Assembly: GCA_001596155.1 (NCBI GenBank) | Contig: CP014771.1 | Coordinates: forward strand, 3,410,001-3,474,000 | Direction: 5' to 3' | Origin: Hymenobacter psoromatis | GTDB taxonomy: Bacteria; Bacteroidota; Bacteroidia; Cytophagales; Hymenobacteraceae | Length of the DNA: 64,000 nucleotides | Part shown: piece after piece, positions 1 to 64,000 of the stretch | Position numbering within the stretch: position 1 is the first letter of the stretch | Layout: the number at the start of each line of letters is the position of its first letter | The notes under the pieces: generated by a model | The model's database searches: none | Told to the model about the DNA's origin: nothing | What the model saw: the letters and a program-made list of their open reading frames with translations, nothing else | Translations under genes and position numbers: made by a program

Positions 1-24
1 GCTTTTTGTGAGACCTGAAAATAG

Positions 25-83
25 TACGTCATTTTCGTAGGTAGCTAGTTGAAAATCAGCTAGCTACTCGTAAAAATGACGTA
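25..83. repeat. hairpin repeat downstream of hflX
   Basis: The arms tacgtcatttt and aaaatgacgta enclose a second complementary pair (gtagctag / ctagctac). The element lies just beyond the hflX stop and could act as a terminator or as a dispersed hairpin. It has no poly-T tail on the hflX side. Confidence 0.55.
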
Positions 84-111
84 TGCCAGGCCGGCTACGA
101 GGGGTAGCCCT

Positions 112-1452
112 CTACCCCCCGTAACCGGCCTGAAAGTGCGGGAAGCGCTTGGCCGCCAGCTCGCCCACGCGGCGGGCCAGCAGCTCACGCAGGGCTTCGA
201 TGTTCTCCTTGTTTTGGGCCGAGATGAACACCACCGGGTCGTGCAGGCGGGCCATGTAGGTTTCTTGGAGTTGCTCCAGCGGCGGGCGCGGGGCGGGCGC
301 GGCCTGGTCGGTGGGCCATTCGGCTTCGGCGTCATCGTCTGCTTCGAAGACGGGGGCGGGGCTTTCTTCTGATTTATATTGGTCTATCTTGTTGAATACC
401 AGTAGCATCGGCTTGTCGGCCGCCCCGATTTCGCGCAGCGTCTCGTTTACCACCTCGATTTGCTCCTCGAAGGCCGGGTGCGAGATGTCCACGACGTGCA
501 CCAGCAAGTCGGCCTCCCGAATTTCGTCCAGCGTGCTCTTAAAGCTCTCAATCAGCTTGGTGGGCAATTTGCGGATAAACCCGACCGTATCGGAGAGCAG
601 GAACGGCACGTGGTTGTCGAGCACCACCTTGCGCGTGGTGGCGTCCACGGTGGCAAACAGCTTGTTTTCGGCGAAGACTTCGGCCTTGCCCAGCAGGTTC
701 ATAATCGTGCTTTTGCCCACGTTGGTGTAGCCCACCAGCGCCACCCGGATGCTGTTAGTGCGCGTCTTGCGCTGGGTGTGGGCCTGCTTGTCCAGGTCTT
801 CGAGCTTTTCTTTGAGGAACGCGATGCGGTCGCGCACGATGCGGCGGTCGGTTTCAATCTCCGTTTCGCCGGGACCCTTCATGCCCACGCCGCCACGCTG
901 CTTGTCCAGGTGAGTCCAGAGGCCGGTGAGGCGGGGTAGCAAGTACTGATATTGGGCCAGCTCGACCTGCGTGCGCGAGGTGGCCGACTTGGCCCGCAGC
1001 GCAAAAATATCCAGAATGAGCAGCGACCTATCCACGATTTTGACTCCCAGCTCGGCCTCCAGGTTGCGCAGCTGCGAGGGCAGCAGCTCATCGTCGAAGA
1101 CGACCATGCTGGTCTTTTCGTGCTTCACCCAGGCCTTGATTTCGGCCAGCTTACCCTCGCCCACGTAGCTGCGCAAGTCGGGCTTGTCGAGCTTCTGCAC
1201 GAAGCGCTTGGTGGCCTGCGCGCCGGCCGTTTCGATGAGGAACGCCAGCTCGTCTAGGTACTCGGTGGTCTGGGCGTCGGTTTGGCGGCGTGGGGGCACG
1301 CTCACGAGCACGGCGGTTTCGACTTCCTTGGCCGTTTCGTGGGTCTTGGTTTTGAGCAGCCGGTCGAGCTTGGTGTCGCGGCGGGCGGGCGTGTGGTCGG
1401 TAGCGCCGACGTGCCGGGTGCTGCTATGGGAATTTTCGGATTGTTTGGCCAT
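112..1452 (-). CDS. hflX: GTPase HflX
   Basis: HflX is a ribosome-associated GTPase of the Obg-HflX superfamily that binds the 50S subunit and helps rescue or split stalled ribosomes in the cytoplasm. The N-terminal HflX domain (about residues 45-230) ends in the family signature GPGETEIETD (193-202). The G domain has G1 GYTNVGKST (241-249), G3 DTVGF (288-292) and G4 NKID (354-357). An acidic and proline-rich insertion follows G4 (about 362-392), and SAQ of G5 comes after it. At 446 aa it is slightly longer than usual because of a variable N-terminus and this insert. The gene ends in Gly-Gly-TAG, where the TAG is part of the recurrent GGGGGGTAG motif. Confidence 0.96.
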   Translation of the reverse strand: MAKQSENSHSSTRHVGATDHTPARRDTKLDRLLKTKTHETAKEVETAVLVSVPPRRQTDAQTTEYLDELAFLIETAGAQATKRFVQKLDKPDLRSYVGEGKLAEIKAWVKHEKTSMVVFDDELLPSQLRNLEAELGVKIVDRSLLILDIFALRAKSATSRTQVELAQYQYLLPRLTGLWTHLDKQRGGVGMKGPGETEIETDRRIVRDRIAFLKEKLEDLDKQAHTQRKTRTNSIRVALVGYTNVGKSTIMNLLGKAEVFAENKLFATVDATTRKVVLDNHVPFLLSDTVGFIRKLPTKLIESFKSTLDEIREADLLVHVVDISHPAFEEQIEVVNETLREIGAADKPMLLVFNKIDQYKSEESPAPVFEADDDAEAEWPTDQAAPAPRPPLEQLQETYMARLHDPVVFISAQNKENIEALRELLARRVGELAAKRFPHFQAGYGG

Positions 1453-1542
1453 TAAATAGAACGCGGGAAAGCCGCACCAGATAAGAACATCAAGTACGGG
1501 CTAATCGTTGGGAATTGGCTGGTCTGGCTCGCGCCACCGCCG

Positions 1543-1610
1543 CCTACCCCCCTTTACGCAAAGCGCCCGCCCTGGGGGGTGAGCAGGCACCGTTTGCAAA
1601 GGGGGGTAGG
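1543..1610. terminator. hairpin after the M16 peptidase gene
   Basis: Arms CCTACCCCCCTTT and AAAGGGGGGTAGG, extended by GCAAA/TTTGC, start two bases beyond the stop codon of the minus-strand M16 gene. This is one of several places where the recurrent CTACCCCC motif forms both arms of a hairpin. Confidence 0.6.
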
Positions 1611-1611
1611 G

Positions 1612-4383
1612 CTACGGCTGCGGCTTGGCGGCCGACTTAGATGCCCGCGCGAAGTCACCAGCCTTCACGATGGTCAGCTTGCTGTAATCGAGGTACTTGC
1701 GGGCGGCGGCGCTCACCTGCTCGGGCGTGAGGGCGGCAATGCGCTGCTCCAGCTGCGCATCGTAGGCGAAAGTGCGGCCCTCAGCCTTGGTCAGGTACTG
1801 CGCCCAGGTGCTGGCCACGTTACGGTCGTCGGCGCGCTGCACCTGAAAGGCTTGCAGGGCCGCCGATTTGGCGGCTTTCAACTCGTCGGCCGTCACGCCG
1901 TCTTTGGCCAGGCGCTCCATTTCTTCGCGGTAGGCCGCTTCGAGGCGGGCCGAGTTGTCGGGGTTGTAGATGGCGTAGGTCGTGAAGCTCCCCACCTCGT
2001 CGTTGTCGTCGGCACTCACGAATGAGCCCACGCCGTAGCTCACGCCCTCCTTCTGCCGGATGCGGGTGGCCAGGCGCGAGTTCAGGAAGCCATCGCCCAG
2101 AATGTAGTTGGCCATGTACACGGCCGGGTAGTCGGGCGAGTCGTCGCGCAGCGGATATTTCAGCATGGTCACAAACATAGCGTTGGCCTTGTCGTTAGTT
2201 TGCAGGGCCTGCGTACTGGCCGCCACCGGAAAAATTTGCAGCGGAATCCGCACGTAGGGCGTGGCGGCCTGCCAGGAGCCGAGCTGCTTGGCCAGGCGCT
2301 GGCGCAGGGCCGGCTCGTCGAAGGTGCCCACCACGGCCAGGGTAGCGCTCTGGCCCCCGTAAAACTGCTTGTAGAAGGCCCGCACGTCCTCCACGGTCAG
2401 GGCCTTGAGGGCCGCAATCTGCTCGTCATACGGCAGGGTAGCCATGATGTGGCCCTGGGGCCAGGGCTCGGCCGTGCGGGTAGCCAGGTTGAAGGCCAGC
2501 GCCTGGGGGTCTTGCTTGCGGGTTTCGAGGCTCGCCAGGGTTTCCTGCTTGAGCTTGTCGAACTCGCCGGCCGGAAAAGTGGGATTGCGCAGGCAGTCGA
2601 GGGCAATATCCAGCACGCTGGGCAAGTGCGTTTTATCGGTCTGAATAGCCACGGTGGCCGTCTGCCCCCCGCCGTAGAAATAAACCTGGGCTTTGGCTTT
2701 ATCAAAAGCATCCCGAATCTGGGCGTAGCTGCGGGTTTTGGTGCCGCGCTGCAACATGCTGGCCGTGAGTGAACTCAGGCTCGATTTGTTCATCAGGGTA
2801 GCCTCTGAGCCGTAGCGCAGCTTCAGCTCGGCGTTCACGGCGTTGGCGCGGTTCTGCTTTTCGAGCAGGGCGTACCGGAGGCCGTTTTTCAGCTGGCCGT
2901 GCTTGGTGCGGGCGTCAATGTTGGCGGGCGAGGCGTCGAAAGCCTCGCCCAGCGCGATGGGCGCGTCGCCCTTGTAGCCCCGCACCAGCGCCGCCACGTC
3001 GGGCGGGGCCGGAATGGTGCTGCGGTCGGGCTTATTATCCGGGATAAACTCGCCCACGGTGCGGTTGCTGGGCTTGAGGTAGGCGGCGGCCACGCGCTGC
3101 ACGTCGGCGGCGGTGAGCTTGCGCAGGTTGTCGCGGTAGAGGTACACCAGCCGCCAGTCGCCGGTAGCAATGTACTCGCTCAGGGTCAGGCCCAGCTCGT
3201 CGCTTTTCTGAAAAAGCAACTCCACGTCTTTCAGCAGTTTGGTTTGGGCGCGGGTCACTTCCTCGGCGGTGGGCGGCTGGGTGGTGGCCACGGCATCGAG
3301 CGCGCCCGTCATGGCCGTGCGGGCCGAATCGAGGGAGCGGCCCTGGCGCACATCGGCGTAGAAATAAGCAAAGCCGGGGTCGTGCAGCGTGGGCGCGAAG
3401 CCCCAGGTGCTGGCGGCTTTCTTGCTATCAATCAGCGCCTTATACAAGCGGCCCGAGGGGCGGTTGGTGAGCACTTCCACCAGCGCGTCCACGGCCGCGT
3501 AGTCGGGGCTGGAACCGGCGGGCACGTGGTAGGCCATCGCCAGGCCCTGGGTGTCGCCGGGGCGGCGCAGCGTCACCGCTCGCTCGCCGTCCTGCACGGG
3601 CTCGGTGGTGTAGGCCGTGGGCAGCACCCGCGTGGGCGTCGGGATGGCCCCAAAATCCTGGCTGATGAGGGCCAGCGTCGAGGCGGGGTCAAACTTGCCG
3701 GCCACCAGCAGCACGGCGTTGTCGGGCTGGTAGTATTTCTGGTAAAACGCCTTGAGGTTGTCAATCGGCACGCGCTCAATGTCTTCCTTCGAGCCAATGG
3801 TGCTCTTGCCGTAGTTGTGCCAGAGGTAGGCGCTACTCAGCACGCGCTCCATAAGCACCCGGCTGGGCGAGTTTTCGCCGCTCTCAAACTCATTGCGCAC
3901 CACCGTAAACTCGGTGTCGAGGTCTTTTTTGGCGATGAAGGAGTTCACCATGCGGTCGGCTTCCAGGTCGAGCGCCCACTTCAGATTCGTATCGGTGGCC
4001 GAAAACGTCTCGAAGTAATTGGTGCGGTCATACCAGGTGCTGCCGTTGGGGCTGGCCCCGTGCTCGGTCAGCTCCTGCGGGATATTGGTGTGCTTGGTAG
4101 AACCCTTGAACACCATGTGCTCCAGCAGGTGAGCCATGCCGCTTTCGCCGTAGCCCTCCAGCCGCGAGCCCACCAGATAGGTGATGTTGACGGTGGCCGT
4201 GGGCTTGCTCTGGTCCGGGAAGAGCAGCACCCGCAGGCCGTTGGCCAGCCGGTATTCGGTGATGCCCTCCACGGCAGTCACCCGCGTGAGGCCGGCGGGC
4301 AAGGGGGGGGTAGGGCTTTGGGCCAGCAGCGGCCGGGCCGCCCAGCTCAGGGCGAGCACGCCCAGCAGGAAAGTGTGTTTCAT
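1612..4383 (-). CDS. M16 family zinc metallopeptidase (pitrilysin/insulinase-like), exported
   Basis: A signal peptide (residues 1-21, ending near LLAQS) predicts a periplasmic or surface-associated peptidase. The inverted zinc motif HLLEH is at 85-89, with a downstream acidic stretch (NEFE, about 165) that supplies the third ligand. The protein is 923 aa with two tandem M16 halves. The second half, from about residue 480, lacks an HxxEH motif, as usual for the inactive half of single-chain M16 enzymes. It probably degrades peptides. It stands alone between hflX and a cytochrome gene, and the two flanking minus-strand genes are separated from it by hairpin-containing gaps. The long plus-strand open frame over this gene is a shadow of the GC-rich codons. 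Confidence 0.93.
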
Positions 4384-4499
4384 ACGGCTAAAAGGGTAAG
4401 GGGTAGTAATATAGCGCGAAGTAATAGCATTCTGTGCTTACTCCATCCCCTACCCCCTCCAGATGCGCGCCCCGCGGCCAGCGTTGCACCGCGCCCGAC

Positions 4500-4790
4500 C
4501 TACCTCAGCGTCAGCGAATACGTCACTACCTGCTCAATTTGGGCGGGCGTAAGCGTCTGGTTGAACGCGGGCATTTTACCTATTCCATTGGTAACCAAGT
4601 AGGTGCGCCCAAAAGCGTTGAGGTTACTCTTGGTCAGGTCGTGCGCGCCGTTGAGGCCCAGCCGGCCGTTTGGGCCGTGGCAGCGCACGCAGTTTTTTTG
4701 AAAAATAAGCTGGCCGGAGGTGGGCGGGGCGGCACGCACCGCGCTGGGCAGCAGCACGGCCGCCAGAAGAAATAGCTTTATCACGAGCAC
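4500..4790 (-). CDS. small class I cytochrome c
   Basis: A 96-aa protein with a signal peptide (about residues 1-21), a single heme-binding motif CVRCH (34-38) and a likely axial methionine in GKMPAF (M73). This is the layout of a monoheme periplasmic electron-transfer cytochrome c. No oxidase or dehydrogenase partner is next to it, so its redox partner is unknown. A TAnnTTTG box on the minus strand (4816 to 4809) lies about 19 bases upstream of the ATG. The plus-strand frames here are shadows. Confidence 0.9.
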   Translation of the reverse strand: MLVIKLFLLAAVLLPSAVRAAPPTSGQLIFQKNCVRCHGPNGRLGLNGAHDLTKSNLNAFGRTYLVTNGIGKMPAFNQTLTPAQIEQVVTYSLTLR

Positions 4791-4808
4791 CTAACGCAAA
4801 ACCTGCCC

Positions 4809-4816
4809 CAAAAGTA
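4809..4816 (-). promoter_or_regulatory. possible -7 promoter box for the cytochrome c gene
   Basis: Read on the minus strand the site is TACTTTTG, matching the Bacteroidota sigma-A -7 consensus TAnnTTTG, about 19 bases upstream of the cytochrome start. No clear -33 TTTG was identified. Confidence 0.35.
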
Positions 4817-4845
4817 ACCGCCGCGCCCGACCTTTGCCCGAAGTC

Positions 4846-4919
4846 TGTCAGCGCGAGCCTGCGAAGCAATCGCCCTGACAGCTAGTAGTCATTAGTCTCT
4901 GGTCATTAGTCATTATATT
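4846..4919. repeat. hairpin half-copy plus CATTAGTC tandem repeat
   Basis: A short stem-loop (ctgtcagcgcgag... ctgacag) related to the hairpin at 6077-6175 is followed by imperfect direct repeats of gtcattagt running into the glycosyltransferase start. Repeats of this kind are seen at many gene junctions in this window. Confidence 0.5.
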
Positions 4920-4920
4920 T

Positions 4921-6045
4921 GTGCGGGTTGCTATCGTTATTAATACGTCCTGGAACATCTGGAATTTCCGGCGCGGGCTGGTGAAAGCCCTGCAAGCCGC
5001 CGGCCACGAGGTGCTGGCCATCGCGCCGCCCGACGACTACTCGGCGCGCCTCGAAAGTGGGCTGGGCTGCCGCTACGTGCCCATCCTGATGGAAAACAAG
5101 GGCACCAACCCGCTCAAAGACGCGCAGCTAACGCGCCGGTTTTTAGGTGTTTATAAGCGCGAGCGGCCCGATGTGGTGCTGCATTTCACCATCAAGCCCA
5201 ACATCTACGGCACGCTGGCGGCGCGGCTGGCGGGCGTGCCCAGCATCAACAACGTAAGCGGCCTGGGCACGGTCTTCATCGTGGAAAATCTGGTGAGCAA
5301 AGTGGCGCGCGGGCTGTATCGGCTGGCGTTTCAGTTTCCGCACAAGGTCTTTTTTCAGAACAATGACGACCGCGAATTATTCATTCGCTACGGGCTCATC
5401 AAGCCGGCGCGCACGGGCCTGGTGCCCGGCTCGGGCGTCGATTTGGCGCGCTTCCGGCCGCAGGAGGGGGTAGGGCCCGCGCCGGCCGCGCCGTTCACGT
5501 TCCTCATGGTGGCGCGCGTGCTGTATGAGAAAGGCATCGTGGAATATTTTGAGGCCGCGCGGCAGGTGCGGGCCGCGCTGGGGGCCGACCGGGTGCGCCT
5601 GCAATTGCTGGGTGGCCTCGACGAAGCGGGGGGGGTAGGGATGCCCCGCGCCACCTTCGAGCAGTGGCTGAAGGAAGGCAACGTGGAGTACCTGGGCACT
5701 TCCGACCACGTGGCTGAGCACCTGCACCGCGCTGATTGCGTGGTGCTGCCCAGCTACCGCGAAGGCACGCCCAAAACCCTGCTCGAAGCGGCGGCCTGCG
5801 GCAAACCCCTGGTAACCACCGACGTGCCCGGCTGCCGCGAAACCGTGCAAAACGGCCGCAACGGCTATCTCTGCGCAGTGCGCTCGGCCGCCGACCTGGC
5901 CGATAAGCTCCTCACGGTGGCCCAGCTGCCCGCCGCCCGCCTCGCCGCAATGGGCCAGGCCAGCCGCCAGCTGGCCGAAGAGAAATTTGACGAGCAGCTG
6001 GTGCTGCGCCAGTACTTGGCCGCCGTGGCCGAGGCGGGTTCCTAG
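4921..6045 (+). CDS. GT4 family glycosyltransferase
   Basis: A 374-aa GT-B fold enzyme (PF13477/PF00534-type, similar in layout to PglA-like transferases) that transfers a sugar to a lipid-linked or polysaccharide acceptor at the cytoplasmic membrane face. The N-terminal acceptor domain starts with VAIVINTSWN. The C-terminal donor domain holds the EX7E pair E281/E289 in EGTPKTLLEAAACGKP. The GTG start is chosen because the conserved strand begins immediately after it; no upstream ATG keeps the frame. A TAnnTTTG-like string overlaps this GTG, so it is probably not its promoter. Two recurrent GGGGGTAGGG motifs are translated in frame (EGVGP, about 182; GGVGM, about 237). Together with the downstream rfbC it points to surface polysaccharide synthesis. 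The exact sugar is unknown. Confidence 0.88.
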   Translation: MRVAIVINTSWNIWNFRRGLVKALQAAGHEVLAIAPPDDYSARLESGLGCRYVPILMENKGTNPLKDAQLTRRFLGVYKRERPDVVLHFTIKPNIYGTLAARLAGVPSINNVSGLGTVFIVENLVSKVARGLYRLAFQFPHKVFFQNNDDRELFIRYGLIKPARTGLVPGSGVDLARFRPQEGVGPAPAAPFTFLMVARVLYEKGIVEYFEAARQVRAALGADRVRLQLLGGLDEAGGVGMPRATFEQWLKEGNVEYLGTSDHVAEHLHRADCVVLPSYREGTPKTLLEAAACGKPLVTTDVPGCRETVQNGRNGYLCAVRSAADLADKLLTVAQLPAARLAAMGQASRQLAEEKFDEQLVLRQYLAAVAEAGS

Positions 6046-6076
6046 TTTCTGGTTTGGGTTTTTGGTCGAAAACCTC

Positions 6077-6175
6077 TGTCATTGCGAGCTTGCGAAGCAA
6101 TCGCACCTGAGCGACGCCCGCGCCGCTCGTTCGTTCATTGTCATGGCGAGATTGCTTCGCAAGCTCGCCATGACA
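6077..6175. repeat. REP-like hairpin (TCATTGCGAGC family)
   Basis: Arms tgtcattgcgagcttgcgaa and ttcgcaagctcgccatgaca surround a variable centre. Related hairpins with the same plan occur at 36761-36856, 50005-50131 and 61231-61350. Confidence 0.75.
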
Positions 6176-6217
6176 AATGCCTGTATAAAAATCAGAAAAC
6201 CAGTAGTTAAAGAAAAT

Positions 6218-6766
6218 ATGGAAGTCATTACCTACCCCCTGCCAGGCTTGCTGGAGTTCCGGCCCCGCATTTTTGGCGACCCGCGCGGCGCGTTTTTCGA
6301 GTCGTTCAGCGCCCGCACGATGGAAAACCTGGGCCTACCCCGCCACCATTGGGTGCAGGACAACCAGAGCAGCTCGAAGGCCGGCACGCTGCGCGGCCTG
6401 CACTTTCAGCGCCCGCCCCACGCCCAGGCCAAGCTGGTGCGCGTGGCCCAGGGCCGCGCCCTCGACGTGGTGGTGGACCTGCGCCACCGCTCGCCCACCT
6501 TTGGCCAGCACGCCACAGTGGAGCTGTCGGCCGCGCTCGGCAACGTGTTCTACGTGCCCGAGGGCTTTGCCCACGGCTTCGTGGCGCTCGAAGACGACAC
6601 GCTGTTTCTCTACAAATGCTCGGACTACTACGCCCCGCCCGCCGAGGGTGGCCTGCGCTGGAACGACCCCGCCCTGGGCATAGCCTGGGGCTTCGAGGGG
6701 GAGGCGCTGGTGTCGCCCAAAGACGCTATTCTGCCCACGCTGGCCGAGCTGGAAAACCCGTTTTAA
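6218..6766 (+). CDS. rfbC: dTDP-4-dehydrorhamnose 3,5-epimerase
   Basis: Cupin-fold RmlC, which epimerises C3 and C5 of dTDP-4-keto-6-deoxyglucose in the dTDP-L-rhamnose pathway. The 182-aa length is typical. Catalytic H62 lies in LRGLHFQ. The second conserved histidine is in VPEGFAHGF (H119), and the active-site tyrosine is in LYKCSDYY (Y132 or Y138). The ATG at 6218 is used because the conserved fold starts here; the open frame upstream only reads through the hairpin repeat. The partner genes rfbA and rfbB lie about 52-55 kb away in the same orientation, and rfbD is absent from the window. Confidence 0.95.
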   Translation: MEVITYPLPGLLEFRPRIFGDPRGAFFESFSARTMENLGLPRHHWVQDNQSSSKAGTLRGLHFQRPPHAQAKLVRVAQGRALDVVVDLRHRSPTFGQHATVELSAALGNVFYVPEGFAHGFVALEDDTLFLYKCSDYYAPPAEGGLRWNDPALGIAWGFEGEALVSPKDAILPTLAELENPF

Positions 6767-7196
6767 TTATAGGGCTTACGCAATGACAAACGTCTTTTGC
6801 GTAAGTCCTAAGGCAATTATCCCGATAGCGGCGTTTTTCTCGTTGCTCTGGCCCAGGTTTTCGGCCGCAGTAACGCCGTCGGCCACTGCGCCCGCACGGT
6901 GGCCGCTGGCAGTGAGGAGCAGGCCACTGGCCCGCGCGGCATGAGTGGGAGAGGGGGGGTAGGAAAGTGGCGCAGGCAGTGGTTGCGAAGAAGCAGAAAC
7001 AGGATTTTGACACCGGTGAGAACCGCGTGGCGGGATGGGATTTAGTGAACTACCAAAAAATGCCCCGCTGCCTGAACCGAAGTGCGGCAAAGTAACCGGG
7101 GCAATCAAGCAGTTGTTCTATCACCCCAAACCTTTAATTAATCCGCTCGTAATCATACAACTTGCTAATCCAAATCCATACTTTTTCCCCTTTTCC
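6767..7196. other. intergenic region, hairpin copy and possible gene remnant
   Basis: It starts with a short hairpin (6775-6806, cttacgcaa...ttgcgtaag) whose right half recurs at 53141-53173. A minus-strand frame over about 6790-6940 encodes a plausible but unrecognised stretch (including GAVADGVTAAENLG). It has no convincing start and may be a decayed gene. A GGGGGGGTAGG motif lies at about 6955. No other gene is supported. Confidence 0.4.
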
Positions 7197-7862
7197 ATGA
7201 GCCGTTTCCTGTTACCCCTGCTGGGGGCCGCCCTCTTAGCTCTGCCGGCCTGTAATTCGAAAAGCGATACCAAAGGCCAGGGTTTTTCCGAAGTCACGAA
7301 GCCCGGCACCGGCACCGAAACCCCCGCCGCCACCATGCCCGACGGCGCTGAAAAGCCCACCGACATGCCCGCCGCCGTCGGCTCGTCTCCCACTAAGGGC
7401 CAGCCTGACCCCTTCGGCCCCACGGCCCCGCATGCCAACGATGCGCAGTTTATGCAGTCGGCCGCGCACTCGGACCAAAACGAGATGCAGCTCAGTAAAA
7501 TGGCGCTAGCCAAAGGCGTGACGGGCGATACCAAAGCCTTTGCCGAGAAGATGATAGCTGACCACACCAAGAGCACGGCCGCCCTCCAGCCCATCGCCGC
7601 CAAAGCCGGCGTGACGCTGCCCACCGACATGGACGACCAGCACAAGGAAACCGCCAAAACCCTGCAAGGGCTGTCGGGCCAGGACTTTAAGGACCGGTAT
7701 CTGCAACAGATGGAAGTGGACCACCAGATGACGGCCAACACCCTGGCCGCGCACCAGCAGATGACCAAAAACCCGGCCCTCAGCGCTTGGATAACCCAGA
7801 CGCTGCCCGTGGTGACGCAACATTTGGGCATGGCCAAGGCCGATGCCAGCGAGCAGAAGTAG
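7197..7862 (+). CDS. DUF4142 domain lipoprotein
   Basis: A 221-aa exported protein with a lipobox-type signal (LALPAC), so it is predicted to be anchored in a membrane facing the periplasm. A Pro/Thr/Gly-rich linker of about 80 residues leads to a helical DUF4142 domain (about residues 80-215). It shows the usual repeats MQLSKMALAKG and FAEKMIADHTKS, which in this ferritin-like-fold family form a four-helix bundle. Function is unknown; the family is common in Bacteroidota and Proteobacteria. The ATG at 7197 is chosen because it opens the signal peptide. A strong terminator follows. Confidence 0.88.
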   Translation: MSRFLLPLLGAALLALPACNSKSDTKGQGFSEVTKPGTGTETPAATMPDGAEKPTDMPAAVGSSPTKGQPDPFGPTAPHANDAQFMQSAAHSDQNEMQLSKMALAKGVTGDTKAFAEKMIADHTKSTAALQPIAAKAGVTLPTDMDDQHKETAKTLQGLSGQDFKDRYLQQMEVDHQMTANTLAAHQQMTKNPALSAWITQTLPVVTQHLGMAKADASEQK

Positions 7863-7902
7863 CCCGGCGGCGCGCCCGCCGCGCCTGTTGTTTCGGGAAG
7901 TA

Positions 7903-7939
7903 AAAAAGCCGTTTCGGAAAATCCGAAGCGGCTTTTTTT
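7903..7939 (+). terminator. Rho-independent terminator after the DUF4142 gene
   Basis: Stem aagccgtttcgg / ccgaagcggctt followed by a T run, flanked on the other side by an A run, so it can work in both directions. Confidence 0.85.
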
Positions 7940-7979
7940 GGGCGCGGCGGCTACATTTAGCTCACCCACCACCCACGCC

Positions 7980-8348
7980 ATGAGCCGGCCCGATACCGCC
8001 CTCGACCATCACGACCGCACTGAGTTTCAGCTGGAGCGGCTCATTCTGTTCACCGACGCCGTGTTTGCGATTGCCATCACGCTGCTGGCCATTGAAATTC
8101 GCTTTCCAGAGTTCAAGCACTCGCCCAGCAATGCCGACATCTGGCGGGGCATGGGCGAGCTGCTGGTAGTGCTGTTGCTGCCCAGTCACGGGCTGCTTTC
8201 CCTGCTCATTCCGTTTACTCCCCTCCTTACGCTACTCTTCATGTGGCTGCATCGGCGGCGGCACATGCGCCTACCGCGCACCCATCTGGCGTTGCGGCAG
8301 CCTGCCGAGCTAGCCCCGGAGCCAGGACCAGTACGCGCCTCGGTGTAG
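7980..8348 (+). pseudogene. truncated TMEM175-family (DUF1211) potassium channel
   Basis: The first 60 or so residues match the bacterial TMEM175 family: ERLILFTDAVFAIAITLL is the TM1 signature (here FTDAVFAIAIT for the usual FSDGVFAIAIT), followed by the AIEIRFPE strand. Bacterial family members are about 200 aa with six TM segments that tetramerise into a K+ channel. Here the reading stops at 122 aa, and the sequence after residue 62 (LLLPSHGLLSLL onward) no longer follows the family. This suggests an internal deletion or recombination. A short intact protein with one or two membrane segments cannot be ruled out. Confidence 0.6.
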
Positions 8349-8349
8349 T

Positions 8350-8430
8350 GGCCCTACCCCCCCCTCACCAACGAAAGCCCCCATACCAGACCGGCATGGG
8401 GGCTTTCGTTGGTGAGGGGGGGGTAGGGCC
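8350..8430. terminator. near-perfect bidirectional hairpin between convergent genes
   Basis: Arms of about 33 bases (ggccctacccccc... and its complement ...ggggggtagggcc) with the inner stem accaacgaaagcccccat. It sits between the TMEM175 remnant and minus-strand ytxJ, and the outer arms are the recurrent motif in both orientations. Confidence 0.8.
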
Positions 8431-8435
8431 GCACC

Positions 8436-8786
8436 CTACTTTGCTACGGCCGCGCCGGCTTCGCTGAGGCGAATGCTCATGTGCGAGGCGTGGTAGCGCA
8501 CTTGGCCATCCTGAATCAGGAGCAGCTGCGGCGACTGGTGCTCGATGCTGAACTCGCTGGCAAGCTGGCCCGAGATGGGGCGATAGCGCAGCAAATCGAG
8601 GTAATAGATGGTGGCATCGGCGGGCAGCGAGGTGTCGGGCCACTGGCGCTCCAGCTTGGCCTTGGCCGCCGCGCTGATGGCGCAGGTAGTGCTGTGCTTG
8701 AAAATGAGCACCGGGTGTTCGTGCGACTCTTGCACGATGGATTGCAGCTGAGCAGCGTCGGTGAGCGGAAGCCAGGGAGTAGCCAT
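8436..8786 (-). CDS. ytxJ: bacillithiol-system redox-active protein YtxJ
   Basis: A 116-aa thioredoxin-fold protein of the YtxJ family (monothiol bacilliredoxin-like) that acts on bacillithiol-mixed disulfides in the cytoplasm. The active-site cysteine lies in FKHSTTCAIS (about residues 29-38). YDLDLLRYRPIS-type sequence and the later Pro-containing loop (EHQSPQLLLI) complete the fold. The short length is normal. It stands alone here, while bacillithiol synthesis genes are not in the window. Bacillithiol use is established for many Bacteroidota, and this gene supports it in this organism by inference. Confidence 0.9.
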   Translation of the reverse strand: MATPWLPLTDAAQLQSIVQESHEHPVLIFKHSTTCAISAAAKAKLERQWPDTSLPADATIYYLDLLRYRPISGQLASEFSIEHQSPQLLLIQDGQVRYHASHMSIRLSEAGAAVAK

Positions 8787-8866
8787 AAAAATTAGTAGCT
8801 GAAAATCAGGTTTATAGGCAGTTGGCGGAGTGCTAGCTCCGCACGTCAGGCTCTTTAACTACGCAG

Positions 8867-9172
8867 CTAGGGCTTGGGTTCGTTTCTGGCCCGGCGGCGC
8901 AGACCCAAAAACCCAGCTTCGCGGCCGCGCGGCCGGCCGCGCCGGTCAACGCGCGGCTCGCCGGCCCCGCGGGGGCCGGGCGCGGTGCTGCCGCGGCGCA
9001 GCTGCCGGCGCGTCACGTCGAGGTGGCTGTCCTGGTAGGGCAGGTCGGTGCGGCGGGCTTCGCGCAGGGCGCGGCGATTGTCGGTGCGCTGGCGGGCCGG
9101 GCTGGTGGGCGCAATCTGCGCCTGGGCGGCCGTGGCCAGCAGCAGCAGGCTACCGAGTAAAAGGCGAAGCAT
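8867..9172 (-). CDS. small exported Arg-rich protein, unknown
   Basis: A 101-aa frame with a clear signal peptide (LLLGSLLLLATAAQAQ, cleavage near residue 18), followed by an Arg/Pro/Gly-rich, probably disordered tail. It lies 26 bases downstream of the lipoprotein gene at 9199-9846 on the same strand and may be co-transcribed. No family recognised. The extreme GC of the tail means the end could be non-coding, but the signal peptide supports a real gene. Confidence 0.55.
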   Translation of the reverse strand: MLRLLLGSLLLLATAAQAQIAPTSPARQRTDNRRALREARRTDLPYQDSHLDVTRRQLRRGSTAPGPRGAGEPRVDRRGRPRGREAGFLGLRRRARNEPKP

Positions 9173-9198
9173 GGGTGGCGGGCGAGGGGGTAGGAAAG

Positions 9199-9846
9199 CT
9201 AGGGGCGGTTGCCGTCGGGCGCGGGCTGCGTGGGGTCGGGCTTCGGAATGGGGACTTTTTTGTCTTTGGCCTGCTTCTGCTTTGCCTTGGGGGCCGGGGC
9301 GAGGGTAGGGTCGGCGGGCGGCGGGGGGTCGGGCGTGGGCTCGGCGGGCTGGTCTTTGGTGCGCGTTGGGGCCGGGTCCTTGGCGTCTTTCCCGTGGTTG
9401 TGGTGGCCTTTTTTGCGCAGCTTACGGTTTTCGCGGCTCGCCTCGCGCGGGGTCAGGGGGCGGTTGTCGTAGTGGTGCAGCTTGCGGCGGTTGTCCTGCA
9501 GGCGGTTCAGGGTGCTTTTTTTCACGAGGCCCTGCTTGTCATATTTGAGCTTGGTGCCCTCGGGCAAGTCGCTGTACGACATCGTTTTCTTCTTCTCATC
9601 GGCCGCGCCGGCATCGGCCCCCGCGCCAGCATCGGCAGCCGAAATTGCCTCCATTGCCTTGAGGGAGGTGCCCTTGTGGCGCGCTTTTTCAGCAGCTTTC
9701 GCCTTCGCCTTGGCGGTGGCGTTCATAGGGGGGGTAGGCAGCCGACGCGGATGAAACACGCGGTCGTACACCGCGCAGCCGCCGAGCAGCCCCAGCAGCA
9801 CGGGCAGCAGCAGCACCCGCAACCACGGCGTTGGTAAAGCCTTCAC
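9199..9846 (-). CDS. hypothetical lipoprotein with charged and proline-rich tail
   Basis: 215 aa with a GTG start. The signal peptide ends in a lipobox (LLGGC, about residues 20-24). A Lys/Ala-rich helical segment follows, then a central conserved-looking part (MSYSDLPEGTKLKYDKQGLV, about 88-107), then Lys/Pro-rich low-complexity sequence to the end. It is probably attached to a membrane. No known domain recognised. The neighbour at 8867-9172 reads the same way and may be in one transcript. Confidence 0.65.
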   Translation of the reverse strand: MKALPTPWLRVLLLPVLLGLLGGCAVYDRVFHPRRLPTPPMNATAKAKAKAAEKARHKGTSLKAMEAISAADAGAGADAGAADEKKKTMSYSDLPEGTKLKYDKQGLVKKSTLNRLQDNRRKLHHYDNRPLTPREASRENRKLRKKGHHNHGKDAKDPAPTRTKDQPAEPTPDPPPPADPTLAPAPKAKQKQAKDKKVPIPKPDPTQPAPDGNRP

Positions 9847-9900
9847 AACAAGTACTAGATAGAATGGTAAGTAATTAAGCTAAAGCCACTTCGGGCCGCG

Positions 9901-11973
9901 CTAATAGTCGCGCAGCGCCCGCAGCTGCTCGCGCAGCCGCTGCTGCGGCAAAAACCCTGCCTCAAGCGGCGGCGCGAAGGGCACGGCCGTATCGAGCGAG
10001 GCCACGCGGCGCACCGGCGCGTCGAGGCTGCTAAAGCAGTTTTCGGCAATCCAGGCCGCGATTTCGCCGCCCAGGCCGCCCGTCAGCGTGTCTTCGTGCA
10101 GGATGAGCACGCGGCCGGTTTTGCGCACCGAGCGGCCCACGGCCTCCGCATCCCAGGGCAGCAGCGTGCGCAAGTCGAGGATGTCGGCCTGAATTTCCAG
10201 CTCTTTGCACGCGGCCAGTGCCCAGTGCACGCCCATGCCGTAGGTAATGATGCTCAAGTCATTACCCTCCTGCGCCAAGGCCGCCTGGCCGATGGGCGTG
10301 GTGTAGTACGCCTCCGGCACCGGCCCGCTCAGCGAGCGGTAGAGCAGCTTGTGCTCAAAATACATGACCGGGTTGGGGTCTTCAAACGCGGCGCAGAGCA
10401 GGCCCTTGGCGTCGTGCGGGTTGCTAGGATACACCACTTTCAGGCCCGGCACGTGCGTGAACCACGCCTCGTTGCTCTGGCTGTGGAAGGGCCCGGCCGC
10501 CGAGCCCGCGCCGGTGGGCATGCGCACTACCACGTCGGCATTTTGGCCCCAGCGGTAGTAGCTCTTGGCTAAGTTATTGACAATCTGATTGAAGCCGCAG
10601 GTCACGAAGTCGGCAAACTGCATCTCCACCATCGCCTTTTTGCCCCGGATGCTCAGCCCCAGCCCCGCCCCCACGATGGCCGACTCGCACAGCGGCGTGT
10701 TGCGCACCCGACCCTTCCCAAACTCGGCCACGAAACCATCGGTAATCTTAAACACGCCGCCGTATTCAGCAATGTCCTGGCCCATGAGCACCAGTTCGGG
10801 AAAGCGCTCCATGCTCTGCCGCAGCCCCTGCTGGATGGCATCGATGAAGCGGATTTCTTTAGTTAAGAGTTGAGAGTTGAGAGTTAAGAGTTGTTCATTA
10901 TCCGTCAAATTCTCACTTTCTGACCCTCCCCCCTTCATTTTATCAGCATCATCCGGCAAACTCTTAACTCTTAACTCTTCACTCTTCACTCCCGACGGCG
11001 CGTACATATCGGCCAGCTCGCGGGTGTTGTCGGGGGTAGGGGCCGGGGCGGCCTCGCTCTCCTGCCAGCCGGTTTCTATCTCCTGCTTGATGCTTTCGCG
11101 GACCTGCACGCGGCTGGTTTCGCTGAGAATGCCCTCAGCCAGCAGCCACTTTTCATAGGTTCCCACGGGGTCTTTCTGCGCCCACTCTTGCAGCAGCTCG
11201 GCGGGCACGTACTTGGTGCCGCTGGCCTCTTCGTGGCCGCGCATCCGGAAGGTCAGGGCCTCCACCAGCACTGGGCGCGGGTTTTGGCGCAGGTCTTCGG
11301 CCAGGGTTTTGATTTTATCATAGACTTCGAGCACGTTGTTGCCGTCAATCTGCACGGCCTCCATGCCATAGGCGGGGCCTTTATCCACGAAGGACTTGAA
11401 ATGAAACTGCTCGTTGCTGGGCGTGCTGAGGCCATAGCCGTTGTTTTCTACTAAGAAAATAACCGGCAGCTGCCACACCGCCGCCACGTTCAGCGCCTCG
11501 TGGAAGTCGCCCTCGCTGGCCCCGCCGTCGCCGGAATAGGTGAGCGTTACGCGGGGCTTCTCGTCCAGCAAATCGGCCAGCGCGATGCCGTCGGCCACGG
11601 CCAGCTGCGGGCCGAGGTGCGAAATCATGCCCACGATGTGGTGCTCGTTGGTGCCGAAGTGAAACGAGCGGTCGCGCCCCTGGGTGTAGCCCGTGGCCTT
11701 GCCCTGCCACTGCGCAAACAGCCGCCCCAGCGGCACCCCGCGCCCCGTGAACACGCCCAGGTTGCGGTGCAGGGGTAGGATATACTCGTCGGCGTTCAGC
11801 GCTAGCGTGCTGCCCACCGAGATGGCTTCCTGCCCGATGCCCGAAAACCACTTGCTGACCTTGCCCTGGCGCAGCAGAATCAACATTTTTTCCTCAATCA
11901 GGCGTGGCTTCAGCAGCTCGCGGTAGAGGTGCAGCAGCAGGTCGTTGGGGTAGTCTTTGCGGTCAAAGGTCAT
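9901..11973 (-). CDS. 2-oxoacid dehydrogenase E1, alpha and beta subunits fused
   Basis: Thiamine-diphosphate E1 component (pyruvate or branched-chain 2-oxoacid type) that decarboxylates the oxoacid and acylates the lipoyl group of E2. The alpha half (1 to about 320) has the ThDP motif GDGGASEGDFHEALN...ENNGYG. The beta half (about 372-690) starts at IRFIDAIQQGLR and contains MGQDIAEYGGVF and ESAIVGAGLGL. Fusion of both chains is common in Bacteroidota. The linker (about residues 329-371) is encoded by a low-GC insertion made of aactctta/gagttaag repeats, described separately. No E2 or E3 gene is adjacent. A TAnnTTTG box lies about 35 bases upstream of the start. Confidence 0.93.
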   Translation of the reverse strand: MTFDRKDYPNDLLLHLYRELLKPRLIEEKMLILLRQGKVSKWFSGIGQEAISVGSTLALNADEYILPLHRNLGVFTGRGVPLGRLFAQWQGKATGYTQGRDRSFHFGTNEHHIVGMISHLGPQLAVADGIALADLLDEKPRVTLTYSGDGGASEGDFHEALNVAAVWQLPVIFLVENNGYGLSTPSNEQFHFKSFVDKGPAYGMEAVQIDGNNVLEVYDKIKTLAEDLRQNPRPVLVEALTFRMRGHEEASGTKYVPAELLQEWAQKDPVGTYEKWLLAEGILSETSRVQVRESIKQEIETGWQESEAAPAPTPDNTRELADMYAPSGVKSEELRVKSLPDDADKMKGGGSESENLTDNEQLLTLNSQLLTKEIRFIDAIQQGLRQSMERFPELVLMGQDIAEYGGVFKITDGFVAEFGKGRVRNTPLCESAIVGAGLGLSIRGKKAMVEMQFADFVTCGFNQIVNNLAKSYYRWGQNADVVVRMPTGAGSAAGPFHSQSNEAWFTHVPGLKVVYPSNPHDAKGLLCAAFEDPNPVMYFEHKLLYRSLSGPVPEAYYTTPIGQAALAQEGNDLSIITYGMGVHWALAACKELEIQADILDLRTLLPWDAEAVGRSVRKTGRVLILHEDTLTGGLGGEIAAWIAENCFSSLDAPVRRVASLDTAVPFAPPLEAGFLPQQRLREQLRALRDY
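10861..10990. repeat. in-frame GAGTTAAGA/TCTTAACTC repeat inside the E1 gene
   Basis: Multiple copies of gagttaaga and gagttgaga on the left and of aactcttaactctt on the right form a potential stem with a central unrelated loop. The element is AT-rich against GC-rich flanks, and its length keeps the reading frame open. It encodes SEELRVKS at one end and NEQLLTLNSQLLT at the other. Confidence 0.85.
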
Positions 11974-12007
11974 GGCGGGGGGTAGGGCGGGGAGGCAGAG
12001 TGCCGGG

Positions 12008-12015
12008 CAAAGGTA
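12008..12015 (-). promoter_or_regulatory. -7 promoter box for the E1 fusion gene
   Basis: TACCTTTG on the minus strand matches the Bacteroidota TAnnTTTG consensus and would place the transcript start about 27 bases before the ATG. No clear -33 element. Confidence 0.45.
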
Positions 12016-12046
12016 ATTTAAGGCGCTGCCTTACCTTGCGGCCTTC

Positions 12047-12134
12047 GTAGGGTGCGGGGCTTGCCCCCGCCCGTCGTTGAACGAAACCCGTCCGAATTGT
12101 TCAACGACGGGCGGGGGCAAGCCCCGCACCCTAC
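12047..12134. repeat. long perfect-arm hairpin (GTAGGGTGCGGGGCTTGCC)
   Basis: Arms of roughly 36 bases (beginning gtagggtgcggggcttgccc) are complementary without obvious mismatch around a loop of about 17 bases. It lies between the divergent E1 and nucleotidyltransferase genes. It carries no T run, so it is a repeat rather than an obvious terminator. Confidence 0.8.
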
Positions 12135-12157
12135 AAGCATATCACCGCCCTCCGCAC

Positions 12158-12469
12158 ATGGCTACTCAGCAGTTTGCCTTAACCGAAGCCCACGCCTTCG
12201 TCACCGACCTGCACACGCTGGGCATCCATCCGCAGCAGGTTATTCTGTTCGGCTCGTTTGCCCGCAACGAGCAGCACGAATGGTCGGACATTGACCTGGC
12301 TATTGTGGCCGAGGAGTTTGGTAATTTTCGGCCCGATAATTCGGCCCGCATGTCGCCGGCCCTGTGGAAGCACGCCGATATTGAGCCCCACCCGTTCCGG
12401 CCCGAAGACTTCACCGACTGGAACCCCTTCGTGGCCGAAATCCTGCGCACGGGCATTCGGGTGGTGTAG
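12158..12469 (+). CDS. MNT-type nucleotidyltransferase domain protein
   Basis: A 103-aa minimal nucleotidyltransferase of the pol-beta superfamily. The signature GSFARNEQHEWSDIDLAIV contains GSF and the catalytic DxD (about residues 28-46). Such proteins are usually the antitoxin half of HEPN/MNT modules, where MntA AMPylates the HEPN toxin. No HEPN partner is next to it: upstream is a hairpin and downstream a terminator and a convergent gene. It is therefore an orphan MNT protein, or its partner has been lost. The ATG at 12158 opens the conserved domain; the open frame upstream reads through the hairpin. Confidence 0.8.
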   Translation: MATQQFALTEAHAFVTDLHTLGIHPQQVILFGSFARNEQHEWSDIDLAIVAEEFGNFRPDNSARMSPALWKHADIEPHPFRPEDFTDWNPFVAEILRTGIRVV

Positions 12470-12470
12470 C

Positions 12471-12514
12471 AAAAAAGCCGGCCCGCCCTCCCTGGTGGGA
12501 AAGCGGGCCGGCTT
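12471..12514. terminator. hairpin terminator between convergent genes
   Basis: Stem aagccggcccgc / gcgggccggctt with an A run on the left and a short T stretch on the right, suited to ending the minus-strand His-rich gene and the plus-strand nucleotidyltransferase. Confidence 0.8.
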
Positions 12515-12533
12515 AAACTAGTGGCTGACGGGC

Positions 12534-12746
12534 CTACTTTTTGCCGTGCTCTTCGGCGTGAGCCTTGCGGGCAGTAGTTGCGTGCTCCGTGGCGTGGTCC
12601 TTATGGGCGGCGGCGGTGTGCGCGTGATGGGCGGCCTTCTCGTGGCTGCCGGCTTCGTGGTGCTTGGCAGCCTCGGTGTGGTGCTTAGCGGCTTCGGTGT
12701 GGTGTTCGGCGGCCTTCTTGTGGCTGTCTGCTGCTTTCTTCGACAT
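12534..12746 (-). CDS. small His/Ala/Lys-rich protein
   Basis: A 70-aa protein starting MSKKAADSHKKAAEHH and built from repeated AAKHHTE / AAHHAHT units. It is rich in His, Ala, Lys, Glu and Thr with no aromatic or cysteine residues. It is predicted to be one helix or disordered and could bind metal or polyanions, but that is inference. The start at 12746 is preferred over the upstream ATG because the repeats start here. Similar His-rich small proteins are seen in other bacteria without known function. Confidence 0.7.
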   Translation of the reverse strand: MSKKAADSHKKAAEHHTEAAKHHTEAAKHHEAGSHEKAAHHAHTAAAHKDHATEHATTARKAHAEEHGKK

Positions 12747-12891
12747 AGTCGTAGGGGTTTGGGTGAGAAATGTTGGGCTTGTACGGGGCACGTAAACAGT
12801 CAGTTACATGAATGATTGGTGTAGTCTTCGGGAGGCCGCGGCCGGCCCCTGGCCGGGCCGGGGCCGCCACCCGGCCAGTACCTTCGCCACC

Positions 12892-13758
12892 ATGCCCGCG
12901 CCTACCCCCCTCGACCACGCCCGCGACTTTCTGCGCCACCTCGAAACCGCTAACTCCGAAGCCGCCCGTAAGGAGCAGTTTATCACCTACCTCAACCAGG
13001 TATTCGGCACCGATGACGAGAACCTGAAGCTCATTCAGGAATTCAACCGCGGGGCCGAGCACCAGCTGCGCATCCCGCGGCCCGAGCGGGGCGGCTCGGC
13101 GGCAGGGCGCGCCGATACGCAGTACCGCGACGTGATTATTGAGTTTGAGCGCGACATCAAGGCCCCGGCCAAGCTGCGCCACGCCGAGAAGCAGCTCCAG
13201 GACTACTTCGCGGCCAATTACAACGCCGGGCGGCGCGACGACTTTCGCCTGCTGGCCACCGACGGCGTGCGCTGGCGCGTGTACGGGGTGGCCGCCGAGA
13301 GTTACCTGGGCAAAGCTGCCCTCACGGCCGAGGAAGTGGCGCTGTGCCCCACCGAGAGCTTCGACCTGAGCCCCGACTCGGCGGGCGGGCTGTTTGGATT
13401 TATTGACCGGCACTTGTTTCGGACCCAGCCGCAGCAGCCCACGCTCGATAATATTCTGTTTGATTTCGGCGACTCGTCGGCGCTCTTCGGCACCACGTTT
13501 CAGGCCCTCAAGCTGGCCTACCACGAGGCGGCGGCGCGGCCCGAACTGAAGGTGGCCTACCGCGAGTGGCGCACGTTTATGTCGCTGGCCTACGGCTCGT
13601 TTGATGATTCGCCCGACGTGTTCGTGGTGCATACCTACCTCTCGGTGTTTAGCAAGCTCATGGCCTATGAGCTGCTGAGCGCGGGGCAAAACCCCGACCT
13701 GGGCGGGCCGCTGCTCACGGGCATCCGCCAGCCCGCTGCCGGGTACGCTCGCAGTTAG
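12892..13758 (+). pseudogene. truncated N-terminal part of a type IIG-like restriction/methylation protein
   Basis: 288 aa resembling the N-terminus of large type II (IIG/Eco57I-like) restriction-modification proteins. It has a nuclease-type region with RADTQYRDVIIEFE (about residues 65-80), a plausible PD-(D/E)xK core, then LRHAEKQLQDYF and LLATDGVRWRVYG. It reaches VHTYLSVFSKLMAYELLS and then ends after about 25 unrelated-looking residues. The methyltransferase and specificity parts expected in a protein of about 1000 aa are missing. Immediately downstream is the convergent DUF4928/methyltransferase pair, so the gene was probably cut when that pair arrived. A TACCTTCG near-promoter box lies just upstream of the ATG. 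Confidence 0.6.
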
Positions 13759-14687
13759 GCCAGCGCAATTTTAAGCCGCCCATCACCACCTTCAAACGTT
13801 TCGATTAGGCTATTGTAGTGTGCAACCAGCTGCTGCATAACAGTGCGCCGACTGGCTAAATCAAAGCGGCTATGTTCGTGAATGTTGGCGGCCATAAACT
13901 GCTCGAAGTCGATGATATCAAGCCGGTCGGCAATGCCAATATTCTCGGCCAGTAATTGGGCAGCTATTACGCCACTGCTTAAGGTAACGATGAGGGGCCG
14001 TCGGTTGGCGGCTAGGTTGGCCTGGCACTTTAGAAGCAGGCTTTCGGTGGGGCTGCTCGTGACGTGCAGGCTAACGTCGCCTATATCAAAGTCGCCCGTT
14101 CGGCTTGCGTCCTGGTCATTTTGATTAGCACTATGATGCTGCAAGTCGGCAATATTGATGACGGTTAACTTGGCCCCTACCAGATGCTGCATCAGGGTAC
14201 CGACCAGCGTTGCGCCCGGCTGTTCACGTTGGCGCGTAACTGCCTGTTGAATGAGCTGCCGAATCATTGTCCGAACGCTCTGCGAAGCGTCCATTGATAA
14301 GCGCAGTGGCTTGGCCGTGAAGAAATCTCGGACTTTAGCTATCCAAAATGCCTCAATCAGCGGCCAATCAATAACCGCCTCCGTTTGATGCAGCTCATTC
14401 AGAAAGCTCAGGTAGTCGCGCATAGTAGCAATACTGCCCCGGCTGGTTCGCCCACCTTCCTGGGCCAGTACCTGCGTGATACCATGTCGCCGCAGGATGG
14501 CCTGCACCGCGCTTTTGCCTAGCCCCAGCACCTGCCCACCTTGTTCGGTCAGGAAATCATCGGCGGCCAAAGGCCACGGACGGTTTTTTACCTGTTCGGT
14601 CATTACCAGAAATACGCATAGGGGGCCCTTACCCGCGTAGTTGCCGCTGGCGGCGAATGCTTGTAGCTGCTCTTGCATGGTAGGCAC
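13755..14687 (-). CDS. DUF4928 family protein, likely restriction endonuclease
   Basis: 310 aa, resembling the DUF4928 family, whose genes lie beside C5-cytosine methyltransferases and are thought to be their cognate restriction enzymes. Visible features are a helical N-terminal part (VMTEQVKNRPWPL, KSAVQAILRRHGI) and a C-terminal half with TGDFDIGDVSLHVTSSP (about 205-221) followed by LKCQANLAANRRPLIVT. The latter fits a nuclease core with acidic residues and a lysine. It is 8 bases downstream of the methyltransferase stop on the same strand, so the two form an operon. It overlaps the end of the truncated IIG-like gene by 4 bases. The family call is from pattern recognition and would need a profile search. 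Confidence 0.68.
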   Translation of the reverse strand: MPTMQEQLQAFAASGNYAGKGPLCVFLVMTEQVKNRPWPLAADDFLTEQGGQVLGLGKSAVQAILRRHGITQVLAQEGGRTSRGSIATMRDYLSFLNELHQTEAVIDWPLIEAFWIAKVRDFFTAKPLRLSMDASQSVRTMIRQLIQQAVTRQREQPGATLVGTLMQHLVGAKLTVINIADLQHHSANQNDQDASRTGDFDIGDVSLHVTSSPTESLLLKCQANLAANRRPLIVTLSSGVIAAQLLAENIGIADRLDIIDFEQFMAANIHEHSRFDLASRRTVMQQLVAHYNSLIETFEGGDGRLKIALA

Positions 14688-14695
14688 TGAAAAAA

Positions 14696-15853
14696 CTAAG
14701 CCAGCTGAGGCACTAATTGGGCGGCCACTATTGCCTCGAATACATGATGCGCCAAGTGCCGCACCACGGGAACCGCTACCCCATCGCCCGCCAGATGGTA
14801 GGCATCCCCATAGGTGGAGGGGAGCACATAGGCGTCGGGCAGGCCCATGAGGCGCACCGCTTCGCGCGGCGACAAGAGCCGGGAGCGAATGGAATTGCCA
14901 TGCACAAATAGCAACGACTGCTTGGACGACCCGCCCGACCCGGTTCGCAGGCAGCCCGCTATATCATCAAAACGTACTTCGGCCCGCTGCACCTTCTGGC
15001 CCTGCGCGTTTAGGCGCATCCGCCGGTAAATACCGCCAACAGCCGGCCGGCCGGTTTGCGCTACCTGGGCCACTTTCTGCCTATGGTCCGCGCTCATTAA
15101 ATCCAGCAGTCGGGCCGTTTCAGCCGGCGTATGCCAGAGCACGCCGGTTGGCTCGGCTTCTACTATATCCAGGAAGTTTTGCGAACGGAGTGGTGGCAAC
15201 GGCAGGTTCCACCAAATCCAAGCCTGTTGAAGGATAGGGTTTAAGCCTGCGTAAGCCTGTTGGAGGGCAGCGGGGTGCCAAGCCGGCAGCGGATGTAACC
15301 AGTGCAGCCCGGCTGGGAGTACCAAATCAGCCTGCACCCCGATGATAAAAACCCGCTTGCGCGATTGAGGCACAAACAAGGCCGCGTCAATCACTACCGC
15401 GCCTACCCTGTAGTCCTCTCGCATGAAGGCGGCCACAATAGCGGCAAAATCGGCTCCCCGATTGGAGGTGATAATGCCGCACACATTCTCCAGAACAATT
15501 ATTTTAGGGGCGCGCTGCTCCTGGCGCAGGCCCTGCATCAGCCGCCAGAAGTGCCAGAATGCCCCCGAGCGCGTAAATACTTCCGCCTCGGCGGCTCCTA
15601 ATCCTTGGTTTTTGCCGGCCAGCGATACGTCCTGGCAGGGAGAGGAAGCCCAGGCTAAGTCGGCCTCCTCGGGAAGCTGCCGCGCCGTGAGCGCCGCCAC
15701 GTCGGCCACTACCAAATCATCATTGCCCCAGTTTGTCCGATAAGCGGCTGCCTTTTTAGGGCTGAAATCATTGGCCAATAGGCATTGCCACTGCTTCCCT
15801 AATCCAGCGCGGGCCATACCGCCGCCAGCAAAAAACTCATAAAAGGTGGGCAT
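14696..15853 (-). CDS. DNA (cytosine-5)-methyltransferase
   Basis: A 385-aa C5-MTase of a type II restriction-modification system. Motif I is FYEFFAGGGMARAG (4-17). Motif IV holds the catalytic C73 in SSPCQD, motif VI is ENV (122-124) and motif VIII is QSRKR (163-167). The target-recognition region includes the stretch ending RTGSGGSSKQS, and motif X-like GDGVAVPV is near the C-terminus. The start at 15853 is used because motif I begins four residues later. A TAnnTTTG box (15903 to 15896) lies about 43 bases upstream. The next gene is the probable cognate nuclease. The GC content of the pair is a little lower than the flanks, in keeping with acquisition. Confidence 0.93.
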   Translation of the reverse strand: MPTFYEFFAGGGMARAGLGKQWQCLLANDFSPKKAAAYRTNWGNDDLVVADVAALTARQLPEEADLAWASSPCQDVSLAGKNQGLGAAEAEVFTRSGAFWHFWRLMQGLRQEQRAPKIIVLENVCGIITSNRGADFAAIVAAFMREDYRVGAVVIDAALFVPQSRKRVFIIGVQADLVLPAGLHWLHPLPAWHPAALQQAYAGLNPILQQAWIWWNLPLPPLRSQNFLDIVEAEPTGVLWHTPAETARLLDLMSADHRQKVAQVAQTGRPAVGGIYRRMRLNAQGQKVQRAEVRFDDIAGCLRTGSGGSSKQSLLFVHGNSIRSRLLSPREAVRLMGLPDAYVLPSTYGDAYHLAGDGVAVPVVRHLAHHVFEAIVAAQLVPQLA

Positions 15854-15895
15854 AGTAGTAGAGTTTAAATTGCGCTGCCAGGCAAGCGATGCAAA

Positions 15896-15903
15896 CAAAG
15901 TTA
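15896..15903 (-). promoter_or_regulatory. -7 promoter box for the methyltransferase gene
   Basis: TAACTTTG on the minus strand fits TAnnTTTG and predicts a leader of about 35 bases. Confidence 0.4.
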
Positions 15904-15997
15904 ACGCGGCCGCCCCTACCCCAGCTAGCCGCAGCGCCTAGCCCGGAGGTACGTGGGGGTAGAGGCGGCTGGCGCGGCGCGCCTCCCTATCCCCCCA

Positions 15998-16699
15998 TTA
16001 CCCGCCCAAGGCACCTTGCTTGAGCGCTTGGTGCGGCGCTTGCCAGCCGGGCATGGCCTGGCCCAGCAGCTGCCAGAAACGCGCGTTGTGCAGGCGCTCG
16101 TGCAAGTGCGTCAGTTCGTGCACCACCACGTATTCGAGGCAGGCCACGGGCCACTGGCTCAGCTCCAGGTTGAGCCAGATGCGCCGGGCCCGGATGCTGC
16201 ACGTGCCCCAGCGCGTTTTCATCTGCTTGATGCCCCAGTCGGCCACCCGCACGCCCACCACCGGCTCCCAGTGAGCAAGGAGCACCGCCAGGTGCGCCTG
16301 CAGCTGGGCGCGCCGCCAGCGGGCCAGCACTTGCGCCCGCTGCGTCGGGGTAGCGCCAGCGGACACGTGCAGATGTAGCTCAGCGGCCAAAAGCCGCACC
16401 TGGGCGCGGCCGCCGGCCTGCTCATGCACCAGCAGGCGCAGGGCCTGGCCCTGGTAGTAGTGCGTCTCGCCCGACTCGTAGCGCAGCTCGGGCCGGGGCG
16501 CGCGCTGCTGAAAAGCCGCCTGGTGCCGCCGAATCCAGACCTGCTTACGCAGCACCACTTCCCGAATGGTGGCCTCCGGCGTGCCCAGCGGCACCGTGAC
16601 GCGCAGCTGGCCCAGCGGCGCCCGCACCGATAGCCGCAGCTGGCGCACCGGCTTGCGCACTATCTCCACGGCCAGGTCGTTGATAAGCAGGTGGGGCAT
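15998..16699 (-). CDS. YgjP-like (DUF45/SprT-type) metallopeptidase
   Basis: A 233-aa zinc-dependent protein of the YgjP/DUF45 family. The zinc site is HELTH (194-198) with the third ligand H204 in HERLHNARFW. The preceding KQMKTRWGTCS (158-168) is a strong family signature. It is cytoplasmic with no signal peptide. A role in proteolysis is predicted by analogy with SprT/Wss1 proteases, but substrates are unknown. In some genomes it sits beside type I restriction genes; here it lies next to the C5-MTase locus. The start at 16699 is the first ATG giving a family-like N-terminus. Confidence 0.88.
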   Translation of the reverse strand: MPHLLINDLAVEIVRKPVRQLRLSVRAPLGQLRVTVPLGTPEATIREVVLRKQVWIRRHQAAFQQRAPRPELRYESGETHYYQGQALRLLVHEQAGGRAQVRLLAAELHLHVSAGATPTQRAQVLARWRRAQLQAHLAVLLAHWEPVVGVRVADWGIKQMKTRWGTCSIRARRIWLNLELSQWPVACLEYVVVHELTHLHERLHNARFWQLLGQAMPGWQAPHQALKQGALGG

Positions 16700-16755
16700 A
16701 GTGAAAAAGCGTTCGGGAGTAAGGGGGGGTAGGGCCGAAAAGAGCCCCCGCAAAG

Positions 16756-19752
16756 CTAGCGCTGCGCCCGCAGGTAGGGCTCCAGCACGGCCAGCGCGCG
16801 CTGGGCGCGCCCGGTGTCGCCGGTTTGGGCGGCGGCCCGGTACACGTTCTGAAGCTGAATCAGGTCGAGGTGCTGGTAGAAGTCGAACAGGGCGGCATCG
16901 GGCCGGGTGGCCAGGTAGGAGAGCGACTGCGTGGCGCTCTGGAAGGTGGTGTCCAGCAGCTCGTTGGCGCGGGCGCGCTGGCCGCCGGCCACCAGCGCCG
17001 GGGCCAGCAGCGGCGAAAACGTGTCGTAGGGCACGGTATCCATTGGCATCACCTGCAAGCAAAAATCGGCGACTTCGCTGGCCTTGGCCGGGTTGCCGGC
17101 GGCGAGGTACGAATTGGCCAGGCGCACGAATTTATCGCGGTAGTAAGATGGGTAGCGCAGGCTGTTTTCGTCGTAATAAATCTTCTTGTTCTGGAGGCCG
17201 CGGTAGGCGAAGGTGTGCAACAGCTTCTGGTAGTTGAGCTCGGGCTCCACGTAGCCCTCGTCGCCGTTGCGCACGTAGCCGGGGTCGCGTAGCGGCAGCA
17301 GCCGGTAGGCCAGCCCTTCGAGCTGGAAATACGGCTCCAGGCCCATGTAGTCGGCCGGCGACACCGTGGAGCTGAAGTAGATGGGCCGCCGCCAGTTGTT
17401 GGTGGCGATAATATCCAGAATAGCCAGGTTTTTCTTCTCAATAGCACCCTTGCCCATGCTCCAGTGCAGCTCGCTCACGAGCTGGCCCTGGCGGCTTTTC
17501 GGAATAATGCCCAGGCGCTTCACCGCCGCTGTATCGACCTTCAGGAAAAACCGGGGGGTAGGGAACGTGGCGGTCGAATACGTGCCATCCGTGTATTTCA
17601 GCAGCGGGCTGTCCTGCCCCACCAGACCGATGAACTGCCTCACGTCCAGGCTGTCCACGGCCGGGTTGGGCATGAATGGCATCATGTCGTTGGTGCCCGC
17701 CGCGTACGACGTGTCGCCCATCGAAATGGGCACCGGCGGCGACTGATACGCCACGCGCTTCATCTGCTGAATATACCAATCAGTATTCAAATAAGGCAGC
17801 ACGGCCACGCGCACGTCGGTGCGGATGCCCTCCACCTCCTGCGCGTACCAGAGCGGAAACGTGTCGTTGTCGCCGTTGGTGAATAAAATGGCGTTTTGGG
17901 CGCAGGAATTCAGCAGGTTCTTAGCCGCGTCCACCGAAGCGTAGCGGCCCGAGCGGTCGTGGTCGTTCCAGCCCTGGGCAATGAGAATGGCCGGCGAAGC
18001 CAGCCCCAGCAGCACCGCCGTCGTCGTGCGCAACTGGCTGTTTTGCAGCACGGTATGCAGTGCTTGCGCTAGGCCCAGCACGCCGAGCCCAATCCAGATG
18101 GCAAACGCGAACGTGGCCCCCGTGAAGGTGTAGTCGCGCTCGCGCGGCTCCACGGGCGGCTGGTTGAGATACACCACGATGGCCAGGCCCGTAAACCCGA
18201 ACAGCAGCCCCACGATGAGCGCGTCGTGCCCCCGCCGATACGCCTGAAAAAACAGCCCAATCAGCCCCATAATCAGCGGAATGGCGAAGAAATTATTGTG
18301 CGCGAAGCTCTGCCCAAAACGAGGGGGTAGGGTGCTCCGGGCGGCGCTAAAAGGCGTCACCACGCCCGCCTGCTGCATGTCGGACTCGCGCCCCACGTAG
18401 TTCCACCCGAAGTAGCGCCAGAACATGTGCCCCATCTGGTAGCGAAACAAGAAGCTCAGGTTCTGGCCCATCGTGGGTTTCTGGCCCGGCTGCAGGTCGG
18501 GCAGCCACTTCTGGTATTCCTGCAAATGCCCCAGCAAGGTGCTGTAAACGCGCGGCAGCAGCATCTTATCGGCTTCGGCGTAGCTGGCCTCCTGGGCGCG
18601 GGGCAGGGCCTCCACGTAGCGGCCATTCTGGCGCAGGTAGCGCGGCGCGCCCTCCTCGTAGTGGTCGGGCCGGGCATCGAGCTGCGGGCCAAAAAGCAGG
18701 GGCCGCGAGCCGTATTGCTCGCGCTTGAGGTAGCTCACGAACGAGAGCACGTCCGAGGGATTATTCTCATTGATTGTGGGGTGAAACGAGGCCCGAATCG
18801 GCACGATTAAATAGCTCGTGTAGCCAATCAGAATGAACACGAAGCACAGCATGGCCGTGTTCAGCAGCTGGCTGCGGCGGCGGTACGAGAGCCGGAAGCC
18901 CGCGTAAATCAAGCCCGGAAACACCGCCAGAAAAATCGCTACCCCCGAGTTAAACGGCAAGCCCAACGCATTGATAAAGAACACCTCAAACCAGCCCGCC
19001 AGCGTGGGCAGGCCCGGAATGATGCCCACCAGCACCGAGCCCACGATAACCAGGCTGACCAGCAGCGTGCTCACGCCGCCCAGCGGCGTGGGCCGCGCCG
19101 CGCGCCGGTAGTAGTACACCAGCGCCAGCGCCGGCAGCGCCAGCAGGTTCAGCAAGTGCATCCCGATGCTGAGGCCAATGACGTAGGCAATGAGGATGAG
19201 CCACTTATCCGAATCGGCCTGGTCGGCGCGGGCCTCCCATTTTAGCATGAGCCACACCACGGCCGCCGTGCACAGGCTCGACATGGCATAGACCTCGCCC
19301 TCTACCGCATTAAACCAAAACGAGTCAGAAAAGGCAAACGACAGCGCGCCCACCACGCCCGCGCCCAGCAGCAGCGCGGCCTGCCCGGCGGTGGGCTCGG
19401 CGGTTTGGGAGGGGGTAGGGGCGCTGCCGCCCAGCAGCAGCCGGCCCCCCAGCCGGGTAATTATCCAGAACAGAAACAGCACCGTGAAGGCGCTGCTCAG
19501 CCCCGAAAGTGCGTTGATGAGCACCGGCACCGCCGGCGCGTGGCCAAAGCTGAGCAGCGACACCAGCCGCCCCAGCAGCAAAAAAGTGGGCGCGCCCGGC
19601 GGATGCGGCACCAGCAGCTTGTAGGAACAGGCAATAAATTCGCCGCAATCCCATAACGAAGCGGTGGGTTCCAGCGTGAGCAGGTAGGTAGCCAGGGCCC
19701 CGGCAAACACGGCCCACCCTACCCAGGTGTTGAGCTTGGTAAACGACGGCAT
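16756..19752 (-). CDS. DUF2723 multi-pass membrane protein
   Basis: A 998-aa inner-membrane protein. The N-terminal DUF2723 domain (about residues 10-170) has the conserved LEPTASLWDCGEFIA and VPHPPGAPTF stretches. About a dozen membrane helices run to about residue 600. A large periplasmic C-terminal region with GWNDHDRSGRY and NGDNDTFPLWY motifs ends in helical, TPR-like sequence. The DUF2723 fold is GT-C-like, related to protein O-mannosyltransferases, and these proteins occur in nearly all Bacteroidota that O-glycosylate secreted proteins. A glycosyltransferase role is inferred. The ATG at 19752 is chosen because the preceding residues are not family-like. Confidence 0.92.
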   Translation of the reverse strand: MPSFTKLNTWVGWAVFAGALATYLLTLEPTASLWDCGEFIACSYKLLVPHPPGAPTFLLLGRLVSLLSFGHAPAVPVLINALSGLSSAFTVLFLFWIITRLGGRLLLGGSAPTPSQTAEPTAGQAALLLGAGVVGALSFAFSDSFWFNAVEGEVYAMSSLCTAAVVWLMLKWEARADQADSDKWLILIAYVIGLSIGMHLLNLLALPALALVYYYRRAARPTPLGGVSTLLVSLVIVGSVLVGIIPGLPTLAGWFEVFFINALGLPFNSGVAIFLAVFPGLIYAGFRLSYRRRSQLLNTAMLCFVFILIGYTSYLIVPIRASFHPTINENNPSDVLSFVSYLKREQYGSRPLLFGPQLDARPDHYEEGAPRYLRQNGRYVEALPRAQEASYAEADKMLLPRVYSTLLGHLQEYQKWLPDLQPGQKPTMGQNLSFLFRYQMGHMFWRYFGWNYVGRESDMQQAGVVTPFSAARSTLPPRFGQSFAHNNFFAIPLIMGLIGLFFQAYRRGHDALIVGLLFGFTGLAIVVYLNQPPVEPRERDYTFTGATFAFAIWIGLGVLGLAQALHTVLQNSQLRTTTAVLLGLASPAILIAQGWNDHDRSGRYASVDAAKNLLNSCAQNAILFTNGDNDTFPLWYAQEVEGIRTDVRVAVLPYLNTDWYIQQMKRVAYQSPPVPISMGDTSYAAGTNDMMPFMPNPAVDSLDVRQFIGLVGQDSPLLKYTDGTYSTATFPTPRFFLKVDTAAVKRLGIIPKSRQGQLVSELHWSMGKGAIEKKNLAILDIIATNNWRRPIYFSSTVSPADYMGLEPYFQLEGLAYRLLPLRDPGYVRNGDEGYVEPELNYQKLLHTFAYRGLQNKKIYYDENSLRYPSYYRDKFVRLANSYLAAGNPAKASEVADFCLQVMPMDTVPYDTFSPLLAPALVAGGQRARANELLDTTFQSATQSLSYLATRPDAALFDFYQHLDLIQLQNVYRAAAQTGDTGRAQRALAVLEPYLRAQR

Positions 19753-19987
19753 GATGCGAGTAAGTAGGTGAGAGGTGGTAAGTTGGGAGATACTACACGC
19801 GGCCGGCCGGCACATCCCAACGACAGCCCCGCCCCGCCCAGGGTTGCGTGGCCCCGCACTAATAAGCTGGCCGCCCGCGGCGTTGGCTTCGGCCGCCAGC
19901 CGGGGGGTAGGGCACCGCCCGCCCCGCGCGCCGGGCCGCCCCGCCGCTTCCGGGCCGCGCCCGTGCCCATCAATCGGCCGGCCGATG

Positions 19988-19995
19988 TACTTTTG
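19988..19995 (+). promoter_or_regulatory. -7 promoter box for tRNA-Val
   Basis: TACTTTTG fits TAnnTTTG and lies 32 bases before the mature tRNA 5' end. Confidence 0.5.
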
Positions 19996-20027
19996 CGCCC
20001 GGCGCGCCAGTCGCGCCGCCCGGCCCT

Positions 20028-20101
<74 letters not shown>

Positions 20102-20104
20102 CTA

Positions 20105-20137
20105 AAACCCTCTCTGCGCGCCGTGGAGAGGGTTTTT
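20105..20137 (+). terminator. terminator after tRNA-Val
   Basis: Stem accctctc / gagagggt followed by five T residues, four bases downstream of the tRNA. Confidence 0.85.
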
Positions 20138-20218
20138 GTTTGGGGTCTTTGATTTGGGCCGGCTAGTAAGACTACCGCTATTAATTGTCACGCCTTTGTA
20201 GTGCAATAAGATAGCGGA

Positions 20219-20290
20219 AAAGGTAAACAAGGTTTGCGTTATTTACCTTTAGCCGGCTAAAGGTAAATAACGCAAACCTTGTTTACCTTT
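20219..20290. promoter_or_regulatory. 72-bp perfect palindrome upstream of the Fic gene
   Basis: The 36-base left arm (beginning aaaggtaaacaaggtttgcg) is the exact reverse complement of the right arm, centred on agcc|ggct at 20254/20255 with no spacer. Its right edge contains TACCTTTC, one base off the TAnnTTTG -7 box, 22 bases before the Fic ATG. It could be an operator, a cruciform or a mobile-element trace. Confidence 0.85.
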
Positions 20291-20311
20291 CGTGAACCTT
20301 ATGGGAGTAAA

Positions 20312-21451
20312 ATGAAACTAGAAGATTTCAAAGCTGGCCATTACGAAAGAGGCAACGCTTACCGCTACTTTGTGCCCTCCACTATTAATGAAGAGTGGAC
20401 GTGGCAGACAGCGCAGTTAAACGCGCTTTTAGAAAAGGCTGCCGTGAAGCTGGGCGAATTAAATTCATTCGCCCGGCTTGTGCCAAATATTGATTTATTT
20501 ATTCAATTGCACGTCACAAAGGAAGCAGTGGTATCAAGTCGGATTGAGGGTACTCAAACTAATCTTGACGAAGCAATTCTGCCTAAAGAGGAGATTCAAC
20601 CGGAACGCCGAAATGACTGGCAGGAGGTGAATAATTACATCCGGGCGATGAACGAGGCGATTGTGGAACTGAAAACGTTACCTATCTCATCGAGGTTGTT
20701 ACGCCAGACCCACTTGATGCTACTTAGCAGTGGGCGAGGCGAACATAAGCAGCCTGGGGAGTTCAGAAGAAGTCAAAACTGGATTGGAGGCAACAGCTTG
20801 GCTGATGCGAGCTTCATTCCTCCTCATGATAAGCTGGTGCAGAGCCTGATGGGTGACTTGGAGAACTTTCTGCATAACGACGATATCAATGTACCTGCGC
20901 TTATCCGCATTGGGATGGCACACTATCAATTTGAAACCATTCATCCCTTCCTGGATGGCAATGGCCGAATTGGCCGGCTACTCATTACGCTATACTTGGT
21001 TAGTGAGGGAATCCTAGACCAACCCCTACTGTATCTGTCAGCTTACTTCGAAAAAGACAAAAACCTCTATTATGATAACTTGACGTTAGTGCGTCAAAAA
21101 AGCGATTTAGTGCAGTGGCTCAAATATTTCCTGGTTGGTATTGAGCAGACGGCCACACAAGCTGTGCAGACCTTATCCAACATTTTGGCCTTGAAGGCCG
21201 ACATGGAAAATACTATTCATAGCGCTTTTGGCAGGCGCTCTCCATCTGCACTGCGGCTGCTTCAGCATCTTTTTGTTCATCCTGCCATTACGGTTGAACA
21301 AGCTGCGGCTGCTTGCGACCTTAGCTATAAAGGTGCTAATATGCTTGTAGCACAGATGCAAGAGCATGGTTATTTGAAAGAGATGACTGGTCAAAGTCGC
21401 AATAGGCTTTTCTTATTCGAGCCCTATCTGAAAGCATTTAACAATATGTAA
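20312..21451 (+). CDS. Fic domain protein (class II, with C-terminal winged helix)
   Basis: A 379-aa Fic protein that transfers AMP (or another nucleotide phosphate) to a hydroxyl of a target protein. The catalytic loop HPFLDGNGRIGR (211-222) is intact. The inhibitory helix motif SSRIEG (75-80) fits the class II (S/T)xxxE(G/N) pattern. An N-terminal Fic_N region and a C-terminal winged-helix (AAAACDLSYKGANMLVAQM, about 327-345) complete the common layout. Base composition is much lower in GC than the neighbours, and codon use is A/T-rich, so transfer is likely. The gene has its own palindromic upstream region and terminator. Targets are unknown. The ATG at 20312 lies just after the palindrome. 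Confidence 0.93.
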   Translation: MKLEDFKAGHYERGNAYRYFVPSTINEEWTWQTAQLNALLEKAAVKLGELNSFARLVPNIDLFIQLHVTKEAVVSSRIEGTQTNLDEAILPKEEIQPERRNDWQEVNNYIRAMNEAIVELKTLPISSRLLRQTHLMLLSSGRGEHKQPGEFRRSQNWIGGNSLADASFIPPHDKLVQSLMGDLENFLHNDDINVPALIRIGMAHYQFETIHPFLDGNGRIGRLLITLYLVSEGILDQPLLYLSAYFEKDKNLYYDNLTLVRQKSDLVQWLKYFLVGIEQTATQAVQTLSNILALKADMENTIHSAFGRRSPSALRLLQHLFVHPAITVEQAAAACDLSYKGANMLVAQMQEHGYLKEMTGQSRNRLFLFEPYLKAFNNM

Positions 21452-21485
21452 AGCAACGCCTCGCTTTCCAGCGGGGCGTTGCTTT
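21451..21485 (+). terminator. terminator after the Fic gene
   Basis: Stem aagcaacgcc / ggcgttgctt with a T run, starting at the last base of the stop codon. Confidence 0.85.
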
Positions 21486-21523
21486 ACTGCTCATATAAAG
21501 TCAACTCACTGTTACAGCTGCTA

Positions 21524-21614
21524 GGGGTAGAGGCGCGACCCTTCGCGGCTATCCGTTAGCAGCTTCCTCCGCGGAGTGAGAAGCAGACGCGAAGAGGAGT
21601 GTCTCTACCCCCGA
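21524..21614. repeat. imperfect inverted repeat with CTACCCC ends
   Basis: The segment starts ggggtagaggcgcgaccc and ends gtgtctctacccc; in between, gaagcagacgcgaagag partly complements cttcgcggctatccg. It lies between the Fic and efflux operons. Confidence 0.4.
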
Positions 21615-21746
21615 TATACTGACTGTGAAACCGCCATAGGCGCTGCGAAGGGACAGGCCAAATTAGCCCAGCTTCAGAAAGTCCCCCGAATCGGCGAGTA
21701 GCTTGCTGCTTTATTGAGCGCAAGCTACCCTTCGCTACTCGTGTTT

Positions 21747-23066
21747 ATGCGCACGCTACTAGTTATTTATTTACTGAGCGCGGGCCTGTGGCGAACGGGG
21801 CTGGCCCAGCCGGCCGCGCCTACCCCCCCGGTGCGCGACCTGACCTTTTACCTGGCCCAGGCCCGCGACAACAGTCCGCTGAGCCACGACATCTGCAACC
21901 AGGGCCAGGCTGCGCAGCTCGAAACCGAGCGCCTGCGGGCGTTTTATACCAAGGCTACGGGCACGCTGGTGGCCAATTACGAGTTCGTGCCCATCCTTAA
22001 CCAGGACAACGGCCGCACCCAGCTTAACTACTCGGCCGATGCCAACAGCAACAAATACGTGGGCTACGACCTGGCCGTGACCAACGGCTCGCTCTACCAG
22101 GGCTACGCCCAGGTGACGCAGCCGCTCTTCAACCAAAAGCGCTTCGCCACCTACGCCCAGCAGGCCCAGGGCCTGGCCCGCAGCCAGCAAAACCTCTCGC
22201 GCCTGGCCCTGCACGATGTGGAGCGCTTCGTGGGCGACCAATATATTCTCTGCCGCCAGGACCAGGACCAGCTCAGCTACGTGCGCGAATTGCTCGATAT
22301 TCTGGGCCGCCAGCGCCTGCTGGTGCAGAAGCTCGTGGATGCCAGCCTGCTCAAGCGCTCGGATTATTTGCTGCTGAACATTGAAGTCGAAACCCAGCAG
22401 ATTTTCCTCAACACCTACCGCACCGCCTACCACCGCGATTTGCTGAACCTGAACGTCTTGTGCGGCATCGGCGACACCAGCGAGGTGGCGCTGGCTCCCA
22501 CCGACCTGCCCCTGCGCCGCCAGGGGCCGCCGGTGGGCCTCTCGGGCTTCACCCAGCGCTACCGCCTCGACAGCCTGGTGCTGGATGCCAACCAGCGCGT
22601 GTTCGAGACGCGCTACCAGCCGCTGGTGAACGCCTACGCCAACGGCGGCCTGAATGCCATCGCCCTGAGCGACATCCCGCGCCGCTTTGGCGTGAGCGCG
22701 GGCTTGAATTTGAGCCTGTATTTGTTCGACGGCCACCAACGCCAAATCAGCCGCGACCGCACCAGCGTGCTGCTCGAAACCACCCGCGCCTACCAGCGCA
22801 ATTTCGCCACCGTGAACCCCGTGCGCCAGCAGCAATTACTATACGAGCTGCGCCAGCTCACGGAGCGCCAGCGCCTGGCCCGTGAGCAGCTCGCCAGCTA
22901 CCGCCAGGTGCTCGACTCTTACAAGCGTGAAACCATTGCCGGCCAGCTCTCAGTGATATTTTACGTGCAGGTACTCAAGAACTTCTCTGCCGCCGCCCGC
23001 GATTTGGTGCTGCTGGAGAATAACCGGCTGCTGCTGATTAATGCTTATAATTATTGGACGTGGTAA
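21747..23066 (+). CDS. TolC-like outer membrane efflux protein
   Basis: A 439-aa outer-membrane channel of the OEP/TolC family, with a signal peptide (residues 1-21), two helical hairpins and strand-rich segments. Recognisable parts are the VTQPLFNQKRF stretch and a second-repeat YLFDGHQRQISRDRTSVLLE. It is first in a tripartite RND efflux operon with the adaptor at 23261 and the pump at 24163. The ATG at 21747 opens the signal peptide. A long hairpin repeat separates it from the adaptor gene. PTPP just after the signal peptide is a translated copy of the recurrent CCTACCCCCC motif. Confidence 0.88.
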   Translation: MRTLLVIYLLSAGLWRTGLAQPAAPTPPVRDLTFYLAQARDNSPLSHDICNQGQAAQLETERLRAFYTKATGTLVANYEFVPILNQDNGRTQLNYSADANSNKYVGYDLAVTNGSLYQGYAQVTQPLFNQKRFATYAQQAQGLARSQQNLSRLALHDVERFVGDQYILCRQDQDQLSYVRELLDILGRQRLLVQKLVDASLLKRSDYLLLNIEVETQQIFLNTYRTAYHRDLLNLNVLCGIGDTSEVALAPTDLPLRRQGPPVGLSGFTQRYRLDSLVLDANQRVFETRYQPLVNAYANGGLNAIALSDIPRRFGVSAGLNLSLYLFDGHQRQISRDRTSVLLETTRAYQRNFATVNPVRQQQLLYELRQLTERQRLAREQLASYRQVLDSYKRETIAGQLSVIFYVQVLKNFSAAARDLVLLENNRLLLINAYNYWTW

Positions 23067-23068
23067 GG

Positions 23069-23241
23069 CCCTCCGCGTTCACCTCACCCCCTAGCCCCCT
23101 CTCCCGTGGAGAGGGGGGACTAGCTTTAGATTTAGCTCTAGTAAGCTGTTTTTTATTAAGCTGATTTCTGGAAACTAAGACTAAAAACTAGTCCCCCCTC
23201 TCCACGGGAGAGGGGGCTAGGGGGTGAGGTGCCGCGGAGGG
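23069..23241. repeat. large CACCTCACCCCCTAGCCCCC hairpin
   Basis: Arms ccctccgcg...cacctcaccccctagccc... and their complements flank an AT-rich centre. Each arm also contains a shorter internal hairpin (ctctcc...ggagag). It is inserted between tolC-like and adaptor genes of one operon. Confidence 0.85.
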
Positions 23242-23260
23242 CGAACGCCAGAACAGCTTA

Positions 23261-24166
23261 ATGAAATACTTCCTACCCCTGCTCCTGCTCGCCGCCTGCC
23301 ACCCGGCCCCGCCCGCCGACGAGGCGGCCGGCCCTACCCCCCGCGCCCAGGTGCAAGCCGTGACGGTAGCCACCCAGAGCCTGACGCAGTACCGCACCTT
23401 CCCGGCCACGTCCACCTACCCCCGCAAAAGTACCGTGACGGCCCCGGTAGCCGGCTACGTAACGGGCGTCAACGTGCGCCTGGGCGACCGCGTGACGGCC
23501 GGGCAGGTGCTTTTTACCCTCGAAACCAAGGAGCGCCGGGCGCTGGGCAACGCCATCACGCGCATCGACCCCACGCTCAAGGGCTTCGGGCTGGTGACGG
23601 TCACGGCCCCTTCGCCGGGCATTATCAGCGTGCTCACCATTCAGCAGCCCGGCGACTACCTGCTGGAAGGCGCGCCGCTCTGCACGGTAGCCGAAAGCAG
23701 CCAACTGGTGTTCCAGCTGAATTTGCCCTATGAGTACCACGCGCTGGGGCAGGGCCGGCCGGCCTGCACCATTATTTTGCCCGACAGCACCCGGCTGGCC
23801 GGCACCGTGCAGGCCCCGCTGGCCAGCGTCAGCCCCGGCCAGTCGGAAATCTACCTGGTGAAGCCCGATAAGCCGCCCGGCGTGATTCCTGAAAACCTGA
23901 TTGTGCAGATACGCCTTACGCAGACCAAGCAGCCCAACGCCCAGGTGCTGCCCGCCGGCTGCGTGCTGGCCGATGAAACGCTGCACGATTTCTGGGTCAT
24001 GAAGTTGGTGAATGACTCCACGGCCGTGAAAGTCCCGGTGACGCTGGGCGTGCAGAACCCCACCGAAATCGAAATCAAAAGCCCGGTTTTCGGCCCGAAT
24101 GACCGGATTCTGAGTGCGGGTAACTACGGGCTGGCCGACACCGCCAAAGTGACGCTGACGCGATGA
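23261..24166 (+). CDS. RND efflux periplasmic adaptor (membrane fusion protein), lipoprotein
   Basis: A 301-aa HlyD/MFP-type adaptor linking the inner-membrane RND pump to the outer-membrane channel. The signal peptide carries a lipobox (LLLAAC). A lipoyl-type half-motif VTAPVAGYVTGVNVRLGDRV (about 60-79) and a second half VTAPSPGIISVLTIQQPGD (about 112-130) are close together, so the helical hairpin is almost absent. A short-hairpin adaptor such as this is unusual for the family. A beta-barrel domain follows. Its last codons overlap the pump gene by 4 bases (ATGA), implying translational coupling. Confidence 0.88.
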   Translation: MKYFLPLLLLAACHPAPPADEAAGPTPRAQVQAVTVATQSLTQYRTFPATSTYPRKSTVTAPVAGYVTGVNVRLGDRVTAGQVLFTLETKERRALGNAITRIDPTLKGFGLVTVTAPSPGIISVLTIQQPGDYLLEGAPLCTVAESSQLVFQLNLPYEYHALGQGRPACTIILPDSTRLAGTVQAPLASVSPGQSEIYLVKPDKPPGVIPENLIVQIRLTQTKQPNAQVLPAGCVLADETLHDFWVMKLVNDSTAVKVPVTLGVQNPTEIEIKSPVFGPNDRILSAGNYGLADTAKVTLTR

Positions 24167-27100
24167 GCGAGCCGACTATGTTAGCCCCGCCGCCGGCCCC
24201 GCGCCAGCCCGCCGGCCCTACCCCCCCGCTGCTGCCCGACCCGGCCGAGCGCTCGTATTTTCAAACCTACCGCAAGCCGATTCTGCTCATCGGGATGTTG
24301 CTGCTGGCGGCGGGGTTGTTTGCTTATTCGCGGATGCAGACGGCGCTGTTTCCGGAGGTGACGTTTCCCAAGATTACGCTCATTGCGGACGCCGGGCAGC
24401 AGCCGATTGACCGCATGATGATAACCGTGACCAAGCCCCTGGAAGCGGCCGTGAAGCGCGTGAAGGGCGTAACGGTGGTGAAAAGCAGCACCAGCCGCGG
24501 CTCGTGCGTGATTCAGGTTTTTCTGGACTGGCACGTGGACGTGTACGCCACCAAAGCGCAGTTGGAGAGTCGGGTGAACGAGATAAAGGGGCTGCTGCCG
24601 GCGGGCGTCACCATCACCACCGAGGCCATGAACCAGTCGCTGTTTCCGGTGTTGGGCTACTCATTGGAGAGCAATTCGCGCTCGCCCATTGCCCTGCGCG
24701 ATGCCGGGAATCTGCTGGCCCGGCCGCTGTTTTCGCAGGTGCCGGGCGCGTCCAACGTGGTGGTGCGCGGCGGCAAGGCCAAGGAGTTCGTGGTCATTCC
24801 CGACGCGGCACGGCTGGCCGGCCAGCGCCTCACGCCGGCCCAATTGCAAGCCGCGTTTGCCAACACCAACTTCGTGCTGGCGGCCGGCAATCTGGCTAGT
24901 TTTCGCCGCCTCTACCTTACCCTTACTGATACCCGCCTGGGCACCCTGGAAGACCTGCGCCAGGTGGTGGTGCGTGCCGACTCGGGCCGCGTGGTGCGGG
25001 TGCGCGACGTGGCCACGGTGGACATTCAGGAGCAGCAGGAGTTCGTCATCATCAATGCCAACGGTCACGACGCGGTGCTCATCGACCTGGTGAAGCAGCA
25101 GGGCGTGGACCTCACCACCTTCGCCGCCGATGCCCGCGCCAAAGCCGCCGAGCTGCGCCGCCTCCTACCCCCCGGTATGACGCTCAAGCCCTACTACGAC
25201 CAGTCGGTGTTCGTGAGCGATAGCATTGACAGCGTGATACATAGCATCGTGGAAGGATTGGCGCTGGCCATCCTGGTGATGGTCGTGTTTCTGCGCTCGT
25301 GGCGGGCCAGTTTGGCCGTGCTGCTGACGATTCCGGTCACGGTTTGCTTCACGCTGCTGGTGCTGTACCTGTTCGGGATTACCATTGATATTATGTCCTT
25401 GGGGGCCATCGCGGCCTCGGTGGGGCTGATAATTGACGATGCCATCGTCATCATTGAGCAGATATACCGGGGGCACGAGGAAGACCCGAGCGCCAGCAAC
25501 GTGCGGGTGGTGCGGGTGGCCATCAGCGGGCTGTTTCCGGCGATGGTGGCCTCGTCCTTGAGCACCATCGTCATTCATTTTCCCTTCCGGCTGATGAGTG
25601 GGCTGGCGGGCAGCTTCTTCCGGGAGTTGTCGGACACGATGCAGATTACGATGGTCTGCTCGTTTCTGGTCACCTGGCTTTTGCTGCCGGTGCTGCACCT
25701 GCTCATTGGCTACCGGCCGGGCAAAAATTCGCACGCCCACAGCGCCGCCGCCGAGCAGGCCGGCAAGCTGCGCTGGCTCACCAATTTATTCGCCCGGCCG
25801 CTGCTGGCGCTGGCGCTGCTGCTGGGGCTGGGACTCGGGGCGTGGCTGGCGGCGGGCCAGCTCGAAACCGGTTTCCTACCCGACCTCGACGAGGGCACCA
25901 TCGTGCTCGATTACTTCATGCCGCCTGGCACCAGCCAGGCCGAAACCGACCTGGTGCTGCGGCGGGTGGAGAAAAATATCATCACCAAAAACCCCGAAAT
26001 CCAGAGTTATTCGCGGCGCACAGGCACGCAGATGGGCTTTTTCACCACCGAGCCCAACTACGGCGACTACTCCATCCAGCTGCGGCGCGACCACAAGCTG
26101 ACGACCCCCGAGGTCATCGCCCATCTGCGCGAGCGCATCCACGCCACCGAGCCGGCGCTGGACATTGACTTCGGCCAGCGCATTGCCGATTTGCTGGGCG
26201 ATTTGATGAGCAGCGCCAAGCCCATCGAAGTTAAAATTTATGGCGATGACCAGAAAACCCTCGAAAAGCTCTCGGCCCAGCTCGGCCAGGCGCTTTCAAC
26301 GGTGCCCGGCGTGGCCGACGTGAACGACGGGCTGGTGGCGGCCGGCCCCAGCATCGTGTTTCGGCCCGACGCGGCCAAGCTGGCCCGCTACGGCCTCACG
26401 CCCCTCGATTTTCAGGCCCAGCTCGCCGACCTTGTGGGCGGGCAGGTGTTGAGCACCAGCGGCGCGACCCAGGCCAGCGTCTCGCCGGCCCAGGCCGGCT
26501 CGCTCGGCGGCATTCAGGTGGGCCAGGTGCAGGACGGCGAGCAGCTGCGCCAGGTGCTGCTGCGCTACGTGGACTTCCGCCAGAACTCGCTGGCCCAACT
26601 CAAAAAGCAGGTTATTGCTCTGCCTAATGGCACCGTGCGCCCGCTGCCGTTCTTCGCCACGCTTAGCGTGGAGCCGGGCGACGTGGAGCTGCGGCGCGAG
26701 GATTTGAAGTCGGTGGCCGTAGTCACGGCCCGCCTGGATGGGCGCGATTTGGGCTCGGCCATCCAGGACATTCGCCGGCACGTGGGGCGGCAGCTGGCCC
26801 TACCTCCCGGCTACACCGTGCAGTACGCCGGAGCTTATGCCGAGCAGCAGTCCTCGTTCCGCGAGTTGGAGCTTATCCTACTCATGGCCAGCATGTTGGT
26901 TTTCTCGGTACTACTGTTTTTGTTTCGCGAGTGGCTGGTGTCGCTGCTGGTCATCTTCATCTCCGTGATGGGCATTTCGGGCTGCGTGCTGGGGCTATAT
27001 TTCGCGGGCATTCCGCTGAACGTGAGCAGCTACACGGGCATTATTATGATTGTGGGCATCATCGCAGAAAACGCCATTTTCACGGTGCATCAGTTCTATG

Positions 27101-27381
27101 AGTCCTTGCGCGAGACGGGCGACGTGGACACGGCCATTCGCTACGCCATTGCCCTGCGCATCCGGCCCAAGCTGATGACGGCTATCGGGGCCATTCTGGC
27201 GTTGTCGCCTTTAGCCCTCGGCATCGGGCTGGGCGCGCAAATGCAGCAGCCGCTGGCCGTGGCCGTGATTGGTGGCTTCGTGGTGGCGCTGCCCATGCTG
27301 CTGTTCGTGCTGCCCACCGGAATGCGCTTGATTTACTACCGCCGCGGGGGGACGCGGGAGCTGGCCGAGCACGGGGGGTAG
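24163..27381 (+). CDS. RND family efflux transporter
   Basis: A 1072-aa inner-membrane proton-driven pump of the AcrB/HAE/CusA superfamily with 12 TM segments. TM1 (about 45-65) is followed by a large periplasmic domain. The TM4 proton-relay motif is GLIIDDAIVIIEQIYRG with adjacent aspartates, and the second half has periplasmic porter domains and a TM10-12 block with IIAENAIFTVHQFYE. Substrate is unclear; heavy-metal or drug efflux are both possible. The arsB gene nearby is convergent, not co-transcribed. The start overlaps the adaptor gene. The C-terminus is HGG-stop, with the stop in the recurrent GGGGGGTAGG motif. Confidence 0.93.
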   Translation: MSEPTMLAPPPAPRQPAGPTPPLLPDPAERSYFQTYRKPILLIGMLLLAAGLFAYSRMQTALFPEVTFPKITLIADAGQQPIDRMMITVTKPLEAAVKRVKGVTVVKSSTSRGSCVIQVFLDWHVDVYATKAQLESRVNEIKGLLPAGVTITTEAMNQSLFPVLGYSLESNSRSPIALRDAGNLLARPLFSQVPGASNVVVRGGKAKEFVVIPDAARLAGQRLTPAQLQAAFANTNFVLAAGNLASFRRLYLTLTDTRLGTLEDLRQVVVRADSGRVVRVRDVATVDIQEQQEFVIINANGHDAVLIDLVKQQGVDLTTFAADARAKAAELRRLLPPGMTLKPYYDQSVFVSDSIDSVIHSIVEGLALAILVMVVFLRSWRASLAVLLTIPVTVCFTLLVLYLFGITIDIMSLGAIAASVGLIIDDAIVIIEQIYRGHEEDPSASNVRVVRVAISGLFPAMVASSLSTIVIHFPFRLMSGLAGSFFRELSDTMQITMVCSFLVTWLLLPVLHLLIGYRPGKNSHAHSAAAEQAGKLRWLTNLFARPLLALALLLGLGLGAWLAAGQLETGFLPDLDEGTIVLDYFMPPGTSQAETDLVLRRVEKNIITKNPEIQSYSRRTGTQMGFFTTEPNYGDYSIQLRRDHKLTTPEVIAHLRERIHATEPALDIDFGQRIADLLGDLMSSAKPIEVKIYGDDQKTLEKLSAQLGQALSTVPGVADVNDGLVAAGPSIVFRPDAAKLARYGLTPLDFQAQLADLVGGQVLSTSGATQASVSPAQAGSLGGIQVGQVQDGEQLRQVLLRYVDFRQNSLAQLKKQVIALPNGTVRPLPFFATLSVEPGDVELRREDLKSVAVVTARLDGRDLGSAIQDIRRHVGRQLALPPGYTVQYAGAYAEQQSSFRELELILLMASMLVFSVLLFLFREWLVSLLVIFISVMGISGCVLGLYFAGIPLNVSSYTGIIMIVGIIAENAIFTVHQFYESLRETGDVDTAIRYAIALRIRPKLMTAIGAILALSPLALGIGLGAQMQQPLAVAVIGGFVVALPMLLFVLPTGMRLIYYRRGGTRELAEHGG

Positions 27382-27411
27382 GCGGCCAGCGTCGGCGTGC
27401 GGGCCGCCAGG

Positions 27412-28659
27412 CTACACGTACAGCGCGGCGAAAGCCAGCAACAGCGGCACGGTCATCACAATAGCCCCGAGCCGCAAAAACTGCCAGCCGCTGACCTTTA
27501 TATTTTCGCGCCGCAGCGCTATCAGCCACAGAATGGTAGCCAGCGAGCCGGTGACGGACAGGTTAGGTCCCAGGTCAATGCCGATGAGCACCGCGCTTCT
27601 GAGCGTTTCCGGCACCGGGGCCGCGTGCAGCACGTTGCCGGCCAGCAGGCCCACGGGCAGGTTGTTGAGCACGTTGCAGAGCAGGGCCGCGCCCACGCCG
27701 CTCAGCCAGGTGGTTTTGGCAGCCCCCGGCCCCGCGCCGCTGCTGAGCAAGCCCGCCAGCCAGCGGGTAATTCCGGTGGTGATAAGCCCTTCGACCAGCA
27801 CAAACAGGCCGGCCACCAGCAGCAGCACCGACCAGGATACATTTTTCAGGATGTGCAGCGGGCTTTTGCGGGCGCTGACCAGCACCACGGCCGCCGTGGC
27901 TACCCCCGTCAGGGCCGTGGGCAGCCCCAGCTGCACGCTCAGGGCCGAAGCAACCAGCAGCACCACGGCCGTGGCCCCGATGCCGGCCAGCGCCACCCAG
28001 CCGCTGCGCGCCAGCGTGGGCAGCGCCCCGCTGGTCGCCAGCTGGCCGGTGAGCTTGTCTTTTTGCGTGTAGAGCAGCAGGAAGTACGTCGCCCCCACGG
28101 CTATTGCCGACGGCAGCAGGTAGCGCGGCAGCCAGGTCAGCAGCGGCGGCAGGTGCGCGCCGTAGATAACCAGGTTGGCCGGGTTGGAGAGGGGTAGGAC
28201 GAAGGAAGCCGCGTTGGCCACAAACGCGCAGATAAGGAGGTAGGGCAGCGGGTCTTTCACTTTGGCGGCCTTCACGGCGTAGGCCACGGCCGGCGTGAGC
28301 ACCACCGCTGTCGCGTCGTTGGAGAGGAAAGTGGTCACGACTACCCCCACCAGGTAGATGAGCAGAAACAGGCGGCGGCCCGACCCCTTGGCCAGCCGGG
28401 TGGCGTGGGCCGCCAGCCAGTCGAACACCTTTTCGGCACGGGCCGTTTCGGCCAGCAGCATCATGCCCGTCAGAAACAGATACACGTTCAGACCCTTCGC
28501 CACGCCGGCCAGCGCCTGCCGACCCGGCAGCAGCCCCAGCCCCACCAGCAGCCCCGCCCCGCCGACTGCCCACACGAACTCCGGCACCCGAAACGGCCGG
28601 CTGATAACCAGCCCGATAGCCAGCACCACGATAATCCAAATGGCTACGGCTGGCATCAT
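27412..28659 (-). CDS. arsB: ArsB-type arsenite/anion transporter
   Basis: A 415-aa inner-membrane protein with about 11 TM helices, of the ArsB/NhaD ion-transporter superfamily. FLSNDATAVVLTPAV (about 112-126) and FVLPLSNPANLVIYG (about 153-167) are the paired signature loops. ArsB exports arsenite using the membrane potential. No arsR, arsC or arsA is next to it, so the substrate is inferred from family alone, and other oxyanions are possible. It is convergent with the RND operon, 30 bases apart. Two consecutive ATG codons open the frame. Confidence 0.82.
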   Translation of the reverse strand: MMPAVAIWIIVVLAIGLVISRPFRVPEFVWAVGGAGLLVGLGLLPGRQALAGVAKGLNVYLFLTGMMLLAETARAEKVFDWLAAHATRLAKGSGRRLFLLIYLVGVVVTTFLSNDATAVVLTPAVAYAVKAAKVKDPLPYLLICAFVANAASFVLPLSNPANLVIYGAHLPPLLTWLPRYLLPSAIAVGATYFLLLYTQKDKLTGQLATSGALPTLARSGWVALAGIGATAVVLLVASALSVQLGLPTALTGVATAAVVLVSARKSPLHILKNVSWSVLLLVAGLFVLVEGLITTGITRWLAGLLSSGAGPGAAKTTWLSGVGAALLCNVLNNLPVGLLAGNVLHAAPVPETLRSAVLIGIDLGPNLSVTGSLATILWLIALRRENIKVSGWQFLRLGAIVMTVPLLLAFAALYV

Positions 28660-28956
28660 GGAGGATTGATAGAAAGTAGGTAAAAATCGGAAAATCAGTA
28701 ATTTACAGTTAAATTTCGACCAATACGCTCGCGAGTTATTACCAACCTAGCTCCGCGAAAATCGTTCGTTGCTGCCAAGTACGTGAGTCGCCCTTCCGGA
28801 GCCGACTATGCCTCGGCCGTAAAGAACCGGGCAGCCGGGCAGCTGCGGCAACTCCCGAAACTCTTCAGGATTGGAGCCGACCTTCGCCGGCAGTTCCGGC
28901 GCGGTTCAGGTTTGCCGGGTTCGCCAGTCCTTTTTCCCTACCCCCTTCCTTTTCTT

Positions 28957-29742
28957 ATGACCCCTTCGCTGAAAGCCACCCTCGGCAAAGTGCCGGCCGT
29001 TACCCTCGGGTTCTGGATTATTAAAATCGCGGCCACGACGCTGGGCGAAACGGCCGGCGACGCGGTTACGATGTCCATGAACCTGGGCTACCTCACGGGC
29101 TCGGTCATCTTTGCCACCATTTTCGTGGTGGCCGTGAGCGCGCAGATTGCGGCCAAGCGCTTCCATCCGTTTCTGTTTTGGGGCGTTATCGTGGCGACGA
29201 CCACCTTCGGCACCACGCTGGCCGACTTCTTTGACCGCTCGCTGGGAATTGGGTACGTGGGCGGCACGTCGGTGCTGCTGACGCTGCTGCTGGCCTGCCT
29301 GGGCTTGTGGTATCGCACGCTGGGCACGGTTTCGGTGAGCCGCTTGACCTCGCGCCCGGCCGAGATTTTTTACTGGGCCACCGTGATGCTCTCCCAAACC
29401 CTGGGCACGGCCGCCGGCGACTGGATGGCCGACGACGACGGCGGCCTGGGCCTGGGCTACGGCGGCGGGGCGCTGGTGTTTGCCGCCGCGCTGGCCGTGG
29501 TGGCGGCCGCGTATTACTGGACCAGCATCTCTCGCACCGTCTTGTTCTGGGCGGCGTTCATCCTCACGCGCCCGCTCGGGGCCACCGTGGGCGACTTTCT
29601 GGATAAACCCGTGGCGCACGGCGGCCTGGCTCTGAGCCGCTACACGGCCTCGGCGGTGCTGGCCATTTTTATCATCGGCGCTATTCTCGTGCTGCCCCAA
29701 AAGGCGGAGGAGGTGCCGCCGCTGGCCGAAGGCGAAGGCTGA
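28957..29742 (+). CDS. DUF347 (COG4705) repeat membrane protein
   Basis: A 261-aa integral membrane protein with four copies of the DUF347 repeat. Each copy is a helix with a conserved G-[TE]-x-[AL]-[GA]-D core: LGETAGDAV (about 27-35), FGTTLADFF, LGTAAGDWM and LGATVGDFL. About eight TM segments result. Function is unknown; the family is often seen near manganese or metal homeostasis genes, which is not the case here except for the nearby arsB. The ATG at 28957 is selected because the first repeat follows; the upstream codons are not membrane-like. Confidence 0.88.
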   Translation: MTPSLKATLGKVPAVTLGFWIIKIAATTLGETAGDAVTMSMNLGYLTGSVIFATIFVVAVSAQIAAKRFHPFLFWGVIVATTTFGTTLADFFDRSLGIGYVGGTSVLLTLLLACLGLWYRTLGTVSVSRLTSRPAEIFYWATVMLSQTLGTAAGDWMADDDGGLGLGYGGGALVFAAALAVVAAAYYWTSISRTVLFWAAFILTRPLGATVGDFLDKPVAHGGLALSRYTASAVLAIFIIGAILVLPQKAEEVPPLAEGEG

Positions 29743-29818
29743 GCTTGGCCCCGCCCGCTGGTTTTCCCTACCCGCTTTCCCACCCGCCAGCATGGTTCGC
29801 GCGCATTTTTTATAAAAC

Positions 29819-29921
29819 TCAGGACTTACGCAAATCACCAGTAGCGCTCTGCGAACCTCCGCGTCTTCCTCAGCGCACCTCTGTGGGAACCTGACGTTGA
29901 AGGCAATTTGCGTAATTCCAT
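29819..29921. repeat. MITE-like 100-bp element with ACTTACGCAA ends
   Basis: The left end aggacttacgcaaatc and right end gcaatttgcgtaattcc form imperfect terminal inverted repeats around an internal ctctgcgaacctccgcgtctt stretch made of short CTCTGCG-like units. No open frame inside. Confidence 0.5.
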
Positions 29922-30012
29922 AATTAATATTTTACCTCACCGTTAACTACAGAAATCCCTCAGCATCAGGCACTAGCTTTGGTTAGAAGTTCAACCTAAC
30001 CTCTTTTCAGCC

Positions 30013-30447
30013 ATGAAAAAAGTGCTGCTACTGGCCGCCTGCGCGCTGGCCCTGACTGCCCCCGCCTACGCTCAAATGCTGAAGCTCGCCCAGGTGCCCG
30101 CCGCCGCCCGCGCCACGTTCAAAGCCAGGTTCCCCACCGTGACCACCAACACCTGGGAGAAGGAAGGCGACAAGTACGAAGCCGGCTTCAAGCTGAATGG
30201 CAAAACGATGTCGGCCCTGCTAACCCTGGCCGGGGAGCTGCTGGAAACCGAGACGGATATGCTGCCGGCCCAGCTGCCCCCGGCCGTGCGCACCAAGCTG
30301 GCCAGCGCCTACAAAGCCTACCAGATTAAGGAGGCCGCCACCATCGTGCGGGCCGATGGTTCGACCGTGTACGAGGCGGAGGTAGCGCGCGGCGGCAAAG
30401 CCCAGGACGTGCTCTTCCACGCCGACGGCTCGCTGGCGAAAAAATAA
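30013..30447 (+). CDS. PepSY-like (DUF2874) exported protein
   Basis: A 144-aa periplasmic protein with a signal peptide (residues 1-20, ending TAPAYA). Two PepSY-like beta-alpha repeats follow: VPAAARATFKARFP...WEKEGDKYEAGFKLNGK and PAVRTKLASAYKAYQIKEAATIVRADGSTVYEAEV. Such BLIP-fold/PepSY-like proteins are abundant in Bacteroidota, and their function is not established. It appears to be a single-gene unit. Confidence 0.85.
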   Translation: MKKVLLLAACALALTAPAYAQMLKLAQVPAAARATFKARFPTVTTNTWEKEGDKYEAGFKLNGKTMSALLTLAGELLETETDMLPAQLPPAVRTKLASAYKAYQIKEAATIVRADGSTVYEAEVARGGKAQDVLFHADGSLAKK

Positions 30448-30483
30448 GCGGCAAAAGGAAGGTGGCCGCGCAGAAGCGCCTTC

Positions 30484-30774
30484 CTAGCGTGCCCCCACTT
30501 TCAGCACGTAGCCCGACGTGCTATCTACCTTAAACACATTGGAATAGATGACTGAGGCACCCTCTTTGTTTTTGACCTGGTAAACGTGGCTTATCAGCAC
30601 GGTATCGGCCTTGGGGGCCGTGGCGCGCGGCGGGCCGAAGGAGATAGCCGCGTAGCTGCCAGGGTCTTGCGCAGTTTTGCGCACGTAGGCGGAAATCGCG
30701 TCCTGGGCCTTGTGGTTTGGGTTGTGCGGGGCACACCCGCTGGCGAGCAGCAGGAGCAGAATAGCTTTTTTCAT
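30484..30774 (-). CDS. small hypothetical lipoprotein
   Basis: 96 aa with a lipoprotein signal (LLLASGC). The mature domain contains AQDAISAYVRKTAQDPGSYAAI and VYQVKNKEGASVIYS, which resemble small exported proteins of Bacteroidota described only as hypothetical. The pattern of a helix followed by beta strands is protein-like, and codon use fits the genome. Convergent with the PepSY gene. Confidence 0.7.
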   Translation of the reverse strand: MKKAILLLLLASGCAPHNPNHKAQDAISAYVRKTAQDPGSYAAISFGPPRATAPKADTVLISHVYQVKNKEGASVIYSNVFKVDSTSGYVLKVGAR

Positions 30775-30880
30775 GTTTCAATTAATGGGGTAGCTGGTGC
30801 GCCCGCCTGCCACCAGCGCGGTGGGATGAAGCCGGCCGGCGCTGCAAATTTGGGGGCTAATTACCAATGTATCCCCCGCT

Positions 30881-31099
30881 ATGCTTACCGCTGGTGCCCC
30901 ACTGCTGCTGCAAGCTGAGTTGTTGGGGATATTGATGCTACTGTACCTGCTGCTGGTATATGTAGGGCTGCCGCTGGGGTTGCTGGTGCTTTTTTTTCGC
31001 AGCAATCACGTGCCGCGCGTGCTCAAGCAAGTGGGCGCGGGCGCACTGGGCCTGTTACTGATAGTGGCAGGGCTAATAGCCTTGGTCCCGTGGCGGTAG
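30881..31099 (+). CDS. small two-TM membrane protein, possibly frameshifted
   Basis: 72 aa with two strongly hydrophobic helices (about 8-38 and 48-69) joined by FFRSNHVPRVLKQ. It stops at a TAG inside cggtaggg. A +1 shifted frame directly after this stop stays open to about 31287 and encodes a soluble-looking stretch (including GTGKIEAARYDSVRLLVVSG). The two parts may be one gene broken by a frameshift at the motif. No family recognised. Confidence 0.5.
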   Translation: MLTAGAPLLLQAELLGILMLLYLLLVYVGLPLGLLVLFFRSNHVPRVLKQVGAGALGLLLIVAGLIALVPWR

Positions 31100-31373
31100 G
31101 GCAAGCGCGCCCCCGACCCAGCCCGTGAGGCTGACCGGGCAGCAGCCGGGCCTACTGCCCTACCCCCTGGGAACGGGCAAAATAGAAGCGGCGCGCTACG
31201 ACTCCGTGCGGCTCCTGGTCGTGTCGGGCACTCTGCCCGATGGCAGCGTGCTGCGGGCCACCTTCAGCGCCGGAGCTTTTACGTGAGCGAATAAGGGGGT
31301 AGGGGTAGGAAATAAATAGTGTATCTCTACTCACTTTGTGACGAGTATGGCCCGCCGGCCAGGCCAGCCGTTT

Positions 31374-32900
31374 TCAATAAACCAGGGCCAGCACTTCTTC
31401 CAGCACCTGGCGCGAGTTGGCCAGGCGGGGCACCTTGCGCTGGCCACCCAGGCGACCGCGGTGCCGCAGCCAGGTTTCGAAGGTGCCGGGCGGCACGAAA
31501 TGTACGCGCGGCGGGGCCAGGGCCAGGTCGCGGTGGCGCTTGGCATCGTAGTCCGAGTTGAGGGCGCGTAGCGCCTGGTCGAGCCGCGCCGCGAAGGCCG
31601 CCTCATCGGGGGGGGGTAGGGCGCCGGCCAGCTCCACGGCCCACTCGTGGCCGCCGCGCGAAGTGCCGTGCCCCGCCTCAAAATACACCGGCGCGGCCGT
31701 GAAATCGCGCACCGCGCAGCCCGTGGCCAGTGCCGCCGCCGCAATGGCGGCCTCGGCATTTTCCACCACCACTTCTTCGCCAAACGCATTGAGGAAGTGC
31801 TTAGTACGGCCCGTGATGCGCACCCGGTAGGGCCGCAGCGAGGTGAAGCGCACGGTGTCGCCCACCAGGTAGCGCCACAGCCCCGCGCTGCTGCTGATGA
31901 CGAGCGCGTAGCTGGGGCCGATGGTCACGTCCTCCAGTGGCACCGGGCACGGGTCGGGCTGGTCGAACTGCCCGGCGGGTAAAAACTCGTAGTAGATGCC
32001 GTGTTCCAGCAGCAGCAGCAAGTCGGGCGCGCCGGGCTCGTCCTGCAGGGCAAAGTAGCCCTCCGAGGCGTTGTAAATCTCCAAATAGCGTAGCTGTTCG
32101 CCGGGCATCAGCTGCTCAAACAGCTCGCGGTAGGGCCCAAATGCCACCGCGCCGTGCAGAAACAAGCCCAGCCGGGGCCACACCTGGCGCAGGTCGTCGG
32201 CCCCGGCCAGGGCCAGCACGCGGCGCAGCAGCACGAGCATCCAGGTGGGCACGCCGGCCAGCACGCGCACATCCTGGCGCAGCACGTGGTGGGCAATGCG
32301 CTCAATTTTCTCTTCCCACTCATCGAGCAGCGCGAGGGGTAGGGGAGGGGTGCGCAGCGTCTGGGCCCAGTCGGGCAGGCTCTTCATTACCAGGGCCGAC
32401 ACGTCGCCGGCCTGCCCTACCCCCCCAAACGGGCTGGGGCTGAGGCTGCCGCCCAGGCTCAGCGTTTTGCCCTGCAAGAGCCGGTGGCTGGGGTAGAGGT
32501 GGGTGGCCAGGGCCAGCATGTCGCGGCCGGCGCGGTAGTGGTTGTCATGCAGGGCCTCGGGGGTGAGGGGCAGGTACTTGCTGCGGGCGTTGGTGGTGCC
32601 GCTGCTGCGCGCCTGCCAGCGCGGGGCGGGGCCGGGCCACAGCACGTCGGGCTGGCCGCGCAGCACTTTTTCCAGCTCAGGAAAAAGCTGCTCATACGTG
32701 CTCACCGGCACGCGGCTGGCAAATTCCTGGGCGCTCAGGCCGGGCGCGTAGCCGTGGCGCCGGCCCCAGGCCGTGCCCCGCGCCCGGCCCAGCAAGTAGC
32801 GCAGCACGGCGGCCTGGGCCGCCAGCGGCTCGTGCCGCACCCGCGCCAGCCGGGGCAGGCTGCCCAGTTGAACGGCGCGGGCAAGGAGCTGGTCGAGCAC
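31374..32900 (-). CDS. GH3 family (acyl-adenylating) protein
   Basis: About 508 aa with the GTG start at 32900; the open frame runs on to 33017, but those residues are not family-like. GH3 proteins belong to the ANL adenylating superfamily; plant members conjugate amino acids to hormones, and bacterial members are uncharacterised. The ATP-binding loop SSGTTNARSKYLPLT (about 100-115) is present, as are the YNASEGYFALQDEP region and the C-terminal GRTKHFLNAFGEEVVVENAE signature. It is common in Bacteroidota, where a role in modifying a small carboxylic acid is assumed. No partner genes adjoin it. Confidence 0.88.
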   Translation of the reverse strand: MLDQLLARAVQLGSLPRLARVRHEPLAAQAAVLRYLLGRARGTAWGRRHGYAPGLSAQEFASRVPVSTYEQLFPELEKVLRGQPDVLWPGPAPRWQARSSGTTNARSKYLPLTPEALHDNHYRAGRDMLALATHLYPSHRLLQGKTLSLGGSLSPSPFGGVGQAGDVSALVMKSLPDWAQTLRTPPLPLALLDEWEEKIERIAHHVLRQDVRVLAGVPTWMLVLLRRVLALAGADDLRQVWPRLGLFLHGAVAFGPYRELFEQLMPGEQLRYLEIYNASEGYFALQDEPGAPDLLLLLEHGIYYEFLPAGQFDQPDPCPVPLEDVTIGPSYALVISSSAGLWRYLVGDTVRFTSLRPYRVRITGRTKHFLNAFGEEVVVENAEAAIAAAALATGCAVRDFTAAPVYFEAGHGTSRGGHEWAVELAGALPPPDEAAFAARLDQALRALNSDYDAKRHRDLALAPPRVHFVPPGTFETWLRHRGRLGGQRKVPRLANSRQVLEEVLALVY

Positions 32901-33266
32901 GTTGGTTGAGTAAGTACGAATTAGTAAGCGCCTGCGCGAAAAGCCAGGAAGTAGTAACCAGAAACGAGAAACCCAGCTCCCTCCTAGGGGCAAGCTTCTG
33001 CTCACGCCCGCCCGCAACTGCCTGCGAAGCTACGATTCACGCCGGTTTTTTGCCCGTTTAATGGGCAGTTGGTAAACGCCGTGCCCGCCCGTGTCCCCGG
33101 CAAACACGGCCGGGTTCGCGCTGCCAGGCACACTTTTTTATGTCCCGGACACCCCGCCCCTCGGGTTAAATCAGGCAAAGGAAGGCTTGGGAATGGGTGG
33201 GTTACTTTTCAAGATGAATTCGCATTAAGCAGTAAATTTCTCCTACCCCCTCATTTTTACCTCATC
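32901..33266. other. intergenic region
   Basis: It contains the probable upstream regions of the divergent GH3-like and repeat-lipoprotein genes. I see no RNA gene, long hairpin or convincing small gene. Confidence 0.5.
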
Positions 33267-33758
33267 ATGAATACTGCGCTGAAAACCCTGTTGGCCGCTG
33301 CCATTGCCCTGAGCTTCACGGCTTGCTCGACCGACACTTCGAAAACCGCCAACGCCGATGGCTCAACCACCACGACCACCGAGGTAACTACCCCTGGCAC
33401 GGACTCAGTAGGCACCAAGATGGATGCCAAAATGAACGCCGCCGGTGACAAAATGGATGCCGCTGGCGACAAGATGAACACCAAAATGGACGCCGCTGGC
33501 GACAAGATGAACGCCGCAGGCGATAAAATGGGTGCCAAAATGGACGCTGCCGGCGACAAGATGGATGCTAAAATGGACGCCGCCGGCGACAAGATGAACG
33601 CCGCAGGCGATAAAATGCAGGCCAACGCCGCCGAAGCCAAAGCGAACATGAATGCCAAAATGGATGCCGCCGGCAACAAGATGAACGCGATGGGCGCCGC
33701 CGCCGCCCAGTCGGCCCGCGAAACCAAAGCGAACATGAAAGCTGCCGCTAAGCAGTAA
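33267..33758 (+). CDS. lipoprotein with 11-residue LEA/apolipoprotein-like repeats
   Basis: 163 aa. The signal peptide ends in a lipobox (SFTAC). A Thr-rich linker leads to roughly ten copies of a unit built from AAGDKMD (7) and AKMD (4), giving 11-residue periodicity typical of amphipathic helices of group 3 LEA proteins, apolipoproteins or synuclein. It is rich in Ala, Lys, Asp, Met and Asn. This suggests a surface- or membrane-associated protective or scaffold protein, by analogy only. The DNA repeat may change copy number. A strong terminator follows. Confidence 0.8.
   Translation: MNTALKTLLAAAIALSFTACSTDTSKTANADGSTTTTTEVTTPGTDSVGTKMDAKMNAAGDKMDAAGDKMNTKMDAAGDKMNAAGDKMGAKMDAAGDKMDAKMDAAGDKMNAAGDKMQANAAEAKANMNAKMDAAGNKMNAMGAAAAQSARETKANMKAAAKQ
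33416..33615 (+). repeat. coding tandem repeat (GCCGGCGACAAGATG units)
   Basis: Imperfect tandem copies of gccgcyggcgacaagatg and aaaatggaygcc encode the 7- and 4-residue units of the lipoprotein. Confidence 0.85.
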
Positions 33759-33816
33759 GCAGTGGCTCTGCGGCAAAAGGCCTGCACTCCCGGCTTTTGC
33801 CGCTGCCCAAAATTCG

Positions 33817-33854
33817 AAAGCCCTTCCGACTACGTAGCCGGAAGGGCTTTTTTT
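33817..33854. terminator. terminator after the repeat lipoprotein
   Basis: Stem aaagcccttccg / ccggaagggcttt followed by a T run. Confidence 0.85.
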
Positions 33855-34014
33855 GAGCGGCGACCCAACTGATTCGCCGCTTTTCAAGCGACAACAACCG
33901 GCCCAAAATGCAGCTTGCCTTGTCGGCGGCAAATCAAATACAAGAGTTGGGTGAGGACCGGCTACCCAGCACTTTTTGAATTCTGGAAAGGATAGTTTTT
34001 TTGTTAAGTATTTT

Positions 34015-34022
34015 TATATTTG
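34015..34022 (+). promoter_or_regulatory. -7 promoter box very close to the start codon
   Basis: TATATTTG matches TAnnTTTG exactly, and only 7 bases separate it from the ATG at 34030. If functional, the mRNA would be leaderless or nearly so. Confidence 0.45.
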
Positions 34023-34029
34023 TCCTAGT

Positions 34030-34662
34030 ATGAAAATGCACCTACTCCTAGCCATCCTGCTTACCCTGGCTTCCCCCGCCCTGGCGCAACGGACTGCTAT
34101 TAACAACCACAATTACTACGACTACTACGTGGGCCCCACGTCGATGAAGGGCGGCCTGGTGGGGCCGGTTGATAAGCTGAAGAATCGAAACCTGGGTACC
34201 AATTGGCTGCGCTGGAATGAGATAACGCCTATCCTGGTGGATGAAATGCAAAAGGCGGGCTATGATAACGTGTACACCAACAAGCTGTTCCGCATTGACT
34301 CGGCGCAATACGTGATGCTAGCGGCTTTATCTATGCGCGCCCCCAATGTGGGATTCCTCTACGCCGAAGGTCATGCAGCTTTTCCAAGCGCCACCGACCG
34401 GCAGCCGGGCCACCAGTTGATGGGCGAGGGCAAGTATGACTACGTGCAGTTTGTTAGTACCCAAGGCAATAAGTCGGAACTCATCAAGATACGGAAGCTG
34501 CCCGTCAATCTGCTCCTGCTCGCCGAAAACTGGTACTGGTATCAGTATACGGAGAACCCGAGCGACAACAAGTATCTCCTGACCAGGGAAGACATCCTCC
34601 GGGTACTACGAGAGGATATTCAGGAGCGTTTGGCCACTGCGCCCAAGCCAGTCAAGCAGTAG
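34030..34662 (+). CDS. hypothetical exported protein
   Basis: 210 aa with a signal peptide (residues 1-19, LASPALAQ). Mature sequence is mixed alpha/beta with aromatic-rich stretches (NHNYYDYYVG, NWYWYQYTENP) and no cysteine pairs or repeats. No family recognised. Base composition is less GC-rich than most neighbours. The ATG at 34030 is used because it opens the signal peptide and lies directly behind a strong -7 box. Confidence 0.68.
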   Translation: MKMHLLLAILLTLASPALAQRTAINNHNYYDYYVGPTSMKGGLVGPVDKLKNRNLGTNWLRWNEITPILVDEMQKAGYDNVYTNKLFRIDSAQYVMLAALSMRAPNVGFLYAEGHAAFPSATDRQPGHQLMGEGKYDYVQFVSTQGNKSELIKIRKLPVNLLLLAENWYWYQYTENPSDNKYLLTREDILRVLREDIQERLATAPKPVKQ

Positions 34663-34757
34663 CGTGCGCTCACCAGCCCCGGCGTAAGCGCCCCACCCGC
34701 CGGCCCCCGCGAGGATGTCCCGTTCGGAAAGATACTGACAGCTTTCCCGAAGTTATC

Positions 34758-34911
34758 ATGAAAAACCCTCCTGAGCCGCAGGTGCGGCGTAGTCAGCGCG
34801 ATTACAATTTGCCTTTTAAGCAAGCAGGCTGGTTACCTGTGCAGCGAAGAGAGGCAATGCCTGAACCTGAGGCTATTTAATGCGTAATCAAGGCCGCCAG
34901 CAAGGAGAAAG
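34758..34911 (+). pseudogene. decayed IS3-family transposase OrfA fragment
   Basis: An ATG opens a 40-codon frame whose start (PQVRRSQRDYNLPFK) is very like the N-terminus of Bacteroidota IS3-type OrfA proteins (consensus VRRTQRDYTLAFK). Beyond it the match weakens. VQRREAMPEPEAI aligns with the helix before the YGIQGRST motif, whose remains (ATC AAG GCC GCC AGC) follow a TAA stop in the same frame. No inverted repeats or OrfB. Confidence 0.5.
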
Positions 34912-34983
34912 CCCCGCCGGAAAATTCGAAAGGGACTCTTGCCTTAGTCCTGTCAATATTTAGCCGGACGAGACATCACGCAG

Positions 34984-35035
34984 CCTGGAAACGAAGAATG
35001 CCCGCCGGTAAGGGCAGGCATTCTTCGTTTCCAGG
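34984..35035. terminator. hairpin downstream of tRNA-Asn
   Basis: Nearly perfect arms cctggaaacgaagaatgcc / ggcattcttcgtttccagg immediately follow the minus-strand tRNA. Confidence 0.75.
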
Positions 35036-35041
35036 CTTTAG

Positions 35042-35115
35042 CGCTCCCTCCTGGGCTCGAACCAGGGACCCTCTGATTAACAGTCAGATGCTCTAACCGG
35101 CTGAGCTAAGGAAGC
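35042..35115 (-). tRNA. tRNA-Asn (GTT anticodon)
   Basis: On the minus strand: acceptor GCTTCCT / AGGGAGC with one T-G wobble, D arm GCTCAGCCGGTTAGAGC, anticodon arm CTGAC-TGTTAAT-CAG region with GTT, and T arm CCTGG-TTCGAGC-CCAGG. CCA is not encoded. All stems pair well. Confidence 0.93.
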
Positions 35116-35221
35116 TAATTTATCCCGAAACCGGCGCTTTCGGGCTGCAAAGATAGAAAAGGTCTTTTAGAAAAACCAAGCTTTGGGTCATAAAAAACCA
35201 CTTTTGTTCGCAAAATCCGGC

Positions 35222-35668
35222 TTAATTGGTGATTGTCAGCAGGCTGCCGCTTAAGCTGGTGCTGTATTGGCGGAGCGAGCGGGCGGCGGGGCCGCCCGTT
35301 ACCTGGCCCTGGAGGCTGAATTGGGAGGTGCAGCAGCTATCGCGAAAAAACAGGCGCGAACTGCGGTCGAGGGTCACGGTGGCGCAGTTGCTGAGGGGCT
35401 GGTAGGGGCAGTTGCGCTCGAAGGCCGAGTAGGTAGTGGCGTTCTGGCGCACCACGTAGATGCCCTTCACGCCACCCTGGCCGTTGGCGCTGCCGGGTGG
35501 AATGGCTACTACCCCGTTGTCGAAGCGCAAGGCCTTGTTTTGCTGGTCCAGCAGGTCTAACTGCACGTTTACCGGCACGTTGGGGATGGTCGTGGTGGTA
35601 CCGCCGGTATTGGAATTGCAGGCGGCGAGCAGGCCGCTAGCCAGCAGGACAGGAAGAAGGTAACGCAT
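35222..35668 (-). CDS. Rieske-like fold lipoprotein lacking the histidine ligands
   Basis: 148 aa with a lipobox (LLAAC). The C-terminal half resembles a Rieske [2Fe-2S] domain: the cluster loops are ERNCPYQPLSNC and FRDSCCTSQFSLQGQV, followed by the typical GGPAARSLRQY tail. The usual C-x-H and C-x-x-H ligands are replaced by CPY and CCTS, so a canonical Rieske cluster cannot form. The cysteines may bind a different cluster or form disulfides. Function unknown. The start at 35668 opens the signal peptide. Confidence 0.72.
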   Translation of the reverse strand: MRYLLPVLLASGLLAACNSNTGGTTTTIPNVPVNVQLDLLDQQNKALRFDNGVVAIPPGSANGQGGVKGIYVVRQNATTYSAFERNCPYQPLSNCATVTLDRSSRLFFRDSCCTSQFSLQGQVTGGPAARSLRQYSTSLSGSLLTITN

Positions 35669-35765
35669 CGGGTCAACGAGTAGGGGCTTCCCAAACGCAC
35701 GCAAGCGCCCGGTAGTTTACCGAACGCTTGCGAAAAATCACTTTTGCGGCTTTTACGGCCAGCGC

Positions 35766-36743
35766 CTACTTTTTAAACAGCGAATTCACGAAGGTATGAC
35801 GGTCGAAAAGCTGCAAGTCCGTCATCTTTTCCCCTACCCCAATGTAGCGCACCGGGATGCTGAACTGGTCCGAAATACCAATCACTACCCCCCCCTTGGC
35901 CGTGCCATCGAGCTTGGTGATGGCCAGGGCCGTGACCTCGGTGGCGCGGGTGAATTCCTTGGCCTGCAAAAAGGCATTCTGGCCGGTGCTGCCGTCGAGC
36001 ACGAGCAGCACTTCGTGCGGCGCCTCGGGAATGACCTTCTGCATCACGCGCTTGATTTTGCTCAGCTCGTTCATCAGATTTACCTTGTTGTGGAGGCGGC
36101 CAGCGGTGTCGATAATGACCACATCGGCGCCCAGCTCCACGCCCTGCTTCACGGCGTCGTAGGCCACGGCGGCGGGGTCGGTGTTCATGCCGTGGCTCAC
36201 CACGGGCACGCCCACGCGCTGGCCCCACACGATGAGCTGGTCCACGGCGGCGGCCCGGAAGGTATCGGCCGCGCCGAGCACCACTTTTTTGCCGGCGCTG
36301 TGAAAGCGGTGGGCCAGCTTACCGATAGTCGTGGTCTTGCCTACCCCATTCACGCCCACCACCATGATGACGAACGGGTGGCCGGGGCTGTCGGGCCGGT
36401 CCAGAATGGCGCGCGAGCCGGTGCTGTCGCCGTGCGCATCAAGCAGGGCCACAATCTCTTCGCGCAGGATGCGGTCAAGCTCATTGGTGCTCACGTACTT
36501 GTCGCGGGCCACGCGCTTTTCAATGCGCTCAATGACCTTCACGGTGGTGTCGATGCCCACATCGGCGTGCACGAGCAGCGTTTCGAGGTCGTCGAGCACG
36601 GCCTCGTCCACGGTGCTTTTGCCCACCACGGCCTTGCTCAGCTGGTCGAAGAAGTTGGTTTTCGTCTTCTGCAAGCCTTCGTCGAGGGCTTGCTGCTGCG
36701 CTTTGCTTTCCTTGTCTTTCTTAAAAAAGTCGAAGAGGCCCAT
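35766..36743 (-). CDS. ftsY: signal recognition particle receptor FtsY
   Basis: SRP receptor GTPase (325 aa) that docks ribosome-nascent chain/SRP complexes at the membrane. An N domain of about 100 residues begins MGLFDFFKK. The G domain has [14 protein letters not shown] (G1), [20 protein letters not shown] (G3) and [10 protein letters not shown] (G4 and closing loop). The acidic A domain is very short, as in other Bacteroidota. The start at 36743 is selected; codons upstream are part of a hairpin repeat. It belongs to the conserved order rpmB-rpmG-DUF4295-ftsY, but a terminator and a repeat separate it from the ribosomal genes. Confidence 0.97.
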
Positions 36744-36760
36744 AATACCGGCAAAAAGAA

Positions 36761-36856
36761 CGTCATGCTGAGCCTGCCGAAGCATCTCGCTCGCGTTGTT
36801 AGGAGAGTCATTGAGCACTACTGCCCGTGAGATGCTTTGGCAAGCTCAGCATGACA
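36761..36856. repeat. REP-like hairpin (GTCATGCTGAGC family)
   Basis: Left arm cgtcatgctgagcctgccga and right arm tggcaagctcagcatgaca enclose a variable centre (gcatctcgctcg... gagatgc). It lies between ftsY and the upstream ribosomal genes. Confidence 0.75.
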
Positions 36857-36871
36857 GGAGTGGTAAACACG

Positions 36872-36900
36872 AAAAAAGTCCCACGAAGGTGGGACTTTTT
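36872..36900 (-). terminator. terminator after the DUF4295 gene
   Basis: Stem aaaaagtcccac / gtgggactttt, symmetrical with A and T runs, 25 bases beyond the minus-strand stop. Confidence 0.85.
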
Positions 36901-36924
36901 CACTACATCAGCAGTCTGGGAGGC

Positions 36925-37080
36925 TTATTTGCCCGCCAGCGCATCCTGTACTTTATCCACGGGCACCATTTCCTCCTTGAAGGTATAGGCCCCGGTCTTT
37001 TCCGAACGGACGGCGCGAATGATTTTCGCCCAGTCTTTGCCGGTGGCGGTTTTCAGCGTTGCTACTACTTTCTTAGCCAT
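36925..37080 (-). CDS. DUF4295 family small protein
   Basis: 51 aa starting MAKKVVATLKTATGKDWAK and ending DKVQDALAGK. This basic small protein is found almost only in Bacteroidota, always between rpmG and ftsY, as here. It begins 8 bases after the rpmG stop, so the two are co-transcribed. It is probably ribosome-associated, judging by its position and composition; no function is established. Confidence 0.92.
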   Translation of the reverse strand: MAKKVVATLKTATGKDWAKIIRAVRSEKTGAYTFKEEMVPVDKVQDALAGK

Positions 37081-37088
37081 GACTCAGG

Positions 37089-37271
37089 TTACTTAATTTC
37101 CTTGTGAACAGTCATTTTACGCAGAATCGGGTTGAATTTCTTCAGCTCGATACGCTCGGGGGTGTTCTTGCGGTTCTTGGTGGTGATGTAGCGCGAGGTG
37201 CCCGGCATACCCGAGGTTTTGTGCTCGGTGCACTCCATGATAACCTGCACCCGGTTTCCTTTCTTGGCCAT
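37089..37271 (-). CDS. rpmG: 50S ribosomal protein L33
   Basis: A 60-aa ribosomal protein of the large subunit near the E site. Family features are [18 protein letters not shown] and [20 protein letters not shown]. It lacks the CxxC pairs, so it is a C-minus (zinc-free) paralogue. Followed closely by the DUF4295 gene. Its own TAnnTTTG promoter box lies about 40 bases upstream. Confidence 0.97.
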
Positions 37272-37309
37272 CGCGACGGGAGGGGGGTTAGTTTTTAATT
37301 TTAGGACTG

Positions 37310-37317
37310 CAAAGGTA
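37310..37317 (-). promoter_or_regulatory. -7 promoter box for rpmG
   Basis: TACCTTTG on the minus strand, about 38 bases before the rpmG ATG. A TTG trinucleotide on the minus strand about 21 bases further upstream (37339-37341) could be part of the -33 box. Confidence 0.5.
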
Positions 37318-37410
37318 CGGGTTTTTTTCGCAACTTCGCAAGTGGCCAGCCAGATACTGCGTTAGCAACCGGCTCGCCAGGTATTTTTTAGTAAAAACCG
37401 CAGCAAAACA

Positions 37411-37465
37411 AAGCCGGTGCCCGCCCCCTACCCCCTAAAAAAGGGCTGAAGCGGCGGCACCGGCA
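37411..37465 (-). terminator. hairpin downstream of rpmB
   Basis: Stem gccggtgc / gcaccggc with extra GC pairing. The loop carries a CCCTACCCCC motif. No long T run, so the terminator call is moderate. Confidence 0.55.
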
Positions 37466-37518
37466 TTCGTACTTAACAGGCCCGAAAAAACCTGCGAAAT
37501 TGCCGCGGCAGAGGCGGA

Positions 37519-37758
37519 CTAATAAACGATGAAGCCCTGCTCCTTGGCCTTCTTCAAGGTGGCCATGATGCCATTCTTGTTGATGGTGCGGATGGTAGAG
37601 GCGGCTACTTTCAGCGTTACCCAGGCGTCTTGCTCGGGGATGTAAAAGCGCTTTTTCTGCAAGTTGGGGTAGAACTTACGCTTAGTCTTGTTGTTGGCGT
37701 GCGATACGTTGTTGCCTACGCGGGTACGCTTGCCGGTCAAATCACAAACTCGGGCCAT
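37519..37758 (-). CDS. rpmB: 50S ribosomal protein L28
   Basis: 79 aa with the L28 signature [20 protein letters not shown] at the N-terminus and [16 protein letters not shown] in the second half. Part of the large ribosomal subunit. It is separated from rpmG by 247 bases holding a hairpin and the rpmG promoter box, so the two genes may be transcribed separately. Confidence 0.97.
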
Positions 37759-37911
37759 GATATCGAAGGGTTAGATGATGCTATTCCGAAACGGGCCGCA
37801 AATATCGGAAATTTTCAGCCAAATACCAAATCGTAAAGCAATTGAGCAGGCGGAGTGCGCCATTTGGAACCGCGTCTGGCGGCGGCATTGGCAGCCGCTT
37901 TCCCTCGTTAC

Positions 37912-38085
37912 TTAGGCCTGCTTTTCTTTTTTCCAGGGGCAATGGCGGCAGCCGCTGCCGCAGCAGAAACCCCGGCGCTGGTGATATTGCGCCGTAAAAA
38001 CGAGGTAGCCTTCGGGGGTGTGGTAGTAGTCGCCGGCGCGCAGGGGTAGGGCGGCAAAAGCAGCGAGGCGGGGGTCATCGGCCAT
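37912..38085 (-). CDS. DUF5522 Cys-rich small protein
   Basis: 57 aa starting [10 protein letters not shown]. The core PEGYLVFTAQYHQRRGFCCG ends in the cysteine cluster CCGSGCRHCPW, typical of DUF5522. The four cysteines and one histidine probably bind zinc. The start overlaps the end of ridA by 11 bases, so translation is likely coupled. Function unknown. Confidence 0.88.
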   Translation of the reverse strand: MADDPRLAAFAALPLRAGDYYHTPEGYLVFTAQYHQRRGFCCGSGCRHCPWKKEKQA

Positions 38086-38461
38086 CGGGCAAGGCGGCGA
38101 TGCACTCGATTTCGACCAGCGCATCTAGGGGCAGGCGCGATACTTCTACGGTGCTGCGGGCGGGCTGGTGCGCGCCAAAAACCTCGGCATACACCGCGTT
38201 CATGCGCCCAAAATCGGCGAAGTTTTTTAGAAAAACGGTGGTTTTTACGACGTCGGCCAGGGTGAGCTGGCGGGCCGCGAGCACCGTGCGCAGGTTGTGG
38301 AGCGCCTGCCGCGTTTGCGCTTCGATAGTGGTGGCCTCAATGCGCATGGTGGCCGGCACAAGGGGCGTCTGGCCAGAGCAGAAGACGAGGCCGCCCGCCA
38401 CAATAGCCTGGCTATAAGGACCAACTGCCTGTGGGGCCTCGGGGTGATGTACGATTTCCAT
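38075..38461 (-). CDS. ridA: RidA family enamine/imine deaminase
   Basis: 128 aa. RidA hydrolyses reactive 2-aminoacrylate-type intermediates released by PLP enzymes. Family features are the N-terminal [22 protein letters not shown] and the C-terminal [21 protein letters not shown], with the substrate-binding arginine in PARSTVEV. The start at 38461 is preferred to an upstream ATG at 38470 because the latter overlaps a TAnnTTTG box. It is divergent from rocD, a PLP enzyme, and coupled with the DUF5522 gene. Confidence 0.94.
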
Positions 38462-38469
38462 AACGACCA

Positions 38470-38477
38470 CAAAGGTA
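38470..38477 (-). promoter_or_regulatory. -7 promoter box adjoining the ridA start
   Basis: TACCTTTG on the minus strand ends 8 bases before the chosen ATG, implying a leaderless or very short leader mRNA. Confidence 0.45.
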
Positions 38478-38564
38478 GCGGCGGCCGGCCGGGCAGCCGA
38501 ATTGGCCGCTGCTTTGTTCGTAATTTTAAGCCCGTCAAAATCTTATCTCCCCCCCCCCCACCCG

Positions 38565-39806
38565 ATGCTAGCCCCTACCCCCACCTCGCACGCCGAAGAG
38601 CTGATGCAGCTCGAAGACCAGTACGGAGCCCACAACTACCACCCGCTGCCCGTGGTGCTGAGCCGGGGCCAGGGCGTGCACCTGTGGGACGTGGCCGGCC
38701 GGCAGTATTTCGACTTTCTCTCGGCCTATTCGGCGGTGAATCAGGGCCATTGCCACCCGCGCATTATCGGGGCACTCACTGAGCAGGCGCAGCGGCTGAC
38801 GCTCACTTCGCGGGCGTTTTTCAACGACCGGCTGGGCGCGGCCGAGCAGCAGCTGTGCGAGCTATTTGGCTACGACAAGGCGCTGCTGATGAACTCGGGC
38901 GCTGAGGCCGTGGAAACGGCCCTCAAGCTGGCCCGCAAGTGGGGCTACGAGGAGAAGGGCATTGCGCCGAATAGGGCGCGCATCGTGGTGGCCGAGCACA
39001 ATTTTCACGGCCGCACCACGGGCATTATCTCCTTCAGCACCGACCCCGACAGCACCGGTGGCTTCGGACCCTACGCGCCGGGCTACCAGGTGGTGCCCTA
39101 CGACGATGCCGAGGCCCTGGCCGAAGCCCTGGCCGACCCGCACGTGTGCGGCTTCCTCATCGAGCCCATCCAGGGCGAGGCGGGCGTGGTGGTGCCCCGC
39201 GAAGGCTACCTGACGCGGGCCGCCGAGCTGTGCCGGGCGCACAACGTGCTGCTCATTACCGATGAGATTCAGACCGGACTGGGCCGCACTGGCAAGCTGC
39301 TGGCCACTGATTACGAAGAAGTTCGGGGTGATATTCTTATTCTGGGCAAGGCGCTGAGCGGCGGCGTGCTGCCCGTGTCGGCGGTGCTGGCCGATGATGC
39401 CATTATGCTCACCATCAAGCCCGGCCAGCACGGCTCCACGTTTGGCGGCAACCCGCTGGCCTGCGCCGTGATGCAGGCCGCGCTGGATGTGCTGCTGGAG
39501 GAAAAGCTGGCCGAAAACGCCTTCCTCCTGGGCGAGATTTTCCGCGACCGGATGCGCCAGGTGCAGGCCCGCCGCCCTGAGGTAGTGGCGCTGGTGCGCG
39601 GCCGCGGCCTGCTCAACGCGGTGGTTATCAAGCCCGCCGCCGACGGCCGCACCGCCTGGGACGTGTGCGTGAGCCTGATGGAACACGGCCTGCTCGCCAA
39701 GCCCACCCACGGCGACATCATCCGCTTTGCCCCGCCGCTGGTCATCACTGAAGAGCAGCTGCACGCGGCCTGTGATGTCATTGAGCAGGTGATTATGGCC
39801 TTTTAA
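38565..39806 (+). CDS. rocD: ornithine--oxo-acid transaminase
   Basis: A 413-aa class III PLP aminotransferase converting ornithine and 2-oxoglutarate to glutamate semialdehyde and glutamate in arginine/proline metabolism. Characteristic parts are [16 protein letters not shown] (20-35), which is typical of ornithine rather than acetylornithine enzymes; [18 protein letters not shown] (109-126); [13 protein letters not shown] (232-244); and the PLP lysine K262 in ILGKALSGG. The ATG at 38565 is the first codon giving the family N-terminus. Divergent from ridA. Confidence 0.95.
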
Positions 39807-39990
39807 GCGCAAGGTTTCGCAAGGGTAAAAGAGGTTGCGCGAAGTGTACCGAACCGCTACTACAGGCAGACAGCTAAGGCAGGACTTCGGCGCGCGAGGG
39901 GGGTAGGGAGTGGGGTGGGCGGCCACCAATTAGCGGAAACTACGGAATATCCGTACAGTCCACCTTAGGCTTCCTATCTGGCTTTTCTCT

Positions 39991-40571
39991 ATGCACTTTG
40001 CTACGCGCTTTCGCTTGTTTTTTCTTGGTTTGCTGCCGCTGCTGGCTGGCTTTATGGCTAGCAGCTGCCAGAGCAGCCGGGCCGGCTTCTCCTTTCAGCC
40101 CGCGCCTTACCAAGCTGCTACGGCTGTAACGCCTGGGGTAGGTGCCACGCTGGTTGGCCCGGCGGCTCCGGCCGCAGCGCCGGAAATCGTTGTGGTCGGC
40201 CAAGCCCCTACCCCCCGCCCCGGCACCCAACGCCTGGCGCGGCTGGCGGCGGGGCTCCCGCGCCGGGCCGCCGCCCCAGCCGACCCGACTGTGGCCACGA
40301 CAACGATGCTGCCGCAGCAGGCGCAACAGGCGCGCCACTTACCCCGCCTGTTGCGGCAGCGCGCCACCCACGGCGCGGCCGAAAATGGACTGGGCCGCGT
40401 GGCGCTGTTCTTTATTGGCGTGGCGCTGGCCGTGGTGGCCGGGCTGGCGGCGCTGTTTGCCCTCATTCCGGGTGTGAGCTTTTGGGGGGGGTAGGGCTGG
40501 CCGCGGCCGCGCTGGTCGTGCTCTTTCTGCTGTATAGCCTGGCAAGCGGCGGCAAGAAGAAAAAAGCCTGA
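39991..40571 (+). pseudogene. two-TM lipoprotein frameshifted at a G8 tract
   Basis: The first frame (39991-40494) gives 167 aa: a lipoprotein signal (FMASSC), a Pro/Ala-rich periplasmic region and a membrane helix (RVALFFIGVALAVVAGLAAL), ending SFWGG-TAG. The stop lies in gggggggg-tagggc (G run 40484-40491). One extra G, or a -1 slip, would continue for 26 more codons as a second membrane helix (LAAAALVVLFLLYSL) and a basic tail GGKKKKA ending at 40571. A coherent second helix is strong evidence that this is one gene, either broken, phase-variable or misread. No family recognised. Confidence 0.7.
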
Positions 40572-40647
40572 GTGCAGGGTAAGCTTTGGCTTGCCGGGCG
40601 GGGGTAGGGCACTATACGCGGCAAGCTAAAGCTTACCCTACACGCAC
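40572..40647. repeat. GGTAAGCTTTAGCTTGCC hairpin, copy 1
   Basis: Arms gtgcagggtaagctttggct and the complementary agctaaagcttaccctacacgcac flank a core holding GGGGGTAGGG. A second copy at 43338-43460 precedes mutS. Confidence 0.75.
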
Positions 40648-40699
40648 TTTTTGCGGGCGGCGAGGCGCACAAATGGCGCGGCCGGCTGTTCTTTGGGCT

Positions 40700-41689
40700 A
40701 TGATTCCAACTCACCGCCCCCGCCGCAACCGTAAGTCGCAGGTAATCCGCGATATGGTGCAGGAAACGCGCCTCACCGCCCACGATTTTATCTGCCCGGT
40801 TTTTATTATTGAAGGCCAGAACCAGCGCCTCGAAGTGAAGTCAATGCCTGGCGTGTTCCGCTACTCGGCCGACCGCATTATCGACGAAATCGGCGCGGCC
40901 GTGGAATTGGGTATCAGTGCCTTCGCCCCATTTCCGGGGCTGAATGACGCGCTGAAAGACCCGCTGGCCCGCGAATCGACCAATATGGATGGCCTTTACC
41001 TGAAAACGGTGGCCGACATCAAGCGCCAGTTTTCCGACGTGGTCATTATGACTGACGTAGCAATGGACCCGTATTCTTCGGACGGCCACGACGGGGTAGT
41101 AAACCAGGAAACCGGCGAAATTCTCAACGATGCCTCGCTCGAAATACTGGGCCAGATGGCCTTGGCCCAGGCCCGCGCCGGGGCCGATATTATCGGGCCG
41201 AGCGACATGATGGATGGCCGCGTAGCCTGGATTCGGGATGTGCTCGACCGCAACGCGTTCTCGCACGTCAGCATCATGAGCTACACGGCCAAGTACGCGT
41301 CGGCCTTCTACGGCCCGTTCCGTGACGCTCTGGATTCGGCCCCTAAAAGAGGCGACAAGAAAAGCTACCAGATGAACCCCGCCAACCGCCTCGAAGCCCT
41401 GCGCGAACTGCAGCTCGATGAGGCCGAAGGCGCTGACATGGTGATGGTTAAGCCCGCGCTGAGCTACCTCGACATCATTCGGGAAGTCAAAAACAACACC
41501 AACCTGCCCGTGACGGCCTACAACGTGAGCGGCGAGTACGCAATGGTGAAAGCCGCCGCCCAAAACGGTTGGGTCGATGGCGAAAAAACCATGATGGAGG
41601 TGCTGCTGAGCATCAAGCGCGCCGGTGCCGACGCCATCCTGACCTATTTCGCCAAAGACGCGGCGGCGGTGTTGCGGCGGGACTTTTAG
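40700..41689 (+). CDS. hemB: delta-aminolevulinic acid dehydratase (porphobilinogen synthase)
   Basis: 329 aa. It condenses two 5-aminolevulinate molecules to porphobilinogen in heme synthesis. Seen are HRPRRNRKSQ at the start, FAPFPGLNDALKD, MTDVAMDPYSSDGHDGVV, SYTAKYASAFYGPFRDA with the first Schiff-base lysine, and DMVMVKPALSYLDI with the second. The aspartate-rich metal site of the Mg/K-type enzyme replaces the zinc cysteines. The ATG at 40700 gives the normal family length. A hairpin repeat lies upstream; a toxin-antitoxin pair follows 15 bases later. Confidence 0.96.
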   Translation: MIPTHRPRRNRKSQVIRDMVQETRLTAHDFICPVFIIEGQNQRLEVKSMPGVFRYSADRIIDEIGAAVELGISAFAPFPGLNDALKDPLARESTNMDGLYLKTVADIKRQFSDVVIMTDVAMDPYSSDGHDGVVNQETGEILNDASLEILGQMALAQARAGADIIGPSDMMDGRVAWIRDVLDRNAFSHVSIMSYTAKYASAFYGPFRDALDSAPKRGDKKSYQMNPANRLEALRELQLDEAEGADMVMVKPALSYLDIIREVKNNTNLPVTAYNVSGEYAMVKAAAQNGWVDGEKTMMEVLLSIKRAGADAILTYFAKDAAAVLRRDF

Positions 41690-41704
41690 CGGTATCTTAG
41701 ACGT

Positions 41705-41926
41705 ATGAAAATATACACGTTGGAAGTACTGGAAACAGTTAATGAAGGCCTGGTGGCTGATATTCTGGCGGCTTTGCAAAAGCAGCACCTTATTGAGGTT
41801 ATCGAAAGTCCGACGGTTGGCAATCCAGCGCTGCTTGGGGCCGCCGACATTGAGCAGGATATTCTGCTTGCTCGTCAGCAACCCGGTATTTCATTGGGTG
41901 AAGCACGGGCTCGCTTCAAGGTATGA
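41705..41926 (+). CDS. probable antitoxin of a ParE/RelE-type pair
   Basis: 73 aa, acidic and helical, with ETVNEGLVADILAALQKQH in the N-terminal part and ISLGEARARFKV at the C-terminus. This fits small uncharacterised antitoxin-like proteins in Bacteroidota. It overlaps the toxin gene by 4 bases (ATGA), the usual arrangement of an antitoxin preceding its toxin. The assignment is based on context more than on sequence. Confidence 0.6.
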   Translation: MKIYTLEVLETVNEGLVADILAALQKQHLIEVIESPTVGNPALLGAADIEQDILLARQQPGISLGEARARFKV

Positions 41927-42240
41927 GCGTGGCTGCGCTAACGCTGGTTGTTACTGCCAAATTTATGGACCGGGTAGCCGACACCGAGCAATATATTGGC
42001 CGGAGCAATGCTGCCCGCGGGCGGAATTTTGTGGCGGCGCTGTTCGATTTTTTGTACGATACCGTCCAGCCATTTCCGCTGGCATTTCCGGCCTATGTGT
42101 TGCCACAATACCCGAAACTGTCGTTGCGCCGGGCGGTTTTTCGGCGGCACTACAACATCGTGTATGAGGTAACGGCCAGCGAAATCAAGTGCCTGGCATT
42201 TTTTGCTGCCGCCCAAGATGCCGGCCGACTGAATATATGA
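41923..42240 (+). CDS. RelE/ParE superfamily toxin-like protein
   Basis: A 105-aa basic protein. The ParE-type core is FPAYVLPQYPKLSLRRAVFR followed by HYNIVYEVTASEIKCLAFFA, where the strand IVYEV and the I-x-x-L-x-F-F-A strand match the C-terminal RelE/ParE sheet. The N-terminal half has helices with YIGRSNAARGRNF. Toxins of this family cleave mRNA at the ribosome or poison gyrase. The stop overlaps the next gene, an acetyltransferase, by 4 bases. Confidence 0.72.
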   Translation: MSVAALTLVVTAKFMDRVADTEQYIGRSNAARGRNFVAALFDFLYDTVQPFPLAFPAYVLPQYPKLSLRRAVFRRHYNIVYEVTASEIKCLAFFAAAQDAGRLNI

Positions 42241-42752
42241 CGCATGACCTGACTATTCGCTGCGCCACGGCGGCCGACCTGCCGGCCGTCTGGGCGCTGG
42301 TGCGCGCCGTGGTGCCACTGATGAATGCCAGCGGCAACTACCAGTGGACCAGCGAGTACCCGAACGAAGAAATTTTCCGCCAGGACATCGAAAAGCAGCA
42401 CCTCTGGGTGGCCGAGCGCCTGGGCGAAATCGAGGGGGTAGCCGCCCTGACTCAGGACCAGGACCCCGAATACGCCGATGCCGATTGGGATGCCGCCGCG
42501 CCGGCCCTCGTGACGCACCGCCTCGCCGTGGCCCCCGCCGCCCAGGGCCGGGGCGTGGCCGCCGCCCTGCTGCGCCAAGCCGAGCACGAAGCCGTGGTGC
42601 AGGGCCTGCGCACGTTGCGCGTGGATACCAACTCGGAGAACGCGGCCACCCAGCGGCTGTTTCCGAGGCTGGGCTACCGCTTTGCGGGCGAAATAAAGCT
42701 GGCGTTTCGGCCGGGGCTGCGGTTCTTTTGCTACGAGAAACAATTGGGGTAA
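42237..42752 (+). CDS. GNAT family N-acetyltransferase
   Basis: 171 aa. The GNAT fold has the N-terminal strand LTIRCATAADLPAVWALV, the acetyl-CoA motif A LAVAPAAQGRGVAAALL (about 98-114) with Q-x-x-G-x-G/A, and the C-terminal RVDTNSENAATQRLFPRLGY typical of the RimI-like branch. The start ATG overlaps the toxin stop (ATGA), so the three genes 41705-42752 are probably one translationally coupled unit. The substrate is unknown; a link to the toxin is possible but unproven. Confidence 0.85.
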   Translation: MTHDLTIRCATAADLPAVWALVRAVVPLMNASGNYQWTSEYPNEEIFRQDIEKQHLWVAERLGEIEGVAALTQDQDPEYADADWDAAAPALVTHRLAVAPAAQGRGVAAALLRQAEHEAVVQGLRTLRVDTNSENAATQRLFPRLGYRFAGEIKLAFRPGLRFFCYEKQLG

Positions 42753-42793
42753 TACCGCTACCCAACAAGCCATGCGCGAATTTGGAAACTGCT

Positions 42794-43333
42794 CTACGGC
42801 CCAAAAACGGCCAGCTTGCTGAGCACGTCCCACAGCACTACCCCCGCCGCCACGCTCACGTTGAGCGAGTGCTTGGTGCCGAGCTGCGGAATCTCGACCG
42901 CCGCCTCGCAGAGCGTCAGCACGTCGTCATCCACGCCAAATACTTCATTGCCAAGCACCAGGGCCAGCGGCCGGCCCGACGCGGGCCGAAACTGCGGCAG
43001 CGGTATCGAGCCCGTGGTTTGCTCCACGGCCACCAGCTGGTAGCCCGCCGCTTTTAGTTCGGCCGCTGCGGCCAAGGTGGTGGCTACGTGCGCCCAGGCC
43101 ACCGATTCGGTGCTGCCGAGGGCCGTTTTGGTGATTTCGCGGTGTGGCGGCTGGCCCGTGACGCCGCAGAGGTAAATCTTTTCGAGCGCAAAGGCGTCGG
43201 CGGTCCGAAACACGGCCCCCACGTTGTGCAGCGAGCGCACATTGTCGAGCACCAGCACCACCGGACTTTTGGGAGTAGCTTTGAAATCGGCCACCGGCAA
43301 GCGGTTTAGCTCCGGCATCGTGAGTTTGCGCAT
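42794..43333 (-). CDS. TrmH/SpoU family RNA 2'-O-methyltransferase
   Basis: A 179-aa SPOUT-fold methyltransferase acting on tRNA or rRNA ribose. Motif 1 is LDNVRSLHNVGAVFRTADAF (about 30-49) with the catalytic Asn/Arg. Motif 2 is LALVLGNEVFGVDDDVL (about 124-140) and motif 3 is VEIPQLGTKHSLNVSVAAGV (about 146-165). The short N-terminus makes it similar to the catalytic core of the family. It is convergent with the GNAT gene and divergent from mutS. Confidence 0.93.
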   Translation of the reverse strand: MRKLTMPELNRLPVADFKATPKSPVVLVLDNVRSLHNVGAVFRTADAFALEKIYLCGVTGQPPHREITKTALGSTESVAWAHVATTLAAAAELKAAGYQLVAVEQTTGSIPLPQFRPASGRPLALVLGNEVFGVDDDVLTLCEAAVEIPQLGTKHSLNVSVAAGVVLWDVLSKLAVFGP

Positions 43334-43337
43334 GAAT

Positions 43338-43460
43338 GTAGGGGTAGCTTTAGCTTGCCGCCCGCTGAGGGGGGTAGGGATGCCCGGAACGCAATGCGCC
43401 GGCCGGGGCGTTTGGAGTTGACTTTATTTAATTATCCGGCAAGCTAAAGCTTACCCTACA
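43338..43460. repeat. GGTAAGCTTTAGCTTGCC hairpin, copy 2
   Basis: The left arm gtaggggtagctttagcttg and right arm cggcaagctaaagcttaccc are the same arm sequences as in copy 1 before hemB. Here the centre is longer and includes GGGGGGTAGGG. The right arm ends 4 bases before the mutS start. Confidence 0.75.
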
Positions 43461-43463
43461 CTC

Positions 43464-46235
43464 TTGACTTCCGAACCCAAAAAGCAGTTCGCCATCAAAG
43501 CCCTGGGACCCGACCACATCGCGCCAGTTCCGGCCTACGACACGCCGCTGATGAAGCAGTATTACCAGCTCAAGCAGCAGCACCCCGGCGCGGTATTGCT
43601 GTTTCGGGTGGGCGATTTCTACGAAACATTCGGCGAAGATGCCGTGACGGCGGCGCGCATCCTCGACATCACGCTCACCAAGCGCGGGGCGGGCACCGTG
43701 AGCGAGGTGGCGCTGGCCGGCTTTCCGCACCACGCCCTCGACACGTACTTGCCCAAGCTGGTGCGCGCCGGCCAGCGCGTGGCCATCTGCGACCAGCTCG
43801 AAGACCCAAAGCAAGCCAAAGGCTTGGTGAAGAGAGGGATAACCGAGCTGGTGACGCCCGGCGTGAGCATGCACGACAACACCCTGGAGCGCCGCCAGAA
43901 CAACTACCTCGCCGCCGTGCACTTCGGCAAAACGGAAGCCGGCATCTCGTTTCTCGACATCAGCACCGGCGAGTTTCTGGCCGCGCAGGGCACGCTCGAC
44001 TATCTGGGCAAGCTGCTGCAAAACTTCCGGCCCGCCGAGGTGCTGTTCTGCAAGCGCAACCGGGCCGAGTTTGAGGGCGAGTTTGGCCCCGATTTCTGCA
44101 CTTACGCCCTAGACGAGTGGGTTTTTGGGGCCGACTACGCCCACGACACCCTCACGCGGCACTTCCGCACCACCTCGCTCAAGGGTTTTGGGGTCGATAA
44201 TCTGAAGGAAGGCGTGATTGCGGCCGGCTGCATCCTGCATTACCTGGCCGAAACCAAACACTCGAATATTCAGCACGTTGCCAGCATCGGCCGGCTCGAA
44301 GAAGACAAGTACGTGTGGCTCGACCGCTTCACGGTGCGCAACCTGGAGCTGGTGCAGGCCCAGCACCCCGGCGGCGTGCCGCTGATTGACATCCTGGACC
44401 AGACCCTGACGCCGATGGGCGCGCGCCTGCTACGCAAATGGGTGGTGCTGCCCCTCAAGGAAGTGAGCCAGATTCAGCGCCGCCTCGACACCGTGGCCGC
44501 CCTCGTGGCCGACCCCGAGCTGCTGGAAGAGGTGCAGAGCCACCTGCGCGCCATCAATGATTTAGAGCGACTTATCTCCAAAGTGGCAGTGCGCCGCGTG
44601 AACCCGCGCGAGCTCTTGCAGCTGGCGCGGGCGCTGGAAAGCATTGCGCCGCTGCGCGAAAAGCTGGCCGCTTCGGGCGTGCGTGCCCTCGAAAAGCTGG
44701 CCGACCAACTCAACCCCTGCACCACGCTGCGCACCGAGATTCAGGCCAAAATCCGGCCCGACGCGCCGCTGCTCACCAACCAGGGCCACGTCATTCAGGA
44801 TGGCATTGATGCCGAGCTGGACGAGCTGCGCGGCCTGGCATTTTCGGGCAAGGATTTCCTGCTCAAGATGCAGCAGCGCGAGCAGGCCGCCACCGGCATT
44901 TCTTCGTTGAAAGTGGCTTATAACAAGGTGTTTGGCTATTATCTCGAAGTCAGCAACGCCCACAAAAACAAGGTGCCGCCCCAGTGGATTCGCAAGCAGA
45001 CGCTGGTGAATGCTGAGCGCTACGTGACGGAGGAGCTGAAGACCTACGAGGAGAAAATTCTCAACGCCGAGGAGCAATTATTTGTCATCGAAAGCCGCAT
45101 TTACCAAGAGGTGATGCTGGCGGCGCTCGACTTCGTGAGCCAGGTGCAGCAAAACGCCCGTGCCATTGGCGTGCTCGACTGCCTGGGCTCGTTTGCGGCC
45201 ACGGCGCGGCAGCATCGCTACGTGCGGCCCATCGTGAACGACGGCCCTACCCTCGACATCAAGGGCGGGCGCCACCCGGTGATTGAGCGCCAGCTGCCGC
45301 CCGGCGAAAGCTATATCCCCAACGACCTGTGCCTGAGCCAGGACGACCAGCAAATTGTGGTGATAACCGGCCCCAACATGGCCGGCAAGTCGGCCCTGCT
45401 GCGCCAAACGGCGCTGATAGTTTTGCTGGCGCAAATCGGCTCGTTCGTGCCAGCCGAGGCGGCCACCATCGGCATTATCGACAAGATTTTTACCCGCGTG
45501 GGGGCTTCGGATAATCTCAGCAAGGGCGAAAGCACCTTCATGGTGGAGATGACCGAAACGGCCTCCATCCTGAATAATCTTTCGGAACGCAGCCTGGTTT
45601 TGATGGATGAAATCGGGCGCGGCACCAGCACCTACGACGGCATCAGCATTGCCTGGGCCATTGTGGAGCATCTGCATAACAACCCCAAAGCCAGGGCTAA
45701 GACGCTGTTTGCCACCCACTACCACGAGTTGAATCAGCTCGCCGACGACTGCCCCCGCGTGCGCAACTACCACGTGGCCGTGCAGGAGGCCGACGGCCGG
45801 GTGCTATTCCTGCGCAAGCTGCGCCCCGGCGGCTCCGAGCACAGCTTCGGCATCCACGTGGCGCGCATGGCCGGCATGCCGCCCGCCGTGGTGCGGCGGG
45901 CCAACGAAATCATGCACCACCTGGAGCAGGAGCGCGCCAGCGCCGGCCTGGTGGATGCGGATGTGCTTACCCCCACCGAATTTGACGACGTGCTCGCCGG
46001 CCTCGATGCGGCCAACCAACAACCAGAAACCAGGCACCAGGAACCAGGAACGCCCAAGCCCCGCGCCACCACGGCCGTGGCCACCGCGCCCAAGATTCAG
46101 CTCAGCATGTTTGAGCCCAGCGACCCGGCGTTGGAGCGCCTGCGCGAGCTGCTGGCCGGGCTGGATATCAATACGCTCACGCCTATCGAGGCGCTGCTGA
46201 AGTTGCAGGAGCTTAAAGGGCTGGCGGGGGGGTAG
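43464..46235 (+). CDS. mutS: DNA mismatch repair protein MutS
   Basis: A 923-aa mismatch sensor ATPase. The mismatch-reading F52-Y53-E54 lies in VGDFYETFG. Connector, lever and clamp domains follow. The ATPase has Walker A GPNMAGKS (about 636-643), ST motif and LVLMDEIGRGTSTYDG Walker B. The C-terminal tail after about residue 848 carries an insertion (NQQPETRHQEPGTPKPR) encoded by an ACCAGGAACCAG-type repeat. After that come the usual MutS end pieces and Gly-Gly-TAG in a G7 tract. The TTG start at 43464 follows a hairpin repeat; a later ATG would remove conserved residues. mutL is not in the window. Confidence 0.95.
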   Translation: MTSEPKKQFAIKALGPDHIAPVPAYDTPLMKQYYQLKQQHPGAVLLFRVGDFYETFGEDAVTAARILDITLTKRGAGTVSEVALAGFPHHALDTYLPKLVRAGQRVAICDQLEDPKQAKGLVKRGITELVTPGVSMHDNTLERRQNNYLAAVHFGKTEAGISFLDISTGEFLAAQGTLDYLGKLLQNFRPAEVLFCKRNRAEFEGEFGPDFCTYALDEWVFGADYAHDTLTRHFRTTSLKGFGVDNLKEGVIAAGCILHYLAETKHSNIQHVASIGRLEEDKYVWLDRFTVRNLELVQAQHPGGVPLIDILDQTLTPMGARLLRKWVVLPLKEVSQIQRRLDTVAALVADPELLEEVQSHLRAINDLERLISKVAVRRVNPRELLQLARALESIAPLREKLAASGVRALEKLADQLNPCTTLRTEIQAKIRPDAPLLTNQGHVIQDGIDAELDELRGLAFSGKDFLLKMQQREQAATGISSLKVAYNKVFGYYLEVSNAHKNKVPPQWIRKQTLVNAERYVTEELKTYEEKILNAEEQLFVIESRIYQEVMLAALDFVSQVQQNARAIGVLDCLGSFAATARQHRYVRPIVNDGPTLDIKGGRHPVIERQLPPGESYIPNDLCLSQDDQQIVVITGPNMAGKSALLRQTALIVLLAQIGSFVPAEAATIGIIDKIFTRVGASDNLSKGESTFMVEMTETASILNNLSERSLVLMDEIGRGTSTYDGISIAWAIVEHLHNNPKARAKTLFATHYHELNQLADDCPRVRNYHVAVQEADGRVLFLRKLRPGGSEHSFGIHVARMAGMPPAVVRRANEIMHHLEQERASAGLVDADVLTPTEFDDVLAGLDAANQQPETRHQEPGTPKPRATTAVATAPKIQLSMFEPSDPALERLRELLAGLDINTLTPIEALLKLQELKGLAGG
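46010..46056 (+). repeat. in-frame ACCAGGAACCAGG repeat in mutS
   Basis: Several near-copies of accagaaacc / accaggaacc lie in the C-terminal linker of MutS and keep the reading frame. Confidence 0.7.
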
Positions 46236-46252
46236 GGCGGCGTGAAATTACG

Positions 46253-46840
46253 CTAAGTCAGCGCCAGCAGAGTGGTTTCCACCACGTTGCGCAGCATTTG
46301 GGGGTCGGAGTTGGCCTGGGCCATTACCCGCATCCCGTTCAGGACGCTGATGAGCAGCTGGGCCTGGGCGGGGGGGGTAGCCGCATGGCTGGTTTCGCCG
46401 CGGGCCTGGCCCTGAGTGAGGATTTCCGTCAGCAGCGTTTCCAGAAACTGCTGGTTCTGGCTCACCAGGGCGGCGGTGTCGGCATCGTGGGGCAGGCGCT
46501 CGGTGGTGGCGTTCACCAGAAAACAGCCGCGGGGCGCGGCGGCCGGGTCGTCGGGGGGGAGCAGCAGCTCCAGCACCTGCCGGATGCGCGCTGGGGCGCG
46601 CAGGCCGGCGCTGGCCGCCGCCAGAGCCAGCAGGCGCTGCTGGCTCTGCTGCTGGTAGTGGTCCAGGGCCCGCACGTACAGCTGGTGCTTGTCGCCAAAC
46701 GCGGCGTAGAGGCTGAACCGGTTGATGCCCATGCGCTCGACCAGTTCCTGCATGGACGTGGCGGCGTAGCCCCGGAGCCAGAACGTATCGAGAGCCTTTT
46801 GCAGCGCGGCTTCTTCGTCAAAGGCTTTCGGACGAGCCAT
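46253..46840 (-). CDS. TetR family transcriptional regulator
   Basis: 195 aa. The N-terminal HTH is MARPKAFDEEAALQKALDTF...SMQELVERMGINRFSLYAAFGDK (about 1-50), and the C-terminal ligand-binding domain is of the TetR_C type (CFLVNATTERLPHDAD). The start at 46840 is the family N-terminus. It lies 138 bases downstream of an SDR gene on the same strand, and palindromes of TetR-operator type lie upstream of that SDR gene, so it probably represses the SDR-tetR pair in response to a small molecule. Confidence 0.92.
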   Translation of the reverse strand: MARPKAFDEEAALQKALDTFWLRGYAATSMQELVERMGINRFSLYAAFGDKHQLYVRALDHYQQQSQQRLLALAAASAGLRAPARIRQVLELLLPPDDPAAAPRGCFLVNATTERLPHDADTAALVSQNQQFLETLLTEILTQGQARGETSHAATPPAQAQLLISVLNGMRVMAQANSDPQMLRNVVETTLLALT

Positions 46841-46978
46841 AAGCGGGGGGTAGGGAATAAAAAAGAAAGGGGCCGGCAGCAACCGCGCGGCGGCTGTTCC
46901 CGAAACGGCTCGCGGGGGCAAGTCGTTCGGGAAGGGCTACCGCGCGGCCACTACCGGCCCCGCTACCTCAATTTTGGC

Positions 46979-47716
46979 TTAGAGCCGGCCCACGCCGCCG
47001 CCGGCAATTAACTCTTCGCCGAGCACGAATGACGAGTCGTCGGAGGCGAAGAATGTCGCGACTTTGGCGATTTCCTCCGGCTGGCCCAGGCGCTTCAGCG
47101 GCACCGAATTGGCAAACGAATCAATGGCTTCGGGCGGCAGCCCAATCTTGCCGAAAATGGGCGTATCAATCGGGCCGGGGCTAATGGCATTGACCCGGAT
47201 GCGGCGCTCCAGCAGGTCGGCCGAAAGCGTGCGGGCCAGCGACACCACGGCGGCCTTGGTGGCCGAGTAAACCGACGCACTGGCTAGGCCGCTGCTGGCG
47301 GCGGTCGAGGAAGTCAGAATAATCGAGCCGCCGTCGTTGAGCAGCGGCAGCAGTGCCTGAATGGTGAAATAGAGGCCCTTCACGTTGATATTGAACTGCT
47401 GGTCGAATTGGGCCTCATCTACCTGCCCAATGGGCATGAAAACCCCCACCCCGGCATTCACGAACAGCACGTCGATGCGCGGGTGCAGGGCGCGCACCTG
47501 GTCGGCAAGCCGGCGCACGTCGGCCATCTGGCCGGCGTCCGACACGACGCCGCGGGCCTGGTCGCCCAGGGCAGCAACGGCTGCCTGCACGGCGGCTTCG
47601 TTGCGGCCGGTGATGACGACCTGCGCGCCCTCGGCGATAAACTCCTGGGCCGTGGCGTAGCCAATGCCACTGTTGGCGCCGGTAACCACGGCCACTTTAT
47701 TATGCAAACGATTCAT
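46979..47716 (-). CDS. SDR family oxidoreductase
   Basis: A 245-aa classical short-chain dehydrogenase. Rossmann motif TGANSGIG (about 11-18), NAGVG at the usual distance, catalytic Ser in ILTSSTAAS and Y-x-x-x-K in YSATKAA, then the PGPIDTPIF loop. Substrate unknown. The start at 47716 is the ATG; an upstream TTG also keeps the frame. Two operator-like palindromes lie 21 and 65 bases upstream, and the tetR gene follows, suggesting a small inducible unit typical of xenobiotic reductases. Confidence 0.93.
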   Translation of the reverse strand: MNRLHNKVAVVTGANSGIGYATAQEFIAEGAQVVITGRNEAAVQAAVAALGDQARGVVSDAGQMADVRRLADQVRALHPRIDVLFVNAGVGVFMPIGQVDEAQFDQQFNINVKGLYFTIQALLPLLNDGGSIILTSSTAASSGLASASVYSATKAAVVSLARTLSADLLERRIRVNAISPGPIDTPIFGKIGLPPEAIDSFANSVPLKRLGQPEEIAKVATFFASDDSSFVLGEELIAGGGVGRL

Positions 47717-47736
47717 AAACAAGGCTTTTAATAATA

Positions 47737-47754
47737 ACTGAACGACCGTTCAGT
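47737..47754 (-). promoter_or_regulatory. TetR-type operator 1
   Basis: ACTGAACG-AC-CGTTCAGT: perfect 8-base arms with a 2-base spacer, 21 bases upstream of the SDR ATG. Confidence 0.7.
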
Positions 47755-47780
47755 TTCTTTAGTCATCAAAAGCATCCATC

Positions 47781-47796
47781 CTGAATGATTGTTCAG
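47781..47796 (-). promoter_or_regulatory. TetR-type operator 2 (imperfect)
   Basis: CTGAATGATTGTTCAG shares the CTGAA/TTCAG half-sites of operator 1. Its centre is 43 bases from the first, about four helical turns. Confidence 0.5.
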
Positions 47797-47972
47797 AAAA
47801 AAGCGCGAAAAGTAATTTTAGGCAGCCGGCAATCAATGACCACTCTCGCCCGGCCAGTCTGGCGGCGGGGTAGGGCCGCACGAACCACCCGCTGGCAGTT
47901 GGTGTTGGTAAGGAATCCGATGGCGGTGCGTCTGGCGTATAAAAACCCATCAGACCCATTCTTTTGCAACTC

Positions 47973-48674
47973 ATGACCAAGATTTTGTCGGCCGTTTCCG
48001 GCCTTGGCCTGCTGGCTCTCGCGGCCTGCGGCCCGCAGCAGCCTGCCCAGGCGCAGGCCCAGACCCCCGGCGCGGGCGGCGCGGCTCCTTCCACGGCGGG
48101 CTTCGCGCCCAAAGACCTCAGCGGCCTGGCGCAGGCCACTTTTGCGGGCGGCTGCTTTTGGGCGCAGGAAGAGGCGTTTGAGGAGATAAAGGGCGTGAAG
48201 CAGGTGGTGAGCGGCTACGCCGGCGGCACCGTGCCGCACCCCAGCTACGAGGACGTGTGCGGCCAGCAAACCGGCCACACCGAAACGGTGAACATCTACT
48301 ACGACCCCAAGGTGGTGAGCTATAAAACGCTGGCTGACATCTTTTTCACCGCCAGCCACGACCCCACGCAGCTCAACCGCCAGGGTCCCGATTCCGGCCC
48401 CGAATACCGCTCGGCCGCCTTCTACCGCACGCCGGAGGAGAAGAAAATTCTGGACGAAACCATTGCTAAAGTCAATGCTTCGAAGGAGTACGACGGCAAA
48501 ATTGTGACTCAGGTGGCACCGCTCAAAGAGTTCTGGCCCGCCGAGGCCTATCACCAGGGCTACTACCGCCTCAACCCCGATAGCCCCTACATTATTAACG
48601 TGTCGGAGCACAAGGTGGCCCACGTGCGCAAGCTGTTTCCGCAGGATTTGAAGACCAACCTGCCGGCTATGTAG
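47973..48674 (+). CDS. msrA: peptide methionine sulfoxide reductase MsrA, lipoprotein form
   Basis: 233 aa. It reduces methionine-S-sulfoxide in proteins. The catalytic Cys61 is in AGGCFWAQEEAF. YAGGTVPHPSYEDVCGQQTGH and SHDPTQLNRQGPDSGPEYRSA are family hallmarks. Unlike cytoplasmic MsrA it starts with a lipoprotein signal (LLALAAC, C19), so it should act in the periplasm or outer envelope. The ATG at 47973 opens the signal. Divergent from the SDR gene; a terminator follows. Confidence 0.95.
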   Translation: MTKILSAVSGLGLLALAACGPQQPAQAQAQTPGAGGAAPSTAGFAPKDLSGLAQATFAGGCFWAQEEAFEEIKGVKQVVSGYAGGTVPHPSYEDVCGQQTGHTETVNIYYDPKVVSYKTLADIFFTASHDPTQLNRQGPDSGPEYRSAAFYRTPEEKKILDETIAKVNASKEYDGKIVTQVAPLKEFWPAEAYHQGYYRLNPDSPYIINVSEHKVAHVRKLFPQDLKTNLPAM

Positions 48675-48703
48675 GCCGGTCCCTACCCCCCCGCTTTTGA
48701 CTG

Positions 48704-48738
48704 AAGCCCCGCCGGCCCCGCGCCGGCGGGGCTTTTTT
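48704..48738 (+). terminator. terminator after msrA
   Basis: Stem aagccccgccgg / ccggcggggctt followed by six T residues. Confidence 0.85.
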
Positions 48739-48816
48739 GGCGGCCGGCAGCCGGAGTGCGGGGCGGCGGCGTATTTTCGTCCCCCCGAAAAAAACGCAAC
48801 GGCCCGCCTACCCCCC

Positions 48817-49989
48817 ATGCTTTCCTCCAAGCTGCCCGATGTGGGCGTGAGTATTTTCAGCCAGATGACGCTGCTGGCCCAGCAAACGGGTGCGCTCAAC
48901 CTGGCCCAGGGCTTCCCGGACTACGACCCGCCGCTGGCCCTGCGCGAGGCGCTGGCCCGGCACGCGCTGGCGGCCGGCAGCCACCAATATGCGCCCATGC
49001 CGGGCTTGCCGCGCCTGCGCCAGGCCATCGCGGCGCAGGTGGGCCGCTTGCAGCCCGATGCGCCTACCCCCGATGCGGACCTGGAAGTGACCATCACGGC
49101 CGGGGCTACGGAGGCGCTGTATGGCGTGCTGGCGGCCGTGGTGCGGCCCGGCGATGAGGTCATCATTCTGGAGCCGGCTTATGATTTATACGGGCCGGCC
49201 GTGCGGCTGCAGGGCGGCGTGCCGCGCTACGTGCGCCTCCCTACCCCCCACTTCCGGCCCGACTGGGCGGCGGTGCGGGCGGCCGTGAGCGCGCGCACCC
49301 GGCTCATCCTCGTCAACTCGCCGCACAACCCCAGCGGGGCGGTGTTCAGCGCGGCCGACTGGGATGAGCTGGCGGCCCTCACGGAGGGCACCGACATCCT
49401 GGTCCTATCCGATGAAGTGTATGAGCACCTGGTGTTTGACGGCGTGCCGCCGCGGAGCGCGCGCCAGCACCCGGCGCTGCGGGCGCGCAGCTTCGTGCTC
49501 TCGTCGTTTGGCAAAACCTACCACGCCACTGGCTGGAAGGTGGGCTACTGCCTGGCCCCGCCGGCCCTCAGCGCCGAGTTGCGCCGGGTGCATCAGTTCG
49601 TGACTTTTGCCGTGAGCACGCCTACCCAGCACGCGCTGGCCGACGTGCTCGAAGCCGACCCCACCGATGCCCACGCCCGCGGGCTGGCCGCCTTTTACCA
49701 GGCCAAGCGCGACGAGTTCGCGGGCCTGTTGGCGGGCACTGATTGGGAGTTGCTGCCGGTGCCGGGCGGCTACTTTCAGCTGGCTGGCTACGTGGCATTT
49801 TCGCAGAAAAATGACCTGGCTTTTGCCGGGGAGCTGGCCCGCCGGTGGGGGGTAGCGGTGGTGCCGGTATCAGCGTTTTACCACGATGGCTACGATGCGG
49901 GGCTGGTGCGCTTTTGCTTCGCCAAGGAGTCGGCTACGCTGCGGGCGGCGGCTGGGCGGCTGGCGCAGCCGCCCCCGAAATCAGCCTGA
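48817..49989 (+). CDS. methionine (2-oxo acid) aminotransferase, KAT/YbdL-like
   Basis: A 390-aa class I/II PLP aminotransferase. NLAQGFPDYDPP (28-39) is the signature of the KAT/glutamine transaminase K/YbdL branch. PLP lysine K233 is in SSFGKTYHATGWK, and the PLP-contacting NSPHNPSG (167-174) is present. It likely transaminates the 2-oxo acid of methionine with glutamine, yielding 2-oxoglutaramate. The omega-amidase gene 223 bases downstream would hydrolyse that product. The ATG at 48817 gives the normal length. Confidence 0.9.
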   Translation: MLSSKLPDVGVSIFSQMTLLAQQTGALNLAQGFPDYDPPLALREALARHALAAGSHQYAPMPGLPRLRQAIAAQVGRLQPDAPTPDADLEVTITAGATEALYGVLAAVVRPGDEVIILEPAYDLYGPAVRLQGGVPRYVRLPTPHFRPDWAAVRAAVSARTRLILVNSPHNPSGAVFSAADWDELAALTEGTDILVLSDEVYEHLVFDGVPPRSARQHPALRARSFVLSSFGKTYHATGWKVGYCLAPPALSAELRRVHQFVTFAVSTPTQHALADVLEADPTDAHARGLAAFYQAKRDEFAGLLAGTDWELLPVPGGYFQLAGYVAFSQKNDLAFAGELARRWGVAVVPVSAFYHDGYDAGLVRFCFAKESATLRAAAGRLAQPPPKSA

Positions 49990-50004
49990 AAAGTAGTGGA
50001 GCCG

Positions 50005-50131
50005 TTTAGAAAGTCGGCAGCCCGTCATTCCGAGCTTGCCGAGGAATCTCGCTCGCATCGTAAAACGACGCCCGAACGATTGCGGGCGAGATTCCTCGGC
50101 AAGCTCGGAATGACGTTCTACCGACTTTTCT
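50005..50131. repeat. REP-like hairpin (GTCATTCCGAGC family)
   Basis: Inner arms cgtcattccgagcttgccga / tcggcaagctcggaatgacg and outer arms gaaagtcgg / ccgactttt. The same plan as the hairpins at 6077, 36761 and 61231. Confidence 0.8.
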
Positions 50132-50212
50132 ATTGCGCGAACAGCTTCAACATTACGTATTTATAGTATATATATTTAATATATAACCTGTTTATCCTTT
50201 AGAAAGCTTGTG

Positions 50213-51007
50213 ATGAATGACTTAACGGTGTCCTTGGTGCAAACTCCTATTCAGTGGCACGACCCGGTTGGCAACCGCGACCTGCTCACCGACCTGCTGG
50301 CCTCGGCCCTGAATGGCCCCGGCCTGACGGACCTGATTGTGCTGCCCGAGATGTTTACGACCGGCTTTAGCATGGAAGCCGCTGCCCAGGCCGAGCCTTA
50401 CCCCGGCCCTACCCTCGACTGGATGCGCTCCCAGGCTGCCTACTACGACGCCGTGGTGACGGGCAGCGTGCTCACCAAAGCCGGCGACAGCTACTATAAC
50501 CGCCTGCTGTGGGTGCGGCCCGACGGCACGCACAGCAGCTACGACAAGCGCCACCTGTTTCGGCTGGCCGGCGAGCACGAGGTGTACACGCCCGGCACCT
50601 GCCTGCTGCTGGAAGAGTGGCGCGGCTGGCGCATCCGGCCGCTCATCTGCTACGATTTGCGCTTCCCGGTCTGGAGCCGCAACACCCGCGCCGCGCCCTA
50701 CGACCTGCTGCTGTACGTGGCCAGCTGGCCCCAGGCCCGCACCGAAATCTGGAAGGCCCTGCTGCAGGCGCGCGCCATTGAAAATCAGGCCTATACGGTC
50801 GGCGTCAACCGCCTGGGCAGCGATGGGCTGGGCGTGAGCTACGAGGGGCAGTCGGCGCTGCTCGACATGCAGGGCGACTACGTGGCGCAGGCCGGCAACC
50901 TGCAAACGGTGCTCACGCACACGCTGCGCGCCGCGCCGCTGCTCCAGCTGCGCGAGCGGATGCCCTTCCTGCTCGACGCCGACGAATTCGCGCTTTCGGG
51001 CGGCTAG
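50213..51007 (+). CDS. omega-amidase (nitrilase superfamily)
   Basis: 264 aa. Catalytic triad E46 (LPEMF), K112 (DKRHLF) and C146 (ICYDLRFP), with the R-x-x-E-N-Q segment (ARAIENQAY). YafV/NIT2-like omega-amidases hydrolyse 2-oxoglutaramate or 2-oxosuccinamate produced by glutamine and asparagine transaminases, which fits the aminotransferase upstream. The ATG at 50213 follows an AT-rich stretch with TATA-like repeats that probably holds the promoter. A hairpin repeat separates the two genes. Confidence 0.92.
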   Translation: MNDLTVSLVQTPIQWHDPVGNRDLLTDLLASALNGPGLTDLIVLPEMFTTGFSMEAAAQAEPYPGPTLDWMRSQAAYYDAVVTGSVLTKAGDSYYNRLLWVRPDGTHSSYDKRHLFRLAGEHEVYTPGTCLLLEEWRGWRIRPLICYDLRFPVWSRNTRAAPYDLLLYVASWPQARTEIWKALLQARAIENQAYTVGVNRLGSDGLGVSYEGQSALLDMQGDYVAQAGNLQTVLTHTLRAAPLLQLRERMPFLLDADEFALSGG

Positions 51008-51017
51008 CCGGCCCCGC

Positions 51018-52910
51018 CTACCCCCGGCTATCGACCCCAAAGCGGGGCGCTACGTAGCCGGGGGGCAGGTACTGGGGCGGAATAGCGGTCTGGTTGCCGT
51101 CGCGGGCGGCGTGGTAGTGCGGCGACATAATCTCGACGCCCGCCGCGTTGAACTGGTCCTGAATGAGCTGGTGCATGCGCGAGTAGATGGCGGCCTGCCG
51201 GCTGGCCTCGCGGGTGTAGGCATTGAGCTGGTAGGAGACGTAGAAGTCGTCGAGGCTGGTTTGCAGCACGAAGGGCTTGGGCTCGGCCAGCACGCCTTCG
51301 GCCTGGGCGGCAGCGGCCAGCAGCAGCTGATGCACCTGCGGCCAGGGCACGTCGTAGCCGATGGTGACGGTGGTGTGCAGAATTAAACCAAGGGTAGGGG
51401 CCGCGTTGCTGTAATTGACGGTGTAGCTGCTCATTATGGAGGAATTCGGAATCGTAATTTCCTCGTTTTTGATGGTGCGGATGCGGGTCACGAGCAGGTT
51501 TTTCTCGATAATGTCGCCCGTCACGTCGCCGATTTTTACGCGGTCGCCCAGCTTGTACGAGCGCATGTAGGTGAGCACCAGGCCGGCCACGATATTCGAC
51601 AAAGAGCCCGCCGACCCAAACGTGAACAAGAAGCCCAGAAACACCGACACGCCCTTGAAAATGGGCGATTCGGAGCCCGGCAAATACGGGAAAATGACCA
51701 CCAGCAGAAACGCGAACACCAGTATCCGCGCTATCTGATAGGTCGGGTTGGCCCAGTCGGGGTAGAAGCCGTTGAGGGTGAGGTGGCCCTGCCGGATTTC
51801 CTCCTTGAGAAAGTACATGCCGCGCAGCACGTAGCGGAACACCGTGACAATGACCACGATAGTTATCAGGCTGGGCAGGTAGTGCCACAGGGCCAGCAGC
51901 ATCTGGCGCAGCGGCGTGATGACGTAGCCGAGCAGCGTATCGGCCATGCCCTGGGTGCCGGGGAAGATGCTGAACAGCAGCGGCAGCACCAGCGAGATGA
52001 TGAGAAAGATGGTGACCCAGCGCAGCACGTTTAGTAGCAGCAGGGCGGCGTCGAGGCCGCGGCGGGGCGTCAGCAGCTCGTAGTTGCCCAGCTTCACGCC
52101 CCGAAACCAGGTTTGCTCCTTGCCGGTGAAGCGCCGGCTCAGCCAGCCAAACAGCTGATTGACAAAGCGTATTACGAAGTAGAAGGCCACCAGCACCAGC
52201 AGCACCAGCCCGGCTTCCTTGAGAATATTATAGAAGCCGTGCGCCTGCTTATACTGAGCCACGGCCGCCACGATGCGCCGCCGGTACTGCCGGGCCAGCG
52301 AGTCGCGGGGCACGTTCATCCACAGCGCGTCGTTGTCCGAAATGCTCTGGAGCACCGTGGCGCCGTACATAATATCCACGGTTTGCTCCGAAGGATAGAC
52401 GCGCAGCGAGTCGGGCGCGAACAGCACATCGTCTTCCAGCCGCTTTATCTTATCGGCGGTGAGGTTGGCGCGCTCGCGGGGCAAAAACGGCCCCAGCTTG
52501 GTATAAACGTAGAACAGCGTGTCGCCGTGGGGGCTCACGGGGTAGCCGCGGGCGTGCACCTTGAGCGAGTCGATGTGGCGGCGGGCGTGGGCCAGGCGCA
52601 GCGAGTCGGCGGCGCGCAGGGCGGCCAGCTCCTGCTCCAGCTGGCGGCGGCGCGGGTGGTCCTGGTCCTGGTCGCGCAGCGTCAGCAGCTCCTGTTGCAA
52701 TTGGGCCAGGCGGTCGGTGTTGCGCAGGCGCAGCGAGTCGAGCCGGCGCAGGTAGCGCGTGTCGGTGGTCAGGCTTTGGGTGCGGGCCGAGTCGTGGGGG
52801 GGAGTAGGGGCCGCGGCGGGCGGTAGCGCCGGCGTTTGGGCGGCGGCCGGCCCCGCAGTGGCTAGCAAGCTGAAAATCAGCAGCCAACTACGACAAAAAT
52901 CGATGCGCAT
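51018..52910 (-). CDS. MscS family mechanosensitive ion channel with coiled-coil periplasmic domain
   Basis: A 630-aa inner-membrane channel that opens on osmotic downshock. A signal peptide (about 1-24) is followed by a long helical, Arg/Leu-rich periplasmic coiled coil (about 45-115) and further periplasmic sequence to about 225. Five TM helices lead to the pore helix (GSAGSLSNIVAGLVLTYM, about 435-452). The beta domain contains YKLGDRVKIGDVTGDI and IPNSSIMSSYTVNYS. The C-terminal alpha/beta domain ends near the stop. The large N-terminal periplasmic part is unlike E. coli MscS and closer to MscK-like architectures. Confidence 0.92.
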   Translation of the reverse strand: MRIDFCRSWLLIFSLLATAGPAAAQTPALPPAAAPTPPHDSARTQSLTTDTRYLRRLDSLRLRNTDRLAQLQQELLTLRDQDQDHPRRRQLEQELAALRAADSLRLAHARRHIDSLKVHARGYPVSPHGDTLFYVYTKLGPFLPRERANLTADKIKRLEDDVLFAPDSLRVYPSEQTVDIMYGATVLQSISDNDALWMNVPRDSLARQYRRRIVAAVAQYKQAHGFYNILKEAGLVLLVLVAFYFVIRFVNQLFGWLSRRFTGKEQTWFRGVKLGNYELLTPRRGLDAALLLLNVLRWVTIFLIISLVLPLLFSIFPGTQGMADTLLGYVITPLRQMLLALWHYLPSLITIVVIVTVFRYVLRGMYFLKEEIRQGHLTLNGFYPDWANPTYQIARILVFAFLLVVIFPYLPGSESPIFKGVSVFLGFLFTFGSAGSLSNIVAGLVLTYMRSYKLGDRVKIGDVTGDIIEKNLLVTRIRTIKNEEITIPNSSIMSSYTVNYSNAAPTLGLILHTTVTIGYDVPWPQVHQLLLAAAAQAEGVLAEPKPFVLQTSLDDFYVSYQLNAYTREASRQAAIYSRMHQLIQDQFNAAGVEIMSPHYHAARDGNQTAIPPQYLPPGYVAPRFGVDSRG

Positions 52911-52938
52911 TCGTAGCAGAAAAGCGGTTCAAGTAGTT

Positions 52939-53100
52939 GAAGCTGTTTAGGAAGTCGGCCTTGCGGCGGGCTGCCGGCTTTTTTTGCCGGCTGTCCGCTC
53001 GTCGTGTGCGCCATTCGTTCTTTCAGCGAGCGGACAGCCGGCAAAAAAAAGCCAGCAGCCCGCCGCGAATGCTGCATACCTGCACTTCCTAAACAGCTTC
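52939..53100. repeat. long imperfect palindrome (about 160 bp)
   Basis: The outer arms gaagctgtttaggaagt / acttcctaaacagcttc and long inner arms (gcggcgggctgccggc... and cgagcggacagccggc...) can form an extended hairpin with T and A runs in the stem. Between the divergent MscS and DUF2079 genes. Confidence 0.75.
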
Positions 53101-53140
53101 GTTAAGACAAAAGTAGTAACTGATATTACGCAACATGCGC

Positions 53141-53173
53141 GCAATGACAACCGTCTTTTGCGTAAGTCGTAAG
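53141..53173. repeat. 33-bp repeat shared with 6779-6811
   Basis: The stretch gcaatgacaaccgtcttttg and the following cgtaagtcgtaag match 6779-6811 with two differences. Confidence 0.6.
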
Positions 53174-53187
53174 AGCGTAGGTTTTAG

Positions 53188-54717
53188 ATGCTACTCGTGC
53201 TTTCCACCTGGCCAGCAAAATACTGGCGCTCGGCGCTGCTGCTCGTTTTCGGCTTGATTTACAGCCTGATTTCGCTGGTCAATCAGTGGAACTTCCGCAC
53301 GGCGGCCCTCGACCTGGGCTTCACGGCGCAGGCCGTGGCCGATTTTGCCCACCTGCGGGCTCCGCGCGTGACGCTGCTGCTCGATGCCCCGCCCACCAGC
53401 TTCCTGGCCAACCACTTCAGCCTCACGCCCGCGCTGGCCGCGCCGCTCTACTACCTGGTGGGTGGGGCCTGGGCGCTGCTGCTGCTGCAAATTGGGGCGG
53501 TGCTACTGGGGCTGCTGGGCACCTGGCACTACGCCCGCGCCCAGGGGGGTAGCCCCCGCGCCGCCAACTGGGCCCTGGCGCTGCTAGGCTGCCAATGGGG
53601 CGTGTATTCCGCGTTTAGCTTTGATTATCACGACAATGTGCTGGGCGCGATGGCCCTGCCCTGGCTGGCGCTGTGGGTGGCGCAGGGCAGGGGGGGTAGG
53701 GCGGCGCTGGCTGCGCTGTTCATCCTGGTGAGCAAAGAAAACCTGGCGCTGTGGCTGGTGTGCGTGCTGCTGGGCCTGGCCTGGCAGCACCGGGCGCACC
53801 GGGCGCGGGTGGGCTGGCTGGTCCTGGGCGCGGTGGCATCACTGGCTTACTACCAGGTTATTACGCGCTACGTGATGCCGGCTCTTGATACCACGCACCG
53901 GCCCTTTACCCAGCTGGTGCGCTATGCCTGGTTGGGGCCGTCGCTGCCGGCGGTGCTGGCCAACGTGCTCACGCACCCGGCGCGGCTGTGGGCGGTGTTG
54001 TTTCAAAACACCCTGCCCGATGCCAGCTACGACTACATCAAGCTGGAAACCTGGGGTGCCGTGCTGGTGTCGGGCGGCTGGGCGCTGTGGCGCCGGCCCT
54101 GGTACGTGCTCATGCTGCTGCCCATTCTGGCCCAGAAGCTCTTGGCCAACGACTACGGCTTTTGGGGCATTAATGGGCAGTATTCCATCGAGTTCGCGCC
54201 CGTGCTCACGCTGGCCGTGGTCGATGCGCTGCGGGGGGGTAGGGCCGCCGGGGCCGGCTTCCGGCGCCGGGCGTGGGTGGCGGCGCTGGCGGGCGCGGCC
54301 GTCTTCACGGTGGTCACGCTCTACACCCGCCGCAGCCAGTGGTACGACCGGGCCACCGGCAACTTCCTCATCGGCAGCCACTACCGCAGTCCCTACCCCA
54401 ACCGCGCTGGCCTATACGCGGCCCTGGCGCGGGTGCCCGCCGGCGTGCCGCTGAGCGCGTCTTCCAGCTTGGTGCCGCACCTGCTCGACCGGCGCGACGT
54501 GTTTTTGTTTCCTGTGTTGCGCACGGCCCGGCTGGTGGCCCTGCTGCGCGAGCCCGACGAGCACGCCGCCTGGCCGCTCTCGCAGGCCCAGGCCCGGCAG
54601 GCCGTGGCCGCGCTGCGCGCCCGCCCCAGCTATCGCGTGCTCTACGAAGATGCCCAGCTGGTGCTGCTGGCCCGCCCCGCCCCGCCCGCCGATTCGGCCG
54701 AAGTGTGGCGGCCCTAG
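53188..54717 (+). CDS. DUF2079 polytopic membrane protein
   Basis: 509 aa with about 10-12 TM helices. DUF2079 features are LDLGFTAQAVADF (about 40-52), FLANHFSLTPALAAPLYYL (about 70-88) and FSFDYHDNVLGAMALP (about 148-163). The family has a GT-C-like membrane topology, and a glycosyltransferase-type role has been proposed but not shown. Recurrent GGGGGTAGGG motifs are translated in frame three times (QGGSP, RGGRA twice), in loops between helices. Confidence 0.88.
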   Translation: MLLVLSTWPAKYWRSALLLVFGLIYSLISLVNQWNFRTAALDLGFTAQAVADFAHLRAPRVTLLLDAPPTSFLANHFSLTPALAAPLYYLVGGAWALLLLQIGAVLLGLLGTWHYARAQGGSPRAANWALALLGCQWGVYSAFSFDYHDNVLGAMALPWLALWVAQGRGGRAALAALFILVSKENLALWLVCVLLGLAWQHRAHRARVGWLVLGAVASLAYYQVITRYVMPALDTTHRPFTQLVRYAWLGPSLPAVLANVLTHPARLWAVLFQNTLPDASYDYIKLETWGAVLVSGGWALWRRPWYVLMLLPILAQKLLANDYGFWGINGQYSIEFAPVLTLAVVDALRGGRAAGAGFRRRAWVAALAGAAVFTVVTLYTRRSQWYDRATGNFLIGSHYRSPYPNRAGLYAALARVPAGVPLSASSSLVPHLLDRRDVFLFPVLRTARLVALLREPDEHAAWPLSQAQARQAVAALRARPSYRVLYEDAQLVLLARPAPPADSAEVWRP

Positions 54718-54718
54718 C

Positions 54719-54797
54719 GCCGGCCCTACCCCCCCAGCCCGAGGCCTTGGTAGAAGTGCGCCAGCAGCAGCGTGGCCCCCACGCTACTCCCGCCGCG
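54719..54797 (-). pseudogene. possible 3' remnant of an unidentified gene
   Basis: Directly after the Uma2 stop, in the same minus-strand frame, 25 codons read RGGSSVGATLLLAHFYQGLG and end in GG-TAG within a CCCTACCCCCC motif. It looks protein-coding but has no start. It could be the tail of a lost gene or chance. Confidence 0.3.
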
Positions 54798-55418
54798 CTA
54801 AGCCAGCGGCAGCTCCGGCTCGCTGGAAACCAGCGCCACGCCCTCGTACACGGTGGCCAGCGGCAGCTGGCAGTCCAGCGCCTCCAGGTCGAGCACGGCG
54901 CTCAGCTCGCGGGTTTCGGTCAGCACCCAGCGGCCGCGCTCGTCCAGTGAGTACAGCTCGGCGTGTACGGCCTGGGAGCTGAGTAGCAGGTAGTGCCGCA
55001 GGCTGGGAATTTGCCGATAGAGCATGAATTTCTCGCCCCGGTCCTTGTCCTGGGTAGAAGCCGAAAGTACTTCGGCGATGAATACCGGATTGAGCAGCGA
55101 TTGCGGCCGACCCTTGTCGGAAAATTCCGGACCACAAGCTACTACTGTATCGGGATATAGGTAGCCAGCTTGGCTTTTGGTTTGTACCCGCTGGTCACCC
55201 ATGTAGCCTTTGCAGCCGCGGCGGCGCAAGTGCGGCCCTAGTACCTGATTGAAGTTGTAATTAATTTCATTATGCACAGGCTCGGCCCCGGCCATCGCCC
55301 GGATTTCGCCGTCGAAATACTCGTGCTTGTACTCCGCCTCGCGCTCCAGGCGCAGGTAGTCGGCGGGCGACACGCGGGCGGGCGCGTCAGATGGGGGTTG
55401 GAAAGCGGGCAGTCCCAT
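54798..55418 (-). CDS. Uma2 family (DUF820) putative endonuclease
   Basis: 206 aa. Uma2 proteins have a PD-(D/E)xK fold. Seen are the N-terminal YLRLEREAEYKHEYFDGEI, the catalytic-type YLYPDTVVACGPEF (D in the P-D-x-x-V strand) and FIAEVLSAST with E, then DKGEKF-type RGEKFMLYRQIPSLRHYLL. The family is greatly expanded in Cyanobacteria, Deinococcus and some Bacteroidota; its function is unknown. No partner gene. Confidence 0.9.
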   Translation of the reverse strand: MGLPAFQPPSDAPARVSPADYLRLEREAEYKHEYFDGEIRAMAGAEPVHNEINYNFNQVLGPHLRRRGCKGYMGDQRVQTKSQAGYLYPDTVVACGPEFSDKGRPQSLLNPVFIAEVLSASTQDKDRGEKFMLYRQIPSLRHYLLLSSQAVHAELYSLDERGRWVLTETRELSAVLDLEALDCQLPLATVYEGVALVSSEPELPLA

Positions 55419-55494
55419 AAAAGCAGGCGGGCTAAGAGCGAAGAATGCAAGTTATTCAAAAGTACGCCCTACCCCCCAACCCCGTTCAGAGCCT

Positions 55495-55502
55495 TACCTT
55501 TG
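55495..55502 (+). promoter_or_regulatory. -7 promoter box for the nucleotide-sugar cluster
   Basis: TACCTTTG fits TAnnTTTG, 24 bases before the GTG start of the acetyltransferase that opens the 55.5-62.2 kb cluster. Confidence 0.5.
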
Positions 55503-55526
55503 CGGCTGCCTATCTAGTTTGCTCTC

Positions 55527-56144
55527 GTGGCCGAACCCGCTGCCGATTTCTACGCCCACCCCACCGCCGTGCTCGACGCGGGCTGCCGCGTGGGGGCCGG
55601 CAGCCGCATCTGGCACTTTTGCCACCTGGCGGCGGGCGCGGTGCTGGGCGAAAACTGCTCGCTGGGCCAAAACGTGTTCGTGGCCGACGGCGTGACGCTG
55701 GGCCGCAACGTGAAGGTGCAGAACAACGTGAGCCTCTACGAAGGGGTGACGTGCGAAGACGACGTGTTCCTGGGTCCTTCCGTGGTCTTTACCAACGTGC
55801 GCAACCCGCGCAGCGCCGTGCCGCGGCGCGGCGAAGGCCACTACCAGCCTACCTACCTGGAGCGCGGCGTCAGCATCGGGGCCAATGCCACGCTGGTGTG
55901 CGGGGTGCGCCTGGGGCGCTACGCCTTCGTGGGCGCGGGCAGCGTGGTCACCAAAGACGTGCCGGATTTTGCGCTGGTATATGGCAATCCTGCCCGGCCG
56001 CACGGCTGGCTCAGCGCCCACGGCGAGCACCTGCGCTTCGACGCGGCCGGCCGCGCCACCTGCCCCGCCAGCCAGGAAGTGTATCAATTAAGTGCCAATA
56101 AAAAATCAGTAGCGGTTATGAATGCTGAAACGAGCGTTGCATAA
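55527..56144 (+). CDS. hexapeptide-repeat N-acetyltransferase (WbpD/WlbB-like)
   Basis: 205 aa with a left-handed beta-helix built of hexapeptide repeats (AVLDAGCRVGAGSRIWHFCH, AVLGENCSLGQNVFV, VTLGRNVKVQNNVSLYEGV, VSIGANATLVCGVRLGRYAFVGAGSVV). It is the form of the acetyltransferases that N-acetylate UDP-3-amino-uronic acids in O-antigen synthesis. The GTG start is used because the repeats begin soon after and no ATG is near. First gene of the cluster and preceded by a good -7 box. The matching aminotransferase and oxidoreductase are not in the window. Confidence 0.88.
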   Translation: MAEPAADFYAHPTAVLDAGCRVGAGSRIWHFCHLAAGAVLGENCSLGQNVFVADGVTLGRNVKVQNNVSLYEGVTCEDDVFLGPSVVFTNVRNPRSAVPRRGEGHYQPTYLERGVSIGANATLVCGVRLGRYAFVGAGSVVTKDVPDFALVYGNPARPHGWLSAHGEHLRFDAAGRATCPASQEVYQLSANKKSVAVMNAETSVA

Positions 56145-56149
56145 GTCAC

Positions 56150-56193
56150 TCGTTATCAATTCATAATTCATAATTATCAATTCATAATTAAAC
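56150..56193. repeat. AATTCATAATT tandem repeat
   Basis: Three near-copies of tcaattcataatt immediately before the GTG start of the dehydrogenase. Confidence 0.6.
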
Positions 56194-56196
56194 GAA

Positions 56197-57498
56197 GTGT
56201 ACGACGAACTCCTCCGCAAAGAAGCCAAGCTGGCCGTGATTGGCCTCGGCTACGTGGGCCTGCCCATCGCCCTCGAATTTGCCAAGCAACTCTCGGTTAT
56301 CGGCTTCGATATCAACGCGGGCCGCGTGGAGATGATGCGCAACCACCAGGACCCCAGCGGCGAGCTGGACAGCGCCGCCTTCGATGGCTGCGACATCGCC
56401 TTCACCGACTCGCTCGATGTGCTGCGCGAGGCGCGCTTCTTCATCGTGGCCGTCCCTACCCCCATCGACGAGCACGCCCAGCCCGACCTCAAGCCGCTGC
56501 TCAGCGCGTCGATGTCGGTGGGTAAGGTCTTGAAAAAAGGGGATTACGTGGTGTTTGAGAGCACCGTGTATCCCGGCTGCACCGAGGAAGACTGCATCCC
56601 GGTGATGGAGAAACAGTCGGGCCTGAGCTTCGCCCACGGCGATTTCAAGGTCGGCTACTCGCCCGAGCGCATCAACCCCGGCGACAAGGAGCACACCCTG
56701 CGCCGCATCGTGAAGGTGGTGAGCGGCTGCGACGCCGAAAGCCTCGACACCGTGGCCAAAGTCTATGAGCTGGTGGTGGATGCCGGCGTGCATCGCGCCA
56801 GCAGCATCCGGGTGGCCGAGGCCGCCAAGATTATCGAGAACACGCAGCGCGACGTCAACATCGCGCTCATGAACGAGCTGTCGATGATTTTCGACCGCAT
56901 GAATATCAACACCTACGAGGTGCTGGAAGCGGCCGGCACCAAGTGGAATTTCCTGAAATTCTCGCCCGGCCTGGTGGGCGGCCACTGCATCGGCGTGGAC
57001 CCGTACTACCTGACTTACAAGGCCAAAGAGCTGGGCTACGACGCGAAAGTCATTCTCTCGGGCCGCACCACCAACGATAACATGGGGGCCTATATCGCCC
57101 GCAAAACGGTGCAGATGATGATTAAGCGCGGCAAGGACGTGGCCAAAAGCCGCGTGCTGGTGATGGGCGCTACCTTCAAGGAAAACGTGGAGGACATCCG
57201 CAATTCTAAAGTGGCGGACGTGATTCAGGAGCTGAAAAACTTCTCCGTGAACGTGGACATCGTGGACCCGCACGCCAGCTCCGACGAGCTGCACCACGAA
57301 TACGGCTTCCGCCTCACCGACGCGGACAAGATTCGCGACGACTATGATGCCGTTATCGTGGCCGTGAGCCACAAGCCTTATCTCAACAAAGACGAAGCGT
57401 ACTTTCAGTCCATCACGGCCAGCAACGCCGTACTGGTCGATATCAAAGGCCTGTACCGCGCCAAGCCGATGGAGGACTTGCACTATTGGAGCTTGTAA
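56197..57498 (+). CDS. UDP-N-acetyl-hexosamine 6-dehydrogenase (TviB/WbpO-like)
   Basis: A 433-aa nucleotide-sugar dehydrogenase oxidising a UDP-HexNAc to the uronic acid with two NAD+. NAD motif GLGYVGLP (about 16-23), VPTPIDEHAQPDL, STVYPGCTEEDC, and catalytic C264 in GGHCIGVDPYYL. Similarity in layout is to the Vi-antigen enzyme TviB and WbpO. A WbpP/TviC-like 4-epimerase lies four genes downstream, so UDP-GalNAcA formation is plausible. GTG start. Confidence 0.92.
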   Translation: MYDELLRKEAKLAVIGLGYVGLPIALEFAKQLSVIGFDINAGRVEMMRNHQDPSGELDSAAFDGCDIAFTDSLDVLREARFFIVAVPTPIDEHAQPDLKPLLSASMSVGKVLKKGDYVVFESTVYPGCTEEDCIPVMEKQSGLSFAHGDFKVGYSPERINPGDKEHTLRRIVKVVSGCDAESLDTVAKVYELVVDAGVHRASSIRVAEAAKIIENTQRDVNIALMNELSMIFDRMNINTYEVLEAAGTKWNFLKFSPGLVGGHCIGVDPYYLTYKAKELGYDAKVILSGRTTNDNMGAYIARKTVQMMIKRGKDVAKSRVLVMGATFKENVEDIRNSKVADVIQELKNFSVNVDIVDPHASSDELHHEYGFRLTDADKIRDDYDAVIVAVSHKPYLNKDEAYFQSITASNAVLVDIKGLYRAKPMEDLHYWSL

Positions 57499-57502
57499 TC
57501 AA

Positions 57503-57578
57503 TGGGTGAGTAAGGAAATGGATGAATAAGCTACCCCTTCGCCCGCGCCCATTCAATTATTCACCCATTCACCCATTG
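57503..57578. repeat. TTCACCCATTC hairpin repeat, copy 1 (before galE)
   Basis: Left part gagtaaggaaatggatgaat, core agctaccccttcgcccgcgc, and right part with ttcacccattcacccattg. The same core and right side occur before rfbB. Ends 3 bases before the galE ATG. Confidence 0.8.
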
Positions 57579-57581
57579 ATT

Positions 57582-58604
57582 ATGAAGATTCTCGTTACCG
57601 GCGGAGCCGGCTACATTGGCTCCCACACCGTGGTGGAGCTGGTCCAGGCGGGCTACGAGCCCGTGATTGTGGATAATTTCAGCAACTCGGAAACGTCGGT
57701 GCTCGACGGGTTGCGGGCCATTTTGGGGCACGATGTGCCTTGCCACCGCATCGACTGCGGCAACGCCGAGGCGCTGCATCAGGTCTTCAAAGCGGAAGGT
57801 AACATTCAGGCCGTCATTCACTTCGCGGCTTTCAAGGCGGTGGGCGAGTCGGTGCAGAAGCCGCTGGCGTATTTTGAGAATAATGTGGGCTCGCTGCTGA
57901 CCTTGCTGGAAGTGATGAAGGACGAGGGGGTAGCAAACCTGGTGTTCTCGTCGTCGTGCACCGTGTATGGCATCCCCGACGCGCTACCCGTGACGGAGGC
58001 TACCCCCACCAAGCCGGCCAGCTCGCCCTACGGCCGCACCAAGCAGATGTGCGAGGATATCGTGCACGACGTGTCGGCCGCGGCTGATAATCAGCTGCAT
58101 ACTATTCTGTTGCGCTACTTCAACCCCATCGGGGCGCACGAGTCGGCCAAAATCGGGGAGCTGCCGCTGGGCACGCCCAACAACCTGGTGCCGTTCATCA
58201 CCCAAACGGCGGCCGGCATCCGCGAGAAGCTCACCATTTTCGGCAACGACTACGACACGCCCGATGGCACCAACGTCCGCGACTACATCCACGTCGTGGA
58301 TTTGGCCAAAGCGCACATCGCGGCCGTGAAGCGCTTGCTCGACCGCAAAGCCAGCGACGTGGTAGAAACCTTCAACGTGGGCACCGGCCACGGCAACTCG
58401 GTGCTCGAAGTCGTGAAAACCTTCGAGGAAGCCAGCGGCCAGAAGCTGAACTACAGCATCGGCCCGCGCCGCCCCGGCGACGTGCCCGCCATCTATGCCG
58501 ACGCCACCAAGGCCGCCGAGGTGCTGGGCTTCAAAACCACTACTTCCCTGCGCGACTCGCTGGCCAGCGCCTGGAAATGGCAGGTTGCGCTGGACAATAG
58601 GTAA
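57582..58604 (+). CDS. galE: UDP-glucose 4-epimerase
   Basis: 340-aa extended SDR interconverting UDP-Glc and UDP-Gal. NAD motif GGAGYIG (7-13), FAAFKAVGES (81-90), catalytic Y150-x3-K154 in SPYGRTK, LLRYFNPIGAHES, and NVGTGHGNSVLEV. The ATG at 57582 gives the family start; codons upstream are translated repeat sequence. Third gene of the sugar-nucleotide cluster. Confidence 0.95.
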   Translation: MKILVTGGAGYIGSHTVVELVQAGYEPVIVDNFSNSETSVLDGLRAILGHDVPCHRIDCGNAEALHQVFKAEGNIQAVIHFAAFKAVGESVQKPLAYFENNVGSLLTLLEVMKDEGVANLVFSSSCTVYGIPDALPVTEATPTKPASSPYGRTKQMCEDIVHDVSAAADNQLHTILLRYFNPIGAHESAKIGELPLGTPNNLVPFITQTAAGIREKLTIFGNDYDTPDGTNVRDYIHVVDLAKAHIAAVKRLLDRKASDVVETFNVGTGHGNSVLEVVKTFEEASGQKLNYSIGPRRPGDVPAIYADATKAAEVLGFKTTTSLRDSLASAWKWQVALDNR

Positions 58605-58699
58605 ATGAGTGAATGGGTGGTTGGGTGAATGAGCTATCGCTTCGCCCGCGCCCAGTCGTTCATTCACCCATTCGCCCATTCACTCATTCACCCATTGCT
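58605..58699. repeat. TTCACCCATTC hairpin repeat, copy 2 (before rfbB)
   Basis: Left part gagtgaatgggtggttgggt with complementary right-hand copies of ttcattcacccattc around the core agctatcgcttcgcccgcgc. Begins one base after the galE stop and ends 3 bases before rfbB. Confidence 0.8.
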
Positions 58700-58702
58700 A
58701 AT

Positions 58703-59758
58703 ATGAAACTCCTTATCACCGGCGGGGCCGGCTTCATCGGCTCGCACGTGGTGCGCCTGTTCGTGACCAAGTACCCCGACTACCAGATTCTGAACCTCGA
58801 CGCCCTCACCTACGCCGGCAACCTGGAGAACCTGCGCGACATCGAAAAAGCGCCGAACTACCGGTTTATAAAGGGCGACATTGCCGACCAGGCGTTCGTG
58901 GACCAGCTTTTTGCCCACGAGGAGCCCGATGCTGTGATTCACCTCGCCGCCGAAAGCCACGTGGACCGCAGCATCACCGACCCAATGGCGTTTGTGAAAA
59001 CCAACGTGATTGGCACCGTTAATCTGCTGAACGCGGCTAAGAACCTGTGGAAGCCCAAAGGCTTTGAGAATCACCTGTTCTACCACGTCAGCACGGATGA
59101 GGTATATGGCTCACTGGATTTCGGCCCCGAAATGTTTACCGAGGAAACGGCCTACGACCCGCGCTCGCCCTACTCGGCCTCCAAGGCCGCGTCGGACCAC
59201 TTTGTGCGGGCCTGGCACCACACCTACGGCCTGCCCATTAAGCTCAGCAATTGCTCGAACAACTACGGCCCGAACCACTTCCCCGAAAAGTTGATTCCGC
59301 TGGCTATTCACCGCCTGCGCACTGGCCAGAAAGTACCCGTGTATGGCAAAGGTGAGAACGTGCGCGACTGGCTTTTCGTGAAGGACCACGCCACGGCCAT
59401 CGACGCGGTTTTCCACCAGGGCAAGCTGGGCGATACCTATAACATCGGCGGCGTGAACGAGTGGCAGAACCTCAAGCTCATCGAGCTGCTCTGCGACGTG
59501 GTGGACGAAAAAACCGGCCAGCCCGCCGGCACCTCACGCCAGCTCATCACCTTCGTCACGGACCGCGCTGGCCACGATATGCGCTACGCCATCGACAGCA
59601 GCAAAATCATGCGCGAGTTGGGCTGGGAGCCCAGCGTCACCTTCGAGCAGGGCCTGAGCCAGACCGTGGACTGGTACCTTGCCAACCAGGAGTGGCTGGA
59701 CAGCGTGACCAGCGGCGCGTACCAGGACTATAATACCAAGCAGTACGCGGGCCGGTAA
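58703..59758 (+). CDS. rfbB: dTDP-glucose 4,6-dehydratase
   Basis: 351 aa. Extended SDR forming dTDP-4-keto-6-deoxyglucose. GGAGFIGSHVVRLFV, LDALTYAGNLENL, HLAAESHVDRSI, the S-T-D-E-V-Y-G catalytic loop, PYSASKAASDHFVRAW and SNNYGPNHFPEKLIPL are all diagnostic of RmlB. The ATG at 58703 lies right after a hairpin repeat shared with galE. Works with rfbA at 61.4 kb and rfbC at 6.2 kb. Confidence 0.97.
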   Translation: MKLLITGGAGFIGSHVVRLFVTKYPDYQILNLDALTYAGNLENLRDIEKAPNYRFIKGDIADQAFVDQLFAHEEPDAVIHLAAESHVDRSITDPMAFVKTNVIGTVNLLNAAKNLWKPKGFENHLFYHVSTDEVYGSLDFGPEMFTEETAYDPRSPYSASKAASDHFVRAWHHTYGLPIKLSNCSNNYGPNHFPEKLIPLAIHRLRTGQKVPVYGKGENVRDWLFVKDHATAIDAVFHQGKLGDTYNIGGVNEWQNLKLIELLCDVVDEKTGQPAGTSRQLITFVTDRAGHDMRYAIDSSKIMRELGWEPSVTFEQGLSQTVDWYLANQEWLDSVTSGAYQDYNTKQYAGR

Positions 59759-59839
59759 AGTTACTTGTCCTTGCGAGCGCAGCCAGGCAAAAACAATGTG
59801 GCCAATAGCTGTCAGTCAACACCATAAATTTCCTTTGTA

Positions 59840-60160
59840 ATGACCACAGAAGAAATAACGCTACTGCAACAGCAGCCGGCCTACATTATTAAGATGCGGG
59901 CTAAGCCCGGCGCTGGCGACCGGCTGCTTGAATTAGCCACAAGCGGTATGTATAAGTCAGGGGCTTCTAACCGATTCATTATACTGCGGGAAGACGAAGA
60001 CCCGGACGTGCTGTGGAATATAGAAGTGTTTACCTCAGCGGCAGCGAAGGTGGGGTACGAGAATGGCCCCCTCGCAGATGAGCTTCGGGATGAAATCCTA
60101 AACCTGCTGGCGGAGCCGCCAATGCGTATTTCAGCGCATCCTTACGCAGCCGCTCCGTAA
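59840..60160 (+). CDS. antibiotic biosynthesis monooxygenase (ABM) domain protein
   Basis: A 106-aa dimeric alpha/beta-barrel (ferredoxin-like) domain with the ABM pattern YIIKMRAKPGAGDRLLELA at the N-terminus and NRFIILREDEDPDVLWNIEVF in the middle. Family members act on quinones, heme or other small molecules. It is unrelated to sugar metabolism and interrupts the polysaccharide cluster. Slightly lower GC than neighbours. Confidence 0.85.
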   Translation: MTTEEITLLQQQPAYIIKMRAKPGAGDRLLELATSGMYKSGASNRFIILREDEDPDVLWNIEVFTSAAAKVGYENGPLADELRDEILNLLAEPPMRISAHPYAAAP

Positions 60161-60221
60161 AACCCCGTGCTTTTTCTTTAAATACAGTTGCGTTATAAAT
60201 CTCTTAACACGCATTCAAAAA

Positions 60222-61229
<1,008 letters not shown>

Positions 61230-61230
61230 A

Positions 61231-61350
61231 AAGAACGTCGTGCTGAACGCAGTGAAGCATCTCTACCGCGTAAGTAATTTTTAACGATTGAATTACTTAC
61301 GCGGTAGAGATGCTTCGGCAGGCGGACGCCAGATAAGCATGACGTTCTTT
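61231..61350. repeat. REP-like hairpin (AACGTCGTGCTGAAC family)
   Basis: Outer arms aagaacgtcgtgctgaacgc / gcatgacgttctt and inner arms gcatctctaccgcgtaag / cttacgcggtagagatgc. Lies between the epimerase and rfbA. Confidence 0.8.
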
Positions 61351-61370
61351 CACCAACAATTAACTATCCT

Positions 61371-62249
61371 ATGAAAGGTATTATTCTCGCCGGCGGCTCC
61401 GGCACCCGTTTGCACCCGCTCACGCTCGCTGTCTCGAAGCAGTTGATGCCCGTTTACGACAAGCCGATGATTTACTACCCCCTGTCGATTTTGATGATGG
61501 CGGGCATTCGGGAAATTCTCATCATCACTACCCCCCACGACCAGGAGCAATTCAAAAAGCTGCTCGGCGATGGCAAAAACCTGGGCTGCAACTTCCAGTA
61601 CGTGGTGCAGGAATTGCCCAACGGCCTGGCCCAAGCCTTCGTGCTGGGTGCCGACTTCATCGGCCAGGATAAAGTAGCCTTGGTATTGGGCGACAACATC
61701 TTCCACGGCGAAGGCATGGAAGAGCTGCTTAAGGCCAATAACGACCCCGAGGGGGGGGTAGTGTACGCCTACCACGTCCACGACCCCGAGCGCTACGGCG
61801 TAGTCGAGTTCGACGAGAACAAGGTGGCCCTCAGCATTGAAGAAAAGCCCACGAGCCCCAAGAGCAACTACGCCGTGCCGGGGCTGTATTTCTATGATAA
61901 TGACGTGGTTGAAATCGCTAAAAACCTGGAGCCCAGCCCGCGCGGCGAGTACGAAATCACGGACGTAAACCGCGAGTACCTGCGCCGCGGCAAGCTGAAA
62001 GTAGGCATCCTGGGCCGCGGCACGGCCTGGCTCGACACCGGCACCTTCGAGAGCCTGATGCAGGCCGGCGAATTCGTGCGGGTGCTGGAGCAGCGCCAGG
62101 GCCTCAAGGTCGGCTCCATTGAGGAAGCCGCTTTCCGCCAGGGCTTTATCGACGCCGACCAGCTTCGCACCATTGCCGCACCCCTGCGCAAGAGCGGCTA
62201 CGGCGACTACTTGCTGAACCTGCCCGACCAACTGGTAATGGGGGGGTAG
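61371..62249 (+). CDS. rfbA: glucose-1-phosphate thymidylyltransferase
   Basis: 292-aa RmlA. It joins Glc-1-P and dTTP to dTDP-glucose, the first step of the dTDP-sugar pathway. [20 protein letters not shown] (8-27) is the nucleotide-binding signature, with [40 protein letters not shown] and [15 protein letters not shown]. The last codons (VMGG-TAG) lie in a GGGGGGGTAGGG motif. Final gene of the cluster; a perfect hairpin terminator follows. Confidence 0.97.
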
Positions 62250-62272
62250 GGCCTGCTATTTTATAGTTAACA

Positions 62273-62328
62273 CCATGAGGCCCAACAGTCCGCTCCTGCG
62301 TGCAGGAGCGGACTGTTGGGCCTCATGG
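62273..62328. terminator. perfect hairpin terminator after rfbA
   Basis: 26-base perfect arms (beginning ccatgaggcccaacagtccg) around a 4-base loop, between the convergent rfbA and SDR genes. No T run, so it may act as a barrier for both strands. Confidence 0.7.
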
Positions 62329-62348
62329 CGTTGATTTCTGCCTCCTGC

Positions 62349-63173
62349 CTATTCCCCTTCGGTGGAGAGCGCCAGGTCTTTTTGGGCGTCCAGCTCGGCC
62401 AGGCGGGCAGTTAGCGCCGCGCGCATATCGGTGTAGGCATCGCGGCCCAGGGCCAGCCGGCGCGGGGCGGGGTTCTGGTCCACTGAGGCTATCATGGCCT
62501 GCACCACTTTAGCGGCATCGCCCTTGATGGGAAACGCCCCGGAGGCTATGGCCCGGCGCACGTCGCCGGCGGGCGTGGGCTCGTACTCGTCCATCACGGG
62601 CGCGCTGACCATGCCGCTGGCGAAGCTGGTTTTGGTGGCTCCCGGTTCCACGATAGTCACGCCGATGTGGAACGGCGCAACTTCCTGAGCGAGCGTATCG
62701 GCGAAGCCTTCGATGCCCCACTTGGTGGCGTGGTAGTAGCTGAAGTTGGGGTAGGTCGTCTGGCCGCCGGCCGAGGAAAGCTGCAAAATCCGGCCGCCGC
62801 CCTGCGCCCGCAGGTGGGGTAGCGCCGCCCGAATAACCCGGATGGAACCCAGCAGGTTGGTATCCAGCTGCTGGCGAATCTGCTCGTCGCTGGCTTCTTC
62901 GCTCGCGCAGTACAGCGCGTACCCCGCGTTGTTGACGATAACATCCACGCGGCCCAACTCAGCGAAGGCGCTGTCCACTACCCGTTGCACGGCCGCCGCA
63001 TCGGTCACGTTGAGCCGGGCTACCCAGAGTCGCTCGCCGTACTGCGCCTGTAATTCAGCGAGTGCTTCGGGCTGGCGCAGGGTGGCCGCCACGCGGTCGC
63101 CGCGCCGCAAAAGTTGTTCTGTCAGCCCCCGGCCGAGGCCCGCTGAGGTGCCGGTAATAAACCACGTTTTCAT
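62349..63173 (-). CDS. SDR family oxidoreductase (classical)
   Basis: 274 aa. TGTSAGLGRGL Rossmann loop (about 6-16), NNAGYALYCASEE, Ser in LQLSSAGGQ, YHATKWGIEGF (Y-x-x-x-K) and PGATKTSF. Resembles short-chain reductases of the uncharacterised oxidoreductase group in Bacteroidota. The start at 63173 gives the family N-terminus. The AraC-type gene immediately upstream on the same strand is probably its regulator or in the same unit. Confidence 0.92.
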   Translation of the reverse strand: MKTWFITGTSAGLGRGLTEQLLRRGDRVAATLRQPEALAELQAQYGERLWVARLNVTDAAAVQRVVDSAFAELGRVDVIVNNAGYALYCASEEASDEQIRQQLDTNLLGSIRVIRAALPHLRAQGGGRILQLSSAGGQTTYPNFSYYHATKWGIEGFADTLAQEVAPFHIGVTIVEPGATKTSFASGMVSAPVMDEYEPTPAGDVRRAIASGAFPIKGDAAKVVQAMIASVDQNPAPRRLALGRDAYTDMRAALTARLAELDAQKDLALSTEGE

Positions 63174-63260
63174 GCGGAGTTGCTTTAAAAAAGTACTCCG
63201 CAAAGGTCCGAGCCCACGCAGCGGGCTCACTGACGATTTTCCAACCAATACTGACCCGAA

Positions 63261-64000
63261 TCAAACCTGGCGCAGCTGCGAGGGCGTGTGCTGGGTGTGG
63301 CGGCGAAAAAACTGCGTGAAGTGCGTCGGCTCCTCGAAGCCTAGGCAGTAGCTGATGTCGGCGATGGGCCAGTCAGTGTGCAGCAGCAGGGCGCGCGCTT
63401 CCTGCACCAGGCGCTCGGCCAGCAGCTGGGTGGTCGAACTGCCGGTTTCCGCTTTCAGCGCGCGGCTCAGGTAGTTGACGTGCACCGCCAGCCGGTCGGC
63501 AAACGCCTGGGCCGTGCGCAGCTCCACCCGCTGAGCCGATGTAAAAATGGGAAACTGCCGGGACAGTAAGTCCTGAAAGGCGGTAGCCAGCCGGGCGCTG
63601 GCCGTAGTGCCGCGTACCGCGGCGGCGGGCATCAGCTTCTGCGCTTCATACACGCAGGTCATCAGGTAGTGAAAGAGCAGCTCGTATTTGTGGGGGTAGG
63701 GCGAATCCTGTTCGGCCAGCATTTTGGTGAAGAAAGGCTCAAAATCAACCTTTTGCGCTGCGGTCAGATAAAAGAACGCGGGCTCGTGCGGAGCAAAAAC
63801 CGGCAGGTCGCCGGGGTGCAGGCGGGTGTGCGTAGGCAGAAAATCGGCGGTAAAGAGGCAGCAGTAACCGTAGGTCGTGGCGCCATTCAGCTCCCAGCTG
63901 TAGGGCTGGTGCGTGTCGGTAAAAACCAGGGCAAACTGCCCGGCCGCCAGGTGCCGCTGCTGGTCAGCGTAGTGATAAGTAGCCGGCCCGGTGGCTGCGG
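63261..64000 (-). CDS. AraC family transcriptional regulator, 5' part outside the window
   Basis: The reading frame is open to the window edge, giving at least 245 residues. A complete C-terminal HTH_18/AraC domain is present (FADRLAVHVNYLSRALKAET and IADISYCLGFEEPTHFTQFF). The N-terminal part (AAGQFALVFTDTHQPYSWEL, HPGDLPVFAPHEPAFFYLT) fits the ligand-binding cupin-like domain. An internal ATG at 63722 is not the start. It precedes the SDR gene in the same direction, suggesting regulation of it. Confidence 0.9.
   Translation of the reverse strand, partial: AATGPATYHYADQQRHLAAGQFALVFTDTHQPYSWELNGATTYGYCCLFTADFLPTHTRLHPGDLPVFAPHEPAFFYLTAAQKVDFEPFFTKMLAEQDSPYPHKYELLFHYLMTCVYEAQKLMPAAAVRGTTASARLATAFQDLLSRQFPIFTSAQRVELRTAQAFADRLAVHVNYLSRALKAETGSSTTQLLAERLVQEARALLLHTDWPIADISYCLGFEEPTHFTQFFRRHTQHTPSQLRQV

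Follow-up and report, generated by a model that had tools for sequence, protein, structure and literature searches.

A clade-specific iterated DNA word in Hymenobacter and a putative reader of changeable specificity

Iterated words in Hymenobacter and elsewhere

The HIP words of cyanobacteria lie at densities of 0.3-2.7 per kb, their alternates are termed sporadic and, in the account of Elhai 2015, little is known about the significance of HIP1 (PMC4390886). Among DNA uptake sequences, the Neisseriaceae 10-mer is reported at about 900-5900 copies per genome (Frye 2013, PMC3630211), and their orientation along the chromosome is described as unbiased (PMC1939737). Escherichia coli Chi, GCTGGTGG, occurs once per 5 kb and is described as evolving relatively slowly (PMC8022716), and AIMS are described as increasing in abundance and bias toward the terminus (PMC5993296).

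The word examined here, the 10-mer CCCTACCCCC of Hymenobacter psoromatis (G000, CP014771.1), recalls both the HIPs of cyanobacteria and DNA uptake sequences, yet lacks a defining feature of each. Like HIPs, it belongs to a set of short words that stand about once per kilobase in and outside genes, far over Markov expectation, that are replaced in some relatives and several of which are GC-rich palindromes; its density (1.42 per kb for CTACCCC and 0.474 per kb for the 10-mer in a 464-kb sample) falls inside the HIP range. Unlike HIPs, it is non-palindromic and polar, the families PF01555 and PF00145 do not track the Hymenobacter dialects (28 genomes, two families), and the alternative Hymenobacter words form clades, whereas alternate HIPs are called sporadic in the description available (PMC4390886). 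With the uptake sequences of Neisseriaceae and Pasteurellaceae it shares copy number, clade dialects and a gradual origin by point mutation, as those are described (PMC3630211, PMC1939737), as well as an encoded ComEC-type channel; it is set apart from them by its orientation bias along the chromosome and its palindromic related dialects. Resembling Chi, the word is over-represented, G-rich on the inferred leading strand and sparser on an accessory replicon, but it is denser than one per 5 kb, its polarity is weaker than that described for E. coli (PMC8022716), it changes fast between species at about 82% identity and it has palindromic relatives. The HIP1 comparison made in a first-pass annotation of this DNA is the best lead (density, in-place creation, replacement in relatives), except that the word is not palindromic.

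An abundant word and its dialects

In the window, meaning the whole 64,000-nucleotide stretch that was analysed (1..64000), CTACCCCC occurs 71 times (35 plus, 36 minus), which bears out the first-pass figure of roughly 60 copies. The expectation had been put at about five; an order-2 Markov model places it lower, at 1.85 for both strands together. A maximal-order model gives 66.8, a figure built from sub-words that belong to the motif themselves. Forty copies lie within the full CCCTACCCCC (15 plus, 25 minus; order-2 expectation 0.13, both strands), as listed here with one hairpin.

4448..4457, plus strand, CCCTACCCCC
8352..8361, plus strand, CCCTACCCCC
23332..23341, plus strand, CCCTACCCCC
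24216..24225, plus strand, CCCTACCCCC
28936..28945, plus strand, CCCTACCCCC
31158..31167, plus strand, CCCTACCCCC
32415..32424, plus strand, CCCTACCCCC
37426..37435, plus strand, CCCTACCCCC
38573..38582, plus strand, CCCTACCCCC
40206..40215, plus strand, CCCTACCCCC
48681..48690, plus strand, CCCTACCCCC; absent from G034 at this site, gapped alignment
49239..49248, plus strand, CCCTACCCCC; in a gene, relatives with different letters and the same length
54724..54733, plus strand, CCCTACCCCC
55467..55476, plus strand, CCCTACCCCC; in the orthologue alignments
56454..56463, plus strand, CCCTACCCCC; via synonymous changes, Val-Pro-Thr-Pro-Ile retained in relatives
1602..1611, minus strand, CCCTACCCCC
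4306..4315, minus strand, CCCTACCCCC; in G021 the letters differ and 3 bases are gapped
5466..5475, minus strand, CCCTACCCCC; common to G034, CTACCCCC only in G014, unlike letters in G020, G005 and G021, length unchanged
5631..5640, minus strand, CCCTACCCCC; in the orthologue alignments
8419..8428, minus strand, CCCTACCCCC
11032..11041, minus strand, CCCTACCCCC; in the orthologue alignments
11978..11987, minus strand, CCCTACCCCC; directly upstream of the start of ORF 9901-11973 (minus)
16725..16734, minus strand, CCCTACCCCC
17554..17563, minus strand, CCCTACCCCC
18323..18332, minus strand, CCCTACCCCC
19411..19420, minus strand, CCCTACCCCC
19903..19912, minus strand, CCCTACCCCC
31295..31304, minus strand, CCCTACCCCC
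31612..31621, minus strand, CCCTACCCCC
39899..39908, minus strand, CCCTACCCCC
40487..40496, minus strand, CCCTACCCCC
40600..40609, minus strand, CCCTACCCCC
43370..43379, minus strand, CCCTACCCCC
46228..46237, minus strand, CCCTACCCCC; runs across the TAG that closes the MutS ORF 43464-46235 (plus)
46846..46855, minus strand, CCCTACCCCC; directly upstream of an ATG
53692..53701, minus strand, CCCTACCCCC; common to G034 and G014
54235..54244, minus strand, CCCTACCCCC; in the orthologue alignments
60329..60338, minus strand, CCCTACCCCC; gene on plus strand, Val-Gly in G000 and Ala-Lys in relatives, shared only by G034 of five aligned relatives
62242..62251, minus strand, CCCTACCCCC
63692..63701, minus strand, CCCTACCCCC
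90..135, plus strand, hairpin whose two arms each contain the motif, located where ORF 112-1452 (minus) ends

The whole G000 genome holds 2313 copies of CCCTACCCCC (1101 and 1212 by strand), about 330 times the number of the reversed word (7; 4 and 3). On the chromosome CTACCCC recurs every ~0.7 kb and CTACCCCC every ~1.1 kb; on contig C1 (200 kb) CTACCCC is sparser (0.67 vs 1.42 per kb), although this contig shows the same GATC depletion as the chromosome. Against a background that excluded 24 genomes in which a dialect was known or suspected, the motif is sharply defined in its interior CTACCC and loose in its outer C-runs, and decayed forms carrying C-to-T changes are over-represented. Of 653 copies, all except 3 have a C-run of 4-8 behind TA, 4 being the search minimum.

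As first noted, copies stand on both strands, in genes and between them: by simple gene calls of our own, which also underlie the stop-codon and gene-strand counts, 485 of 660 CTACCCC in 464 kb are in called genes (1.36 per kb) and 174 are intergenic (1.63 per kb). PTP (54/143) and GVG (37/143) are indeed the commonest two readings of the in-gene 10-mer, whose 143 copies compare with 3.9 after a synonymous-codon shuffle that rules out plain codon usage as the cause; same-composition 7-mers rule out base composition. Copies at stop codons were likewise recovered, with 20 of 364 called genes ending in GGGG-TAG against 2.4 expected in that frame (synonymous shuffle). Hairpin arms do contain the motif, as at 90-135, but these are a minority of copies (five inward-facing neighbour pairs at most 25 bp apart in 464 kb), which rules out terminator hairpins as the main role.

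The first reading of one motif of the genus did not hold, as CCCTACCCCC belongs to a five-genome Hymenobacter clade, with close variants in two other clades. The words of other relatives are CCCTAGGG, GGCTAGCC, ACCTAGGT/ACCTAGCT, GGGGCCCC or CTAGGCCA; CCCTAGGG, GGCTAGCC, ACCTAGGT and GGGGCCCC are palindromic, and related species carry CCTAGG or GGCTAGCC at a density comparable to that of the G000 word. Genome-wide counts, made for CCCTACCCCC, CCCTAGGG and GGGGCCCC, gave 3302 copies of CCCTAGGG in G071 and 3985 of GGGGCCCC in G052, the other dialects being read from one to four sampled stretches per genome (except G000). The 10-mer is nearly absent from G020 (12 copies) and G005 (13 copies), relatives whose aligned DNA is 82-84% identical to G000. 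Many genomes had no outstanding word in a 20-kb sample, and in G055 the word was not evident in the sample though the 10-mer numbers 492 genome-wide. Clades were taken from a tree of two genes (1644 columns; second gene present in 57/58 genomes). We rejected as dialects TGACGTCA (G053; 6/8 sites inside 211 bases) and CCCCTCTC (G031; sites paired), which look like local repeats, and CCCTACCC (G026), with 17/40 sites in one tandem array; for GTGCGCAC (G035) and GGGGGCAA (G010), with 7 and 12 dispersed sites each in a single 20-kb sample, we claim no dialect. GATC is almost absent throughout the CCCTACCCCC clade; its loss was dropped as a driver of dialects because relatives that have no dialect lack GATC just as much.

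Origin, polarity and spacing of the sites

We aligned window sites with their orthologues in six relatives. Orthologous places hold near-miss sequences, mostly with 1-3 differences, and when 23 G000 sites were aligned to G020, a genome that does not have the dialect, 1-5 substitutions separated 22 of them from their counterparts, one was identical and none was gapped. No motif-length insertion was seen at aligned in-gene sites of the window in the six relatives, the sole gap being 3 bases at site 4306 in G021; the comparison covers in-gene sites, intergenic sites being mostly not alignable. Base substitutions thus create the sites where they stand, in part changing the encoded amino acids. For five of the six relatives, amino-acid identity is lower in motif codons than in the rest of the same genes (G020, 0.77 vs 0.89; G005, 0.80 vs 0.89; G021, 0.66 vs 0.88; G034, 0.85 vs 0.92; G014, 0.83 vs 0.88), with G028 as the exception (0.95 vs 0.91, 22 codons). 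Site conservation is mildly higher than in controls between G000 and G034 (23/37 vs 29/71) and not higher between G000 and G014 (12/26 vs 24/54). Sites carry some cost to protein sequence and turn over between species, and this reduced identity, together with 143 in-gene copies against 3.9 shuffled ones, suggests that selection or drive acts on the DNA.

The strand-skew check proposed at first pass did reveal polarity, in a single genome and relative to an inferred leading strand: the G-rich strand of the 10-mer is leading in 165 of 248 sampled copies. The best arc, 850-3225 kb, has orientations of 74:29 inside and 54:91 outside, which 0 of 200 permutations reach, the arcs having first been spotted by eye; same-composition words give 0.50 vs 0.51. 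With the arcs fixed, CAGCAGC and CTGCTG also differ between them, but not in the arc-scanning test. Of 219 CTACCCC outside ORFs of at least 200 codons, 143 have their G-rich strand leading, whereas in genes on the leading strand the G-rich strand is mostly lagging (175/282), because genes favour the C-rich word in sense. The two arcs of opposite bias fit the replication arms; the samples showed too little GC skew for the origin to be located.

With sites less than 12 bases apart merged, three words are spaced more evenly than chance predicts: CCTAGG (cv 0.81 vs 0.96, 0/500 simulations as low), GGGGCCCC (P 0.048, 51 sites, excluding the G052 sample L158, which lacks the word) and ACCTAG (P 0.028). 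The cv is not under random for G000 CTACCCC (1.05 vs 0.98), nor significantly so for CTACCCCC, G034/G014/G028/G335, G065/G047 or G072/G073. In G000, gaps of 0.5-1 times the mean are over-represented (198 vs 155), as they are to a small degree for one control word (108 vs 95). The evenness of the three words and the G000 gap excess suggest range-limited saturation.

A putative reader and its rivals

We are close to certain of the descriptive account taken jointly, namely an iterated clade dialect with its density, in-place origin, turnover, related words and arc bias. As its cause we tentatively favour, well short of an even chance, a recognition sequence accumulated by sequence-specific drive tied to recombination or repair through a putative reader. 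A putative DNA-binding component of recombination or repair would act on sites over a range of ~1 kb, as a Chi-like signal or as recognition of self DNA in uptake and recombination; DNA with the correct site would be kept or copied in preference to DNA without it, the drive would write new sites until there was about one per kilobase, and a change of reader specificity would see the genome rewritten in a new dialect. In its favour we count in-place substitution, the in-gene excess with its amino-acid cost, clade dialects, range-limited saturation, polarity and the lower density on C1. Against the mechanism stand the slow evolution described for Chi, set beside words that differ at 82-84% identity, palindromic dialects without polarity, an orientation bias that uptake sequences as described do not show, the G000 spacing cv, polarity measured in one genome, and site conservation that is mildly or not at all above controls. 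The earlier suggestion of a recombination or segregation signal may hold and gains from strand polarity. We give slightly less than even credence to an undescribed genome-wide system of Hymenobacter in which a putative reader, its specificity open to change, would rewrite sites by the thousand in each genome. Such a reader would have moved between palindromic (CCCTAGGG, GGCTAGCC, ACCTAGGT, GGGGCCCC) and polar (CCCTACCCCC) words inside a single genus, without the methyltransferase link proposed for HIPs.

A DNA uptake sequence, preferred by a surface receptor and spread by uptake-biased recombination with dialects separating species, seems to us unlikely. Density, the non-palindromic 10-mer, clade dialects and point-mutation origin match published cases (PMC3630211, PMC1939737), and ComEC (PF03772) is encoded in 28/28 genomes, dialect or not, and so does not discriminate; strand polarity is no feature of the known cases as described, several related dialects are palindromes and inward-facing close pairs are few. 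Equally doubtful is the model of Elhai 2015, in which the word is methylated by an orphan DNA methyltransferase and mismatch repair guided by this mark favours mutations toward the word, up to about one site per kb. The palindromic dialects and the density agree with it, and the swap of one word for another in relatives is described there too (PMC4390886). PF01555 (16/28 genomes) and PF00145 (10/28), however, show no link to dialect, G021, G059, G050, G061 and G065 having a dialect and neither family; Vsr, in 4/28 genomes, is absent from G000, and CCCTACCCCC is no palindrome. The C5 and N6/N4 methyltransferase families and Vsr were accordingly rejected as the common factor in these 28 genomes.

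The KOPS consensus of E. coli, GGGNAGGG with N free, is strongly polar. A nucleoid, segregation or FtsK-type (KOPS/AIMS) reader that orients or organises the chromosome by a polar word would account for the leading-strand excess, and GGGTAGGG matches that consensus, but we consider such a signal improbable. One third of copies have the opposite orientation (GGGTAGGG itself is two thirds polar, 255/384 leading), only the T form is frequent (GGGAAGGG 6, GGGCAGGG 53 and GGGGAGGG 22 copies beside 384), the word is nearly absent from close relatives and palindromic dialects are unable to orient. The rise in density toward the terminus that AIMS are described to require (PMC5993296) was not seen in 25 samples, where density and distance from the inferred terminus correlated at 0.29 and 0.16. 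Neutral mutational bias with no reader would suit the excess of C-to-T decayed forms, but is very unlikely, being hard to square with the rarity of the reversed word, the near absence at 82-84% identity and the amino-acid changes at sites. We give scant weight to selection for a G-quadruplex or single-strand structure, for which the two G-tracts of the word and the common C-runs of 5-8 behind TA might speak: a quadruplex would need twice as many tracts, the motif is sharper in its interior than in its outer runs, and the half-site proposed at first pass cannot explain the word family because related species carry CCTAGG, GGCTAGCC or ACCTAGCT, without such tracts, at comparable density. Palindromic dialects without polarity count against G-quadruplex, KOPS and strict Chi alike as a general cause. 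The mobile micro-element inserted as a unit, also first suggested there, can be practically dismissed, since gaps in intergenic alignments near some copies (e.g. 48683, 57531) are set against in-gene sites with near-misses at orthologous places and no motif-length insertion.

If Hymenobacter does have such an undescribed system, HIP1-like words would be outcomes of a general drive in recombination or repair, visible here in all stages of gain, loss and replacement. Most cyanobacteria share one and the same HIP1 word, which makes its role difficult to test. In Hymenobacter, by contrast, species are numerous, the words are several and come in palindromic as well as polar form, and close relatives may have a word or lack it; gene content, methylation and recombination can therefore be compared with dialect species by species. 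The whole looks like a fast-changing, genome-wide recognition code. Its reader, if found, would explain how a DNA-binding specificity can rewrite a genome at thousands of positions even where the proteins pay for it. It might also act as a species barrier in nature and serve as a tool for the genetics of the genus.

Abundance and placement of the iterated word

We counted the non-palindromic 10-mer CCCTACCCCC and its shorter forms in the Hymenobacter psoromatis genome (G000; 5,451,254 bases in three contigs), which supplies the window (G000:C3:3410001-3474000), and in a 464-kb chromosome sample composed of the window and 20 stretches of 20 kb spaced every 250 kb. Within the window, CTACCCCC occurs 35 times on the + and 36 times on the - strand against an order-2 Markov expectation of 1.85 for both strands summed, and the 10-mer occurs 40 times against 0.13 expected under the same model. 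Genome-wide, we observed 1101 + 1212 copies of the 10-mer and 4 + 3 of the reversed word.

Density in the chromosome sample is 1.42/kb for the 7-mer form CTACCCC and 0.474/kb for the 10-mer. CTACCCC (n=660) falls both within called genes (485; 1.36/kb) and between them (174; 1.63/kb). The genic total of 485 compares with 78.3 after a synonymous-codon shuffle, that of the 10-mer (143) with 3.9, and the excess is seen in all strands and frames. Genic 10-mers are most frequently translated as Pro-Thr-Pro (54/143) or Gly-Val-Gly (37/143), and GGGG-TAG ends 20 of the 364 called genes. The search demanded at least four C after TA, and 650 of 653 copies have a C-run of 4 to 8 bases there; near-miss counts revealed a sharp CTACCC core with looser flanks and an excess of C-to-T single-step decay forms at several positions. 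On contig C1 (200 kb), the word stands at half density (0.67/kb) and is unevenly spread. One gene of the window was noted separately:

43464-46235, + strand: MutS gene encoding the complete set of five Pfam MutS domains; a motif copy spans its TAG stop

Origin and turnover of sites

The first-pass annotation had raised the possibility of a mobile micro-element; however, BLAST of the window against stretches of six relatives revealed no motif-length insertion at the covered in-gene sites, the lone gap being 3 bases in G021 at 4306. Two cases are typical: at 56454, GTGCCCACGCCCATC in G021 stands against GTCCCTACCCCCATC with Val-Pro-Thr-Pro-Ile unchanged, and at 60329 the alignment with relatives sets Ala-Lys against Val-Gly. 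When 23 G000 sites were aligned to G020, a relative without a dialect (over-represented clade-typical word; aligned identity 0.82), 22 exhibited 1 to 5 base differences without gaps and one was identical; G005 (22 sites) and G021 (20 sites) were similar, with one gapped site in each. CCTAGG sites, too, were made in place (e.g., GCGCTGGGC vs GCCCTAGGG, Ala-Leu-Gly unchanged).

Within the clade, G034 (identity 0.88) retains 23/37 sites versus 29/71 same-composition words, and G014 retains 12/26 versus 24/54. Amino-acid identity in motif codons is below that outside the motif in five of six relatives, with G028 (n=22 codons) as the exception. Sites therefore turn over, and to some extent they prevail over the constraint on the protein. 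The iterated motif is a real, strong and non-mobile feature.

Strand polarity and spacing

In the G000 chromosome samples, 74 copies of the 10-mer lie on + and 29 on - within the arc 850-3225 kb, versus 54 and 91, respectively, outside it. An arc-scanning test was used because this split had first been spotted by eye. Neither 200 permutations of the 27 sample units nor 200 random flips produced an arc to match that of the 10-mer; the 7-mer arc was matched in 0/200 and 3/200, respectively, and the arcs of three control words in 32 to 68 of 200 runs. With the arcs held fixed, words of motif composition gave 0.50 and 0.51, and CAGCAGC and CTGCTG do differ between arcs.

Given that a 5S rRNA gene sits on the + strand at 4.6 Mb and that coding DNA leans toward the presumed leading strand (235 vs 159 kb), the origin would lie near 3.3 Mb and the terminus near 0.8 Mb. 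On this placement, the leading strand would hold the G-rich strand in 165/248 10-mers, 426/732 7-mers and 143/219 CTACCCC outside ORFs of at least 200 codons. Genes favor the C-rich word in sense, and accordingly the G-rich strand is leading in 107/282 copies in leading-strand genes and 176/231 in lagging-strand genes.

CCTAGG sites are spaced more evenly than chance predicts (cv 0.81 vs 0.96; 0/500 simulations this low), as are those of GGGGCCCC (P 0.048) and of ACCTAG (P 0.028); gap cv is not significantly below random for G000 and the remaining sets. In G000, gaps of 0.5-1 x the mean are over-represented (198 vs 155); of three control words, one is slightly raised in this range (108 vs 95) and two are not.

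Dialects of the genus and their candidate causes

We counted the 10-mer genome-wide in an 81-genome genus sample and a 291-genome order sample, and found at least 100 copies in 11/81 genus genomes. The order sample added one high genome, G335 of the same genus (2050 copies), and none of its 258 genomes outside the genus reached 100, the top counts being 78 (control 31) and 64 (control 0).

Copies of CCCTACCCCC per genome, genus sample
G034 2318; G000 2313; G014 1890; G028 1404
G072 562; G073 495; G055 492; G026 347
G059 325; G060 306; G053 178
G021 66; G033 60; remaining 68/81 genomes 3 to 39

Over-represented words were also sought in samples of 63 genomes, mostly single 20-kb stretches, plus further genomes.

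Over-represented words in related genomes
CCCTAGGG/CCTAGG: G021, G033, G071, 21-kb locus of H. polaris RP-2-7
ACCTAGGT or ACCTAGCT: G061, G050, G058
GGCTAGCC: G065, G047
CTAGGCCA: G018
GGGGCCCC: G012, G052, G321; weaker in G324
CCCTACCC: G026, G059, G060
CTACCCC(C): G072, G073

Genome-wide, CCCTAGGG numbers 3302 in G071, 916 in G033, 902 in G021, 177 in G050, 128 in G061 and at most 55 in the remaining 76/81 genomes. GGGGCCCC numbers 3985 in G052, 3248 in G012, 1301 in G037 and at most 139 in the remaining 78/81; the control CCCCGGGG is likewise elevated in these three (592, 557 and 407, respectively). A 20-kb stretch of G052 contig C1 (89.6 kb; L158) lacks GGGGCCCC, which occurs 20 times in an equally long stretch of the 5.3-Mb contig; the smaller replicon seems to be without the dialect of its genome. 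In G026, whose dialect is CCCTACCC, stretch L119 carries CCCTA pentamers repeated in tandem (9320-9400), resembling a telomere-type repeat.

On a two-gene tree of 58 genomes, the dialects fall by clade. The CCCTACCCCC clade comprises G000, G034, G335, G028 and G014 (support 0.979); joined to it as sister group (0.756) are G065 and G047 (GGCTAGCC) together with G020, G005 and G043, in which no dialect was seen. Below these branch G036, likewise with no dialect seen, and G021 + G033 (CCTAGG), in a weakly supported order (0.588). G059, G060 and G026 (CCCTACCC) are sister to G058, G061 and G050 (ACCTAG forms; join 0.977), and G072 and G073 (CTACCCC) take a third position alongside G053 and G055. 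These positions put CCTACCC-type words in three places, two of them beside CTAG palindromes.

Among 28 genomes with and without dialects, the methyltransferase families PF01555 (16/28) and PF00145 (10/28) as well as Vsr (4/28) exhibited no correspondence to the dialects, and neither PF01555 nor PF00145 was found in the dialect-bearing G021, G059, G050, G061 and G065. ComEC is present in 28/28. The window itself encodes what is perhaps a restriction-modification pair, judged by position:

13755-15898, - strand: C5 cytosine methyltransferase (PF00145) adjoining a DUF4928 protein

GATC is nearly missing from G000, with 6 versus 1042 expected in the 464-kb chromosome sample and 8 versus 433 on C1, where its rarity is about that on the chromosome despite the halved motif density. 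Observed/expected GATC is 0.00-0.02 in 13 of 15 sequence sets from the window's clade and nearest relatives (two of the 15 come from one species), 0.00 in 7/9 sets of the next clade, and 0.05-1.04 elsewhere in the genus except in H. properus and H. frigidus (0.00; not on the tree). The usual scarcity of CTAG disappears (observed/expected 0.95-1.22) in species whose dialects contain CTAG (G021, G033, G050, G058, G061, G018, G065, G047 and the H. polaris locus L169), versus 0.1-0.6 in most other genomes; G039, G056, G023, G014 and G055 also reach 0.74-0.97 with no CTAG-containing dialect seen. Dispersed long inverted repeats of ~100-130 bp also occur in the window, with related copies in G034, G014, G005, G020, G028, G047, G065 and G335:

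50020-50122: folds to a long hairpin, z -12.9
61225-61352: folds to a long hairpin, z -11.6
~6075-6180: inverted repeat
~52950-53080: inverted repeat

Among known systems, published work describes highly iterated palindromes (HIPs) with a methylation-directed repair model (Elhai, PMC4390886), uptake-sequence dialects (Frye et al., PMC3630211), no orientation bias in uptake sequences (PMC1939737, PMC2346458), Chi as polarized and relatively slow in evolution (PMC8022716), and a definition of AIMS (PMC5993296). Nothing on such motifs in Hymenobacter appeared among the matches listed in the literature searched, which covers little subscription literature. Any mechanism behind the iterated words is one that we infer. 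The Hymenobacter words are most fittingly grouped with HIPs and uptake sequences, as a new variant whose dialects, inside a single genus, shift fast between palindromic words and a polar one.
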